From positions 310,001 to 374,000 of the forward strand of contig JAGMVK010000010.1 of NCBI GenBank assembly GCA_020747065.1: DNA of 64,000 bases, given 5' to 3'. Shown piece after piece: positions 1 through 64,000 of the stretch. The DNA comes from Cadophora sp. MPI-SDFR-AT-0126 (taxonomy: Eukaryota; Ascomycota; Leotiomycetes; Helotiales; Ploettnerulaceae). Under the pieces are notes generated by a model. That model did not search any database. It was not told the DNA's origin and saw nothing but the letters and a program-made list of their open reading frames with translations. Made by a program: the position numbers and the translations under genes. The stretch's first letter is position 1. Each line of letters begins with the position of its first letter.

Positions 1-421
1 GTTGATTTTCGATGAGAGATTCACATATCGACCAGTTGTCCGACGATAATACCTCTGCAGCAACGTATGCATATCGATTCCGCTTCTTCTCCTTCTCATC
101 TTCCTCGTCCTCAGCAGGTCCACGGGACTGTGAAAATGATAGGCCCTTGCCCTTGGACTCGATATCCTCTTCTTTTTCTTCTGCAGCCGCCGGCTCGGGT
201 TCCTCAACTACCACGGTTTCCAATTTCGGAGCTACCACATATTCCAGCAAACGCTCCAATACCTTGTCCTCGCGCAAGAACTCGATAAGCTTGGTGTTGT
301 GCTGTTTGAGCTCTTGTATCAGATCGCTCTCGTCAAGCAGCTCCTCGAGTGTAACGTCGGGTTTATCGAGGATGGTATCGATAGTGGAGATATTGGCGTA
401 TCCGCCAAATCGCCAAAACAT
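1..421 (-). CDS. SAP190: SAPS family protein (Sit4/PP6 phosphatase-associated), N-terminal part
   Basis: The gene reads leftward and leaves the window, so only the first 140 codons are visible. It starts MFWRFGGYANISTIDTILDK at 421 and stays open to base 1. After the start come the family's conserved helices (VTLEELLDESDLIQELKQHN, then LIEFLREDKVLERLLEYVV), an acidic Glu-rich insert around residues 75-90, and SSDNWSICESLIEN at the edge. SAPS proteins are regulatory subunits of the Sit4/PP6 phosphatase and act in G1 progression and nutrient (TOR) signalling; yeast has SAP185 and SAP190. The start is firm because MFWRFG is the usual N-terminus in this family. No intron is seen in this part. Family assignment is strong; which yeast paralogue it matches cannot be decided here. 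Confidence 0.88.
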   Translation of the reverse strand, partial: MFWRFGGYANISTIDTILDKPDVTLEELLDESDLIQELKQHNTKLIEFLREDKVLERLLEYVVAPKLETVVVEEPEPAAAEEKEEDIESKGKGLSFSQSRGPAEDEEDEKEKKRNRYAYVAAEVLSSDNWSICESLIENQ

Positions 422-2155
422 CTTGATTTACGTGACAGCACTCGTCTGCCACCGGTAGCTGGGCGGCGGATCGAGGTATGAGGTATTTCTGCAGACAAAC
501 AATCGCTGGAAGATGGTCATGCGAGTATTCTCGTCAATAGTGGAGCCGCAAAATCGGGGCGAAAAGAACGCCAGGAGGCTGTCGCAATGCGCGGATATGA
601 TCTATCTGTCGCAGGGGGCTTCGGATGATGCTTCGGAGACAGACTGGTAGTTTAAAGGTCAGCTGGGACATGATCTAGTGGTCAAGGCACGTTGTTGACT
701 CCGGTGAGGTTTGATTGTGGGACTGATGCCTGAGAATGGCCAGGCGCGATTCAGCCTTTCGCGAAGCCTCTGCGCAAGACCACAGTGTAGTGTGGGGAAA
801 GAGGGACAATGAGAAGAGGGGCAGCCATACAAGCAAAGAATATGAGAGCAATGGGCGTAGTAATGTACAGGCCGAAGGTCGTGTGCCGGGGCGTGTAATA
901 TGAAGACGTCGGAATTTTATTGAGGCTCAAATGCTGAGTTGGCAAGGAAGCCACGCTACGCCAGGTCGATAGCAGATGGATGGATGATTAAGAGTGCGAT
1001 GAGGAAGAAAGATCGGGTATCAAAGAATAACAAGAAAGAAGTGAAGTTAAGGCGTTCGTAGAAGTACAATAGAGGGTCGTATCGAGGGACAGGTGAAGCG
1101 TGAGGTTGAAGATGCGGCTTCTGATTGTTTGGTTTGAAGAAGGAGTGAGGTCGGGATTGTGCTGGGACGGCCTGGATGGTCAGGTAGGCGGAACAGGTCC
1201 TCTACCTCCGTAGGCGGAAGCTGCTTTCTTTTCCTGATATGATAATCTGGCTTAGCCTGGGCTGGGTTGGGTTGGGGTTGGCGTCCTGCCCTTCCCGTCG
1301 GATCCCTGCAGCCAGCAAGTATTTTGGTGGAGGGAGAGAGGGCAACACAAGTCAGAGCCCCTATTCCAGTTCTTGAGATGGGACGGGCAGCGACGTAAAT
1401 TGCTTGCTTGCTTGTTTCCGTTGATCTCTACATTGAGGCCGTTCGCAGCAGTTATGATTTAGGTAAATAAGCAATCCATATCTATATCTCGACCATCCAG
1501 GTCCACATGTGCTTCGACAATGCGGTATTGTCTTTGCCACGTCTTCTCCCATCCACGCATGGACAAAAGACAGCACATGCTGGGATGCACCTTTTTTTGA
1601 AACCAAATAAGAACGGGTTTGCCACGTGATGATCGGATCTTGCCGAATTTGAGCCGTCATGTTGGACCAATTACAATGGCTGGCTGTTAGGATGCAACAT
1701 GGACAAGTCCGTCTTAATGCATTGCGACACAGCCTTATGACCGTACCAGACCTGACCTGAGCTCTCTTCAGCGATCATTCAAACAAGAAACAACTCAAGT
1801 CCATCTTACAGCAGCATTAATCCGCCCGCTACAAAACGCATTTGTTTCTAATTAAACTATCACAGCTGCGTCTTATTTAGCTTCTCATTGCAGCTCAATA
1901 CCCCCGCTCCAGCCGATATCAAGTGTGGTAGCTTTGAACCATCAATTCCGTGGAATAGCCTTCCACGTACCACACAACGAACGCAGTACGACCATCCCGC
2001 CTTCTAGGCATCGCAGTGGAACAGAATACCACCTCAGCATAGCCTCGTTCCGGGAAAGCTTCCTATCCTCGTGGGGACGTGATACCGACCGGCGATCGAT
2101 CGAGGGGTAGTCATACAATTCGCAAACCTAGAATCATTCAAACGACGTACACAAA
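422..2155. other. Intergenic, divergent promoters of SAPS and VPS60
   Basis: This is the shared upstream region of two divergent genes. Short open frames at 751-954 and 1361-1670 (minus) and 1925-2110 (plus) have no recognisable content. I see no repeat or RNA gene. Confidence 0.4.
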
Positions 2156-2834
2156 ATGAACAGACTATTTGGCGCGAAGAGTTCGGCTCCCAAGCCAACT
2201 CTAAATTCTGCCATTTCAAATGTAAGATAGTCTCCCATCCAGTATTACCCAGCTAATTCCCAAGGTCGACGAACGAGTATCCTCAATCGACGTCAAGCTC
2301 GCCGCGATAAATGCCGAGCTCCAGGGCTACCAAACCAAACTCTCCAAGATGCGCGACGGTCCAGGCAAGACAGCCATCAAGCAGAAAGCGCTCAAGGTGC
2401 TACAGCGGCGGAAGATGTACGAGGGACAGCGCGACCAACTCCAACAACAATCCTGGAACATGGAACAGGCAGGCATGATGCAGGATAATCTCAAGAATGT
2501 CATGACGACGGTAGATGCCATGAAGCAGACCAATAAGAGCTTGAAGCAGCAGTACGGCAAGATCAATATCGACAAGATTGAGCGCATGCAAGATGAGATG
2601 GCTGATCTAATGGATATTGGGAATGACATCCAGGAGAGCATAAGTCGCAGTTATGATATCCCGGAAGATGTGGACGAGGCAGAGCTGGATGCTGAACTAG
2701 AGGCCCTAGGCGATGAAGTCGAGTTTGAGAACTTCGGTGCGGAGAGTACGCCCAGTTTCATGGTGGATGAGGTACCGCAATTCATTGATGAACCGCCTCA
2801 GACGACTGGCCAAGTCAAGGAAGCTGCTGGATAA
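2156..2834 (+). CDS. VPS60: ESCRT-III subunit Vps60/CHMP5
   Basis: Two exons, 2156-2221 and 2265-2834, give 211 residues. The N-terminus MNRLFGAKSSAPKPTLNSAI followed by VDERVSSIDVKL, and then RDGPGKTAIKQKALKVLQRR and LSRSYDIPE-like ISRSYDIPEDVDEAEL, match CHMP5/Vps60 from yeast to human. The protein is a coiled-coil Snf7-fold subunit with an acidic C-terminal tail. It works at endosomes in multivesicular body formation, where the family binds Vta1 and helps recruit the Vps4 ATPase. The proposed intron is only 43 nt and ends in AAG; an alternative CAG acceptor at 2250-2252 would add four residues (LIPK) in frame. That junction is the only uncertain point. Confidence 0.93.
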
Positions 2835-3047
2835 TCGGAATGGGTTGGAGACTGGCTACGTGGCGTTGACTGGAGTTTGGATTTACCGATGGAATTACAT
2901 CCGGGGCTTCTAATGCATGGCCAAGAAGATTCAAGCATACAACAAGAGCCTGTACTTCTCAGTTTTCTTTTGCGAGTCTTTCCATTCCATTTGGGTACCC
3001 TGAGGCAAGGTCCTCCAAGCTCTTCTCCTTCCAAAGTACTGCCTTTG

Positions 3048-3049
<2 letters not shown>

Positions 3050-3078
<29 letters not shown>

Positions 3079-3088
3079 TTTTTTTTTC
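3050..3088. repeat. Poly-T tract
   Basis: Almost uninterrupted T run (single C near 3060) downstream of VPS60. It produces spurious poly-Lys and poly-Phe open frames. It may mark a poly(A)-like insertion or replication slippage. Confidence 0.9.
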
Positions 3089-3884
3089 CAGTCCTGGCAC
3101 TCAAGCAGCTTCCTCAGTACTTCTTCCTCTATAGGGCAAACCCCGCACTCTTCCGCCCACCCATCAGACACTGTGGTCCTGCGACCTCCAGTGAAGATGC
3201 AGAGAAACGTTTTGCCCAGAATCTGGGGGACCACGCCAAACCGGGCAATGAAAATGCAACTCTGATGAGACGAGTACGACAGCCTCGCCCAGCTACTGTG
3301 GTCGATCTCGGGCGCTGTTCCTCCAAGCTGCACATAGACTCGCCCGACATGTCTCTGTGCTGTACCGTTCATGTATCATCAGTGGCCTCATTAAGATGTC
3401 TTGTTCTAATCATTGGTTCCGTATAAGCAAGCTATTGTCATGGCACAACGCCCTGCAAGTAGCTCGTCAGCTTGGTTTAAGTAAACCAACAGTTCATCTC
3501 CTTCTCATCCCATCCTTCGCATCTCCTCCCCATCGCCTTCCTCACATCTTCCATATATCTTTAGGTCCCAATTTCAAATCCCCAAATCCTCAAATCCGCA
3601 TCTCCAGCATCGTCTTCAACCTACCTGAGTACTCGCACTCACTCAAGCTCCACACACTTATCCCCGTCCCCATTCCCTCTAGACCAATTCCAACCCCCCA
3701 GACCACTATATGTTCCTACCAGCCCGCCCAGCACCAATCCTCTCTTCTCCATTCGACTCAGACGACGGCGGCAAGCTCTCCTGTCCCACCTCTCCCTCAC
3801 CACCTTCCCCCGAAGTCCACCGAAGACACCTGTTCTAATCCAGCAATCAACACTCCCCACCAGCACCTCACCCATCCTCCCACA

Positions 3885-4901
3885 ATGAGCAACCAGCCAA
3901 CATCCTTTTCCGACTTTGAAGATCTATCAATCGTTGTCGTGAAAGACACTCCCAATTCCCCCAGTGATCCTACAACGACGCACTTCACGGAAAACGAGGA
4001 ACCACGACACTGCAGGATAACCACCAGTCGTGGTCTAAAATCGAAAGAGAAAGAGACCCCCAACATTATCGGTCAGGAAACGCTGGAACTGTATGGCGAC
4101 AAACCGGCTGAAAGCAAGACTGAGAGCGGTGGACGAAAGGGACGTAGTAAGGGGCTGGCCATCGATATTGATATCGCGAAAGCTTATAGTCCTTACCACG
4201 CTCTGCCTATTGCGACTTCAGAGGGTGGAGCTAAAGCTGGAATCGAGGAACTACACAGTCTATCTCCTAATTCTAATGAGCCTGAGGACGAATTGACGGT
4301 GATTGGCAAATCCTCCGATTCTGCCACGAGCTCTCCCCACATGGACGAGAAGGTCGTCACGTCAACTAGTGGGCTTTTGTGTATGGATAAGGATAAGGAC
4401 AAGGGTTTCGATCTCGGTCCTGTGACTGATGATCTACGTGTCGGGGGACTACGCACCGTAGGTGGTAGTTATGAAGCTGTTGCTGCTGGGAATGATTGGG
4501 AGGACAAGAGGGAGGAGGAGGATGTGATTGAGATTCCTTTGAATGGGAGGGGAAGTAGGGGTCCGAAACCTACGAGTCCAACTCTCAGATCAACTCCCGA
4601 TATTGTAGATGATCTACCATCTGAGAATTATGTTGACTGGGATAACGGAAATTGCGATAGCGACGACGACGAAGATGAATCTTCATCTGCTAGTTCATCC
4701 TTATCCGAAAATCTCGGAGGCGTAAAAATCGCGTCCGAAATGAAGTTGGATTTCGTAGTTATCGACCTCGATGACTATAAAGGTGAAGGCTTCGAACACA
4801 GCGGCCGGTATACTGGCATTACCGAGTTCGATGGTAGTGGTTGTGGCGATAAAAAGTTCATGACTGGATTTGTGGCGAGGGAGGAAATTGAAGGGTACTG
4901 A
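3885..4901 (+). CDS. Hypothetical acidic protein
   Basis: Single-exon frame of 338 residues starting MSNQPTSFSDFEDLSIVVVK. I do not recognise a family. It is hydrophilic, Ser/Asp/Glu-rich and probably disordered, with a strongly acidic Asp/Ser run around residues 257-272 and a hydrophobic patch KLDFVVIDLDDYKG near the C-terminus. The frame is open upstream to 3357 and an earlier ATG exists at 3396, which would give about 501 residues. I chose 3885 because 3480-3880 is a C/T-rich, Pro/Ser-coding stretch typical of fungal 5' leaders, while codon content changes at MSNQ. No membrane segment or signal peptide is visible. Codon use and length support a real gene; function is unknown. Confidence 0.6.
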   Translation: MSNQPTSFSDFEDLSIVVVKDTPNSPSDPTTTHFTENEEPRHCRITTSRGLKSKEKETPNIIGQETLELYGDKPAESKTESGGRKGRSKGLAIDIDIAKAYSPYHALPIATSEGGAKAGIEELHSLSPNSNEPEDELTVIGKSSDSATSSPHMDEKVVTSTSGLLCMDKDKDKGFDLGPVTDDLRVGGLRTVGGSYEAVAAGNDWEDKREEEDVIEIPLNGRGSRGPKPTSPTLRSTPDIVDDLPSENYVDWDNGNCDSDDDEDESSSASSSLSENLGGVKIASEMKLDFVVIDLDDYKGEGFEHSGRYTGITEFDGSGCGDKKFMTGFVAREEIEGY

Positions 4902-5539
4902 GAGGTTGTTGAGGTTGGAGGGGAAGGTTTTGTAGAGTGTTTGTGGTGGGTAGGCGGGGCGGGTAAGGAGGTGAGGAGGTGTGGTGTGGGAGGAGGTGTT
5001 GAGGGTTGAACTGTGAGTGGTGAATGGGGACTGGGTAGGTTGAGGGAAGAGAGAATTTCTTGAGAGGGGGTTTGTCAAGGGTGGTTCGCTCTATCGTCTT
5101 TTTACTAACGAAGTATGCTTTATTCTGCTCTTGCTTGCTATTTCCACTTTCTCAATATTCTCTCCCTTTTCTCATTGTTGATTCAAAGCTTTCTCGTTGA
5201 AAAGTTCACGGCACTGGTCATGTTCTTTTCGTTTCCCAGTTTTGGGTGGAATTCTTTCTTTCTTGAGGTGGTCTATGTGGCTGTCTACGGTGGAACTGCT
5301 CAAATGAAGCACAAGATATCGTACATGGGAAATACAAGGTTGTTTGAATGATGTTATCTATTACTTTACTCAAGCCGGTATATCATCTATGTCCAACGCC
5401 AGTCCAAGTCCAAGCTTACCCAAGTCCATTGATATCTACCGAATTCATTCCATCTATTAGAGCTTGATTATTTCTATACCCACCATCCAGCTCATCTCAA
5501 GATAATCCTGCGCAGTACACCAACATCCATCCCCTCATC
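4902..5539. other. Convergent intergenic region
   Basis: Lies between the 3' ends of the acidic gene and the RTA1 gene. It begins with a G-rich stretch (4905-5060) and then becomes T-rich. The 78-codon frame at 5115 has no support. Confidence 0.4.
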
Positions 5540-6655
5540 TCATCTCCTTCCTCCACCAACAAAACTCTCATTCCCACTCTCCAACCCCACCGCCAGGGGA
5601 ACAGCACCCTTCAGATCCCCCCTCCTCCCAATAATCTCCCCAGGATGCACCACATTAAAGACCACCATCACCCCCACCATCAGCACCGCATCAAACACAT
5701 AAATATACACCTCGCTACTCATCAGCGTGCCGTCGTGCCCGCCCGCAAACTCAAAGATCCGAAAGATAGACCTGATGAAGATGAGCAGGCTGGCGGCGTA
5801 CAGCGCCCAGAGGTATTTCTGCCAGGGGCTGCGCAGCGAGGCGGTGGTGGGTGAGAGCGCGAGGCGCCGGTGGAAGAGGATGCTGGTGCCGACGAAGAGG
5901 CCGAAGAAGAGGATTTGCAGGACGAGGCCGGCTATGACGAGGGTTTTGCCGAGGTTTTGGGAGGAGGCTTTGGCCATCATGGAACCGCCTGTTTGTTTAT
6001 ACGCTGTGAGTGAATCATCCCAGAAGATTTGGTGGGATGGTCAGTGAGAAGAAGGTAAGGGAGACACGTACCTCCAGCTTGCACGAGGAAAGAGAAGACG
6101 TCGCCGATGACGAAGATCTTGGTGAGCCAATTCGCGCGTATAGGCGCCATGCTTTCACCATTGGTAAAGAGGATGATGCGGCCGAGGACCATGTAGATAC
6201 TGGCTGCGAAGAGGGAAGGTGGGAGTAGGAGGAGAAGTGTTTGGATGATGAAGATTGAGGTGCTGGTTATGTTGTAGTGGGAGATGATGCGGAAGACATA
6301 GCCGGTCCATTCGACTGTTTGTTGTTAGTATTTTGATGTGGAGTGGTAGGTGGATGATGGTAATAGACGGTAGGTTGAAGATGGAAATGAGTGAAGGGGA
6401 AAGGGAGCCACTGACAGTGTCCACCGATGAGAAGAGGGATGAAATAGTATGTTCGTTTCGTCCAAGCTTGCCAGCAGTGATATGCTGTGGTGATGAAGAA
6501 GAGTACTGCGAATATCGCTGCTGCTGCAACAGAGGGGTCATATCTGTAGTCATCAGCAACATTTCCTTCAAAAAAGTGATATCTCAGGGTGCATACTGGT
6601 AGAAAGAGAACTTATCATCATCGCGAGCGGTAATGATAGAAAGAGAAGAAGTCAT
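5540..6655 (-). CDS. RTA1-family 7-TM membrane protein (lipid-translocating exporter-like)
   Basis: Four exons on the minus strand (6655-6597, 6543-6416, 6314-6072, 5988-5540) give 292 residues in one unbroken frame. After a short N-terminus the first helix follows FSFYQYDPSVAAAAIFAV. The RTA1 signatures appear in order: YYFIPLLIGGHFEWTGYVFR, QTLLLLLPPSLFAASIYM, GDVFSFLVQAGGGSMM and RSIFRIFEFAGG. Seven hydrophobic segments are visible. Splice joins are supported because each restores a family motif: the join at 6416/6314 makes HFEWTG and the join at 6072/5988 makes QAGGGS. RTA1 relatives (Rta1, Rsb1) are plasma-membrane or ER proteins tied to 7-aminocholesterol resistance and long-chain base export; the substrate here is unknown. 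The cytoplasmic tail is short. Confidence 0.9.
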
Positions 6656-7336
6656 GATCGAGAGTAACTTTTGGAAATACGCTGAAAGAAGTGATGAAAT
6701 GGTCAAGCATATAATTAAGAGAACGACTTGAAAACAAAGCAACGCTACGCGGGGGTATCAATACTTGTACTTCTTCAATTCGAATACGAATAGATGTCAT
6801 GGCAAGGGTCGAACGGACACAACAGGCCTCCGACTGTCCTCCCCTTGCATCCTCGTACGGAACCTCATGCTATTGGCATCTGATAAGCGAGACTTGCAAG
6901 AGAGCCTGGGCATAAATATGGATATCAGATCCCAACCAATACGGCAACGATCAATAAACGGCGTCCCGGAATTTAGGAATTTACCTGTCCGCCGTCTTGA
7001 AGTAGGGGCTCGCTTGATATCTTCCGAGCGCCGATGTTGTCAGAACAGCGAATGGGATCGCAAGCAAGGATAGACTGCGCCTCCAACGCCCTCTTGTCCC
7101 TGACAGCGCTCAGCAGAACCTCATCAGTCGAAAGCGAGCTAGCGTTACGACCACCCTCATCGCATAGAGCGTCTTCTCATTCGACGCTCGTCAGAAACCG
7201 AATACCGACACCCTTCATTCCTGGTCCACTCTATCTGGTTTATTCTTATCCCCGGCATTCAAGATCCAGTCTCTTCTCTGCGCGCACCGGCGTTCATTTT
7301 TACGAAGATCGTACGAGCTACATTCCCAGTCTGCCA
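6656..7336. other. Divergent promoter region (RTA1 / Zn2Cys6 gene)
   Basis: Upstream region shared by the RTA1 gene and the transcription factor gene. Frames at 6765-7073 and 7034-7336 are open but show no recognisable protein; the second only becomes coding at the ATG at 7337. Confidence 0.4.
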
Positions 7337-9244
7337 ATGGAGTCAGCCCAGCCAGGTGCGATCGCTGATGCTGAGGGTGCGGCACAGCGTATCAAGCCGC
7401 GTCGTCCTCATCACAAGAGCCGGAATGGCTGTGTGCAGTGCAAGGCCAGGAAGATAAAGGTGCGTTGGAACTTCCTGCAACCTGTCCGGCACAGTCTTGT
7501 TCTCGTGTTCTGTAATTTCACGTATTGTTTGAGTCGTCAGTCGTGGAGGCTGAGCAGCTTGAGATGTGGTGTTGAAGTGGGCCAGTGGATGGATGAGGTG
7601 CATTCGGGGGGAAATTTTGGGCCTGGGCGTTGCTCATGAGCACCTGTTCGGACGACTTTGTGGTTGAATCCGATGGGATGACGGGTCATACTATGCGCTT
7701 TAAGGAATTCACGATGTTCAGTGAAAGTTCTTGGGCATCGCTTGTGATTGACTTTTGGCCAGTGCCATCCTAACAAAGGTTGTTTAAGCTTCATCTAAGA
7801 CAGGGCCACTCCACAATCGGGCTCTCGGAATAGTCTAAAATCCCGTTTGATTCTGCCGACTTGGACTGCTCCCAGTCGAACAGAATCAATTTGCCTTTGC
7901 ATCAAGTTGTAGGATTTACACTCATCAATTTGACGGCTGCAAGTGGTAGCTACAGTTTGTTTCTTGACTCGAGCATGTCTTGTTCTTGTCTCTCTCTTTA
8001 TTCGTCATTTAGTATCAGATTGCTGTTGTTGCTCGCTAACGGGATCTCAGTGTGGAGAAGAGAAGCCTACTTGCAAGAAGTGCCAAAGCTATGGAACGGA
8101 ATGCTCCTTTCTCCAGACACATCCGCTCCATAGAGTACCTCCACCACCTCCTCCACAAACTGCAGTCCCAGCTTGGGCAAATCCAAAACCTATACCAACA
8201 GGATCACGAGAACCTACCATTCAATCAATGCTCTCTCCTGACCCCAACACTATCCAGACCCCCAGCCCAGCGATATCAAGTCCACTGAGGCGCTCTTCAC
8301 CACCACCAGAAAGCTATACAATGCAGGACCTCGAGCTTCTACACTTCTACACAACGACATACTCAGACAACTTTTTTGAAGACCCGAAACTCATCGAGAT
8401 CTATCGGACGACAGTCGTACAGCTGGCCTTTGACTATCCGTTCCTGATGCATGAAATCATGGCTGTCGCAGCACTGAATCTCGCAATTCTCAGACCGCAA
8501 AAACGAGCATCCTATCTGCACTTGTCAGATACACACGCCGCGACTGGACTCTCCCTTTTTCAAGCAGAAATATCGAATCTCAATGAGCACAACTGTCATG
8601 CTTGTTTAGCGTTCTCGTCTCTGATATTTACCAATGCATGGGCCTCGCAGGATGTGAACAAACCATCTACGCTATTCTTTTCTCCGTCTAATGATGACGA
8701 GGCCTATGACCAGATACGATGGATCAAGTTACAGCGCGGCACCAAAGCTCTCATCAGCACAACATGGCCTAGTCTCGTGAATGGGCCCATGGCCGCGGTG
8801 TTCAAGCCATGGAAAGATCTGGATCCGAATCGACCGGACCCTTTGCCTGAAGACGAGGAAAGGCGTTTCCAGGAACTTACAGAATCGTGGGCCACAGTCT
8901 CTGATGACAAGAGACATATTTTAGACGGAGCGCTGAAACAGACGAGGAGAGTTTTCAGTATGTTGACGTTCTTTCCCGAACGAAGCAAACTTGAAATTAT
9001 CATGACATGGTTCACAAAGATTTCAGATGAGTACCTGGACTTATTGGAGCAGAAGTATCCACAAGCTATACTCATTGTTATGCATTATTGTGTGGTGCTA
9101 AAGCGGCTAGAAAGTATCTGGTGGATGAAAGGGAAGGCAGAGAATCTGATGCAAACGATGATTGATGTCCTGGGTAGTGGTTGGGAGAGATGGACAAGGT
9201 GGCCGATCGAGAAGGTTTTAAATAGACAAGTACAGCCCTACTAG
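7337..9244 (+). CDS. Zn2Cys6 transcription factor
   Basis: Two exons, 7337-7459 and 8051-9244, give 438 residues. The binuclear zinc cluster is canonical, C-X2-C-X6-C-X6-C-X2-C-X6-C, with cysteines at 32, 35, 42, 49, 52 and 59. It is split between exons after RKIK (GCVQCKARKIK | CGEEKPTCKKCQ). A Pro-rich linker (residues 70-120) leads to a helical fungal transcription-factor region that starts near DLELLHFYTTTYSD and includes HEIMAVAALNLA, the layout of the Upc2-like group. The protein should be nuclear and bind CGG-type half sites; its targets are unknown. The intron is 591 nt, far longer than others here, and its interior shows no coding. An unrecognised alternative exon inside it cannot be excluded. 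Confidence 0.85.
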
Positions 9245-9481
9245 GGAGTGTCAATATAAAAGTACCAAAATGTACTCATAGTATCGACTAAACAGACTTT
9301 GATTTCTTCTTCGAAGAATGCACGTACTGTACCCAATGGTTCGGACTTAAGACACTTGAGCTCCGTAATCTAATCGCCTATCAAAAGTCGTACAGGGGTC
9401 AACAAATGTCGGCGGCAACCACTCCATGATTCAACCTTCACTCTTCAATATCGTCCATTAGGTCACCCATTGTCTTCCTAT

Positions 9482-11310
9482 ATGCCCGGAATCGGATCTC
9501 GATCACCCTACATATGTGCCCGCTGTTTGCGAGGTACTCAGCAACGCCATGTCTTCCCAATCAAGCCCGGAACCACTTCCCGCCAATTCTCCCGGTGTTT
9601 GCCACTTCGAAGTTCCCAGCAGGACAACGCGGGCAAGCTGAAAGACAAGGAGGATCAGTCGTCACTCGAATCGAAGATACTCAATGCAGCTTCGGAAACC
9701 TCGTCTGAAGCTTCGCAGAGCAATGCGGTTTCAGAACAAGGAGCGATGTCCCGCCGGCTCGCGGAAGCAACCGAAGAAGCTCTCATCGAAGGCGGGCGTG
9801 CAGGCAGGAAAGCAGTCGAAGAAGCCGGCTTCTCAGAAGAGCTGAAAAACAAACTCCTCGACCGCGTAGAGACAGCGAAATTCCGAGCAGAGAACGCGGC
9901 CGCATTCGCAGAAGCAGGATTGAGCTCCAAAGTCGGACAGGGCTCGAGACAAATCGCTACAGGGCAGGCATGGACGGGGGATGAGAGTCCCCAAGATGCG
10001 ATGTTGCGGATGCTGGATGATGCGCGAAAACCGTTGAAACCTGGTCTAAGGGGGCCGGCGAAGATACCGAGCCCTGTTATTGATTTGAGGTTGAGCCCGA
10101 AGCCGAAGCAGAGACCTGGGGAGAGGCTGGCAAATGCGAGGGATAAGACTTCGATTTATGCTATTTCTAAGGATTCACAGATGAGTGATAAGGAGAGGGA
10201 GCAGATGAGGAGGGACTTGAAGGAGAGATTTGGGCCTGGGGTTGGGACAATGCCGAATTCGTTTCGGGGTCTGGCTGCGTTGGCCAACGAGAGGATCGAG
10301 GATGCAATTGCGAGAGGGCAATTCAAGGTAGGCTCTTCACATTCCGTTCTGAACATGTTCTGATCATTTTATAGAACATACCCCGTGGCAAAGGCATAGT
10401 CAGGGATACCCGAGCAGACAACCCTTTCATTGATACCACTGAGTACATCATGAACAAGATGATTCAAAGACAAGACATTGTCCCACCATGGATCGAAAAA
10501 CAGCAGGAGCTGGTAAAAACCGCCAACATATTCCGAGCTAGGCTACGAAACGACTGGAAACTACATGCTGCAAGGACAATTGCTAGTAGGGGTGGAAGCC
10601 TGGAAGAACAAATGCGGATGGCCGATCGTTATGCTGAAGCTGAGAGGGTATACAATCCTAAGAAGAAGGCTGTGGAGCAGATTTCTCTTCCGGCGAAAGC
10701 TACCAGCGACCCGGTTCTGGTTAATATTGTCCAGGAAATACCGTCAACATCCACCGAGAGCCCTCCAGTACAAATCTCGGTGGAGACGAAAGATGGTATT
10801 ATCGCTTCCACTGAGGCAGCATCTATGGTCCCGACAGCAAGTGGCCTAGACAACTCTGTAAAGACCAAAAGTGGAGTTGTTACTGCTGAAACCACCATCC
10901 CCTTAGCTCCCGAGATCAAACTGGAGCCAACCCCGATACCATTGCCTGCTCTATTCCGCATACCGTCGTGGGAGCAAGCAGAAAGTTCCTACCTCGCACT
11001 CGCCATCCAAAACCTCAATACCCTCACAAGATCCTACAACCTAATGGCACCTGATCTAGCCAAGAAGCCATACTTCTCTCTCGATAGAGAACTCAAATCA
11101 TGCTATGCAGATGTTGCACCGCAGCTTTCCCAAGCCATCAAAGAACGTGCCGCCAGGCCTGCCAAAGAGCTAGTGGAGAAGATCGGGCATAAACCGGGCG
11201 GCGTACTAGAACGATTCGCGAGCGATAAGGCCGTAATCTATGATTCGAAAAAGCCGCTGTACGGCTTTAAGGAGTTTTGGAGTGATCTGTGGGGCGAAAA
11301 GAGGGTTTGA
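9482..11310 (+). CDS. DNAJC28-like mitochondrial protein (DUF1992 domain)
   Basis: Two exons, 9482-10327 and 10375-11310, give 593 residues. The N-terminus MPGIGSRSPYICARCLRG with many Arg/Ser and few acids looks like a mitochondrial targeting sequence. The diagnostic block spans the 47-nt intron: FRGLAALANERIEDAIARGQ before it and NIPRGKGIVRDTRADNPFID, then TEYIMNKMIQRQDIVPPWIE after it. This is the DUF1992 domain shared with human DNAJC28; no J domain is seen. The rest is Ala/Glu-rich helices and a low-complexity Ser/Thr linker around residues 380-450. An in-frame TTG lies four codons upstream; the first ATG was used. Molecular function is poorly known in the family. Confidence 0.88.
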
Positions 11311-11633
11311 TACCAAACGAACCACGGAATCACTTCAGGTCCAATGGCTAGGTAAAGCCAAATTTCATGTTTCTCTGGAAATATATCGTTTCTTGATGTG
11401 TTTGCACTATTTCATGCTCAACCTTTCTACACTAATATGTGCCATGCAAGTGTCAATCCACACGGCATTCTCCACACTGATGTCCACTCGGACAGCACCA
11501 ATTGTTGAATGGTGGTATTGTAGCTGCGGTATAACAATAGAAGGATACCTCTTCACTTCAACCTCAGAGAACATCTGATCAACCACTCCAATGCCCGACA
11601 AAGCAACAAGGATCTTTATCAACACTGAAGAAC

Positions 11634-12107
11634 ATGGAATCCCCACAAAACACCATCAATCCACCCTCCTTTCCAGATTGGGTTTCCATGAATTGGGCTT
11701 ACGACGAGAGGCGTGAAGAATTTCGCCTCGACAAGAGCTCATTTGATGCCTATACCGGAATTGCCGACGCCTATTATCTCTTCGAGGCACACGAGTTACC
11801 GCAGAGTCGCAGCTACGAGGATGAATTCAAGCCAATCCAGACCGAGGAAAAGTTCGAGGAGGTAGTTGATGCTTCCGACTTCGAACTGTGCGCTGAGTTT
11901 CGTCGGAGAAAATCCGAAGAAGATAAGGGTAAGACGCAGAGGATATACAGGGCCGGTGATAAGCGCGTAGAAGTTGAAGTAAAGCTGGGAGAAGGAAAAG
12001 ACGAGCAAAGGGCAGCAGCTTCTCAGGCAACCTTCGTTCGATCACCGTCTGGCCAGCCAACGCCGGAAGGAGCAACACCAGACGCAGAACCACCAAGGAA
12101 GGCGTAG
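11634..12107 (+). CDS. Hypothetical protein
   Basis: Single-exon frame of 157 residues beginning MESPQNTINPPSFPDWVSMN. I do not recognise it. It is highly charged, with a Glu/Lys/Arg-rich centre (residues 68-125) and a Pro/Ala tail. A hint of secondary structure comes from WAYDERREEFRLDKSSFDAY, which could be helical. There is no signal peptide or membrane segment. It follows the DNAJC28-like gene in the same direction by 323 bases. The ATG has an A at -3 (aacATGg), a reasonable fungal context. The clean start, moderate length and lack of competing frames favour a real gene. Confidence 0.5.
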   Translation: MESPQNTINPPSFPDWVSMNWAYDERREEFRLDKSSFDAYTGIADAYYLFEAHELPQSRSYEDEFKPIQTEEKFEEVVDASDFELCAEFRRRKSEEDKGKTQRIYRAGDKRVEVEVKLGEGKDEQRAAASQATFVRSPSGQPTPEGATPDAEPPRKA

Positions 12108-12264
12108 ATGGAGAAGAAGCTATCAGTCAAGGAGCCACGTAGTTCACGCAAGGACTTTTGAACAGAACTCCATCACCAACATCCGAGTAGACTTAATAAT
12201 GATCCATATCATATCTTATACCCCAACCGAGAGTCGAGTCTGCCCAACGCATTGAAACAGGAAA

Positions 12265-13095
12265 ATGCCTCGCAAAGTCAATAGGTCGTCCACTGAGAAA
12301 AAGCCCGTCGATGAGGCCGAGAGAGCTAAAAGATCAGCGGCTTCAAAGAAGGCAGCAGCCACGAAGAGAAGGAATAAAGAGGCGCTGCAATCGGCCTCCT
12401 GCTCCCATACCAGCCAGGTCTGTGATCCTGCTGGCAGAGATGTGCATCATGCTCAGATCTCCTAGGCTCGCCTCTCTCGACCGCAGAGGAATTGCCGAAA
12501 GACGCAGTCCACAGAGGACCCTTACCCCTCAGCAGCTGTCCCTTCGAAAAGCTGTGCATCACCCGCGAACAATGTAGATGGTCACAACGCAGCTCCGGGG
12601 AACCCTCGGCCTGCTGGGATCTATCGACACATACTTCCAGCTCCCGCCTCGTCACAAAATCCATTGTCTGCGAAGGACACGGCCTCTCTGGACGACGCGC
12701 TTGCCCGAACTCAGCAACGTATTGGTCCTCTCCCGCCAACGTCTAACTCTTCGCAATCTCAGAAAGTCGCTTCGAACAATTCAAACTCCCAGTCTGGAGC
12801 CCAGTCGATTGCTTCAAGCCTTCACACCCCAGGATCTCTAGCACCGCAGGCAGGCTTGCCGCAGACAATCCAGCCGATCCCGAGCGTTGTAGCCCCCTCT
12901 TCCTGTCGGATCCAGAGTGACGTCCAACGGAGCGTGGACGATGAGCTGCAAGCACGGGAGAGAAACGCGGATTTCTCTGTCCACAAGGATACTTTTGAGA
13001 TGCCTGAAAACTTATTCGAGAGTGATTGGGTTGTGGTCCAGTCAATTCGAAACGAAGAGCTGAAGTGGCTGCATGACATGAGAAATACGAAGTAG
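12265..13095 (+). CDS. Hypothetical basic/Ser-rich protein, probably two exons
   Basis: Proposed exons 12265-12417 and 12487-13095 give 253 residues. The N-terminus is Lys/Arg/Ala-rich (ERAKRSAASKKAAATKRRNK), like a nuclear or nucleic-acid-binding basic helix. The middle is Ser/Gln/Pro-rich and disordered, and the C-terminus is more ordered, ending FESDWVVVQSIRNEELKWLH. The intron is inferred because both halves share the same reading frame and the direct read is stopped by TAG at 12463. The donor GTCTGT is weak, so the join is tentative. Alternatives are two separate small frames or a decayed gene. I do not recognise a family. Confidence 0.4.
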
Positions 13096-13964
13096 ATGTG
13101 GGTATGACAATGCATAAGAAGGTGGAAAACGTTCGATCGTCACAGGCAGACGATTTTTGACTTTCATTACATTAGTGATTAGCATTCGTCTGAACACCTT
13201 TTCATCTGATGTCCCCTGTTTTTGGTCGTATTTTTTGATTCGTCCTATCGTGGAAGCAGCGGACTCTCGGAGAAGAACCCCATTTGGACATGAACAATTG
13301 ACTTCCGGAGGCTGCTCGGGTAGACGGGGTGGATATGCCAAGAGAACTTAAACTTGCGACTATTCAGGGGAGTCCCTTATGACGTCGAAGTCGCACGCCC
13401 AACATTGCTACACCCCGAGTGAAATCCTAGCGTGTGGATACTTGTATAGAGCTTGAGAACATAGGCTTTCCTTTGGACCTTCAGTCGTCCAGTGCTCATC
13501 ATATATTGCAATATTTCCAATGTTCCATGGATCTCTCTTTTGACCTTTCTCGCGCCGTTGCGTCCAGAGTTTGCCGAGACATCCAACAAAACAGGGTTCC
13601 CAACTGCCGATCGTGGAGAACAGCCTCATTGATCGCCTCGCGGGGTTCCACTGCCGCACCAAACAATCTCAACGGCCAAGGATGCTACAAGGTAAGATCG
13701 TTGCACGACTCCACAACGGCCTCGTATTGACAGCAGGTGACTTCGTCCAAAAATATAACCTTCAGACGACCGTGCATGTCGTCACATTGAAGGAAAAGTA
13801 TATAAGCATGTCTGTCTGTCCACATCGACGCTGTTTGAACTATTCCTACAATCATATCATCTTGTCTTCCAAATCTTCGAGCCCCATAGACGCAACTGCA
13901 TTTCGTACTTCTAGTAACTCAGAGATCGCTAAGTCTCAAATCGATCATCACAAACATTTTCATC
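13096..13964. other. Intergenic, promoter of the secreted-protein gene
   Basis: No convincing gene. Short frames at 13408-13730 overlap on both strands. The last 170 bases contain a TATA-like element and a C/T-rich leader for the gene at 13965. Confidence 0.4.
13799..13806 (+). promoter_or_regulatory. Probable TATA box (TATATAAG)
   Basis: TATATAAG lies 159 bases before the start codon of the secreted-protein gene at 13965, a usual distance when the 5' leader is about 130 nt. Confidence 0.45.
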
Positions 13965-14663
13965 ATGTTCAAGAACATCAACCTCCTAGCCCTCTCCCTC
14001 CTCTCTGCCACAGCCCTCGCAGCACCAACCCCAGCTCCCCAAGCAGGAACCGGTGTCAACGACCCAAACTACAGCTGGTCCGTAACAGGATGGAGTGCAG
14101 GTTGTGCTAGATCAGGATGCTATTACGGTAAGCTCAACCTTGCCTCCCCTACCTTCCCACCACACTGTCCCTGCAAGCTCCAATCGAACAAAGACAATGC
14201 AATCTAACATCCTCCAGACTTCAACGTCACAGCCCCAGCATACAACGACATCCCCGCCTTCTCAGCCTACTGCTCCGGCAGTGGGGTAGGCGCTCCCTTC
14301 AGACCATGCAACGTATTCGATGACTTGCCCGGGAACCGCGGTGTAGCGGCTCATTTGCTGGATGCTGAGACGGGGACTGGTGCGCATATTGAGGTTAGCT
14401 TGCAGTGGACGGATTTGGAGCAGACGTGAGTATTCCTGATTTTCTTTGATCCCTTTACTCTACTGCATTGATTTTGTGGCTTTGATTTGCACTGGTGATA
14501 TTGAGGGTTTGGGGAGAGGAGAAGTGTGAGTAGGGCTTGGCTAACGGGAGATAGGAGCACGTATTATAACTATACTGGTAATGCGACGTCGATTTATAAC
14601 CAGTTCGTTGCGCCATTGCAGGAGTTTACCATTACTCCATCGTCGGCTTTTGGTGTTGCTTAA
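13965..14663 (+). CDS. Small secreted 4-cysteine protein
   Basis: Three exons (13965-14127, 14218-14425, 14555-14663) give 159 residues. Residues 1-19 are a clear signal peptide (hydrophobic core LLALSLLSATALA, cleavage before APTPAP). The mature protein has four cysteines: two in GCARSGCYY and two further on in YCSGSGV and RPCNVFD, suggesting two disulfides. NATSIYN and NYTGNAT offer N-glycosylation sites. Both introns have good donors (GTAAGC, GTGAGT), and the joins restore an uninterrupted frame. I do not recognise a named family; size, export and cysteines fit the broad class of fungal secreted or effector-candidate proteins, which is inference. It sits just upstream of a GH43 gene, also likely to act outside or at the cell surface. 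Confidence 0.75.
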
Positions 14664-15003
14664 GGGGTTGAAGACGCCCGAAGGAGTAGAGAAGGCTTCT
14701 GGTGCAAAAATGGATGGATGATAGATGTGTAATATTCATGACTTGATGTATAATTTAATTTGAGCCCAAAGTATCAAGAAAGTTCATATTATATGAAATC
14801 TATTTGATACTTTGCTTTCAGAACAGCGCCACAATAGTGGGCACCCGCTGCCTTCTGACTGGTGGAATATCTCGGAGCGAGTATTGGGTACTTACCCAAC
14901 GTTCCAACTTACAATTGCTTGTTTCTCTATCCATAAGTATGTCGTATACTTTTCTTGGAACATATCACTGACCGATTCCGATCTCTCTTCCAATCATCAA
15001 AAC
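14664..15003. other. Intergenic between secreted-protein gene and GH43
   Basis: 340 bases with an AT-rich 3' region (14730-14800) and a C/T-rich leader before 15004. Nothing else is seen. Confidence 0.4.
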
Positions 15004-16969
15004 ATGGGCTCTTCAACATTCTCCAACCCCATTATCCCCGGCTTCGCTCCAGACCCCTCAATCTGCGTCGTCCCACCCACACCCCCCTCCACAAAAACAT
15101 CCTATTTCCTCACCACAAGCACATTTAATCTCTTCCCCAGCTGTGCAATCCACCACTCCACTGATCTCTTGAATTGGGAATTGATTGGTCATGCGTTGAC
15201 GAGGAGAAGTCAGATTGAGATGCGGACGCCTGAGGCAGGTGGTGGAAGTTGGGCATGTACGTTGAGGTATAGAGTTGAGGATGATGGGGAGGGCGAGGGA
15301 GGGAAGGTGGGGAGGTGGTATTTGTGTACGGGGGTTTTTGCGAGGTATAGACCGCAGATGGATGTGAGTTCTCCTGGAGCCTCTTGAGATGTGGGTTCGG
15401 AGAGCACTTGGATACTCAAACTTGACTTTCTTCGACAAGAAGATTTGTGGATGAGGGAAATTCTGAGAATTTCATTTATATAGGTGAAAATGAACTGACA
15501 TCCGAGCAGGAACGGATCTTTCCTCGTGGTTTTTATGTAACCACAACCAATATCTGGGATTCATCAACCTGGTCCGACCCAGTCTACTTTGACAACCCCG
15601 GTTTTGATCAAGATGTAAGCTTCTTTCACAGAAGTAAGCTTGAGATTTATCTGACATCGATCAGCTCTTCTGGGACGACGACGGTAAAGTCTACCTCTCA
15701 ACCACAGTCCGCATGTCCCAACGGACCGGCGACCTCAAGAAAAAAGACTTTGCAATCCACATCTCCGAGATCTCGCTCCCAACAGGCACAACCCTCACTG
15801 CACCAGTTGTGATCCGCGAATCACCCTTCGGCCTCGCAGAGGGCTCTCACGTCATCAAGAAAGGTAAGTATTACTACCTCTTCACAGCTGAAGGTGGGAC
15901 CGAGCAGGGCCATCAGGAATGGGTGTTTCGTAGCACGGAAGGTGTGTATGGGCCGTGGGAGGCGAACGTTAAGGGTGGGCCGTTGTGGTATAATGGCCCG
16001 GAGGAGGAGGTGCAGAGGACGGGCCATGTGGACGTTTTTGAAGATGGGGAGGGGAGGTGGTGGGCTGTTCTGCTTGGGGTTCGGCCGATGAGGGATGAAG
16101 GGGGAAGGTGGTTGGAGCCTCAATTGGGGAGGGAGACGTTCTTGGTTGGTGTGGAGTGGGTTGATGATTGGCCTGTTTTTAATGGTGGGAAGAATGTTGG
16201 GATCTTGACGGAGGGGCCGCAGGGTGTTGTTCAGATGGCGAGGGAGAAGATATGGAAAGCAAATTTGGAGACAGAAGACTTGGAGTCGGGATGGTATGAG
16301 AAAAGTGAGTATGCCCCGAAAGACTCGTCGGAGATTTTGGATTGATGAGAGACAGATACACCTTTGAAGAAATGTTGGTCATTGACTGAACGACCTGGCT
16401 GGTTGACCATTCATGGCGGATGCTACAACTTGACATCTCCAGAAGCACCGACTATGCTGCTGAGGAGACAAACAGCTTTCGAGCAGGTGTTTTCTGTGGT
16501 GTTGGATTTTGAGCCGAAGAAGGCGGGATATGAAGCTGGGCTGGTTTTGTGGTGGGACATGCATTCTTTTGGGAGTGTCGGAGTGACTCTTTCTTCGACT
16601 GGAAAGAGATCTACCATTTTCAAAACGCCAACAGATACTCCGGATCAATTCGAGGTGAGCATATATAAAAATGCCACAGTCGAGCTACAATATTGACCAG
16701 GTGCCCAGGAACAAATTTTTCCACTCGAAAGCAAGGGGCCAGTGACCTTGAATATTACCGCTACAAAGACAAGCTATGAGATTGGCGCCTCGAATCCGGT
16801 GACTGGCGACAAGACTGCAGAAGTGACCATACAAAGCAGATCGTTGACTAAAACCCCGCCAATTGGGCAGCCGTTTCTGGGAGCTATGTTTGGACTGTAT
16901 GCTCTTGGAAACTGGGAACCTTGTCTTGATCCGGCACATTTTAGAGATATTTCTTGTCAGAATAACTAG
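15004..16969 (+). CDS. GH43 glycoside hydrolase (beta-xylosidase/arabinofuranosidase type)
   Basis: Five exons (15004-15363, 15510-15614, 15665-16304, 16356-16654, 16709-16969) give 554 residues. The five-bladed propeller residues of GH43 are visible: Asp17 in NPIIPGFAPDPSI (general base), Asp153 in GFDQDLFWDDDGK (pKa modulator) and Glu214 in LAEGSHVIKKG (general acid). A second domain from about residue 375 (WSLTERPGWLTIHGG onward, with AGLVLWWD) is the concanavalin-like C-terminal domain of the beta-xylosidase branch. Substrates would be xylo- or arabino-oligosaccharides. No signal peptide is seen, so it may be intracellular or leave by another route. The last intron uses GTGAGC with the CAG at 16706-16708; using the earlier CAG gives a stop. 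Where relatives have SWAPTLRY this protein has SWACTLRY. Confidence 0.9.
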
Positions 16970-18168
16970 AGTCGTCTTTGGCTTGGTTAGAAATTGATTC
17001 AGATGACCTTCAATGCAATAGACGGCAAGCTCTAGGCCAAAAATAGTTTTGAAAGACGACAAATATTTTGGGGCTCTAAATGCCCAAATTGACCCCTGGC
17101 TTCAAAACCACAACCGAACTTGCTAGCGGCTCTGTAGAATAATTCGCACAATCGGAGGCAGAAAGATCCACAGCGTACCGTCGAACAACCTTTTCAGTAG
17201 ATCCGGGGAAGTGATCACCGGATCAAATGATGTGATAAAACCCATAGTGTCGGTTATCCTCCTACACTATCCCTTCATCCCACGGCGATGCGCTGCGGGA
17301 TTGTCTCTGTTCGTCACTCCAGTCTTAGGACAGGCATCTCGAGCCGCTTTGTTTGAGATCGCTAAATCGGGAGGCCATTTTCTGCCGAAGAGAAATACTA
17401 CGTTTGGACTATACCCTGATTCTGGGTACCTGCATCTGGCTATTCTACGAATTGCAGGATGATGATTGGATTTCAGTGTTGTTTTGAAATACAGCTACGG
17501 CCACTGTCAAGGAGGCCATTCCCGCCGACGCAGGAACACAATTGAAGACAAACAGGTACAGAAATGGAGACCTCGCGTAGTTTCAACTGCAGGCCAGTCT
17601 GTTCCTGACACAAAATTAAGCTTACATGTCGAATCATTGGATCTTCCTCCTGCAGGGTTCTCCAGTGGCACGCGAAAATTCGGGGACATTCCCATCCCAT
17701 CAATTCCCCCTGTCAGGGTGTCAGATCCTCGGTTGGCGCATCTGACCCCTGGACAGCCGAGACTTCAGACGAGATCTCCAACGCTGCGGGTTTCAACATG
17801 CTCACATTCGCGCGCTCTGGGACGAACATGATCACCGTGAGCTGGAAAACATGGGAAAACAGAACGGACGCTTCGGGATGGTAGGGAGGGATCGTGAGTG
17901 AGCCATGAAACTTTATAGAAACGTCCTAAGCTGTTGCTTCTTGCTCCTTTACCGCGCAGCAAACCCAACATCGGCCCTTTGTCTGGCGGCATGGTGAGTA
18001 TATATCTTGGACGATCAGGACGTAGGTCGGTTCCTCTTTTTTTTCTGCATCGCAAGCTTCTGCATCCATTTTCGTTCTATCACTCCTTTTCGGCGTTTTC
18101 TATCTTCGACTGCTGTGCAGCTTACATTCCTTTGCCAAGAGCATTTACTTCAATTCAATTCTTCAAAT
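16970..18168. other. Intergenic, promoter of the lectin-like gene
   Basis: 1.2 kb with no convincing frame. A TATATAT element at 17999-18005 lies about 165 bases before the next ATG, followed by a T/C-rich leader. Confidence 0.4.
17999..18005 (+). promoter_or_regulatory. Probable TATA element
   Basis: TATATAT about 165 bases upstream of the ATG at 18169, ahead of a pyrimidine-rich leader. Confidence 0.35.
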
Positions 18169-19725
18169 ATGATTACCGCAATCTCTCTCCTTCTCGCTTC
18201 GGCGACACTTTCCTTGGCTTCTCCCATGGAAAAGCGGGTTGTCACGTCATTGAATCAAGCTGCCTTCGAGGAAGCTCAACAAAGGGATGATACAGCCACA
18301 CGAGCATTCTCAGGCACTGAGATTAAGGTAAGTGCTCTTTTCCCGGGACCACGTACTCTGGCTTACAATTGCTAGACTTCAGACGGGAAATGTTTATTCG
18401 TCAACGAGCTTTCAGGAGATTTCCGGGCAAACTTGAATCCCATCCAGGTTGCGACTTGTGACGGGAGCACAGGGCAGAAATGGGACATCATCACAGCTGG
18501 AAAGCATAATGATCAAGCTGGTACTATGCTGATTGTCAACACACTGGTATATTTTCTATGTCTATAACCCATGCAAGTCTGACAAGAACAGACTCAAGCA
18601 TGCGCGAACTTCGATCCCCGACGTGCAGCCGGGAACACTGTCATTATGTTCTCTTGTGGTGGAAGAGCTGATGGAGGTGAGCCAAGCCTGTCGTTCCTAC
18701 ATTCTTATCTAACATTTTCAGGTGGTGCCGTTACCAACTCACAACTCTTCGGATTCGCTGGTGATGCAGGTCCATTGTCATTTGAACCTAAGAACGCAGC
18801 AGGCACTTGTCTTGCTGTCACAGGAAATAATGTTCTTGATCAGGCACCCTGCAAGGCAGGAGACGCAGCTCAGTCATTCACTTTCAGTGGTGCATCAACT
18901 GGAGGACAAGGTGATGCATCTGCTTCTCAACCTGCAGTCGTCTCAACAACTGCCGAAACCGTTCAATCCTCGACTCAAGAAGCTGCTCCTCCCGTGGCTA
19001 CATCGCCGGCTGAAGTTGCTGCTCCAGCAGTCAGCTCTGCATGTACTCTCACCACCGTCATCACCATGATCCGTCCAGATGCAAGCCAAGCTCCAGTGGT
19101 AGACAGTGCTGTTTCGTCAGTAGCCTCCGAGACATCTGCACCACAAGCTACATCTCCCGCAGCAGTAGGAGACATTCCCTCTGTCAACCCAACGACACCC
19201 GTCCCCGTGTCCCGCGCAGGAGGAACACTCAACCCCACCTCAGCAGCAGAGGCAAACCAACGCGACGACACCGCAACCCGAGCCTTCACATCCGTATCTC
19301 TGAAGTCCGCCAACGGTCAATGTCTCTTCATCGACCCCACAGCCGGCGACTTCCGCCAAAATCTCATCCCCATCGCCGTACAACCCTGCACCGGAAGCGC
19401 AAACGAGAAATTCGACCTCATCACCAAAGGCAAACACAACAATGCCGAAGGCGCGACATTGGTCGTCAGCTCCTTGACGCAAGGATGTCTGAGTTTCGAT
19501 GCGAGAAGAGCGGCGGGCGATACTGCGCATATCTTCTCTTGTGGTGGGAGAGCTGATGGGGAGGGAGAGACGACGAATTCTCAGTTGTTTGATTTTACGG
19601 GTGGGAATACGATTACGCTTGCGCCCCAGAATGGTGATGGGCAGGTGTGCTTGGTTCCTAAGGGCGCGAAACTTGATCAGGCGACTTGTTCGGGTGCGGC
19701 GGATGTTTATACTATCGTTCAGTAG
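18169..19725 (+). CDS. Secreted protein with two ricin-B-like (beta-trefoil lectin) domains
   Basis: Four exons (18169-18327, 18376-18546, 18592-18676, 18722-19725) give 472 residues. A signal peptide covers about residues 1-18 and is followed by a Lys-Arg pair (22-23), a possible Kex2 site. Two related domains start with the identical decapeptide QRDDTATRAF at residues 38 and 318 and share SGDF/AGDFR, CSFD- and FDxRRAAG-type blocks, FSCGGRADG and TNSQLF. They are joined by a Ser/Thr/Ala/Pro linker of about 120 residues. The domain type fits carbohydrate-binding beta-trefoils (ricin B, QxW-like); no catalytic chain is present, so I infer glycan binding at the wall or outside. Only the first domain has introns. 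The 45-nt intron at 18677-18721 is in frame, so retention would add 15 residues. Confidence 0.78.
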
Positions 19726-20427
19726 CTGATCGAATCGAATCAGGGCAGTCACTCGTTTGGAAAAAGAGGTTGGGTACATGACGTTCGCTTCTTGATGTGT
19801 TTTTATGGGAAATGATGGGTGCAGATGAGCTTCGATTCTTTAGTGGGGGTTTATGATTAGACATGTAGAGATTATTGTAACAATACAAATGAAGAAATGC
19901 AGCAGTTTGTTCTTGTTATTTATTCTTATTTGTGTGTGGTTGTTCGTGCACCAGTGTCTCCTTCAACTCTTCCCGGATCGCAAAACAATTGTAGCCGACA
20001 TCAAAAGAGATGGCTGGATTGACTCCTTACAAGAGGATGCTGATATCAGTCTATTGATTTAATCAGTAGAGAATTGCAACGCGTTTAGTGTTCAGCGAGG
20101 GTGCCCGAGTCAAGAATCTTCTGGTTCCCACCACTGCGGCGTTCTTCAACCATCTTCGCTACCCCTGAAACTACATCCCGGCTCGCTACACGGCACCATA
20201 TCCTCCCTATCGCACCCAAAAAATTGTCGAAGTCTGTACTGAACAGGGGGGAATTAGCTCCTGGAACACATGGAGAATATCTAATCATGGCACGCTGCCG
20301 CCATTGGTTCGCTTATACCCGAATCTTAGAGTCGCTAAACTCGCATACCAAAAAAATCTTTCCACCTCCGACAAACCCGACGCAGAAATGTCAAAAGTGG
20401 ACAAAAATGAAGGCCTAGGCATTTGAC
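19726..20427. other. Intergenic before tRNA-Thr
   Basis: Convergent stretch between the lectin-like gene and the minus-strand tRNA. Short frames only; no recognised feature. Confidence 0.4.
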
Positions 20428-20499
20428 TGCCCACAGACGGAATCGAACCGGCAACCTCGTCATTACTAGTGACGCGCTCTACCATTGAGCTATGCGGGC
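20428..20499 (-). tRNA. tRNA-Thr (anticodon AGT)
   Basis: Read on the minus strand, the 72-nt sequence folds as a cloverleaf. The acceptor stem GCCCGCA pairs with TGTGGGC (one G-T), and A is the discriminator base. The anticodon stem CGTCA/TGACG encloses the loop CTAGTAA, giving anticodon AGT for threonine. The A box TAGCTCAATGG and B box GGTTCGATTCC match RNA polymerase III consensus. The T stem has one mismatch. There is no intron. The CCA is not encoded, as expected. Confidence 0.93.
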
Positions 20500-21289
20500 C
20501 GCATAGTAACATCGCTGGTGTGGCGGTGTTTGATGTCGGAAAACTGCTTATTTAAAAATATATTACGTTGCAAAATTTGTGTGAGCTTGTGGAGCTCCTT
20601 AGGCTTAAGCGATGTCAGGCTAAGTCCCATGAAGCGACAGCCTGTAGCGCGAGTTTGACGTCTCGAAGCGAGAAGTCAACCCTGACAGCAGTCGAACGGA
20701 TAACACTCACTTCTGTTCGTGTAAGAAGTCTACTTGACTCGATATTCTCAAATATTCAAAAAGCACTTCCAATAATTGTAATGATTCAATTTATTATTTC
20801 CATCTTCTGCTCTTCACATAATAGTATTTTATTTGCTATCAAGAGTTACTTGTATTTAACGGTCGTGCCTCGCCAACAGTCTAAATCCGATTATTTCGCT
20901 CACGGTTTTCTCCTATGTGAGCGCCCCGATATCTAGTCAACTTCTAGATTCACCCCCAGAGAGATTGAATACTCGCGTGAAACACAGAATTACAAACTTG
21001 TTTTGGCAGCCACGACGGTGAGGTATTCACTTTGGGCTAACTCAATTGAGACGCGCTACTGGGCTTCCTCTCTTCTTCCACATCTCTTCTTCTATAAATA
21101 CTCCAGCTCTCACTTTTCAGAACTTCAAGCTTTCAGTTTCATTCTCAAAGCTCCCTAAATTCACGTCTCACTTCCATCGCACTTTCATCGCACGCTTTCC
21201 GTCCACGTTCCTAAACTCGCTTCGATTACCAACCATCTCCCGCGATTAACCGACATACAGACTCAGCAGTAATTGCTCAGTATATCGCC
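20500..21289. other. Intergenic between tRNA-Thr and Lys-rich gene
   Basis: AT-rich over 20750-20900, then a C/T-rich leader with a TATA element from 21060. The 122-codon frame at 20568 has no supporting feature. Confidence 0.4.
21093..21100 (+). promoter_or_regulatory. Probable TATA box (TATAAATA)
   Basis: TATAAATA within a pyrimidine-rich region, about 190 bases upstream of the ATG at 21290. Confidence 0.45.
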
Positions 21290-22518
21290 ATGGCTGGGTA
21301 AGCAGTTCAAGTTCTCCCTATGATGCCACATACTGACTATTTCATAGGTCGCTATATCTGGGCAACCTTAGATGCGACGATGGACAAATATACAAGGCTC
21401 GTGCTGAGTGGGAAAAGGTTGGTCAGAACCTTCGCATCCGTGTGATGGACCAAGAGACGGGGAAGCTGTTTCCAGCCAATGTGCTTGGCAGCAGAAAGCC
21501 GCTGGATTGTGTGGATTTCAGAACGAAGCTTTCCATAGGCTGGGCCGAATACTTAGCGGATGATGATACGTATGGCATCACATGGGCTCCACAAAAGAAA
21601 CAGGACGGCGAGAAAGCCAGGGTCAATTACCTCAAATCCCAGTGGTTGAAGACAAACGAAGACCCGAGTAAGAAGGGAGTTGTGAGCACCAAGACAGCTT
21701 CTGGAAACGCTGAGGATACCAAGGAATCAGCCAAGACCTCCTCGAAGAGTACTACCAAGATCAAGAACGACTCTTCATTCCATGCCACCGGCGAAAAAGA
21801 AGAGGTAGAATACTTCAAGGGGACATGTATCGCGATGTCGTCAAGCCACATCAAGAAGGGGTCTTTCTCAAGTTTTGACACGCATGCATCGCGTGTAATT
21901 GATCAATTTCTTCGTGGAAAGCTAGTCCCGAGTTTCACCTATCGAAGGGATGGTGTGTCATCTATGCAGGCCATCGAATCAGCTTTTTATAAGCACGGCT
22001 ATCGAATCAACGTGGTGCATGCTGTCGATGCAAGCCTTGACCTCGCAGACAAGAAGTTAACATCAATTACCAAATCAAGATACTGGAAGGACACATCTGT
22101 GTTTGAGGAGCGAGAGATTGATGATCGGAACACAGCTCGCCGTTTGCTCCAGGGGGAAAAACTGACAGTTATTCAAGATGAGAAGAGGAAAGTAAAGTAT
22201 GAGAAGAGAGAGAACGATAAGAAGCGCAAAGCATCCGAAGTTGAGGTTACCGAAGACATCCGAGACACCCCAGTCACTGATCTTCCATCCAATCCCTCAA
22301 CCGGTCCTGTCTTACGGCACCTACCAGAGCCTCTCCAAAAAATGGCAACTTTAGGATCGCAATGGACGTATGAGTTTCACAGGAAGGAGATGATAAGACT
22401 CGGTCGCTGGGAAAAATCAGATGGAGAGGATGATATCCACGAGGAGCCGAAGCGGTACATTAGCTTCACCGCAGAAAAGCGAAGAAAGCTTGCAGATGCG
22501 CTGCGAAAGAAGGAATAG
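21290..22518 (+). CDS. Hypothetical Lys-rich protein
   Basis: Two exons: a tiny first exon 21290-21297 (ATG GCT GG) and 21348-22518, giving 392 residues. The 50-nt intron has donor GTAAGC, a CTGAC branch point and a TAG acceptor, so the short first exon is credible; the product starts MAGSLYLGNLRCDDGQIYKA. I do not recognise a family. Residues 1-120 look folded (RIRVMDQETGKLFPANVLGS, DFRTKLSIGWAEYLADDDTY). A Ser/Thr/Lys linker follows, then a second ordered block (FDTHASRVIDQFLRGKLVPS), and a strongly basic region KRKVKYEKRENDKKRKASEV that could be a nuclear localisation signal. A role in the nucleus is only inference. It is the last ordinary gene before the gene-poor compartment. Confidence 0.65.
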
Positions 22519-24556
22519 TTGGGCTTCCCATAGCACGGCATTCCTACTTCCATGATACGCTTCGACTATGTGTTGACTTGGGAACCTGTCGGTCTTGCTC
22601 TGGTACATGGGCCGGACTGAAAGGTTCTCACTTCCCACGGAATTGCATTGATCTCAAGTTTCTTTTTTCTTCTAGGCTGGGCATGGATTTCGCACACAGG
22701 GTCGGTGGCATGCAGTGGTGTTATCATTATTATTTTTCATTCCCTTGCAATATTAGCTCTTACTGCCTCATGGATTGGGAGCATAGATCACACGAAGATA
22801 AGTGGGCGGGGCAAGCTTTGAAGGGAAGGTAGGGGGCCTCCTGTGGACAAAACCTTGGACTGGTTCCTGCACCCCTTTATTTTATGGTTCGATATCTGCA
22901 TACTGCAAAACTTGCGTTGATATTCCTCTCGACCTCTCCACCAAGATGGCCTGGCTCCCGTGGAGGGGCATGGCATGGCATTCGTTGAGATTGGTTGGCG
23001 CTCCGTGGAATGGCTGGGCAGTGCATGGAATGGAGCTTTCCTGCAATTCCACAACTGTGTATAATATCATGAATCTGCAGTCTTCTTCAATAAAGCTCTC
23101 CTACTTCAAAGCATGGCATCAGTGATTACTTAAATTTCTAATACAAAGAGTAATTCAAATCACAACTTGACAAGAGGGGCTACGTATTCCGCAATCATAC
23201 CACGGCATGCTCTGAATCAAATAGGACTTTGACTTTGCGCAAAAACTGCACCGCTTTTCTCGTTGAATGAGGCTTAGTAAGAGAATGATATGGCAACCAA
23301 TATTATCCATCTGACGGAGGTCAGATTCGATTCGCTGGAAGAGGGCAGGTAAGCGACACTGGGGACCAAGTCGGTACTTGTAACAAGCTAAGAATTGGCC
23401 AACTACAACACCTCTATACTACTCCGTACATGTTGTGTCGCTCCGTCCATATTCTTAACTGTTAATCAAGCCATTAGAACATGTGTAACAAATCGTTATA
23501 CTATTTTCCTCTTCTGCTCCTTTAGCAGTAGCTCTGTACAAGTTATAAAGAGTCCTCGTCAGGCGGTCGTGCGGGGTTGGAAGTTCAGCCCAGCCGAACC
23601 CTCCGTTGCTGCCCCTTTTCTCCACCTCCTTACAAGTGTACTCGGGGCAATGAATCATTTCTATTCCTTGTTACATGCATTCTCCGTTTCTTTGTCTTTC
23701 CAACCATAGTTGGCACAATCAGTAACAAGTCCTCGATCTCCGCGGCGCTGGTCTCGAGCCCGTCGCTCTTCTCACGGCGGTCAGTAAGAGTAGGCTGAGT
23801 GATATATTCTGGCACCCTTTAGCCTGAGAAGTTCTCCTCTGTGTACAGATTTATCGTATACTTTGTTGTTTGAAATATTCATTGTCGGGTGTGGTGTGAA
23901 GATCGGGAAGGCTTGATGAATCAGCCTGGCGAGTTGGTGGCTTGGGGATTGTGTTGCGCCGCTGAAGTCATGCCGTTTTGTGGATTGCGCACCTCCTGGA
24001 TGTTTCTCTGTGGAAGTGATGAAATTGTTTTGTCCTAGAACATCCGAGTTTGGTCGATAAGCGTTTTGTAAAGCAAAATTGTCTTCTCTAATCGAGATCA
24101 CACTGTCTTGAACTTTAGTATCATCCCTCCAGCAGATGTCAGATCGATCCCCCATTCTAGGTTTTCTGAACTCGAATTCCGACATGCTTGAATGGCTCTC
24201 AAAACGACACGTATCTGGTACTTGATTTTCGCAGGAACCTATCGATTCTCGTAGCATATGCTTATGAAGAAAAGGCAACTACTCTAAAACTACCCCTACT
24301 CTCTTGATCAACCACTCGGCGTCTTCCAAGTGATCCTCCTTCAGCACACTTTTGTTTTTCGTGCAAGGCAGATCTCTGGGCTCTCCAGAACAAATCATTT
24401 GCTCCTCCGCACGATCGCGGATCGAAACTCGGAGAATAAATGACGAACCATCACGACTGGCTTACTCCAGGTTCGAGCCAGAGCAAGGGATGTGCATGAA
24501 ACAGGGATTGTTGATTGATATCAACAAATGCGCAGGGCGACACACAAGCGTCAAAT

Positions 24557-24856
24557 ATGATGCCTTTGTCTCAGTCCCGGGAATTCCGACAGTCACCCGA
24601 ATCTCACACTTTCTGCAAATCCTCGGACTTGCCTCGCAGCGTGCCCATACTTCGTCGTTTCGAGCGACAGCTGCTTCTAAGCTGGGTACGATTCATTGAA
24701 GGATCCATGGCGGATCTGGAGCGACTTCCAAGAGTCACAAATCTCGAACTCACGCCACTATCAGTATACGTCTCAAAAGCGGCAAAGCAGCGACAAGACC
24801 CACAGGAGGATTTCAAACACAAATTTCTCCTGATACCTAAGCCATCCGGCTCTTAA
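24557..24856 (+). CDS. Weak small ORF, hypothetical
   Basis: Frame of 99 residues starting MMPLSQSREFRQSPESHTFC. Its second half (RSVPILRRFERQLLLSWVRF, then ADLERLPRVTNLELTPLSVY) has protein-like hydrophobic spacing, and an internal ATG at 24707 would give a 49-residue version. It has no recognised family, no promoter signal and no conserved neighbour. It could be chance or the remnant of a longer gene. Confidence 0.2.
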   Translation: MMPLSQSREFRQSPESHTFCKSSDLPRSVPILRRFERQLLLSWVRFIEGSMADLERLPRVTNLELTPLSVYVSKAAKQRQDPQEDFKHKFLLIPKPSGS

Positions 24857-25078
24857 CTTGAGCTCTATTGGATGAGCGTGGTGTCAGGGCATCTAGGCTG
24901 AGGGCCCACGCCTCAACAAGTACTTCGAATTCCTCCAACATCGAACAGGATTTTCATCGTGCAATGGAGATCACCTATTTTGCCATTGGCGTAGAGATGC
25001 TCAGATAATGACACAAAACGTTCTCACTCATTCTCGCATTCAGAGACTGCAACTGCAGATCGGAAGGATACTCATAGC

Positions 25079-25465
25079 CATATTGTGCTCGGGCCAACAG
25101 GTACCGACGGATGTGAGCCGGCCGTTATTCAAGCCCTCGGCCGCCAGATGATTGATGGCTGCCGGCTCGCATGTACGCTCCGTGTGTAGCCGCACGAGGA
25201 TTCTGGAAATGGGGCGTAATGGTGTCTCAGACGGCGGGTCGGGTAAACATCGACAAGACTTCGAACGTGGTTTCAGTTGGAGAAATGACCGCCATCATAG
25301 TTTGTCGCTTCCAATGAGAATCCAGCGAGCCTGTATGGCTTTCTGATTGGCGTGAAGGAGGGCCGGTACACTAATGCAATGCGGTACATAGGGCATCAAG
25401 CACACTTCCCATACGCACTCAACGCCTATCGCAAAACTATCCCAGCTCCCAGCTAACGACTATTG
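25079..25465 (+). pseudogene. Possible decayed coding sequence
   Basis: Two protein-like stretches lie in one direction but are separated by stops and a frame shift: HIVLGPTGTDGCEPAVIQAL with GRQMIDGC from 25079, and ASLYGFLIGVKEGRYTNAMR with YIGHQAHFPYALNAY around 25328-25440. Their composition is unlike the AT-rich noise around them. The Gly-rich start recalls a nucleotide-binding loop, but I do not recognise the family. It could be an old gene relic of the accessory region. Confidence 0.25.
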
Positions 25466-25957
25466 AGAGATGCTGTACAACGCATCGCACAAAAGAGGTC
25501 TGACCGCAAAGTGAGCAACGCAGATGCGCGTGGCCCTCACGAGTTCTCGCGCACCCAGGCTAGGATTAGCGTATGTCCGTATTGTCCGATCCTCGAGTGC
25601 TTCGGCATCGATAGAACAAACAAATAAAGTGCCGGGAGATGAGTGAGATGTATCTTATCGGGCGTCGATAAAGGCAAGCAATTAGCGTAATGTGAAGACT
25701 ACATTGGCCGAAAGCATTGGGTCACTGGCTCACTTGCACTTGAGCTACTCTAATGCCACTTTCAAGCTCATTGTCAACTTTCATATAAGTTTGGCGCTCG
25801 TTCTCATCATTTCATTCATCTTATTCTTGTCCCTCACATGCAGTTTGAAGCGTCGTTCTCTCGGTGTGATAGTACGGCACAATTTACCATCCAACTTTGT
25901 CCAGTTTTGACCGGCTGCTAGGTGCACAGCTCTAGATCACAACGCCCAGGTTATACG

Positions 25958-26395
25958 ATGCCTTCGCGAACATCTTCTACAGTAGCCACGACAGGTTCTA
26001 GCTCAAGGTACGCGCCTTTTGGATTCTTTACTGTCGTTGGATCTTCCAAATCTAAACAGAAATCGTTTCTTAGGACAATCACGCATTCGGACTCAACGGT
26101 CAAACACTTCCGTGATTCGACATCATCCAAGTCTCCTGTTCGTCTCCCACAACTTCCGTCAACAATGTGTGCTCTGCATGTATTGAGACTCGTCGAGGAC
26201 CCCAATGTGTTCGACCCGGACTACAGCATACTTCGCTTCGGCCGCGAGCGGAATGCAAGACACCCGGTATTCATAAGTCACAAATCTGGTGACCACATAG
26301 AAGCACAGATTTCCAGAATGAAGTCCATCATCGCCAAATTCGATACTGAATTCTGCAAATCACGTCAAGATGGAAATGCTTTGGTTTATCATTAG
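25958..26395 (+). CDS. Small two-exon family member A (17-residue Ser/Thr leader family)
   Basis: Exons 25958-26007 (50 nt) and 26074-26395 give 123 residues. The first exon codes MPSRTSSTVATTGSSSR, the leader shared by copies at 30.0, 34.5, 38.2 and 41.1 kb. The intron (GTACGC ... TTCTTAG, TCTAAAC branch) is phase 2 after the AG of codon 17, like the others. It is 66 nt, so an unspliced read also stays open, giving 146 residues. Exon 2 is the longest and most divergent copy but ends in the family motif AQISRMKSIIAKFDTEF. No signal peptide or membrane segment is seen; function is unknown. Spliced structure is inferred from the family pattern. Confidence 0.55.
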   Translation: MPSRTSSTVATTGSSSRYAPFGFFTVVGSSKSKQKSFLRTITHSDSTVKHFRDSTSSKSPVRLPQLPSTMCALHVLRLVEDPNVFDPDYSILRFGRERNARHPVFISHKSGDHIEAQISRMKSIIAKFDTEFCKSRQDGNALVYH

Positions 26396-26803
26396 AGAGG
26401 ATGGAGGGACGAAAGCCGACTATGCCACTCGTCAATTGAAGTATGTAGACTTTACATCTAATAAAGATTTTGGCCAGTGTTAATGACGATGGAAAGTTGA
26501 TGCGCCTAATCATGAAACACTAGTGTAGCTTGCTCCCGTTTTCGGTCCTCTGTTACTCTGTCTCACGCAAAGCCACAGGCGGTGAGAGCAGTCGTGTCTG
26601 AGTTTTCTGAAGGAGTGCGAGTTTTCTCAAAAATGGCCTCATTCGAAGAGATTCTCGGATACGAGACATGTAAAGCGCAAAGTCAAGGGAAATAGATTTC
26701 TTTGGATTAATGGCGAAACAGAAGATTGCGTTTAGCGTCGGTGGAGTCAAGACGTTGCAGGGTTCTGGGGAAAATCCTAAAGACATTTGAGTCAGACGCA
26801 AAC
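26396..26803. other. Spacer between family copy A and the transposon
   Basis: About 400 bases with only a minus-strand shadow frame (26553-26873). It ends at the TA target site of the Tc1/mariner element. Confidence 0.4.
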
Positions 26804-26805
26804 TA

Positions 26806-28172
26806 CAGTGACCCGTCAGAAGTATTAGCCGAGAAACGTAAAACCGCGTTTTTTCGCGAACCGCGTTTTCCATCCTTCAACTTCAACGAATAACTATGCC
26901 ACCAATTCGCACTCCTTTGCGCGATACCGATGGCAACAGACGTTCACGAGGTAAGGAGCTTACTCCTTACCAAAGGGGGAAAATTGTAGGGCGACAAGAG
27001 GCCGGGGAATCGCCGGGGGAAATTGAGGTCGCTACAGGGCTTTCGCGGGGGGTAATTCGACACACCTTAGCAACGATACAGGTTCGCGACGACGGCAGAT
27101 CTTTACCTCGCAGTGGTACTCCTGTAACCTACGATAGCCGATCGAGACGTCGCATGCTTTTGTGCCTACGTCTTCACCCAAAAATGACGTATGAGCAGCG
27201 TCGAAAGCACACCGGCCTCAAAATGAGCGATTCCTATATATACCGACTTGGAGTGGAGGAAGGTCTACGACACTGGCGTGCAAAGAAACGACCGGAGCTT
27301 ACAGATGACGTAGCTGCGCAACGTTTACTTTGGTGTCGTTGTCGAGCCCATTGGAAGACGAGGCAATGGAGGAAATATATGTGGAGTGACGAGTGTTCTG
27401 TGGAGCGGGGCAAAGAGGGGGAGATCGTCTGGGTATGGGGTCATACCGCCGATAAATGGAAGCCCACACACGTTACGACGTACAAAAAGGGTAAAGGGAT
27501 GCGTGTGATGGTTTCGGCAGCCTTTTGGGGAGACGGAGAGCGGTCTGATCTCCTAATTTTGGAACGAGACTTTGAATCAAAGAAACACGGGTACTCTGCC
27601 AACTCCTACCTTACCCTTCTTGAAGATTTAGTCGTACCGAATTACCACGACGGGCTTATTTTCATGCAAGACAATGCCCCGATCCATACAGCTCGAAAAG
27701 TCACGGAATGGTTTAGAGAAAGAGGTATAAATGTCACTGATTGGCCTCCTTACTCGCCAGACCTAAATCCAATCGAGCATGCCTGGAAACGACTCAAAGA
27801 TACGTGCTCAAAGATGTTTCCCGAGCTCTGGAAATCTGACGGAAAGTCAGAAGAGGATCGAATTGCTATGGAGGAAGCTTTAAAAGAGGCCTGGGGTACG
27901 ATACCTGTGTCTTTCTTTGAAGAGTTGATCGAGTCTATGGAACGACGGGTTGCAGCATGTATTGCGGCAAATGGGTGGCATACAAAGTATTGAAAATTGC
28001 AAATCACGAGCTGACTAGCGCATTTTGTTCGGGAGGTTTCAACGATTCTTTTGTACTAATTTTTATTATTGTACGATTAGTGGTTATTAAGTTATTACTA
28101 AGTGATGTTTGTTCAATACTTCTTGATTTTCTCGCTTAATCGGCTCTGGCTTATACTTCTGACGGAGTACTG
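26806..28172 (+). mobile_element. Tc1/mariner-type DNA transposon, apparently complete
   Basis: A 1367-bp element begins CAGT and ends ACTG and is flanked on both sides by the dinucleotide TA (26804-26805 and 28173-28174), the target duplication of this superfamily. Terminal inverted repeats of about 25 bp match at 21 positions: 26806-26830 against 28148-28172, with the core CCGTCAGAAGTAT identical. It carries one uninterrupted transposase gene. The TIRs are short and the element is compact, as in Tc1 elements. Few differences between TIRs and an intact frame suggest fairly recent insertion. Confidence 0.93.
26896..27993 (+). CDS. Tc1/mariner transposase (DD34E)
   Basis: Single-exon frame of 365 residues starting MPPIRTPLRDTDGNRRSRGK. 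A helix-turn-helix DNA-binding region lies around residues 22-75 (LTPYQRGKIVGRQEAGESPG onward). The catalytic triad is visible: Asp165 in MWSDECSV, Asp259 in FMQDNAPIH and Glu294 in YSPDLNPIEHAWKRLK. Exactly 34 residues separate the last two, so it is DD34E, the Tc1 class, not mariner DD34D or pogo/Fot1 DD35D. All catalytic residues are present and there is no stop or frameshift, so the enzyme may be functional. It would cut and paste the element at TA sites in the nucleus. Confidence 0.95.
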   Translation: MPPIRTPLRDTDGNRRSRGKELTPYQRGKIVGRQEAGESPGEIEVATGLSRGVIRHTLATIQVRDDGRSLPRSGTPVTYDSRSRRRMLLCLRLHPKMTYEQRRKHTGLKMSDSYIYRLGVEEGLRHWRAKKRPELTDDVAAQRLLWCRCRAHWKTRQWRKYMWSDECSVERGKEGEIVWVWGHTADKWKPTHVTTYKKGKGMRVMVSAAFWGDGERSDLLILERDFESKKHGYSANSYLTLLEDLVVPNYHDGLIFMQDNAPIHTARKVTEWFRERGINVTDWPPYSPDLNPIEHAWKRLKDTCSKMFPELWKSDGKSEEDRIAMEEALKEAWGTIPVSFFEELIESMERRVAACIAANGWHTKY

Positions 28173-28174
28173 TA

Positions 28175-30008
28175 AGATGGTGTGGAGAGGGCGAATCGCT
28201 CATTTTCAGTCCTCAATTGAGGACTACTAGCTAAATTTGATGTTTTCTCTACCTCTTTGGTCCTCTTGTCATTCAATGCTAGGGCTGTGATCTGCATTTT
28301 CCGTAATTTCCGCGGATGCAGTGTACTAGCACCCGTGGTCGCCGAATCACTGATGCGGAGTAACGAGTCATGAATATATATGCTGCTCACCGGAGAATTT
28401 CTCCTAGAGCTGATGGCGCCTTCATGGTGTATACTGGCCAATTGACTTCTACTCTTAACCAGTTTGATACTTGCTCCAACGATACATAGCCCCTTATTTA
28501 ACGACACTGTCCATCTTTTCTCGGAACAACGAAATGAGAAGTTCAAGAAGTGGCAGTGGCAGACATACAAATTTGTTCATTGGATTTCATATGCCGTGGT
28601 GTTTCGGTGCCCATTGATTCCATATGTTTGCCCCTTTCTCACAAGTGTTAACCGATGCATCTGAGCAGGCTGGAGGGCAACATTAGCGAGCTGCCACCCT
28701 TCATTTTGAGCAGTAAATCACAACTAGTGGGCATGAACATTCCTGAATGGCAATTCAACCCCAATTGGCTTGCGAATAATGGACCGAAGTACTTCGCATC
28801 GCGTAAAGGGATGCCACAAACTTGAAGTGTTGCCACGTGACTGTTGCTGTCAGGAAAGTGGATCAGTACCGGTGTTGGTGGGCGAAATGACTAAGCAGTT
28901 GAATTGGCAATGAGCTGACTGTACGCAGACTCGCGCTAAAGGTAGGATAGTGTAGGATCATTATCCTTGCTTTGTTGTAGAAGTTGAAACCTTTTCATGA
29001 TTTGAGATCCGCCGAGGGGGCGAGCGTATGTATCAAAACACAGCTCCATCATTCTGCCTTGCTGTTCTCCTTCACATAAAGCGATTTGTTTGTTCTGAAT
29101 CTGGCATAGATGTACAAGTAGCGCCAATATTGCATTTTTATGGACAGCTGGAGAAGATCAGCTTCGGAAACGAGTGTCTCGATCTCTCAACATCCTACCA
29201 CCCCAGCGATCTTCTATTTGTCCTTGTTCCCCTGGCACGAGTATCCGTCTGGTTCACCTGAACATCCATTGCAGCTTGTGAAGTTCACTACTGCTTCGGT
29301 CAATCGAGATCTGGCTCCTGCTGTGAGTGTAAGTGGAAAGGGAGTTAGGGTTGCCCCAAGTAATTCAGCTCACCGAGTTAAAAACTCGAATTCTGGGTGA
29401 TCCAAAGAGCTGCACCCCACGTATTCGAGCTCACGTTGAAAGGTCGGGATGAGTTTCTGAAGGTATAGCCTCGTGTGTTGTGGCAAGGAGATGATGTAAG
29501 AAATTTGCCACCAACTTCCGGCGGGGATGTATGCCGTGACGGGCTCCTGTCAAGTTCTTCTAAATATTGCCGCGATAAGTAGACTAACTAGCATGGAATT
29601 TTGTGTCGCTTTACTGGAGGCAAATTCTCTCAGGAGCTCCAGTCCATAGTGAGCGGGTGGCAAATTATTCCCATACACTTGCGGCAAAGCTGCAGCTTGC
29701 CACGACTATTAGAGCATCATGAGCCTATTGGCTCGCTGGTGTCGAAGGAACAGCCAACAGCATGTCCTACTTATGGGGCCTTCAATTGATCCTGCAGAAG
29801 TCTCGTGTGATTCTGCAACATTGCAATGAAGACTTGCTTCTCGTAGACGAGTCGTAGTACGGGTAGCCGCCCCTCATGTCCCTTCATAGAGATGTATAAC
29901 CTCGAGGTGCTCCGGGCTCACACTCTCTGGGTTTCTGTCTTCTTGGCAACAACCACAACCATACCTCGAAAGATCCAGAATACAAATCAATTTTCTCTAC
30001 CAAACAAT
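28175..30008. other. Gene-poor stretch between transposon and family copy B
   Basis: 1.8 kb with short frames on both strands (for example 28151-28570 minus, which runs into the transposon end, and 29140-29400 plus). No family recognised. Confidence 0.4.
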
Positions 30009-30423
30009 ATGTGTGCATCTGCAAGCTCAACTGGCGCTACTCATGGTTCCATTGAAAGGTTTTGCTATTTACTTCAAAAGAGAATTCTGAACAGTTGAAC
30101 AATCTGGCAATGAATAACTGCTGACCAGCTCTTACAGCAACAAGGGCCAGTTTTCAGTTCACGAGAATGGATATTCTGACAACCAAGCCAATCACGAGCC
30201 GTCTCCGCCCCCAGGAAGTCATTCAAATGATCCTCGCTCACTGAGCACATGTCTCCATTCCCTTCCAATTCAACGCAACTACTCCATCAAGCAATTCGAA
30301 GCTGCTGCGGACACTTCGCATATTGGATACCAAGAAAATTCTTCAAGTAAGATCATTCGGGCTAAAACAGCAGAATTAAAGTCCGTCATCGAAAATTTCG
30401 ATGCAGCTTTCGATCATGTTTGA
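30009..30423 (+). CDS. Small two-exon family member B
   Basis: Exons 30009-30058 (50 nt) and 30138-30423 give 111 residues. The leader is MCASASSTGATHGSIE plus a split codon 17. The intron starts GTTTTG, has a CTGAC branch point at 30122-30126 and probably ends at CTTACAG (30137); an acceptor at 30128 would add three residues in frame. Neither exon extends past the intron by itself because the direct reading meets stops, which supports splicing. Exon 2 is Ser/Asn/Pro-rich and ends AKTAELKSVIENFDAAF, matching the C-terminal motif of the other copies. The donor is weak compared with the other members. Function unknown. Confidence 0.55.
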
Positions 30424-31896
30424 AAACTTGATGGAGGAGACCCAACACTACATCATATGCGATCACGCATCGCGTACCAGGTACGTATACACTATACCAT
30501 ATTTACGAAATCATTCTGACAAGGCAGAGGATTGGTGACTAGATTTTCGCCATGGTAACGGGTTATTGTGAGGAGGCTAATCTGGCCGAATCAGCCGAGT
30601 CGAGCTCACGGCCCATGAAGTAACCCAGGCGGAACTTGAGTTGAGTGATGGAGATATTCGCCACTTTGACAGGGGGGATGAATGGCAAGAAGAAACGTTT
30701 ACCATTAGGCTGAGATGTAACACAAGTCGATAGAATGAGCAAAGAATAAAACCAAAAATATGCCTTGGCTTACAAGACTTCCTAACAGCCCGCACACCAG
30801 ATTTCGTCCGAATTGTCGACTCTACGGTGAGGGTTGACGTCTGGAATGCTGCCACAAAGAGGCTTCCAAAAATGACGAGTACGTGCAGAGACGAAGCAGA
30901 AACAGCAGAGGCAATTGGGAGAAATGAGACAGTGAACAATGCTTCAAGACCTCATGCCAGTTCGTGGGGTGATTGCTCAGAGGGCAATTGGGAGCCCCCG
31001 TGTCAGCCGGTGCAAAGAGGTATCGTGGTGACAAAACCAACTTGGCCAGGGGCAAACCGTAACCAGTAACAAGAAAATCCATCAAGGCAAAGATTTTGAC
31101 ACAAAGTAAAGGGCGGTACGCAGATGTGGCGACAGCGAGGATGGCGTGGCTTGACATGTACGGCAATTGAAGGTCAGGGGGGAAAGTTTACTTTCACCTA
31201 TTTCAAGATTTAAAAACAAATTGTAACACCTGCCTGTAAGCATCGGTCCAGCCAGTCGGTCTTCACAGGAACCCAGACTCACTGAGAAAGTGGTCTTCGA
31301 GGGATGCAAACGAGGCAAGGCAACAGGGCGATGGCGCGAGGGAACGACATGGGACCGATCGAATGTTGTTCGGACATCAGCACGAGAGAGGCGAGACCAT
31401 CAAGCCCAAGTTCTGGGGCGGCATGATGACCTAGAAAAATTAGATGAGGCAAGATCTGAGGTAAAGGTATAATGCGAACCAAATTGCGCGCCGTCCTGAG
31501 GCTCTAGTCTTGGATATCGGTGGCTCATGGTTGCAAAAATTGGTGGGAGGGAGAGAAATTGTACTCCGGGGCACGTCTTTGACTCTGAAAATTGGCTTAG
31601 GCAAAAAGTCTCGCCTGCCAGGCAAGTTGCGAACCATTTGCGACCCTGCATGAGCGGCTCTTGTATCGTACCCGATGTGGGGTATTGTTCTTTCCCTACG
31701 ACGGATTTCTCTGCACGAAAATGCTCTTGCTTCTTGCTCCTGTTTATATTTAATCTTCTGCTCCCGCTTTCGATATGTTTCTTCTGATCAATTAGTTCTA
31801 CATCAATCCCAGAAAGCAGATTGTGTTTTGGACCCCAATTAGTCACGTGGGCAAGCAGCCAAAATATCTTCGATTCACGTTCCAGCCACAATCAGA
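30424..31896. other. Gene-poor spacer
   Basis: About 1.5 kb between copy B and relic C. Frames at 30577-31166 and 31400-31891 (minus) are unsupported. No repeat recognised. Confidence 0.4.
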
Positions 31897-31986
31897 ATGG
31901 CTTCTTCCCCGTCATCTACATGCGCTACAAGTGGATCATCACCGAAATATATCTCAGGCATTGCCGAGAATTCAACGACGTACTGA
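31897..31986 (+). pseudogene. Family relic C: first exon with a lost splice donor
   Basis: The frame opens MASSPSSTCATSGSSPK, nearly the leader of copy E (MSSYPSSTCATDGSNK). Where the other copies have AG|GT after the second base of codon 17 this one reads AA|AT, so the donor is gone. Translation would run on to TGA at 31984-31986, giving 29 residues. A long open frame in another phase follows to 32324 and ends RAAVQGIKI, vaguely like the AAVRIIID of copy F; it may be the old second exon. I call it a relic because the conserved donor is missing. Confidence 0.5.
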
Positions 31987-33956
31987 CACCATTCATCTGG
32001 GTCACGAATATTGCTGACCAGCTTCCGACAGCTCGACCGTCCCCAGGAAGACAGGTTCTGGAAAGACAACAAGATCAAAAGATCTATCAATTTCAACTAC
32101 TTGGTCTAATCAAGAACCTGCGTCAACATTTAAATCCGGTGGATATTCCATTAGCCGATTCCAGTTGGACCCTGTCTGCTCACAGCCCGGGTTTCGCTTC
32201 ACTTCTGAGAGCCAAAGCGTTCACATCAACAAAAGCCGAGCCTCGACCGTTTGCAGCGGATTCGACAAGCTATTTTCTTCCGCCAGTGATGACAAGGGCA
32301 GCAGTGCAGGGAATTAAGATATAGCGTGTGAAAGTCGGAAAAACTACGGCCCTGGTAAGTGTCACGCCTCTCCATAGAGTGACATATCCGCTTGCTGACT
32401 TACAGCGCTTGCAAAGGTCTCTAACACCTTGTCATCAGAGGGTCGCGTGTCACTGCGGAAAGCTGTTGGAGAAAATCAACCCTAATTCAACTCGCCTTTA
32501 AGCGAACCGATAGGGGGGACCTTCCTGTCACGTGCAATAAATAGACTATTCGCTTTCGGTAATGAAGTGGAGGTCAGATTCATGTTGAACCATCTAGAAA
32601 GCGGAGTTTGTTTCGTCAAGTTTTCGTAAATACGAAGGCCAAGAATGTTGGGACAGCTACAGTGAGCGTAATGCTTGGTTTGCGAGACCAGATCAAAAAT
32701 CGGGCGGGGGCGGGGAAAAAGCAAATACACACATCGTCCAAAAATACATTTCCTGATCAGCTTCGGATTTTGAGGAATCCAAGAGTCTAATGCACCTTCT
32801 CACCCTCGGTCGCACCTGAGCGAAGTTTTTCTTCCAGAGAATGCCTTGCAAGGCAGACGGCCTCGTTCGTTCCCCTTGCCGCCTCACTTCCCAACACGGC
32901 TTTTACTTAGCATCGGCCTCGGGAAAGCGGGATTTAGGGATATCTGATACGGTCGGAGTCAAAGGATATCACCGACATTCATTAATTCCACCGGCTTGAG
33001 TGATAGGTGCACTTTTCAATGCAAGGCTGAGATGCACCCCACTATCACTTGTTCGTGACAAGCTGAGCAGCCAATTCCATATCGGGAAAATTAGAGTTGA
33101 GAAGTAAGCGAGGTTTACTCAGCTGCCGCTTGATTTGGACGAAGATTCGTATGCACGTTTTGTCATCCACATAATTTCCAGAGCTTATGAAGATGCTTCC
33201 GTGTTCTTGGTTCAGGCGCGCTGGTCACCAACAACACATTTTGTCAACATGGTCTAAATGAAAGCCCATGCTTGGTCAGAAGTTTGTTTTGGCTTCGCGG
33301 CTTTTCAAGCTGAGGTCAGAAACTTCGCCCGAACCGCTTCAGGAGCCTCATATTACCCATTCTCGTTTTTCTCGTTACCGATTGATAATTTTGGGCGCTT
33401 TCATTGACTCACTCAAGGTTACGTTGCTGTTTTTGAGACGCGTCTTCTTCCTTTCCTGGTCGGTCGGTGAGATGGTCTTGGTGACAAATATTCTCACTTT
33501 GGACCGTACAGGGAAGTTCGTCCATTCGAGCCCGAGAATTCCTGCCAACACCTGACGGAATGTTAATGAAAGAAAGTAATGTCGGTTTTGATAGGTGCCT
33601 CAGTTTTTATGTTGTATGACTCGCGCGGCGGATACCTACTTAATTGGGTTGAATTATGCTAAAGCTGGGGATGGACGCTAACTTATCGATTGCGTACACT
33701 CAGCCACGGAAACCGACATGGCTATCTTAAAATGCTGCAGATATGTCCAATGGAAAGTTGAAGTCGCGGGATAAGGCTGATAGTCACCCCTTATCACAAG
33801 TCTTATCAGGATTCAGCCACAGTGAAGATTTTTTCCCCATCAACGCCAACCCCGCACAACCAACAGCGACGCTGCGTCCTTAACACCTGCTTGACGCTAA
33901 TTGCAATAATCTCAAGCACCAGTTAAAGACAGAAGCTCACCGAAGTCGTATCGTAA
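31987..33956. other. Gene-poor spacer
   Basis: Contains the open frame to 32324 that may belong to relic C and weak frames at 32482-32887 and 33268-33555. Nothing recognised. Confidence 0.4.
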
Positions 33957-34035
33957 CGCCGAGTGTCCGAATGGATAGTTGAACGCCAGTCGATTATCAT
34001 CTCGTTAGTCCGAGGTTTGGAATCCTTCTCGGATG
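33957..34035 (+). pseudogene. tRNA-like relic
   Basis: Box A TGTCCGAATGG (33964-33974) and box B GGTTTGGAATCC (34014-34025) lie at tRNA spacing; box B is the consensus with one transition and one extra base. Flanking CCGAG and CTCGG can pair as part of an acceptor stem. The anticodon arm does not fold, so no identity can be given. A decayed tRNA gene or the head of a tRNA-derived SINE is likely. Confidence 0.4.
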
Positions 34036-34518
34036 TTGGCGGCAGATGTAAGTGGGCCGCCCTTACCCCGGCTGGAGGGCGTGATACGCCAGCTTAGGTC
34101 GGCTTTCGTCGCCCTTCCGCTTGCGACTTTGCATGTACGGCTGGAGCGAGTTGAGTCGTACATCTATCAGAAGTACTGATAGCTCTGGTGGTAACTTCTC
34201 GCTACCAGGGGGGGAGACTGCAGTCGCTCGCCCTCTGCTCCAGGTCCCAACTCGAGCTACCAAAAACACCCCTGTAATTGTTTCCCAAATCTAGCTACCA
34301 ACCAGCACACGTCAGAAAGGGCGACTTGATTATTGCTATCTCCACAACCATGAGTACGCTTCAGTCCCCTTACTTAAACTCAACCTTTCCCCTCATATCT
34401 TCGAGTAATCCAAACGCGAAGTCAAACTGGTCGATGCTGCTTAACAACCTGCCAAGCCTCAACTCTCATCTGGTACTACGCCACGAGACACATCTACATC
34501 TGTACCATTTTAGTTAAA
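34036..34518. other. Upstream region of family copy D
   Basis: About 480 bases; a G-rich patch near 34195-34210 and a C/T-rich leader (34340-34500) before the ATG at 34519. A 79-codon plus-strand frame at 34278 has no support. Confidence 0.4.
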
Positions 34519-34908
34519 ATGTATTCCCCAGTTTCTTCGACTGGCGCAACATGTGGCTCAGGCTGCAGGTAAGTTGACATGTACCTCAAATTCTACGATA
34601 ATTATCTGACATTGCATCAAAATAGGTCGATCTGCACTCGCACCAAGTCTAGTCCTGGGTCCGTCCCAAAGTCAAATTCGAACATTTTTGAGAAGCAAAA
34701 AACCCATTCGAGTTCTTCTGAAGAATCCACGGCTGTCTCGCAGCATGACAAATACTACAACGATCGCATTGCTTCATATCTAGTCGACGTCAACGAGACC
34801 CCAATATTCGAAGGCACTTCTGTGGGAGACAATGTCCAGGTGCATATCACCCAGATGAAGTCATACCTTGACACATTCGACAACGCCATGGTCAACTCGA
34901 ATCAATGA
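34519..34908 (+). CDS. Small two-exon family member D
   Basis: Exons 34519-34568 (50 nt) and 34626-34908 give 110 residues. The leader is MYSPVSSTGATCGSGCR. The 57-nt intron is the clearest in the family: donor GTAAGT, CTGAC branch, acceptor AATAG, phase 2 in codon 17. Exon 2 starts Ser/Lys-rich, then has DRIASYLVDVNETPIFEGTS and the C-terminal motif ITQMKSYLDTFDNAM. The block DRIASYLVDVNETP aligns with DRIAAYTTNPTDANP of copy F. No signal peptide or membrane segment. The good splice signals make this the best-supported member. Confidence 0.65.
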
Positions 34909-36894
34909 TCGAACCACATCTCTTCACAGCGTTACGCTACAATATCTAAAAGCTCGTCTATTCAGTAAGTCCTTGATTGGAAGACAGTCGTTGCAGCCAC
35001 TGACACTTTGAAGGACCGACATGTATCATTGGAGCAATTAGCTACACCACACACATGGAACTTGATTAACCTGCAAAGATCGAGCAAGCGACTTAACCTT
35101 TGTTCGCCGAAGAACCGAAATCATACACTCGGGCCAAACGAGGCTGGCCATTAGTGCCACACCTTCCACCAACGGATGCTGGAGTGAAGTGCTAGCTTGC
35201 GAGAGAGGTGAGGCTTTTTGGAATCAGTGCAGTTGCGATTAGGAGTGGCAAATGATAGAGATGACCAAAGCAGCGTTGCAAGATGAGAAGGGTCCAAAGC
35301 AAGTATTATTCTCCCAAGCGAGTGGTTCCAGCTCGAGCAATTGGTGAGGGGAGCAACATCGTGAAATTAAGCTAGTGGGACTCGGCCTCGGGTGGGCCAG
35401 CTGTCGGCTAACTTAGGCACGGTCCGGATTTAGACCTGGACCGGCTCCACAAACTAAAATAGCTTAGAAACTTATCTTTGACCTCATCTGAATACTTTCT
35501 TCCATATGTCGGACATCTTCCTACTTTTGAAATCATCCATGACTCTACAGTGTTGGGGCTTCCTGACAGGCGTGATAGGCAAATCATTTCTTGGTGGAAA
35601 CGGCCCGTAACTCGTCACTAACGAGACGCGCCGCATGAGATTTTCTGTCCAACAACGGCAGATCAACCAGTTCACAAGTAGATAAAGTTCCTTCCGCGTG
35701 CAACAAGCCCTGCAAACATCCCGCTTCATTCAGCTCATTGGCTAAACCGAAACTCCCAGTTACGCCATTGAGTAAGGACAGGGCAGGGTGAGTGAGAGGT
35801 GTTGAGTTAACGAACGTGCTTTCCGTTTTGTCTCTTCAAGGTTCGCTTGGCACAATCGGATGTGACCAAGGGGTGCCCTATCCAGGTCGGGAATCCTAGA
35901 GCAATACAAATGCCGTTGACTCTGCGGTATGCCGGGATGGACTGGGGATGAAGAAGGAGAATGTGAATTACGCGCAGCCAAGGATCGAGAGCAAGAAGAG
36001 AAAGTGAGAGAATGGCGAGGACGACGACGACGATGATGAAGACGACGACGACAGAGAGGCTGAGCTAAATATTTGAGGGGTGATGGCTTGGCTTGGAGAA
36101 AAACAAGTCTGGGCAGGACAGTATGCAGGTGAAGAACGAAGGCTGCCGGGAAGCTTTTGGATATTAAGGTAAGGTCGTAAGGTTGACGGCGCGGCGGGAG
36201 GTTTTGGGGGGCTTGCAGCCCGGAAAATGGAGCTCCCAAGTGATGCCGGCTCGATCGATATTGGAGGACTGGGGTTGCTGGGTATAGGGCGGCTTCGATC
36301 AAGCCTATCCGTCCTGCGGTGAGTTGACTTGACTCTCAAGTAGTACCGAGAAGTACCGTGGTGGAGTCTCCGTAGAGAGAAGACTAGAGAGAAGACGTGC
36401 AAGGCAGAGCAAGGCAACTTTGGGCCAGGGTAGGGGACAGGGGCAGATAGGGTGCTTCTAAATACAAAGTAAGCAGGGATTTACATTGCCCTTGGCTCTG
36501 TCAGGCCCCCACCTTACTTTCTCCCCGCCCATTGCGTGCATGCAGAGTCTTCCATTCGGGGCATAATAGCTCGCCCTTCTTCTGTGCCTGAGGGCATGAC
36601 AAGGGTTACGGGCCTCCTTCAGTGTTCAATCCGACCTCGCATAGACTGACGATCTGTGTGTTTTCCACGAGCAGTGTCGTCCTTCATCAACGAGATAGCA
36701 AAGTCGTCTTGATACATTAAACACTCCCTAGGTCTCGTCCTTGTTATGACCATTACCGACTCCACAGCTGTGATAAGACGTGCGGTAAACTTACCCGTTG
36801 CTCATCTTCGGACCTGGTGCTGTGCTCCTCAGAAGCACAGCCGTCGTAACGAGTACTAATGTGAGCTACGGACCCAGTACCGTAATCGAAGCAT
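34909..36894. other. Gene-poor spacer
   Basis: 2 kb without a supported gene. It includes a (GAC/GAT)n microsatellite at about 36018-36053 and minus-strand frames (35760-36417) rich in Arg, Ser and Pro that are its by-products. Confidence 0.4.
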
Positions 36895-36989
36895 GCAGTC
36901 GTAAGTAACGGATACAGTCGTAAGTAACGGATGCAGTCGTAAGTAACGGATGCAGTCGTAAGTAACGGATGCAGTCGTAAGTTACGGAT
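36895..36989. repeat. 19-bp tandem repeat, five units
   Basis: Five head-to-tail units of GCAGTCGTAAGTAACGGAT at 36895, 36914, 36933, 36952 and 36971. Only two substitutions are seen, one in the second unit and one in the fifth. Partial units follow. No coding role. Confidence 0.95.
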
Positions 36990-37585
36990 GCTGTCATGAG
37001 CGGATGAAAATCTCTGGAAATCCCAAGCTACGAGCCCAAGTCGTGGGCTACGGATGGACCTGTGGCTACAAGGATACCCTGACGGTACGACCCCTGAGTC
37101 TCCACCTGGCGAACCCGAAGATGAACGATGTCTCGGCGACGTCGATGCTGTGCAGTATCGAGTCGTTGAGCCACTAGACATCCATGCATTGCTTCTCCAT
37201 GGAACCTTTACCGTAGAGCTACATATTGTATAGCGAATCATTTACCTTGCCTTTTTTGACGGGTGCAGAAGTCGTCAAAGATGCCGTAAAGGTCAGTAAA
37301 AAGAAGAAATCCGCAGAGCTGGAAAGGGGAAGAAAATTCAAAATGTTCCCCCGTAACAATAACTCAGCCTTTGGGTTGCTCATCCTTTGCTAGGTGAACA
37401 TATCTTGCCAGGTGGTGTCGCAATGCCTATACCTCGGTGCATACCCGTGTCGCTTTGGTCTGGATTACAACAGAGAACCAGGCTCGCGTTTTGGCGGTGG
37501 GGGAGAGGAGGTGGTGGAGAGGCTGTCCAGGAGCCAGGGCCGAAATCACCAAACAGAGTTCCGTCCAGGTGAACTCGGGCCCCCG
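36990..37585. other. Spacer between tandem repeat and hairpin
   Basis: Only shadow frames in overlapping phases (37380-37601). A G-rich run near 37495-37515. Nothing recognised. Confidence 0.35.
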
Positions 37586-37641
37586 CTAACCTAATCTGCA
37601 AAATGAGAAGTGCGTCCCTCTTAGCTTGCAGATTAGGTTAG
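37586..37641. repeat. Perfect 16-bp inverted repeat (hairpin)
   Basis: CTAACCTAATCTGCAA at 37586-37601 is the exact reverse complement of 37626-37641, with a 24-base loop. It may be a small folded RNA element or the remains of a miniature transposon. Confidence 0.85.
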
Positions 37642-37706
37642 TGTGAACGCCACGCTGGAGACTGTCATGCATAAAAGTTTGTGAGTGCTGGTTGGGGGAC
37701 CACAAC

Positions 37707-37934
37707 ATGGCCTACGATGGCTCGCCCAGAAGTGTTGCCAAGGGATTTATGGGTCCAGGGAGGTCAGGAAGACCCACCACCCCACGTCCGTCAAGTGCAG
37801 CGCCAGAATCATTGCAGTGCAAGGGCAAGGATGGGATATGGTGGAACTTTCAGCCAGTGAGTATGTGCACGCGACGCAGTGATTCCTCGAACATCAGGAT
37901 CAGTGAGAGGCATATCCAAGTGCGCACCATCTAG
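37707..37934 (+). CDS. Weak small ORF, hypothetical
   Basis: From the ATG at 37707 the frame reads MAYDGSPRSVAKGFMGPGRS and continues with Pro/Ser residues to LQCKGKDGIWWNFQP, then runs on to 37934 (75 residues). A possible donor GTGAGT follows WNFQP. I do not recognise it. The composition of CKGKDGIWWNF is protein-like, but support is thin. Confidence 0.2.
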   Translation: MAYDGSPRSVAKGFMGPGRSGRPTTPRPSSAAPESLQCKGKDGIWWNFQPVSMCTRRSDSSNIRISERHIQVRTI

Positions 37935-38163
37935 CTATTACTCCTTCCATAGGCTTTCTGCAAATATAAGAACAAACTTGAGCCCACCCCATCCTAAGTT
38001 GTCAAAATTCTACAGTATTTCTTGAATCGAAAATTTCCATCCAAATTTCAATCCCCCACCCCCACTTCGCCTTGGCTATTGCTACTCTCCTCTTCGCTAT
38101 TTGCTCTCTTTCTGCCAATTGTGCCTTGTTCGACGAAAAGAAAGAAGTATTATACAATTTACA

Positions 38164-38534
38164 ATGTCTTCCTACCCATCATCTACTTGTGCCACCGACG
38201 GATCAAATAAAAGGTATGCATGAATGTGCCCAAGACCCAACAGCAAGTATTGGGCTTTATTGACTTTCAAAGTTGCCCTCGTCACATCGGCTCGGCATCT
38301 ACCAACGACCAAATCGACACATCTACCTCCACTTCCAAGACAACTACTCCCACAAGTGACGATGCTACCCAAGCCGATGAAGAAGCTGCACGCCTGGCAT
38401 TATTCCTCAATGACACCGTCGAAGCCAACCCCACATACCAACACACTTCTTCTACATCAAGCATGGCTGCACGCTCTGCTCAGATGAAGTCGTACCTCGG
38501 TACCTTTGATGAGGTTCTGGTGGAGAAGAAGTGA
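38164..38534 (+). CDS. Small two-exon family member E
   Basis: Exons 38164-38213 (50 nt) and 38273-38534 give 103 residues. The leader is MSSYPSSTCATDGSNK with split codon 17. The 59-nt intron has donor GTATGC and ends TTTCAAAG; AG followed by T makes Ser at the junction, as in copies B and F. Exon 2 has a Thr/Ser-rich stretch (IDTSTSTSKTTTPTS), then ARLALFLNDTVEANPTYQHT and the motif SAQMKSYLGTFDEVLVEKK. TVEANPTYQHTSSTSS lines up with TDANPSYTHTTTEAS of copy F, which makes E and F the closest intact pair. TATA-like TATTATACAA lies just upstream. Function unknown. Confidence 0.62.
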
Positions 38535-39034
38535 TGCATATATATATGATCAAATCTGACCATATATCTGATAAAGGAATGTTATGCTCCAGGCAATCAG
38601 CTGGAACAGTACGTCTTCCCAGTCATCCCACTTCCACCTCATCATAAAGTAATACTAAGTTGGGCATCTTAGATGTTGCGGCACCAAGTCATTCAAGAAG
38701 CAATTAAGGGAAAGAAGATACCAGGTACTGGATATCGCACTTCCCTTGATCATCCCTCATGAACGTATGAGACTCACAAAGCTCGCTTCGAACAGAAGCG
38801 AGACGAGGATGAGTACCTAAAAGGGAATCATTTGATGGCAAAAATTTGGAGGCGCAGAAACTGTATGGACCTAAGAATGGGTAAATTGATTCGATTTTCA
38901 TTGACGATACAGTGGGATTTGAGGACAGGAGTGGTAGAAATTCAAAAATAGGTAGCGCGAGCAGTAGATTCTTGGCAATACCAAAAGACTTCTTTCAAGC
39001 CTGAACGTCCTAATAAAAATCATAATCTTCAACA

Positions 39035-39547
39035 GTGGATGAAGGCAATACAAATTGTATGGCTATTTGCGATCCTATAACCTCCCGAAATGAGAAATGG
39101 TGGAAGCAAAGTGCCGCGAGCCACGCGAATCGCAGGCAAGCACTGATGGCGCTGCATCGCACACTGCTGCATGAGCACCATGGTTTTTTCCTTGCAAGCC
39201 AGTATCTGTGGATTCTACTCATTAATTAACAACTGACCATGAAGTAGGTGATGCCGGCTCCCTTGTGGAGACACGGAATTCATTACTTCCTCGAGCTTCA
39301 ACGATCTCAGCGGCTGGCCACAAAGTACGCAATGCCAGCTCGAATGTGGAAGCATGGGATCAATCCGTTCTTCTTGCTTCTCACGTATCGCCCACCCGCG
39401 ACTCTTGATCAGATGCTTGTATTTATGTACATTGCTTACTTCATTATGGTCTTCCTATACGAGATTGTCCCTGAATTCGAGGAGATTTGGATTGAGTGTC
39501 TTGCTCGCGTGTTGAGGCACGGCATGGACTCTTTCCTGGAGCTTTAA
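39035..39547 (+). pseudogene. Fragment of an EST1-type (DNA/RNA-binding) fungal protein
   Basis: Two open segments separated by stops, 39035-39229 and 39248-39547, read like the middle of a large conserved fungal family that I associate with EST1-type domains. The recognisable parts are EKWWKQSAASHANRRQALMA, LHRTLLHEHHGFFLASQ, LATKYAMPARMWKHGI, and MYIAYFIMVFLYEIVPEFEE followed by WIECLARV. The MPA-x-WxHGI segment occurs twice, at 39251 and near 39331, as though duplicated. Both ends of the gene are missing. Family naming is from memory and moderate; decay is clear from stops and truncation. Confidence 0.5.
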
Positions 39548-41111
39548 GTGGATGACCCTGCAAGTGTTTGCCAGCGGAACTCTCCGGCCTGACAGACTAC
39601 GGACGAAAATTCAAGCCTTCAGTTTAAATCGAAAAATGAAATTATCAAATGAGACCGACAAGCAAAGGAGACGGAATGAAGAAGTCTGGTGAGACCAAGA
39701 AAGATTTGCCTGAGGATTATGTGACGCTGATGACTGTGATGGGATGTGTTGGAGCCTTGCTTCTTCACCAAGCCTGGACTGGGCCTAAAGTTCGGGATGT
39801 GGAGCGCACCTGAGCGAAGCGTTTCGCTAGCGCTTCTGTCGCACCTGTCATGTCTGGGATTCAGCCTACTCTACTCTACCATACCCCTACCTGTTGTGGT
39901 GCGCTCGAGCAAGGACCCTGGTCGTATCTGCCATTAAGCTTGTGCACATCTTTTGCCCACTCACACTTCCCCATATCCAAGCCACAGGACCCAAGAAGCA
40001 AGTGGTGCGGAAACAGGGTTGGGTAAACAAGGGGTCGCAGAACCATATTCTCTCGTGCCAGCACACATCTCATCGGGAAAGTCGTTGTAAACTGTCAATC
40101 AACCATGCATCATCCAGCACATACAACGACAGACTCTGGTCGTCTGGACCGCTTAAGTGATAATCCTTGCGCAATGGTCTTGAGTTCGGGGAGGCATAAA
40201 GTACATGAATTTTGAGGTAGTTTTGAACACAGAATTCAATATCGTGTATGTGACAGTCCTGCTGGAAGTCGAAGATTTCGGAATACTGACCAGTAACTTG
40301 GTACATGATGAGGCTCGGTTGGTTTTACTGCTTCTTTGATCCTCTGGTCGTGGAGCCGGTCCCAATTTGAGCAGCCGTTCTTGATCTGGGTTTCTGGGGG
40401 CGGCTGGAGGCAGACCCATCCCAAGGTGGGGGCGGAAGGGGGAGAGGGGGAGGAAGGGGGAGGATTTACGGCCGATTGAGGAATCTTGGCACGGTGCAGC
40501 AAAGGTTTATAAATAATCGCAACTCCAAAGACAATGATATAGTGTGAAGAGATGAAGTTTTTAATTGGATATTTTTAAAGCATGTGCATGAGCCGCATTT
40601 TATTTAAGGAATTGTTGTTGAAGAAACGGCACAGCGAAGAACTTCGATTTGGTGTTCTAGAAATGTTTCCATCGGCCGTAAGTCTCCCCACCCCTCCCCT
40701 CCACAGCCTTCCTAGCCTGCAGCCGCGCCAGCCCACTTGGAGCGGGGAGGCACTTCGCTTGGAGCGATCTGCAAACACGGTCGTGGTGCAGGGTGTATCA
40801 AGCTCACAAGCTGACCACATCAAGTCTTCGAACAGGAAAGCAATGTGTTTCTGGTCAGCTCAATGATGGGGCAGGCTATGCTTCTCATTCACTGTTTCAA
40901 GTATTATATATCAAGGTCTTCAACCTCTAAATGTCTGTTTTCTCAAGAAGAATTTCCTTAATCAGTACGCTTTTGCATTTCTGACTTGCACTTTTCAGGC
41001 GAGCTTGTATGATAAAACCGACTTTATCCAAACCTGTATCGTTGCATGCGGACAGTTCCAACACACACTCGCTACCCAGATTGAATTAATACGCAATCAT
41101 CGCAGCTAATA
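39548..41111. other. Gene-poor spacer before copy F
   Basis: 1.5 kb with overlapping weak frames (39894-40160 plus, 40070-40502 minus, 40582-40866 plus). G-rich at 40390-40465. Nothing recognised. Confidence 0.4.
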
Positions 41112-41516
41112 ATGTCTTCCGAATCATCCTCAACATGCGCAGTCAATGGCTCGGTCATAAGGTACATCCAATAAGACAGGCGCATGCCATCAGAACATCA
41201 CAGTACAAGAACAGTTCGCTAAATCATTGTTGTCAACAGTACCGACAACGAGTCCGTCAATAATAACCGTACTCAATCATCATCTACCTCTGCGACCTCG
41301 AGTACTGCCACTGCAGCTTTAGATGCTTTGAACATGTCTGCAGACCGTATCGCAGCCTACACGACCAACCCCACCGATGCCAACCCTTCCTACACTCACA
41401 CCACAACCGAAGCGAGTATCGCGGCGCACAATGCTGCCGTGAGAATTATCATCGACCACGTCGATGCCAGTATGCACAATATCAGAGAGAACAACAGAAA
41501 GGGTAGCAAAAAATGA
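41112..41516 (+). CDS. Small two-exon family member F
   Basis: Exons 41112-41161 (50 nt) and 41240-41516 give 108 residues. The leader is MSSESSSTCAVNGSVI with split codon 17 restored as Ser. The 78-nt intron has donor GTACAT and acceptor CAACAG. Exon 2 has a long Ser/Thr/Ala run (SSSTSATSSTATAA), then SADRIAAYTTNPTDANPSYT, TEASIAAHNAAVRIIIDHVD and a basic tail NNRKGSKK. The helix AAVRIIIDHVDASM occupies the place of AQMKSYLGTFDEVL in copy E. The 3' half and downstream flank are repeated, decayed, at 46.16-46.62 kb. No signal peptide. Function unknown. Confidence 0.62.
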
Positions 41517-42933
41517 GACGTACTGGCGTTGATAACTGGGGTGATTGGGTTGAGGAAGAGATGGAGTCTGGCGTACTAAGGCGAACATATGGATGAGCGT
41601 AGAGTATGGAAAGACGGATATAGAAGAGTCACTGTTTTTAATCAAGTTAGACAAGGATACAAATAATGATTTAAGAAAGGTTCTGAAGTTCTTTCCCTTT
41701 GAAAAAATGACTCCTTGCTATACGTGCTAATAAATAGTCAGATCCTAAACGAAACAAGGTTAGGAAAGTCAATAACTCTAGTTTCTTCTTGTAGAAGAGT
41801 AGATACGCAAACTATTTTAACGACAAATAAATGCTCTAAAATCATAGGCCAGCGATACGCAGTTAATCGCTATTAGTAGATCTTAATTGAAGTTAAGTAT
41901 TTAACTAAATATGAGAAAGTATTAAATAAGGAAGAAAAGTAATAGTAACGTCTGAACTTTGCGAAGTATACGTACCAAGATAGGTGTCACCTTTGACGGA
42001 CGAAGAGCTTGTTTTTGGGGCCATGATAGATTTTGCTGAGTTTTCAATGCCTGAGTTTAATGTAGGGTCATTGGAGTTGTAGGTAAGAGTAGAGAGGTAT
42101 TAAGCGTTCGTAGGAGTGAATGCGTTTGGAAATGTTGATACCAACTTGGTCCCGACTCATGAAAGGCGGTGTAACATCGGCAGAGTTCTGAAAACGAAAT
42201 AGCGCCAATGGGGGAACCAGGTTCGTCTGCAGGACCCCTCAACCCCTCAACTCTTGTGCTGACGAGCTAGCACGAACCCCATATCAATACCTCTGTACGT
42301 TGGTAGATAGATAGTGATAGGTAAGTGAAAATAATATAATAAAGCATTCAGAAGGCACAACTGCCTTTTATTGAGTGGGCCTGAACCATTCCCTCACTCG
42401 GATCCCCGCCCCACCTACCCCTCATCGCCTTTTCCCAACCACAACGGTGGTTTACCTCTTTCAGAGTCAAGAAGGCCGTACAAAGTAAGAAGAAGGGAAT
42501 AAAGTCAACGAGCGCACACTTATACTTACCTATCGCTACGTGTGGGAGGAGCCTATTTCTGCCTCGTGCGGCAGCGCTAAGCCCTCTCTCTCTCTCATCA
42601 GTCGTATACACATCACAGGGAGTTCCGCAGCAGCATTGGTATTGGTCTTGTCTTGCATAAGCGAGTACAAAGCGGCCAATCAATTAACCAACATCCCAGA
42701 TATTGCATGCGATGCAGTCAGCACACCCTTTTCAGCTTTACCCGCCCACTCACCCACCCACACCTGTCAAACGCACGCCCGGCTCGGGCCACACCCACCT
42801 CACACGACGAGAAGATTGAGGCTCGTTTTACCATTTCAACAGAAAATCCTCACCACCACTACACCTTGAACGGCTAGTCATTTCTGTTGCTTACAGCCAC
42901 CGTCGTACCGCCGTCAGCTAGCAGCGAACCATT
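41517..42933. other. AT-rich spacer and HET gene promoter
   Basis: 41640-41960 is AT- and TpA-rich and partly duplicated near 46.43-46.62 kb. The remainder is C-rich leader (42720-42930) of the HET gene. Frames at 42348-42877 are unsupported. Confidence 0.45.
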
Positions 42934-45372
42934 ATGGAGAATCTCCATGTATGGCCTCTTACACACAGGTAGGTCTGGACAAAAGCCATGACCCTTCCAC
43001 TCTCCTTTCTCCCTGCCTACCCCCTATTTCTTTCTTTTTCCTTCCAAAAGTACGTGAATGCAGGGAGAGTACCACTGGTTTACAGCTATTCCCTCATTCA
43101 CGATTCTCGGAAGTCGCAAGCATGGAGCAAATTTGGGAAAGTTTCCTCGCTCTAGTATACTTGTATGCATTGTTTTACTTCCCTGTCCAGTCTATCATCG
43201 ACTCAGGATGAGGACAAGCAACTACATTCATCAGTTAAAAGGTCAGAGCTAACGCCATCCCATAGCCCCCTGCACGCTCCTCCCGAGCAAAAGGATCTCC
43301 GTCTACTGAGGATCGAGCCAGCGGCGACTGAAGATGATCAAGTCTCTTGCCGCATGGAGCATCACTCGACGAGGGAAAATGACTGGTCGGATGAATGGAA
43401 ACACTTCGTATCATCTCTTGGACATCCAGTTCAACCCAGAGATCGGCTTCATTGGCGTAAAACCAAATCCAGTGTCGCTCGTTACAAATGGGGCGACTAC
43501 TATAGCCTCAGCTACACCTGGGGAGACACCAAGCATTTGACCACAATCTTGGTTAATGGCCATGATTTCCAGGTAACTCGGAACCTGCAAGCAGCCCTGC
43601 GGGACTTGCGGAACTCGGGTGCCTTGCCCGAAGGTTGTCTTTTATGGGCCGACTCTCTGTGCATTAACCAAAGTGACAAGTTGGAGAAGGGCAGAGAAGT
43701 TGGTCGAATGAAGACCATCTACTCTCGTTCCCTCGAAACAATCGTCTACCTTGGATATGGAGATCCCGGCATTGAAGCTGCCGTCGATTTCATCAATTCA
43801 GCAGAAGGATGCTGGGACGATGTGAAGCGGCTGAAGGCCACCATTAGCAAGCACCTCCAAACAGCAAGCCCTGATCTCTGGCAAAACATAGTCGCTTTCG
43901 CTGATTTGCCCTACTGGTGGCGACAATGGGTCATGCAGGAAATGGCGGCTGGTAGTGGTGAGAAGCCAATGCACTATGGGAAGTCTCACACCACGTCGCG
44001 CCTCATATGGGACATGTTCCGTCACCTCAACCGCCGCCATCGCAATCAACTCCCACTCTCTGCCGCGCTCTGGGACGTCATTGAGTCCTACCCTCAGCAC
44101 TACGAACGTCTTCTTGAGTCTGGACTACCAGATCACCGTGGCCCAACGGGCATTCGGGCATTCGTGTTCTCTGATGACGGAGAAGGGGAAGCGAGTCGAT
44201 GGAATACATACCAGATTCTCAGCACTGCTCGCAAGAACCAAGCCACAGATGCGCGCGACTACGTATACGGGCTTCTTGGACTTCTGAGTCCAGGTCTTGC
44301 AGCCGCAGTCACCATCGACTACGAAGCTGATCCGAACATCGTGTTCGAGACGTTTACCAAGACGGTCATTTCAACAGAACAGCGCCTAGAGATCTTAGGC
44401 CAGTGTGACATGTATGGCTCACCGAGCTGGGTGCCACGGCTCAACGTGAACTTCCCATGGTATCGACACCCTCATCACGAGTTGGAAGCACCATTCAAGG
44501 CCGATGCAGGCCATGAGAAGGCTTCCCACGTGCATTTCGAAACCGTAGGCGATCAAAGCGTACTTCGTACAACGGCACTCCTCTTCGACGTACTCGACGG
44601 CCTCTCAAGCGCGAATCTCGAGACTGACTACAATAATGAGAATCGACTGTACAAAGGCGGCTATGCTGAAGAACTGGTACACACTAGCGCGACCAACGTA
44701 GCCAACGCATACGGCTCCAAGGAAGCTCTCCGAGAAGCTATATGGCGTACAGCAGGCGGCGACCGCGACGTCGTAGGCGCGATTCCGGGGCCACGAACCT
44801 ACGAGATTCTGCTCTCAACCGAGATGCTGGAGGAGCGGTATCGATTCAATCCTCTCACGGCCGCAGCAACAAGCAATACTGGGGCGGAGACCGAAGACGA
44901 TTCCACGACTACGGAAGCTGGGGATCCATCGCAATTGAACCCTTGGGCTGGCTGGGCACGCAAGAATAGCGAATTCCGCATCGCCGGCACGCCGCTGCTC
45001 GAGTACTTTGCTCCGGCGGGCTTGCAGGATAGAAGTGAGGATGAGAGGCGGCAGGCTGTTCGCGAAGGCAGGGATGCTGCTAAGCGATTTACCAATGCGT
45101 GTTGGTCGCGGCGGATGGTGGTTACTCAACGAGGGTATGTCGGTTACGTGCCTTGGTATGCTGAAAAAGGCGACTATGTGGCCCTCTTGCCCGGTTGCTC
45201 GTTCCCGGTCTTGTTGCGGACCATTGAAGCTGCTGATGGACGAGATGGTGGAAAAGGGGAGAAGTGGTTTAAGTTTGTTGCCCCGTGCTATGTCCATGGG
45301 ATCATGAATGGTGAGGGTTGGGCTGGGGTGGATGCTGGAGAGAAACAGACAGAGCAAATCACGTTGGTCTAA
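42934..45372 (+). CDS. HET-domain protein (heterokaryon incompatibility type)
   Basis: Exon 1 42934-42968 and exon 2 43266-45372 give 713 residues, starting MENLHVWPLTHSPLHAPPEQ then KDLRLLRIEP. The HET domain lies at about residues 91-260 with its hallmarks: YSLSYTWGD (91-99), GCLLWADSLCINQ (135-147), and VGRMKTIYSRSLETIVYLG (158-175). The C-terminal part includes ARDYVYGLLGL and a late WSRRMVVTQRGYVGYVPW block usual in this family. HET proteins trigger cell death on non-self recognition during hyphal fusion; the partner of this one is unknown. The short first exon was chosen because MENLHVY-like starts are common in the family and the splice (GTAGGT ... CATAG) restores frame. The 297-nt intron is long and could hide a small exon. 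Confidence 0.88.
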
Positions 45373-46160
45373 GAGGTTGATTTTGGAGGCATTGGAGTTT
45401 ATTTTCTTGGTGCATTGAAGTTGTGGACTGGAGCAGCGATCTGAAAACTAGATAGTGCTAACTAGTAGTCCACTCCTGGACAATGATTTCTGCGCAGTTC
45501 TTGCAATCACGCTCGTTTTCTTTCCTTGGAATGAGTTGTAAGAAGATCAATCCTTACTTAAAACCCCCATCTTTATAACTCGATTGCATGATCCCTATAT
45601 ATCCTCAAATGCCTAAGAGGTTGTCACATACGACCATAGGCTCTTGAGAAATGGGCTATCTACATAACTTGTAAAACACTAGCATTAGGTACCAGCAAAA
45701 AAAACCCCAAACCCGTATCTCGGCCGCTATTTGATAGAGACTATTCAATGATTATGTATTCGTATCTGGGACTCTAGTATCAAGATCTCAGAGCTCAAGT
45801 TTTCTATCGCACCAAAGATTCATGAGCGTTCGGAACCTTGATCAAGAATAGCTTGTAATACTATTTAATAAGAGGATTAAGACTGGGGTATTAGTGCCAA
45901 CAGTACAAGTGTTCACCTTCCCCTCCTCCCCACCCTTTTTACTTCACAGATTTATCACTCTGGATTTGGACTGACACTTTAGGTGTCTACCATCCTCTCC
46001 TTTTCACTTTTCTTACTTTAAATCCATTGTCCCTTACCGTCTACTTCTAGATATCTCTCTTAACTCTTTCATATCTCTAAAGATGAGTAACCGAGAGCGG
46101 CGACAACTTCCCTCTAACTTATTACGAGCAAAGAAGTGCACTATAAACAAGTAGAATACG
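45373..46160. other. AT-rich spacer
   Basis: About 790 bases of AT-rich sequence with no frame above background. The relic of family copy G starts at its end. Confidence 0.4.
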
Positions 46161-46291
46161 ACAAATCCAAACACTACGAGCGAGCCTCGTAGCGCACACT
46201 GCTCCAGTAGTGAGGATTATCATTGACCATGTCGATACTATATTGAATGATGCCGGCGAGGATCATCACGGAAAGAAAAAGCGAGAAGTGA
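46161..46291 (+). pseudogene. Family relic G, decayed copy of F
   Basis: GTGAGGATTATCATTGACCA followed by TGTCGATAC matches the copy F segment that codes VRIIIDHVDA, and the preceding CGAGCGAGCCTCGTAGCGCA matches its TEASIAAH segment. Upstream frame is lost and no leader exon is recognisable. The matching stretch ends at the same relative stop codon (46289-46291), and similarity continues into the downstream flank. Confidence 0.6.
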
Positions 46292-47134
46292 GACGCACTG
46301 GAGTTAATGATAGAAACGGGACGGGCATGAAATTTTCTGGCGCATCAAGGCGAATGAATCTATGGACGGGGTGCGCGGAGTATGGGAGGACGGATTCACA
46401 AGTGGCCTGACTAGTTCGAATCACTTAAATATTGAGATGAATGATCACATGGTAGATTGAGATTCGTTCTCCAATAACTACCGTCACCTGCGTGTGCTAA
46501 ATAATGGTTGGACCATAGACAAATAATGAACAGGAAAGCCAAAAAAAAATTCTAGGCCATTTCTTGCAGAAAATATACAAAATCTCACAATGGCAAATGG
46601 ATGCTCCAATTTCAGAGACCAGTGAAACGTACTCGGTTACTGCGCTGGTAGTTTTTCGGCTGAGGACAAGCATTCAATGATACATGAAAAATACATCGGA
46701 TAGGGAACAAAAGTGGTGGTAATGGACGGGCTCTCCGATGTGCACGGAACGTTATTGCGACTTCCATCCTTTCATTGTCGCCACTTTTGGCTTCTGTGAC
46801 GCGTATAATTGTCGCGAACATAACACGCAGTGCAGTACAGGTGGCCGCAAGACGAAAGAAAAGAAGCAAATATATTCACATTCGTCAAAAATTAACGTAA
46901 ATCGCGAATAACATCAAAATGTTACCTCTAACATTGATGCTGTAAAGAGAGAGCGAGAGAGAAAGCATGAAAGCTGACCAACATTTCAATGCCGAATGAC
47001 GGCTGACATCGAAACTGTATATTATCATTGAACATTAAACTTACACGTTAATACACCGGCTGATTCCCAGCTATACCCGTATCCAGGACTCCAACGCTAA
47101 ATGCATTTTCAAGAGAAATTGCCTTGATCCAAAG
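46292..47134. other. Spacer; left part duplicates the copy F flank
   Basis: 46292-46620 resembles 41517-41840. The rest holds purine-rich GA repeats (46945-46965) and the 3' region of DLT1. No gene seen. Confidence 0.4.
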
Positions 47135-48502
47135 TCACCGCGCTCTAGGTACAGTCAAAGTATACCCATCCTCATGCATGCTACTCAGTCGTATCACGCT
47201 CCCTTGACTGGTGGAGCGCAGACTCGAGCTCCCGCTCCCGCTACTGCCCTGGTAAGGCCGCTTGCTCTGTGCAAAGCTATTGATGCTTGGTGATCGCGAA
47301 ACCACATGATTTTTGCTTCTTGGAGTTGCGGGAGCGGTGCTAAATTCTTGCCTCTTTGAAGGAGTTCCATTGGTGGTGCCGATGCTCCGGGTCGGACCAG
47401 TGCGGATTGTCCCCTCACTACCGCTGTGGCTACTGACACTGCGGGAAGATGCAAGAGACCGACTGCGCGGCGTCACTGGAGTCGATGAAGACGATCCGTC
47501 ATCGTCGATGTCACTTTCAAGGCTATCGATATCCAAGCTGGTGAGAATTGCTGGACTGAGAGCATTCATGCTTCGAAGTAACTCTGCAAAGTGCCGCATC
47601 AATTCTCGGAATTGAGTTTCGCTCAGAGTCCGTCCAGAAAAGCGTGCGTATTCATAGTCGGTAAGAAATTTGGTGGCCGTGGGAGGCGATGCAATGACTC
47701 CGAGATTGACCAGCTGGCTGATATATTCCCTGAGACCCATCGCTGCTGGCCGTTGAAGCAAGTCCACCGCTCGAATATCGGGTAACGGAGGCTCTGAAGT
47801 GGATTCTGGATCTGCAGGTGCCAAGGAGACCGCTTTGGCTTCGATAAGATGCGGCAGTTCGAGAACGACGGTCGTATATTGGAGATTCGGTAAGTCTGGC
47901 GATGTGGGCGAAGACCATCCATTGTGCGAAATCACTCCCCAAACTGGACTTGGAGGTGGAATTGTCACTGTATGCTCCTCTGGTTCCAATTGCGAGCGGA
48001 CTCTCCGAAATAACCCATGCTTCTCCTTCTTGTTCCTCTCATCCTCGGCTCGATCTTCTGGTTCCGCGACATCGGTTCTGTTTTCAGGCTCTGATACCAC
48101 TGCTGTAGGTTGCTCTGGCACACGCGGTCGAGAGTCCCATGCAACGACAGCACTTCGGCTGAGACTTGCAACAATCATCTTCCGGACCTTTTTCTTGACA
48201 TCATCCTTCTCGATTGGTATCCAATTCTTCGGTATTGCTTTCATGATCTGGCTATTTGTGTAAACCCTCACACCGAATATTATCACTGCGATGAAGGCAG
48301 TGAGACCATAGGCACCCGGAACCACCAAATAATTGGCGATTTTATTTGGAGTTGGCCCATTCCTGCTAGTTTTTGCTTGTGCGATCAAGTCCGCAGGTGT
48401 CGTTATTATTAGGGCCAAGAGGACGGTGCCGAGAATAAGATAAAAGGATCGGTAGAGGACAGCGGAAAGGCTCGGGCGCTTCAGCTTGAGCTTGAACTTC
48501 AT
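47135..48502 (-). CDS. DLT1: DLT1 (defect at low temperature protein 1) homologue
   Basis: Single-exon frame of 455 residues on the minus strand. Two transmembrane segments near the N-terminus (about 14-36, SFYLILGTVLLALIITTPAD, and 57-80, VVPGAYGLTAFIAVIIFGVR) are followed by YTN, AIPKNWIPIEKDDVKKKVRK, the DLT1 signature. A conserved block GLREYISQLVNLGVIASPPT then YEYARFSGRTLSETQFRELM lies at about 260-320. The C-terminal third is Ser/Arg-rich and disordered. In yeast DLT1 loss gives cold sensitivity; the molecular role is not well defined. It should be an integral membrane protein with its bulk in the cytosol. Start chosen at MKFKLKLKRPSLS, just ahead of the first helix. Confidence 0.85.
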   Translation of the reverse strand: MKFKLKLKRPSLSAVLYRSFYLILGTVLLALIITTPADLIAQAKTSRNGPTPNKIANYLVVPGAYGLTAFIAVIIFGVRVYTNSQIMKAIPKNWIPIEKDDVKKKVRKMIVASLSRSAVVAWDSRPRVPEQPTAVVSEPENRTDVAEPEDRAEDERNKKEKHGLFRRVRSQLEPEEHTVTIPPPSPVWGVISHNGWSSPTSPDLPNLQYTTVVLELPHLIEAKAVSLAPADPESTSEPPLPDIRAVDLLQRPAAMGLREYISQLVNLGVIASPPTATKFLTDYEYARFSGRTLSETQFRELMRHFAELLRSMNALSPAILTSLDIDSLESDIDDDGSSSSTPVTPRSRSLASSRSVSSHSGSEGTIRTGPTRSIGTTNGTPSKRQEFSTAPATPRSKNHVVSRSPSINSFAQSKRPYQGSSGSGSSSLRSTSQGSVIRLSSMHEDGYTLTVPRAR

Positions 48503-49936
48503 GATGGCGGCATAATGCGCAAGAGTCGATGCTCACGCGGAGGGACAACGAAGACCTAGAGAGGACATCGATTTCAGAGGGAGATGGTCGCCGCCGATTG
48601 AATGGATGGGCACAAGCCAGATATCGCTGGTGTGATGGTGCTTGCGTACTCAATATTGGGTAGAGGTAGAGGATACGCCGAGGGATAAAGGGTTGTGAAT
48701 ATTAAGCTGCATGCTGGTGGAATGAGGCTGAAATCCAGATTGAGAGAGTGACTGGGTTGAAGTGAGGAGAGAACATGCGCTAGAACATCGGAAGTGAGAA
48801 ACGAACTAGACCCGAAGAGGGAACCCGCTCCTAACTCTCCTCCATCTGCTGGTCACAGCTAACGTCCACCAGAGCCCATTCTACGTGCTTATCACTGCAC
48901 TGCGATGTTCTGGATTCCATCAGCCACATGCGGAGGCATCAAGGCATAAAATTAACCAAGCCAGTCAATATGAACACGAGTCTATTCCATCGGTCCTTTC
49001 CTGTACCCATCCTGTACCCATCCTGTACCCATCCTGTACCCATCCTGTCTGAGCAGTCGAGATTCTCAACGACCTGTCTCTCAAAGGTTGTTTGTACTAA
49101 TTAAAATATACGAACATCGCAGTCTGTTTCGACTCTTATCTTTTCGAGAGAGATCGAATTATACCAAGCACGTTGCCCAGTCTGATCCCACTTTCACCTA
49201 TCAAGGGTGTTATCAGCCCCACGTGTGATGGGATTCTTTTCCTTCCTGAGGGATAACCCCAAAGTCAATTGCATAAATGAATTCCCACTGAAGTACAGAC
49301 CAGGCAAGCATCACAGTATTCCGCACCAAGTGGCTCCTGTCGAGGTCCTTTCCATGAGCTCAATCTTATGTTTTCATTAGACGCTCAAGCGCGCATCATA
49401 TGTGGCTGTAAGGCTACGCAAGTCTCTGCTGTGTTAGTTGCATATGTTCTTTTTTTCTGCATGTCTTATACTTCCTGCTGTTGTAGTAGTGTTGCCTCTG
49501 AGAAGTGGGGTAAAGGCAGTTTCCATGGATAGCACTTGTGGCGCCTGGAGCACCGAACTACGTTGCGACCTATGAAATGCCTTGTGACTACTAATTCAGC
49601 TGTCTACCAAAATACATGCGACAATCTACTTCTTTGCTCAACATTGCATATCACCCTAGATAGGTGCAGCGATCCGGTGCTCTGAAGATAGCTCCCATGC
49701 GGCCAATCAGCAACCAGCTACTTCAACGTCCACCAGGGTTAACGAGCTAGCACATCAATAGCTCCCCACTTACTACCACAAGCTCCAAGCACTTCTACCT
49801 TAGTTGATCGGGGCTACCGCGGCGAAGGCCTTTCGAATTCAAGAGCTGTCTATAAAGCCTGTATGGTCCTCAGGTCCCTGCCAAAAATGTCCTTTAGACA
49901 TCTGCTGCGCTCAGGATAGCATACACCATAGTCAGC
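48503..49936. other. Divergent intergenic region (DLT1 / MFS)
   Basis: 1.4 kb containing an 11-bp tandem repeat at 49000-49048. No supported gene. Confidence 0.4.
49000..49048. repeat. 11-bp tandem repeat (CCTGTACCCAT), about 4.5 units
   Basis: Identical units begin at 49000, 49011, 49022 and 49033, with a partial fifth. Located between divergent genes, about 500 bases upstream of DLT1. Confidence 0.95.
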
Positions 49937-51789
49937 ATGTCAGAGTCACCAAAGAACGACTACCCTAAGGGCAAGGAGAAGGTCGCTCTAGGAGAGCCAT
50001 ATGCGGTGCCAGACTCTGCTTCAATTGGCGTCGCAGAAGATATCCTCGGATCTCAAAGTGTTGACGCAGCTCTCGATGCCAAAATGCACATTGTGAATAA
50101 CGTGAGATGATCCCACAGGCGCCTAAAGTTACTGCCAAGAAGCAACATCTGAGAGGTACTAATATGTGCGAAGGCTATCGATGAGATTGGTTGGACTCCC
50201 TACCACTGGAAGCTCTTTGTGCTGAATGGATTTGGGTAAGTATTCCATGCCTCTGGTACGATCCCACGCTCACATTTCCACAGCTATGCCGTCGATTCTC
50301 AGCTCCTTCTGCTGCAATCGATTATTGCCACCCAGTCGGGGTATGAGTTCACGCCATCTTATCCTCGAGCTCTCACCATTGCTGTCTACGTCGGTATGCT
50401 CGTCGGTGCTTTGTTCTGGGGTCTGAGTGCCGACATCATCGGCCGACGATTCGCATTTAACGTCTCACTTTTCATCTGTTCATTTTTCACCATTATCTGT
50501 GGAGCAGCCCCAAATTGGGTTGCCCTTGCAACATTCATTGCATTCCTTGGCTTTGGTGGCGGTGGGAATTTGATCATGGATACAACGGTATTCATCGAGT
50601 ATTTGCCATCAAACAAACAGTGGGTACTGAGTAAGTGCTGCCGCCAATATGCCATGTCGAACTTTACTGATATGCTTAGCGTGGCTTGCCTCGTGGTGGG
50701 GCTTGGGTCAAGCGATTGCTGGCTTCATTGCTTGGGGATTTCTACGTAAGTGATGTAACATCGGTGCGTGCCGATTGCTAATTACAGTTAAGCTCCTTCA
50801 AAATGGAACTGCTCAAATCCTTTCGATGAGGATGGACTTCGGATTTCAACATGCTCAAAAGCTGATAACATGGGCTGGCGATATGTGATGTATACTTCTG
50901 GTGCCATGGTCTTCCTTATGAGCGTGGCCCGAATCACAGTCATTCGTTTGAAGGAAACACCCAAGTACCTCCTCGGAGAAGGGAAAGACGAGCAGCTCGT
51001 TGCTGACTTCCAATCTATGGCTGCCAAGTACAACCGTCCATGCTCCATCACAATCGAAATGCTAGATGCATGCGGAGCAATCAACTCGGCTCATGGGAAA
51101 TCCAAGTTCTCAATCTCTGAATTGACGGTTCACTTCAGAGGGCTGTTTGCTACAAAGACGATTGGTCTGTCGACCTCTTTGATCTGGCTCTCCTGGACGC
51201 TGATCGGTCTCGCTTATCCTCTATTTTACGTCTTTCTGAGCAGCTACCTTTCTTCGAGAGGTGCTGACTTTGGAGTTCTATCTGATTTTGAAACTTGGAG
51301 AAATTATGCACTGGTCAACATTAGCAGTATTCCGGTAAGTAGCAGTAACCCGCTATGATAATGGTCGCTACTAACTATGCATAGGGACCTATGCTTGCAG
51401 GTTACATGTGCAACTGGAAAGTCCTCGGCCGAAAGTACACCATGGTGATCGGTGCTCTCATCACGATGGCCTTCTTCTTCGCGTACACCCAAGTCCGCAC
51501 ACAGGCTCAGAACGTCGGCTTCAGTTGCGCCATCGGCTTCGCCCTGAATATCTATTACGGCACGCTGTATGCTTATACTCCTGAAGTACTGCCGTCTGCA
51601 CATCGTGCTACTGGAAATGGTATCGCGGTTGCTTGTAATCGGATCATGGGAATTTTGTCTGCGGTCATTGCTACGTATGCCGATACTACCACATCGGTCC
51701 CGATATATGTGTGTGCAGCTCTGTATATTGGGATGGCTGCTGTGGCTATTGCTTTTCCATTCGAGCCGTATGGGAAGAGGAGTTCTTAA
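49937..51789 (+). CDS. MFS transporter (SV2-like / sugar-porter fold)
   Basis: Six exons (49937-50101, 50174-50235, 50284-50630, 50680-50745, 50793-51334, 51385-51789) give 528 residues. A 55-residue cytosolic N-terminus leads to DEIGWTPYHWKLFVLNGFGY, typical of SV2-like fungal carriers. Motif A is seen between helices 2 and 3 (GLSADIIGRRFAF), and later FGGGGNLIMDTTVFIEYLP, TWLASWWGLGQAIAGFIAW and YAYTPEVLPSAHRATGNGI match the family. About twelve helices are expected. Substrate unknown; carboxylates or nicotinate-like acids are possible by family, which is inference. Two introns (ending at 50173 and 50792) use AAG acceptors, chosen to keep frame and motif. No enzyme cluster surrounds it. Confidence 0.88.
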
Positions 51790-52797
51790 GTTGGAAGACC
51801 GTGACGTTCCATTAGAGACAAGAAACTGGATCACCTACTCGAGATGAAATGCTGGTAATAAGAACTTATTGCGACAGTATAGTCTGAGAGTATAGGTGTT
51901 CGACATTAGTTATCCCAAGCTGCATTGATGAAATGTATCAAAACAGTACCGAGTCTCGGCTGGCTGCAGCATAGCTGAATGACCCCCACGGGTATTCTCC
52001 ATTCGGGATGAGCCTGAATAAGTCAATGCACGTATTTATGCAAAATTGACAGCCCTGAGCAATGTTCAGTGTGACCATAGATAATTATTTAACTTCGAAT
52101 TGCATTAGATGGTACTGAATTCTTGACATATCAAATTTCCAACACTCAAGGGATGTTCCTCCGAATTGAAGATGTCATTGGGCGTACAGTGTGGTCCAAT
52201 GCAGTGGGCCGCCCTTGCTGACACCTGGGGTATTTTTGGACCAAGCCAACAATTCGGCCAACCACAGCAAAGAGTCCTCGCGACTTTTACGAATCCTCGA
52301 GTCTCAAGCTGCAGATCTTCAAAGGACTGCGTCGCCTGTTGGACGCACACCTTTTATGATTTTTCGTCCCTTCTTTCTCTCCGTCCATTCTTCGCGTTCA
52401 CGCAGAGATTAACTTTCTTCGTGACACCTGTCTCGAGTTGTGGGTTTCGTTCCGAAGCTTATCTCATAATTTGATACGTGCAAGGCACGGCAGGAAGAGC
52501 AGAGCCATTCGTCGACAGCAGTAGTTGGATCAGGTCAGGACAAGGCAGGCATCTTCACATGCTCCCACCAACACCCACCTGTCGCACCCAGAACAAAAGG
52601 ACTCTTGATTTTGGACCATCGAGCAGGATTTTAGCTGGGTCGGTGGATCGACTGACGTTTTGCCGTCAGGGCAATTGCGAGATGCGCTCTCCACGATTGC
52701 ATTGAGCCTCAACCAACAATTTCAGTGCGAGTCCACGTTTCCTAGGAGCGGCAGAAGCGGTTAAGTTTCTGTGAAGTAGGAGGGATAACACGCAAAC
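51790..52797. other. Intergenic, promoter of the disordered-protein gene
   Basis: 1 kb with no supported gene; frames at 52166-52474 and 52478-52705 lack features. Confidence 0.4.
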
Positions 52798-55700
52798 ATG
52801 TTTTCCAAATTGCGGCCCCATCATCGACGGACGCCTTCAAACCCAACGTCACCGGCGGATCAATCCTTCGAGCCTCCTTCGCACGCAGACCACGCCCACC
52901 CACAACGATACCAAGATACGAATGTCCCAGAGCCGACAAATAGACCACCGCCTCCTCCCAAACAATTCATCGCGAATGTACCGTCTGCGGAAGGAAGTTT
53001 CGAGGGCCCGAGGAGGGGTGTATATGAAAGGGATCCTAGGGCACAGCAGGTGGACTCGAGGGATACAAGGGGACGAGATACCTACGGATTCAGCAGTCAC
53101 CAGAGCTTACCATCTGCAACCTCACAGCGGCCGGAATCAGCTGGAAATGCTGCTTCTGGAAACTATACAGGTCCGCAATATGCCAGGCAACAGAGTGGGA
53201 TGACTTTAGATACGTCAAGATCAAGACCTGCAGAAACCAGTCCCGGCTTCATCACGTCCCCGGAGTTTCAAGGCCAAAATGGACAGAACGCTAAGAACAC
53301 ACCGTCGAGCTTCTCGTCTAGTACATCGACTCTGGTCGAGCCTGCTCAATCTCGCGCGGGGAGGGCTAGGCTGAATCTTCTTAATCCCATGTCACTTTTG
53401 GCACGGAGAAGGACGTCACAAGCTGTTGAGAAATTGGCACCACAATCACTGGTGTCAAATAGAAATGGGAATAAATTCAACGAAAGTTTTGACCCTCGGA
53501 TTCGAGGAACGGTGGTTCACGATTTCAGTGCTCCCAGAGCACCGAGGAGGAATCTTTCAAGTGTGGATGTTCGAGTAGAAGGAGGTTCTGCAAGCAACCT
53601 TCGATTCCAGCGGAGTCCAAATGCCGACCTCAGTAGTGCAGATGAGAACGTCACTAGTCCATGGAGTGGCGGAAATCACACACCTGTTTTTACAGAGAAT
53701 TTCGAAGAAGAGCAGTACCCAAATGCTGGTCCCCACGTGCGGAAAGCCAGTGACCTGACCGATTTGCCGCTACCACAGCCTCCATACGCCAAAGGCGCAC
53801 AGAAGCCGGTCGAGCCAATTTCGACCTCGAAAGGCAATGATTCTTCGCAGAAGCAATACCAGGTGCCGAGAAGGATAAGTACGCAGAAGCCCGTCCCAGA
53901 TCTTCCACAAATGCCAGATCATCCTCCACCAGTGCCACCGAAGACTGATGCGCCGTTACCTGTTGCACCACAGCGTATCTCTATAGACGCTTCTGCTACT
54001 CCTCCCAAGGCGGCTTCGTTCAGGAAAGGTGGTCGGTCACGCAATGTCTCCGAGGTGTCGGTTAGAGATGCCGCTATTCCCAAACACATGAAGAGTACAT
54101 CTTCCCGGTTTAGTTTCGATATGATCGGGGCCGCTGAGCAAGAGAGACTTCTGGAGGATAGGCATCGGCAGAAGGCGTTGGAGAAGAAAGCAGGAAAGGA
54201 TAACGATGAAGAGGAAGATGACCGGCTTGAGGATGAGTTTGAGAACGATTATGATTATGACAATATGGACGATGACGATGGACTAGAGGAGAGGATACCT
54301 GGTGTTAACGCGGATTTGGATGAAGACGATTATCCTTACGTGGATATGGAGGAACCGATACCGGGAGCTGACGATGATGCGGAGGAACCCGATCAGTTCT
54401 CGGATCATAGTGAGAACCTAGGAGGCTTTACATTCCATCAAAGTTCGCTGGCAACACCAATGAGCCCTACGAGTCCGGCAATGGTGAGCACTCCAAGAGA
54501 TGTAAATGGTGAGGTCATTGGATTTGCCATGACCAAGAATTCCCCATGGGCTCCTCAAGGGGTAGATGCAACTGTATCGTCAACCTCGCCTGCATCTCCT
54601 GACATGAAATCGCCTGTCCTGGTCACAAAAATGCAAGGGTTGGGGCTACAGGGGGTCAACACAATGCCATCTGTGGATCCAGAGCCAGCATTTTCGCCCC
54701 CTTCAAAGCCGGCAGAAGAATTTCCTCGACCTGCTACGCTGGACGACGATGATCTTTACTTTGACGATGGTATCATTGTTGGGCCGGGTGATGAAGACGA
54801 TGTCGAATTTGACGAGTCTGTCTTCGACAACATCGATACTGATGAATACGGCAGGCCATTAAAATCACTATCATCTCTGCCGACATTGTATTCCCCGCCT
54901 GTGCTTACAGCCGATCCATCGCCCTCTTTTAACAAAGCTGATGGCTCTAGAGAGTCACAAGACCTGACAGATGCAATATCCCCCTCTGCTATTCCCAATG
55001 GTGGCTTGGCTCCACAGCCATCAATATCCGGCCATGTGCAAACATCCATGGGTCCTCCACCTCCTCCACAACAAGTACTTACTCACGACACTCTTGCTGC
55101 ATATCAATCGGCTCTAGCTGCCGCTGCTTTTGCAGCAGCTGCCAGTGGCAAGTTTCGCCGTGATAGCATTAATCCATCGGAGCACGAAGATACCCAACCC
55201 GGGCTCATCCCCGATTCCAGCCATACCTCACATTACGAGCCCTTCTCTCCATCTTACGATCAGGTCGAAGACGATTTTGACTATGATGATGTTCTAGAAG
55301 ATGATCCCATCATCGCTGCAGCCAATGCCGAAGCTCTCGCTAACGACGATGATGGTTTCTATGGCCAAGAATTCGGCTTCTACTCCGCTCCTGTATCCAA
55401 CGAAGCCGAATTTGGAGGCTACTTCGGTCCTCGCGGCTCCACAGGCCTCAATAGAGGACCAAGCAATAGAGTCGTCTCTCGTGAACCAAACCTAACGCCC
55501 ATCACCGAACGCAGCGAGTACTCCAATCGCAACTCCTTCATGAGCCTCGCCATGCACGGTCCAGGCAGTGTCGTCAGCCCTGGCCTCGCCCAATTAACCA
55601 ACATGCTCCGCAGTCCCATGGACTACGAAGGCGACATGAGTTTCGACGCCCTTCTCAAGCTCCGCCGTGGTGCGTGGGGTGGCAGCCAAGCAAGTCTGCA

Positions 55701-56211
55701 CAGCAGTAATGGCGGCAGTCCAAAGAGCGTGGCGGGGATGGATGATGGCTCACCAGTCGGCGCGATTCCTCCATGGGGCCAAAGTGGTGCTATCAATCTC
55801 CCGTCTGCAAATCATGCACAGCAAGCTTCGGGTCATAGGAGGAAGAATAGTACGTTTAGTTTGCATAGTGAGGGTGCGAGTGCGACTAGTTCGCCGCCTG
55901 CGAGTCCGACACTCGCGATGGCCTTTTCACCGTTGGATGGGATACAGGAGAAGGAGAGGGAGAGAGAGGACGATGTCGGCAATGAAGATGGGAATGGTGA
56001 TGGTGGGAATGTGAAACAAGAGAAGGAAAAAGAGAAGGAGAATGGAAAAGAAGCGTTTAGGAAACATCGTTATACAGGGAGTGCAGAGAGTATTAGTTAT
56101 ACCAAGGATGAGGATCCTACGGGTGGGCCGAGGTGGATTCTAGAGCGTCGACGAACCGGGGAGGGCGGCGAGATTGAGTTGGAGAGGGAAGTTGTCAAGG
56201 GTGGGATATAG
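52798..56211 (+). CDS. Large disordered conserved-type protein
   Basis: Single-exon frame of 1137 residues starting MFSKLRPHHRRTPSNPTSPA. It is mostly low-complexity and disordered, with Pro/Ser-rich stretches (RPPPPPKQ, HPPPVPPKT) that could bind SH3 or WW domains. Charged Asp/Glu runs occupy about residues 460-545 (EEDDRLEDEFENDYDYDN), with more Asp-rich patches near 645-680. A more ordered segment lies toward the C-terminus: EFGGYFGPRG, SNRNSFMSLAMHGPG, QLTNMLRSPMDYEGDMSFDA and LLKLRRGAWGGSQASLHS, around 865-970. Ser-Pro and Thr-Pro sites are frequent, suggesting phosphorylation. I do not recognise a named family. A cytoskeletal or cortical signalling role would be a guess. The ATG has A at -3. 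Confidence 0.8.
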   Translation: MFSKLRPHHRRTPSNPTSPADQSFEPPSHADHAHPQRYQDTNVPEPTNRPPPPPKQFIANVPSAEGSFEGPRRGVYERDPRAQQVDSRDTRGRDTYGFSSHQSLPSATSQRPESAGNAASGNYTGPQYARQQSGMTLDTSRSRPAETSPGFITSPEFQGQNGQNAKNTPSSFSSSTSTLVEPAQSRAGRARLNLLNPMSLLARRRTSQAVEKLAPQSLVSNRNGNKFNESFDPRIRGTVVHDFSAPRAPRRNLSSVDVRVEGGSASNLRFQRSPNADLSSADENVTSPWSGGNHTPVFTENFEEEQYPNAGPHVRKASDLTDLPLPQPPYAKGAQKPVEPISTSKGNDSSQKQYQVPRRISTQKPVPDLPQMPDHPPPVPPKTDAPLPVAPQRISIDASATPPKAASFRKGGRSRNVSEVSVRDAAIPKHMKSTSSRFSFDMIGAAEQERLLEDRHRQKALEKKAGKDNDEEEDDRLEDEFENDYDYDNMDDDDGLEERIPGVNADLDEDDYPYVDMEEPIPGADDDAEEPDQFSDHSENLGGFTFHQSSLATPMSPTSPAMVSTPRDVNGEVIGFAMTKNSPWAPQGVDATVSSTSPASPDMKSPVLVTKMQGLGLQGVNTMPSVDPEPAFSPPSKPAEEFPRPATLDDDDLYFDDGIIVGPGDEDDVEFDESVFDNIDTDEYGRPLKSLSSLPTLYSPPVLTADPSPSFNKADGSRESQDLTDAISPSAIPNGGLAPQPSISGHVQTSMGPPPPPQQVLTHDTLAAYQSALAAAAFAAAASGKFRRDSINPSEHEDTQPGLIPDSSHTSHYEPFSPSYDQVEDDFDYDDVLEDDPIIAAANAEALANDDDGFYGQEFGFYSAPVSNEAEFGGYFGPRGSTGLNRGPSNRVVSREPNLTPITERSEYSNRNSFMSLAMHGPGSVVSPGLAQLTNMLRSPMDYEGDMSFDALLKLRRGAWGGSQASLHSSNGGSPKSVAGMDDGSPVGAIPPWGQSGAINLPSANHAQQASGHRRKNSTFSLHSEGASATSSPPASPTLAMAFSPLDGIQEKEREREDDVGNEDGNGDGGNVKQEKEKEKENGKEAFRKHRYTGSAESISYTKDEDPTGGPRWILERRRTGEGGEIELEREVVKGGI

Positions 56212-56867
56212 GGATTAGGATCTAGGAGTCGGGCTTGGGGTTGGGAGATCTTGGGATGGTAGGAAGGATTGGAGTGTCGGGGATTGCGGATGGTGATAGG
56301 ATGCGATGAAGGTGATGAGGGTGACGAGGGAACGAGAGGATCGAAGCAAATGATACCAGTTGGATAGCGTCAGCGATTCAGTACAGCTTACCTATATACC
56401 TACCTAATAATACACCTACAGCAATGGCTTTCGCTTTTGCCATGAAGCAAAGCGACCCGTTACTCTTTCCAAATCTCTCACCTTTTATTCTATGTTTCCA
56501 AGAGCTCATGCACAGCTGTCAGCCCCAACTATGGTACTGTGTTACAAAAATTAAATAGTCCAGAGGGAAAGAAAGGAGAAAGGTCATAGTGCTATATGGC
56601 CGTTTGCCTGGTGCAATGAAGTGATTTGAGGAAATGCATGAGAATTGTGAGGCGGGATGGTATCGATGGTGTGTGAGATGGGAGAATGAGTTGGACGTGA
56701 GGAAGCAGCGGACGTGGAAGAAGTTTGTGAGGTTGATGATGAGATTTTATATAGACGGTGATCTGGGTACGCATGTGGTACGAGGTTTGAGTTGAGAGAT
56801 ATGAGGAAGTGATGCGGACCATGTTATCTTGTATGTCATTTCCGGTCATTTCTATTTACGTATCGTC

Positions 56868-56887
56868 TATATATATATATATATATT
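56868..56887. repeat. (TA)n microsatellite
   Basis: About ten TA units in the convergent intergenic region. Confidence 0.9.
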
Positions 56888-57451
56888 CATTCTGTCATGT
56901 CCTCATTTATACCCATCCCATATGTACTTATCCAATCCTATCCAGCCCTACCAAATCCAGCACTTGACTCCAGCTATTTATAGGTCCTGTGTACCCGTAA
57001 TGATCTCGAATTCGAATTAAGTAAATGTCGTGATCTGAATATCTGCACTAAAGGAGCTAAGCCTTAAGACCCTTGTTAAGCTTCCGTCTTTTAGCTCCCG
57101 TCCGTCTCGCACTTCTGACCTGAGCCAAACCCAATTCGGTGGTGGGTGCTAGACTAATGTCGAAGCCCGGTGGAGATCGCATGCTCCGGATTTTAGCGAT
57201 ATATGAAAGTTGTCGTCGGTTAACGTCTTTTGTGAAGGTCGATGAATACAAAGATTTCTTTGCAGGTTGGAGTGGTTTGAGGAGCGCCAAGCGGATCAGT
57301 GAATTGGCCTTGTAGCCACGTTCCGGTCCAATAGGAATCTTAGATCTGCTCTGCAGTCATCAGCAAGTGCCACGCCGCATTTACGTGGACGATTTTGGTG
57401 TCTGGCTTGAGAGCCCCGTCATCAAGCACTAGTCTTGGATCTATCGAGGCT

Positions 57452-57527
57452 GCCCAAATTCGTCTCCGGTGTAGGAACAGTTCCTTTGGTAGCCAAAGCG
57501 CTCGCTTCCCCGGAGACGAATTTGGGC
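57452..57527. repeat. Perfect 18-bp inverted repeat
   Basis: GCCCAAATTCGTCTCCGG (57452-57469) is exactly complementary to 57510-57527, with a 40-base loop. It begins 32 bases past the stop codon of the minus-strand transcription-factor-like gene, so it would form a hairpin in its 3' UTR. Confidence 0.92.
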
Positions 57528-57558
57528 CGCCTAGTCGACATACATTCCACTAATATGT

Positions 57559-59525
57559 TCAGGACGACACTCCAGCTTCTCGCATCCGTCGTTGTATATC
57601 CAAAAACAGCCTGATAGCTGCGTTCCCAGTCAACCAATTCGCAGCATTCGAGAAACTCCCCGTCCGGCTGAGGTAAAACATCCAAAATGCAGCTTCTTTC
57701 TTGCCACTCGCCGCGGCAGTTCCTACCAGCAAAACCCAAAGCTGAATTCCTGGATAGTCGACCCAGAATTCGTCATCAGAGCACTTCCCGAAGGCGGTGC
57801 AGAGGTCTTGGAAGGCTCGATTGTTGACTGGAGAGGAAAAGTCTATGTCGAGGAACTCGACCCCGCGATGGTAGATGGCGCCTGCGTGCTGGAGAGTCTC
57901 GAGGACGTGGTTGTGGCTTGGGTCGTGGCAGGATGAGAGGAGCGGGAGTGTTAAGAGGTGCGTGCTGTAGCTGGATTGCGGTTCGACGGAGAAGGAGATC
58001 TGAGGACGGGAGGTGGCGGTGTCCTCGAAGAGGGTCTGGAGTCGGTGATCTATTGTGAGTGTCCACATCCGTTTGAGGAGGAGGATGATTAGATCGGAAT
58101 TTCTGCGGTATGTTATGATATCCTCGAAACTCCCATCGCCTGAGAGAGGTGAGTCGTGGATTATGGCGGCTTGAGTCGAGACTGGTCGAGTAAGATAGTA
58201 ATCCACCTGAGGGAAACGAGCAGGTTTTCCCGTCAGGACAGCTACCATGCTATCAAAACTTCGACAGGGCTGTTAGTTGTTGATGGTCGGCCTAGGATAG
58301 GACTGAGGGACTTGCAGTGTTAATTTCGCTACCATGGGCCCATCATGATGGAAAGAAGCAAAGCCTCCTCTCGTATCGATAATACGTTGCACAGCATCCA
58401 TATGAGTACTGATTTCTGTCGAGTCGCCATAGCCAGCCTATTTAATCCTCAGTATGTGGTACAAGGATTGCAGCCAAGGCTTTCAAACTGCCGTGACTAA
58501 GTGGGATGTGGTGGGATGGATACAATGCATGCAACCTAGTGCAGCAAGCAATGCGGCGCGTGCCTCACGATCAGGGATTCAAGGGTCTTGAACTTACAGT
58601 CCACATAGTGAAGGTCATGATGGCACCAATTGTGGCGTAGTCGAAGGCTTTCTTGGGGTCCTCCAGCCGGTCCTGAATCCACTTAATGGTTTCAACCCGG
58701 AATTGATAACATTCTGGAGTTTGACTTATCCAGGATAATACAGAAAGATCTAAAACTGCGCCTCTCACTGTAGTGAAATCTGGACTTCTGGTATAGGGCA
58801 TCCAGGCCGATTGTCTGGGGGTCAAGCTCTTCATACCCTGGTCCGTGCGATCTGATCCAGTTACTTGGAAGGGCGTGGGGAATGGCCATTTTGTTCGGTT
58901 GACATAAAGTACCGGCCCATCCTTCTCAAACCATGCATATGGTACCACTGTATAGGTCAGAATAAGTAAGATGTACGATCTGGAGGATGGGCAGCAACAA
59001 CAGAAACCGGGAAGTCGACTCACAATTATCTGCTTTGTTTTCAATCGTCGTCAAGAGACACAATTGCCGATCTTCCTGGCGGATGATTTCTGCTTCCACG
59101 GCAGCTTCAACCGAGTCATATTCCTTTTGTTCCTCCACTGCCACCGGAATATCCTCATTCCGTTCAACCTCGTTTCTGGTAGTCCTGGCTACCGAGCCGA
59201 CTGATGGCCCCCGTGGTTTCTCGGTAAGTCCCTGAGACCTTGGAGCAATGCCGATTGGGCGTAGCTGCACATTCCTCTGCTGATTCAAGCTGTTCAGATA
59301 AGCTTTTTTGGCCTCTTTCCTCCTTTGATGATACCCCTTTATCGCATGCGACCTCACAATGTTGGGACTAGCCACCGAGCCTCCAGGTCCTACACTCACA
59401 AACTGCAACATTTGTGGGTAGGGACGTGCCGGCCCAGAACTTGAACTGGAGTTCGAGACATTGGAATCGGTTCTCGGTACAGCAGCAGCACCAGCATCTT
59501 CTTGACCTGGACGGCGCTGACACAT
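57559..59525 (-). CDS. Fungal transcription-factor-like protein (no zinc cluster)
   Basis: Four exons on the minus strand (59525-59024, 58947-58598, 58437-58316, 58249-57559) give 554 residues. The N-terminus has LQFVSVGPGGSVASPNIVRS followed by HAIKGYHQRRKEAK, a basic element usual in fungal proteins with a transcription-factor-type helical domain but no Zn2Cys6. The rest is the helical region: VRGAVLDLSVLSWIS, THMDAVQRIIDTRGGFA, MVAVLTGKPARFP and IQLWVLLVGTAAASGKKEAA. Joins restore frame and motifs. The third intron (58315-58250) fits only as GC-AG (GCAAGT donor, ACTAAC branch, ATAG acceptor). Probably nuclear; targets unknown. A perfect hairpin lies just past the stop codon. Confidence 0.8.
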
Positions 59526-60293
59526 CCTCTAGTCGATGCGGCGTGGCTTAATCATCGACATACAGGTCAGGTGTAACGCGAGAATGAGGCTGGTGAGTGA
59601 GCGGATGGGTCCGAGTTGGGAAATACTTTTGCTTCACCCCACCTTACAAATGCTGACACGTGCGGGTCTGGCAAGCTAGGCCAGCTTTGGATTAGATATG
59701 GGAAAGGAGCTAGATGGGATTAAAGAAAACATCGGTATGGTTCCTGTGGCCTGTGTTTGTATTTGGTGGTATTGACATTCCTTTATAATTCGTCGCTTCG
59801 TTGTATTGGAGCTAATATCTGACTTTGCTGCTTTGGGGGTATGAAGGAAAACTGACTTGAAGCCGGATTACCCTCAAAGGAACCTTTGCCGAGATCTCGC
59901 CACCTCAGAATGCACCAACCAGTGAGACTTGGAAAGGGAAAAATGGGGGCATGTTAACGGCACAGTGGTGTGCCATTGAAGCGCCTAATGAAATACATTT
60001 GAAGATGCTCTATCATCACGACGGGAACTGAAGCACCAAAAAACCTGGTACTGTATTTTCAGGGCATGACCGCTAGAATAGGGGCTGCGATCGCTAACCT
60101 CGCAGGCTGATCGCCCCTTCTAGCGTGGCCTCGAGCTCACTTGTGACTCCTCATACCACTCTACAGATTCAATAAACATCGAACGCGGATCAAGAGGTCA
60201 GAAGCAGGGATTGAGTAGAGTGATACTGTACATAAATAGAGAGATAATATTTCCCCCGACAGGACACCCTATATCTTCGCGAACATGTAATAG
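59526..60293. other. Intergenic between two minus-strand genes
   Basis: Upstream region of the transcription-factor-like gene and 3' region of the DUF7708 gene. No gene or repeat recognised. Confidence 0.4.
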
Positions 60294-62155
60294 CTACATT
60301 TCGCGTCTTGAACCCCGATATTTGCTCCTCTGGACATTTCTACGTCTGTCCCCAAATTGAAGACCACCGCGCAGCTTCTTGGCGCCGGCGTTCTGTGCAC
60401 CTCGATGGTTTCTGGTGACGACTTCGGTCTTCGCATATATTACGAAGTCATCATGCTCCCTACTGGAGAGTGTGAATGGTAATTCAGCTCCGTAACTGAC
60501 AAGAAGGACCTTAACGAGAGGTGCGCCTTTGCAGTTTGACAGTTGGGCAAAGAAAGTGAGAAACGCTGATAACCAGGGAAATCCGTCCTGGGGGCAGAAG
60601 TCGTGATTCAGAAGCTCCAGGTCGACAATGAGGTAGACTTGTCTGCCGATATCGACCAAAGCAGATTGGAGCAACCGGAACCAGTCTGCTTCAGAGTAAT
60701 CCCCATGGAATTGCGCACAGCTCAGTGACATGGATTTCTCCGTCTGCAGGTATTTCTTAAGCGGTAATGCCTGTCGTATGAGATATTTGATAAGGTCGAT
60801 AGGGGAAATATTTGAAGGATTAGATTCCGCTTGAGGGTCTTTCATTGCTAAGAGAACGGGGACCTGAGAAGCTTGAAGCTGTTCGATGATTTCGATACAA
60901 GAGTTTCTTAGGGCTTGGCGCGAGCGAAAGTTGCCTTTAACAATTGCGATGTCCGAATTCTCTGAATATGTCCATCTGTTCAACTTTGGCGAGTTCCAGA
61001 AGCGCCTTGACATATAGTTAATGGGATTGTTGCAGGTTCTGCGGCGGGCAGCACGAAGGTAATGTAACGACTTAGTCCGGTCCCACAATGTTGTATCCGA
61101 GATGGACTGCATTATTTGTGAAAATTGTATATCCGAGAGAGTATGGTTCATGGACACCATTGCGGCAGATTGTACTATGAGAGTCAACAAAGTCAAACAT
61201 GAATTTGGCGATGATTACATTACTATACATACAGTTCATCGAGGTACACATCTCGGCGACCTTAATGTTGATTTGGTCAAAATTCGAGTTCACCATATCG
61301 TGGATCTCGTCGATCTTGTCGTGCAGGTGTCGAAGTTCTACCTGCTGGCCCGAAACAGCTAAACTATGAACCAGTGCAGAACTTCGAGCAATGGATTCAA
61401 CCAAGTCATCGTACCGGAGCTCAGAAGGTTGCGTAATGCTGTGGATAAGATGTTTCCATGGGCTTTCCCGGTACCAATCGTGTGCACGAACCAGGAACCT
61501 GATTATATACGCGTTCAATTCTGCAACCGCACTTTGCATTCTTTCGGTCGGATATAAATTCGCGGCAAGTTGCAGGCGAGGGAGATTATCTGCGATGCTC
61601 GAGAAAGCCTCCGCTAGCTTACTGACGACCCTTTCATGATTGAGTACGGCCTAGGGAGAGGTCAATAAACAGATAAATCATGATTATTCGACAAAGGAAA
61701 CTCCAGCCTACAGTAAAGAGAAACTTCATTGCACCCCAGACGAGAGCGACGTATTCTGGGTGATGCTGTACGAAAACATCCAAAATATCGCCATAAAACT
61801 TTATCCTCAGGGAAAACTTGTGCAGCCATTTCCCGGCTTTGGATCCCATTTTCCTGTTTTCATACTCTCCCATAGACTGCGTCACTAATGTTCGCAGCTC
61901 CTCCAGATTGCTTTTCGAATTGACCAAGTCAATTTTACGCTGTTCTTTGGTCATGGAGGACGAAAATTTGAGCTGCGCCTCTGCAAAAGCATCTTCCAGT
62001 AATTTGCTGACTTGAAAATCAGTATGTTTCTTCTGGTAAGAGCCCATATAGCAAGATTTATCGTTAACTCCATGGAGACTCTCAAATCGGAGAAGAGCGC
62101 ACCTTGACGGGATATTTGTTGATGGTAGATACCAGCCTTGTGCCATTTTTGCCAT
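60294..62155 (-). CDS. DUF7708-type STAND-like protein with degenerate nucleotide-binding region
   Basis: Three exons on the minus strand (62155-61712, 61650-61248, 61174-60294) give 575 residues. The N-terminal helical domain is the fungal DUF7708 type: DILDVFVQHHPEYVALVWGA then MKFLFT, continued after the first intron by AVLNHERVVSKLAEAFSSIA and LPRLQLAANLYPTERMQSAV. A short coiled stretch follows (HDKIDEIHDMVNSNFDQINI). The C-terminal half resembles a NACHT/STAND ATPase core: VPVLLAMKDP, LIKYLIRQALPLKKYL, LSLSC-like SLSCAQFHGDYSEADWF and a Walker-B-like QVYLIVDLELLN. No canonical P-loop GxxGxGKT is seen, so ATP binding is doubtful. Such proteins are allied to fungal NLR-like recognition proteins; that role is inference. 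No C-terminal repeats are present. Confidence 0.72.
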
Positions 62156-62848
62156 GCTCCCCTAATAAGCGTTGGGCCATGACCATGAGAAATCGTAAGC
62201 TGCCGTGTGAGCAAGTCTTATGAGCCCGTCTAGCGTTCTAATCAGCCAATAGATGGCCAAAAATTGATTAAAAGACAAAAAATTTAAAAAAGACCAAGCC
62301 TACAAAAGTTATTCTCCCTGAGTTTTTGGAACCGCGACGATTTTGTTGCTTGCAGCTGCCGCCTGTTGATTACGTCTCATGCCATCCAGGAGGTATGCCT
62401 AACTGAAGCAGCTGAGCGGCTCAATGAATAATCGGGCTCAAGTGGAGACAACTCACAGAACTTCAACCCTTGAAGTGATCTATCAGCTTTTGGTGCAGAT
62501 TGTCTGCCTTACCAGCAACATATGTGGAGGCGCAGTCTGCACCTGAGAGGTGATATGCAGTGGTAGCGTCCACTGATCGCTTGTTATTCGCAACACCCAG
62601 CCGAGTATACTTAAAAGATACGCCTCTCCGCCTGCTTTTATTCGCTCAGCTCACCTACACTGCCTCTGCCTCGTGCTGTTCCAACCGCATTCTGCATTCA
62701 AAAAGAGGGGTTACGCAGCCTCTTTCGTATGTGGTGCGAACACCTTCCCAGCCTCGCACCACTTTCTGCCTTGTGGGTACCATTTGCTCAATACAAACAG
62801 ACAGTCTTTCCGGACGATCGACTCTAGTCAGAACTGCTTGTTGTCATC
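62156..62848. other. Divergent promoter region of the end pair
   Basis: 693 bases shared by the DUF7708-type gene and the Gln-rich gene. Pyrimidine-rich near 62700-62840. The frame at 62560-62937 overlaps the next gene's start and is unsupported. Confidence 0.4.
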
Positions 62849-64000
62849 ATGCCATTTGGAGATCCACCATTTGCCTCCTTAGATCTATCAGCAACCCCTA
62901 CCACGGAGCGAGACGTATATCTAGATTTCTCTGCTGATGTCGACCTTCCGAACGTACTTTCGTCTTTTATACAGGAACACGACGACTTGGTACTCATATC
63001 AGATTTCTTTCGGGAAAAAGTGGAACAAAATTTATTAGGTGTATACATCAAGCTTTCGGGCAACTTGGAAAACGTTTACCTCTATAAGCTCCAAAAACCT
63101 AGCAAAGCAGAGTATCTTGACGCATACAAGCAAAAGCTAATTGAGGCTTACGATGACTTGGGGGATAAAGTCCGCTTGAGTGCTCTGCTGCTGCCGACTT
63201 GCGTTAGGGAGGACTTACTGGGGGCCGCGCTCGGCAGACTTGACCAGCGGTTTCTACTGGATATCTCTCTCGGGGAAATTGATTTCGAATATATATGTGC
63301 GAATATTGAAGCAGATGAAGGGGACGAGGAAGTGAAGCAGCCCCTGTCCGACGCTGACGCGCCAGAATTAACGAAAATACGGACATTCGAGACCACAACT
63401 CATGCTACCGACGCATATCCGGGAACTCCGCCTGCGCTTCCTACGGCAGTCCACGCGGACACTGGGGAGCATCGCAAGGAGGATACAGTCGAAGACTCCG
63501 AGCTCGAATTGAGAAGAAGGCGAATTTTCAGACGGCGTTGGAATCATCTGACAATATCGAGAGACAAGACTTCGGCCAGTGACTTCGATAAAGAAATTCT
63601 CTTGGTTCTCAATTCCTCTAGAAGAGTTTCTGAGAATAACGCGGAAGCTGAATCAGAAATTAGGGTTGGAGAGAAGGCGGCCAGTCTGCCACAAGAACAG
63701 CCGCAACAGCTTCTTCAGCAACAACAGATAGCTCAAAGTGACCATCAGCAGGCTCAGCAGAATCATCGACTCCTAGCAGACCAGACAGTGAGATTGAATA
63801 TGCTGAGACACGAAATTCAGCCACAAGTCAGCTTGACACTACCAACTGAAGCACAAACTACCATGCATGACGCACTAATATCTGATTTGGACTCTAAGGA
63901 CGTGGGTTTGGTCAATGATCGATCGTTCCATCAGGTTGCAAGTGTCGAGATGGACAACCCGGCCAAAAACGGGCTGCGCGAGAAGGCTGGATCGTATGGC
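62849..64000 (+). CDS. Unknown Gln-rich protein, 3' truncated by the window
   Basis: The frame is open from ATG at 62849 to the end of the window, 384 codons with no stop and no need for introns. It starts MPFGDPPFASLDLSATPTTE. Residues 25-150 look folded and mostly helical (VDLPNVLSSFIQEHDDLVLI, YLDAYKQKLIEAYDDLGDKV, REDLLGAALGRLDQRFLLDI). An acidic/Thr linker and a basic patch ELRRRRIFRRRWNHL follow. A Gln-rich coiled region comes near residues 285-320 (EQPQQLLQQQQIAQSDHQQA). I do not recognise a family. It faces away from the DUF7708-type gene across a 693-base shared promoter region, so the two may be co-regulated. The protein continues beyond the window. Confidence 0.7.
   Translation, partial: MPFGDPPFASLDLSATPTTERDVYLDFSADVDLPNVLSSFIQEHDDLVLISDFFREKVEQNLLGVYIKLSGNLENVYLYKLQKPSKAEYLDAYKQKLIEAYDDLGDKVRLSALLLPTCVREDLLGAALGRLDQRFLLDISLGEIDFEYICANIEADEGDEEVKQPLSDADAPELTKIRTFETTTHATDAYPGTPPALPTAVHADTGEHRKEDTVEDSELELRRRRIFRRRWNHLTISRDKTSASDFDKEILLVLNSSRRVSENNAEAESEIRVGEKAASLPQEQPQQLLQQQQIAQSDHQQAQQNHRLLADQTVRLNMLRHEIQPQVSLTLPTEAQTTMHDALISDLDSKDVGLVNDRSFHQVASVEMDNPAKNGLREKAGSYG

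Follow-up and report, generated by a model that had tools for sequence, protein, structure and literature searches.

A family of small two-exon genes, probably lineage-restricted, at two loci of a filamentous ascomycete genome

Six genes and a truncated copy in the window

The stretch of 64,000 nucleotides from Cadophora sp. MPI-SDFR-AT-0126 analysed here (the window) belongs to contig C2 of a filamentous ascomycete genome of 54 Mb and carries, on the plus strand, six intact-looking members of a family of small genes. The predicted architecture comprises an N-terminal motif encoded by exon 1 (the leader, with an approximate consensus of [S/Y]-S-T-x-A-[VT]-x-G-S), one phase-2 intron, a middle region that varies and is rich in Ser/Thr, and a C-terminal half that is related between members; the introns and start sites are modelled, both for these genes and for the others described below (14 in all). 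A previous sequence-only reading had described five genes and two relics. The five genes (A, B, D, E and F) were upheld, each having a GT..AG phase-2 intron after nucleotide 50, an open exon 2, a complete leader (8/8 positions) and a predicted product of 103–123 aa. Gene A (25958–26395; exon 1 25958–26007, exon 2 26074–26395; 123 aa; held-out E 7.9e-6) has a 66-nt intron (26008–26073) that is in frame and open. Gene B (30009–30423; exon 1 30009–30058, intron 30059–30137, exon 2 30138–30423; 111 aa; held-out E 8e-7) has an alternative acceptor at 30128, and a second splice model is also allowed for each of genes B, D (34519–34908; exon 1 34519–34568, intron 34569–34625, exon 2 34626–34908; 110 aa; held-out E 6.9e-11) and F (41112–41516; exon 1 41112–41161, intron 41162–41239, exon 2 41240–41516; 108 aa; held-out E 2e-8). 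Gene E spans 38164–38534 (exon 1 38164–38213, intron 38214–38272, exon 2 38273–38534; 103 aa; held-out E 2.1e-11). Codon bias supports genes B, D, E and F, and hardly A and C. A transposon lies inside the array, and no structured RNA matched at gathering level between 25 and 47 kb of the window.

Gene C (31897–32317; exon 1 31897–31979, intron 31980–32031, exon 2 32032–32317; 122 aa; leader 8/8) had been classed as a relic. However, if GTACTG at 31980 is taken as the donor, 33 nt further downstream than in the other members, together with the acceptor at 32031 and a CTGAC branch-like site, a phase-2 intron results, followed by an open, homologous exon 2 (held-out E 4.7e-5). This is one of 20 candidate splice models, picked for an exon-2 frame homologous to that of the other members; as modelled, gene C is intact and need not be a relic. 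The proposal that the introns all lie at the same place therefore holds for five of the six window genes. The second relic, G (46179–46308, plus strand), is indeed a decayed copy, a duplicate of positions 41411–41533 of F (the end of exon 2 and the start of the 3′ flank; score 54, whereas none of 200 shuffles exceeded 31), but it lacks the leader that had been attributed to it.

The leader and the C-terminal half were assessed separately. When the ATGs of the window were scanned on either strand, six leaders scored 8/8 and every other ATG below 5, whereas among 30 Markov-shuffled versions of the window there were 22 matches at 5/8, two at 6/8 and none higher. Leave-one-out exon-2 profiles recovered all six members (E 2e-11 to 5e-5), so that C-terminal similarity among these genes is far above chance; relic G scored E 0.03–0.2, and the best unrelated fragment 0.24.

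Homologues on a second contig

The family had been thought to lie on one strand over 20 kb, a view refuted by the finding of eight further genes at 59–162 kb of contig C3, in two arrays of opposite orientation, which brings the number of intact-looking members to at least 14. The C3 genes have the same leader, with variants (STATIDGS at 73156, STIAADGS at 71155 and HSTAAVDGS at 61794) and up to four extra residues before it; their phase-2 intron sits at the homologous codon, and their C-terminal half is related. Six of them were modelled with a phase-2 filter; its removal left the same donor in all six, as the sole donor in four, and for 64338 and 162172 donors of another phase are also possible. 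The phase-2 intron falls at the third residue after GS in 13 of the 14 genes as modelled, the exception being gene C, which is still phase 2. Profile–profile comparison of the two sets with hhalign gave E 1.1e-7 over 86 columns, beating all 100 column-shuffled controls, and the leader alone likewise exceeded all 100 of its controls. Exon 2 alone gave E 5.4e-6 and a score of 35.9, whereas none of 100 column-shuffled controls exceeded 13.3. Direct HMM cross-hits between the loci were weak (best 0.024 in one direction and 0.30 in the other).

Searches of the genome yielded no members beyond the window and C3 sets. The leader pattern was matched at 18 places, of which five are window genes; at the remaining 13, no ATG lies at the distance seen in the window genes. 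With at most one mismatch there were 134 places, as against 89 for a reversed control; among 30 examined, an ATG was in place in six (five of them in the window and the sixth on C3), and five further C3 places were also read among the 134. Weak protein matches elsewhere in the genome (one at E 7e-4 for gene B) were rejected, as these 19 loci did not fit the family profile (best 0.15). Relatives were also sought among prokaryote genomes (86 pattern matches) and viral contigs (21), and none was confirmed.

As far as the sequence goes, the family is real and looks to be under selection. Growth by tandem and block duplication and loss by truncation (G) are evident in the predicted genes. The birth-and-death process suggested previously is thus borne out on the side of birth by an inverted two-gene block on C3 and on the side of death by G, but not by gene C as a decayed member.

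Protein properties and divergence

The 14 proteins belong to no family named in the databases searched, in agreement with the initial impression. The best Pfam-A matches (24736 models) had E values of 0.013 for the six proteins of the window and 0.057 for the eight of C3, and each Pfam family hit a single member; the curated cut-offs were compared for one protein per set, the first, and its matches fell below them. The best NCBIfam matches (0.045 for window proteins and 0.017 for C3 proteins) were at chance level. Against the PDB, profile searches with alignments A1 and A4 gave no match up to E 10, and the search with alignment A5 gave two chains (0.55 and 2.4) that we attribute to chance. Literature searches with motif strings of the family gave no hits, and searches for similar families yielded no title or abstract opening that names it. 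In keeping with the lack of a signal peptide noted earlier, a hydropathy scan found neither a hydrophobic N-terminus nor a membrane segment in any of the 14 proteins. Over their first 30 residues, the top 8-residue mean was 1.56 (F), as opposed to 2.85 in a membrane-type ORF of the window. The top 19-residue value in the 14 proteins was 1.19, as opposed to 2.16 in a membrane-type ORF. The proteins contain 0–3 cysteines each. A structure model of exon 2 of gene E, built with six sequences, has two helices at low confidence (mean pLDDT 63, pTM 0.26).

Window members are 17–38% identical to E. Rough dN/dS values, with synonymous sites at or near saturation, were obtained for 31 of 43 pairs (0.19–0.68, none at or above 1), comprising 25 of 28 pairs on C3 (0.19–0.57) and six of 15 in the window (0.27–0.68); the other 12 pairs were saturated and gave no estimate. 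As dN/dS is below 0.7 in every estimable pair, the members look like old duplicates under purifying selection. The wide divergence of the family is borne out, but its description as fast-evolving calls for caution. Pooled pN/pS was lower in exon 1 than in exon 2. The 5′ and 3′ flanks of the window genes were no more alike than shuffles, which indicates that the coding sequence is what is kept. A shared promoter word was sought in the 14 upstream regions, and the best 7-mer (7/14, p 1.3e-4 uncorrected, with 4963 words present) was rejected.

Possible roles and relationship to known families

Our best reading is that the genes form a lineage-restricted family whose small products are intracellular, largely disordered, and carry an N-terminal motif and a helical C-terminus. 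We give an even chance to the fuller proposal of a probably lineage-restricted protein-coding family, with at least 14 intact-looking members, of cytosolic small adaptors or regulators with a docking leader and a two-helix C-terminal half. According to this model, the proteins would stay in the cell; the fixed leader would be a motif for docking or modification, and two helices formed by the C-terminal half would bind a partner or associate with one another's copies. Variable linkers and helix surfaces could let the copies diversify in partner choice, and the proteins would serve as adaptors or regulators rather than enzymes. An amphipathic C-terminal helix was looked for and did not exceed its own shuffles (Stouffer z 0.22 over the 14 proteins), a result that lends the helix-binding part of the model no support.

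These genes may represent an ordinary, wider-spread fungal family lacking a Pfam entry, the lineage restriction being an effect of search reach. This explanation, which is compatible with the adaptor reading and has a little under an even chance in our estimation, gains from the conservation of the C3 members, which suggests that they are of some age, and loses from the Pfam results, in which E 0.013 was the best value for the 14 proteins.

We consider it unlikely that the family serves self/non-self recognition or is selfish (killers or drivers), a reading in which small diverging cytosolic proteins, encoded in arrays beside HET genes, would function at fusion or sporulation as identity signals or as a poison with its antidote. 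In the window, one HET gene follows F at a distance of 1.65 kb; a second is found among the C3 members, at about 66–68 kb, and the leader is fixed despite wide divergence. However, HET genes are so common in this genome (150 scored, all above the cut-off, of 447 candidates) that such adjacency may be nothing unusual. The two array-side HET genes match each other over only 37 residues (40%), and 38 kb of C3 otherwise has only four short weak matches to the window. Purifying selection and the absence of a hydrophobic segment also argue against this explanation. The wtf meiotic drivers of Schizosaccharomyces are similarly a multigene fungal family with strong divergence. The wtf genes are clustered, with decayed copies, and their products are multi-exon-encoded, multi-pass membrane proteins, whereas the present genes have two exons, all 14 proteins lack a membrane segment by hydropathy, and no killing phenotype is known for them. 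Neurospora has lineage-specific genes in clusters with HET genes (PMC10684091), and these genes resemble ours in having no recognised domains, in clustering with duplications and in having HET genes nearby. The present set differs in forming a single coherent family whose leader and intron are fixed and which was traced to two loci, in that its HET adjacency may be chance, and in that no telomere repeat was found in the first 240 bases of contig C2 or C3. Less probable still is an undescribed fungal recognition or selfish-gene family with an invariant leader and diversified helical tails, in which the copies at two multi-copy loci would give identity or resistance.

It is similarly improbable that these proteins are effector-like, being exported unconventionally to act on a different organism. 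Small, diversified, clustered proteins of an uncharacterised family and a transposon within the window array would fit such a role, but a signal-peptide-like N-terminus is absent from all 14 by hydropathy and cysteines are few. The EKA/AVRk1-type families of powdery mildews resemble the present family in being small multi-copy proteins lacking a signal peptide. They differ from it in their retrotransposon origin and their very high copy number, as opposed to 14 genes at two loci here. Chance open frames or an annotation artefact, to which only the weak codon bias of A and C might point, are extremely improbable, being contradicted by the leave-one-out and cross-locus tests, the conservation of protein sequence and intron phase, and the homologues at a second locus.

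Many fungal genes lack a recognised domain and are handled singly; here, one set of them is united as a defined family. Gene C illustrates that a dead-looking copy can be readable through a shifted donor. Defined by a diagnostic leader, intron position and C-terminal profile, and present at two loci that include an inverted two-gene block and a decaying copy, the family lends itself to profile searches in other fungi, to dating of the duplications and to the deletion of whole arrays.

Leader, intron and exon 2 of the window genes

The leader, a short conserved N-terminal motif encoded by exon 1, was sought with the pattern M-x-[SA]-x-x-S-S-T-x-A-[TV]-x-G-S at ATG codons on both strands of the window (bases 310001–374000 of contig C2, in a genome of 53.96 Mb and 38 contigs). 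Six full matches were found, all on the forward strand (A, 25958; B, 30009; C, 31897; D, 34519; E, 38164; F, 41112), and no other ATG on either strand of the window reached five or more of the eight leader positions. Markov shuffles of the window (n=30) yielded 22 matches at five of eight positions and 2 at six of eight; the pattern having been derived from these six genes, the shuffles gauge rarity rather than discovery. In five of the genes (A, B, D, E and F), the leader is joined to an open exon 2 across a phase-2 GT..AG intron of 57–79 nt after nucleotide 50. The scan and the phase-2 splice models thus bear out the sequence-only reading with respect to the leader sites and the common intron place of these five genes. 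Codon bias was clear in B, D, E and F, and A and C barely exceeded background. Read without splicing, B, C, D, E and F reach a stop after 17–29 residues; the 66-nt intron of gene A (25958–26395) contains no stops, and its retention would yield a 145-aa protein.

The similarity of the C-terminal regions, also claimed from the sequence, was upheld by leave-one-out exon 2 profiles run against 1387 six-frame fragments. Each held-out member was the top fragment outside the training set in all six runs (E-values: E, 2e-11; D, 7e-11; F, 2e-8; B, 8e-7; A, 8e-6; C, 5e-5), and the best unrelated fragment over the six runs had an E-value of 0.24. The leaderless copy G ranked next in five of the six runs (0.033–0.20); with F held out, the next fragment was unrelated (E 1.1).

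Gene C had been considered a relic. Its usual donor place is lost, but a GTACTG donor lies 33 nt downstream, again in phase 2, and a model with a CTGAC site and an acceptor at 32031, picked from 20 listed models by exon 2 homology, gives a product of 122 aa. This exon 2 was recovered by the profile of the other five members (E 4.7e-5), and, judging from the predicted gene structure, C need not be a relic. G had been described as a relic sharing the leader: its segment 46179–46308 is a copy of F 41411–41533 (score 54; 200 shuffles reached at most 31), which agrees with relic status, but the leader is absent.

A second locus on contig C3

A one-mismatch leader pattern applied genome-wide pointed to a set of sites on contig C3, where reading the leader places and searching with one exon 2 identified eight genes with leader, intron and exon 2, five on the forward strand (58877, 61794, 64338, 71155 and 73156) and three on the reverse strand (140904, 160101 and 162172). 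The predicted proteins have 93–129 aa, with leaders such as M-AQNDI-YSTTAVDGS-ADE, and the intron was modelled in phase 2 at the third residue after GS in 8/8. Six of these genes were modelled with a phase-2 filter; when it was dropped, the same donor was found in 6/6, as the sole donor in four. Some genes offered several acceptors, and the choice was made by homology.

With a stricter leader pattern, the genome-wide matches at one mismatch or less were the eight C3 genes alone; at two mismatches or less there were 14 places, two of them window genes, vs 12 for a reversed control. Protein searches with whole A, E and F, exon 2 of B, C and D, and two C3 exons identified no further convincing member in the genome, these searches scoring only the top candidates of a first pass, so that a more distant group could remain. 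Outside protein matches cut out from the genome failed the family profile and were rejected as members.

In a profile-profile comparison, the six window and eight C3 proteins aligned over 86 columns that span the leader to the C-terminus (probability 94%, E-value 1.1e-7). Scores exceeded those obtained with shuffled columns over the whole length (45.7 vs at most 15.9 when C3 columns were shuffled 100 times), for exon 2 alone (35.9 vs at most 13.3) and for the leader alone (19.4 vs at most 14.0). On the evidence of these predicted proteins, the two loci are homologous. Direct HMM cross-hits between the exons 2 of the two loci were weak (2187 fragments): with the C3 profile, E (0.024), F (0.14) and B (0.35) preceded any unrelated fragment (0.68) and C followed at 5.8, and with the window profile, C3 members appeared from 0.30 down, intermixed with unrelated fragments from 0.50. 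The window and C3 genes fell on opposite sides of one branch of the tree (support 76/96; 78% of 200 bootstrap trees), in which no inner branch was fully supported, 9/11 were unresolved and several window branches were very long.

Duplication and selection

The C3 pairs 71155–73156 and 162172–160101 have spacings of 2.0 and 2.1 kb and opposite orientation; the 71155 and 162172 proteins are 60% identical, 73156 and 160101 are sisters in the tree (83/84), and downstream of the first pair the DNA matches as well. Given this spacing, orientation and pairwise similarity, the pairs read as an inverted two-gene block. The flanks of the window genes were no more alike than shuffles: among 15 pairs the highest score was 24 over the 5′ 500 nt and 26 over the 3′ 400 nt, where the 99th percentiles of 300 shuffles stood at 26 and 27. 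Duplication in the window is thus old, G excepted.

Rough Nei-Gojobori dN/dS values, calculated for all within-locus pairs, were 0.19–0.57 (median 0.36) for the 25/28 estimable C3 pairs and 0.27–0.68 (median 0.45) for the 6/15 estimable window pairs; the 12 remaining pairs were saturated at synonymous sites, and no pair was estimated at 1 or above. Pooled pN/pS was 0.41 (C3) and 0.49 (window) in exon 1, and higher in exon 2 (0.64 and 0.77).

Possible function and genomic neighbourhood

Nothing better than E 0.013 was found in Pfam across the 14 proteins, NCBIfam and PDB gave no useful match, and a hydrophobic segment was absent in 14/14. The family may be called undescribed as to these libraries and a limited text search, which is not proof, and it may still be published. 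AlphaFold2 modelling of six exon 2 sequences gave two helices (30–46 and 60–85 of E's exon 2; mean pLDDT 63, pTM 0.26), a hint only of a two-helix fold, and the C-terminal segment was no more amphipathic than shuffles. In view of the weak helix model, this amphipathicity result and the lack of a library match, the proposal that the proteins are small intracellular adaptors or regulators, with a leader for docking or modification and a helical C-terminus, is inference.

Between A and B lies a Tc1/mariner-like element (26804–28174; DDE_3 and HTH_Tnp_Tc3_2 domains) with an open transposase frame of 365 aa and 27-nt inverted ends, 85% complementary, with TA at each end. A 19-bp tandem repeat (36881–37013) separates D and E, and a palindrome-like 56 nt (37586–37641; 79% self-complementary) lies upstream of E; a tandem repeat of ~52 bp lies between two C3 members (C3 60588–60823). 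Elsewhere in the window, a 359-aa ORF (18646–19725) with a ricin-type beta-trefoil lectin match has an apparent repeated segment, and several frames lie on the reverse strand at 57422–62155, where the beginning of a DUF7708 match (E 4e-17) falls in one of them; together they may represent a single large gene, either decayed or with introns.

The window also holds one gene each of the HET and Fungal_trans_2 types, and HET genes neighbour family genes at both loci. At least 150 HET matches over the cut-off were found genome-wide, from 447 candidates, and the two HET neighbours of the family were outside those 150, so the true number is higher. Together, these genes point to a filamentous ascomycete as the source of the DNA. 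The arrangement recalls Neurospora, where lineage-specific genes cluster with HET genes (PMC10684091), but with HET genes this numerous the adjacency here may be due to chance.
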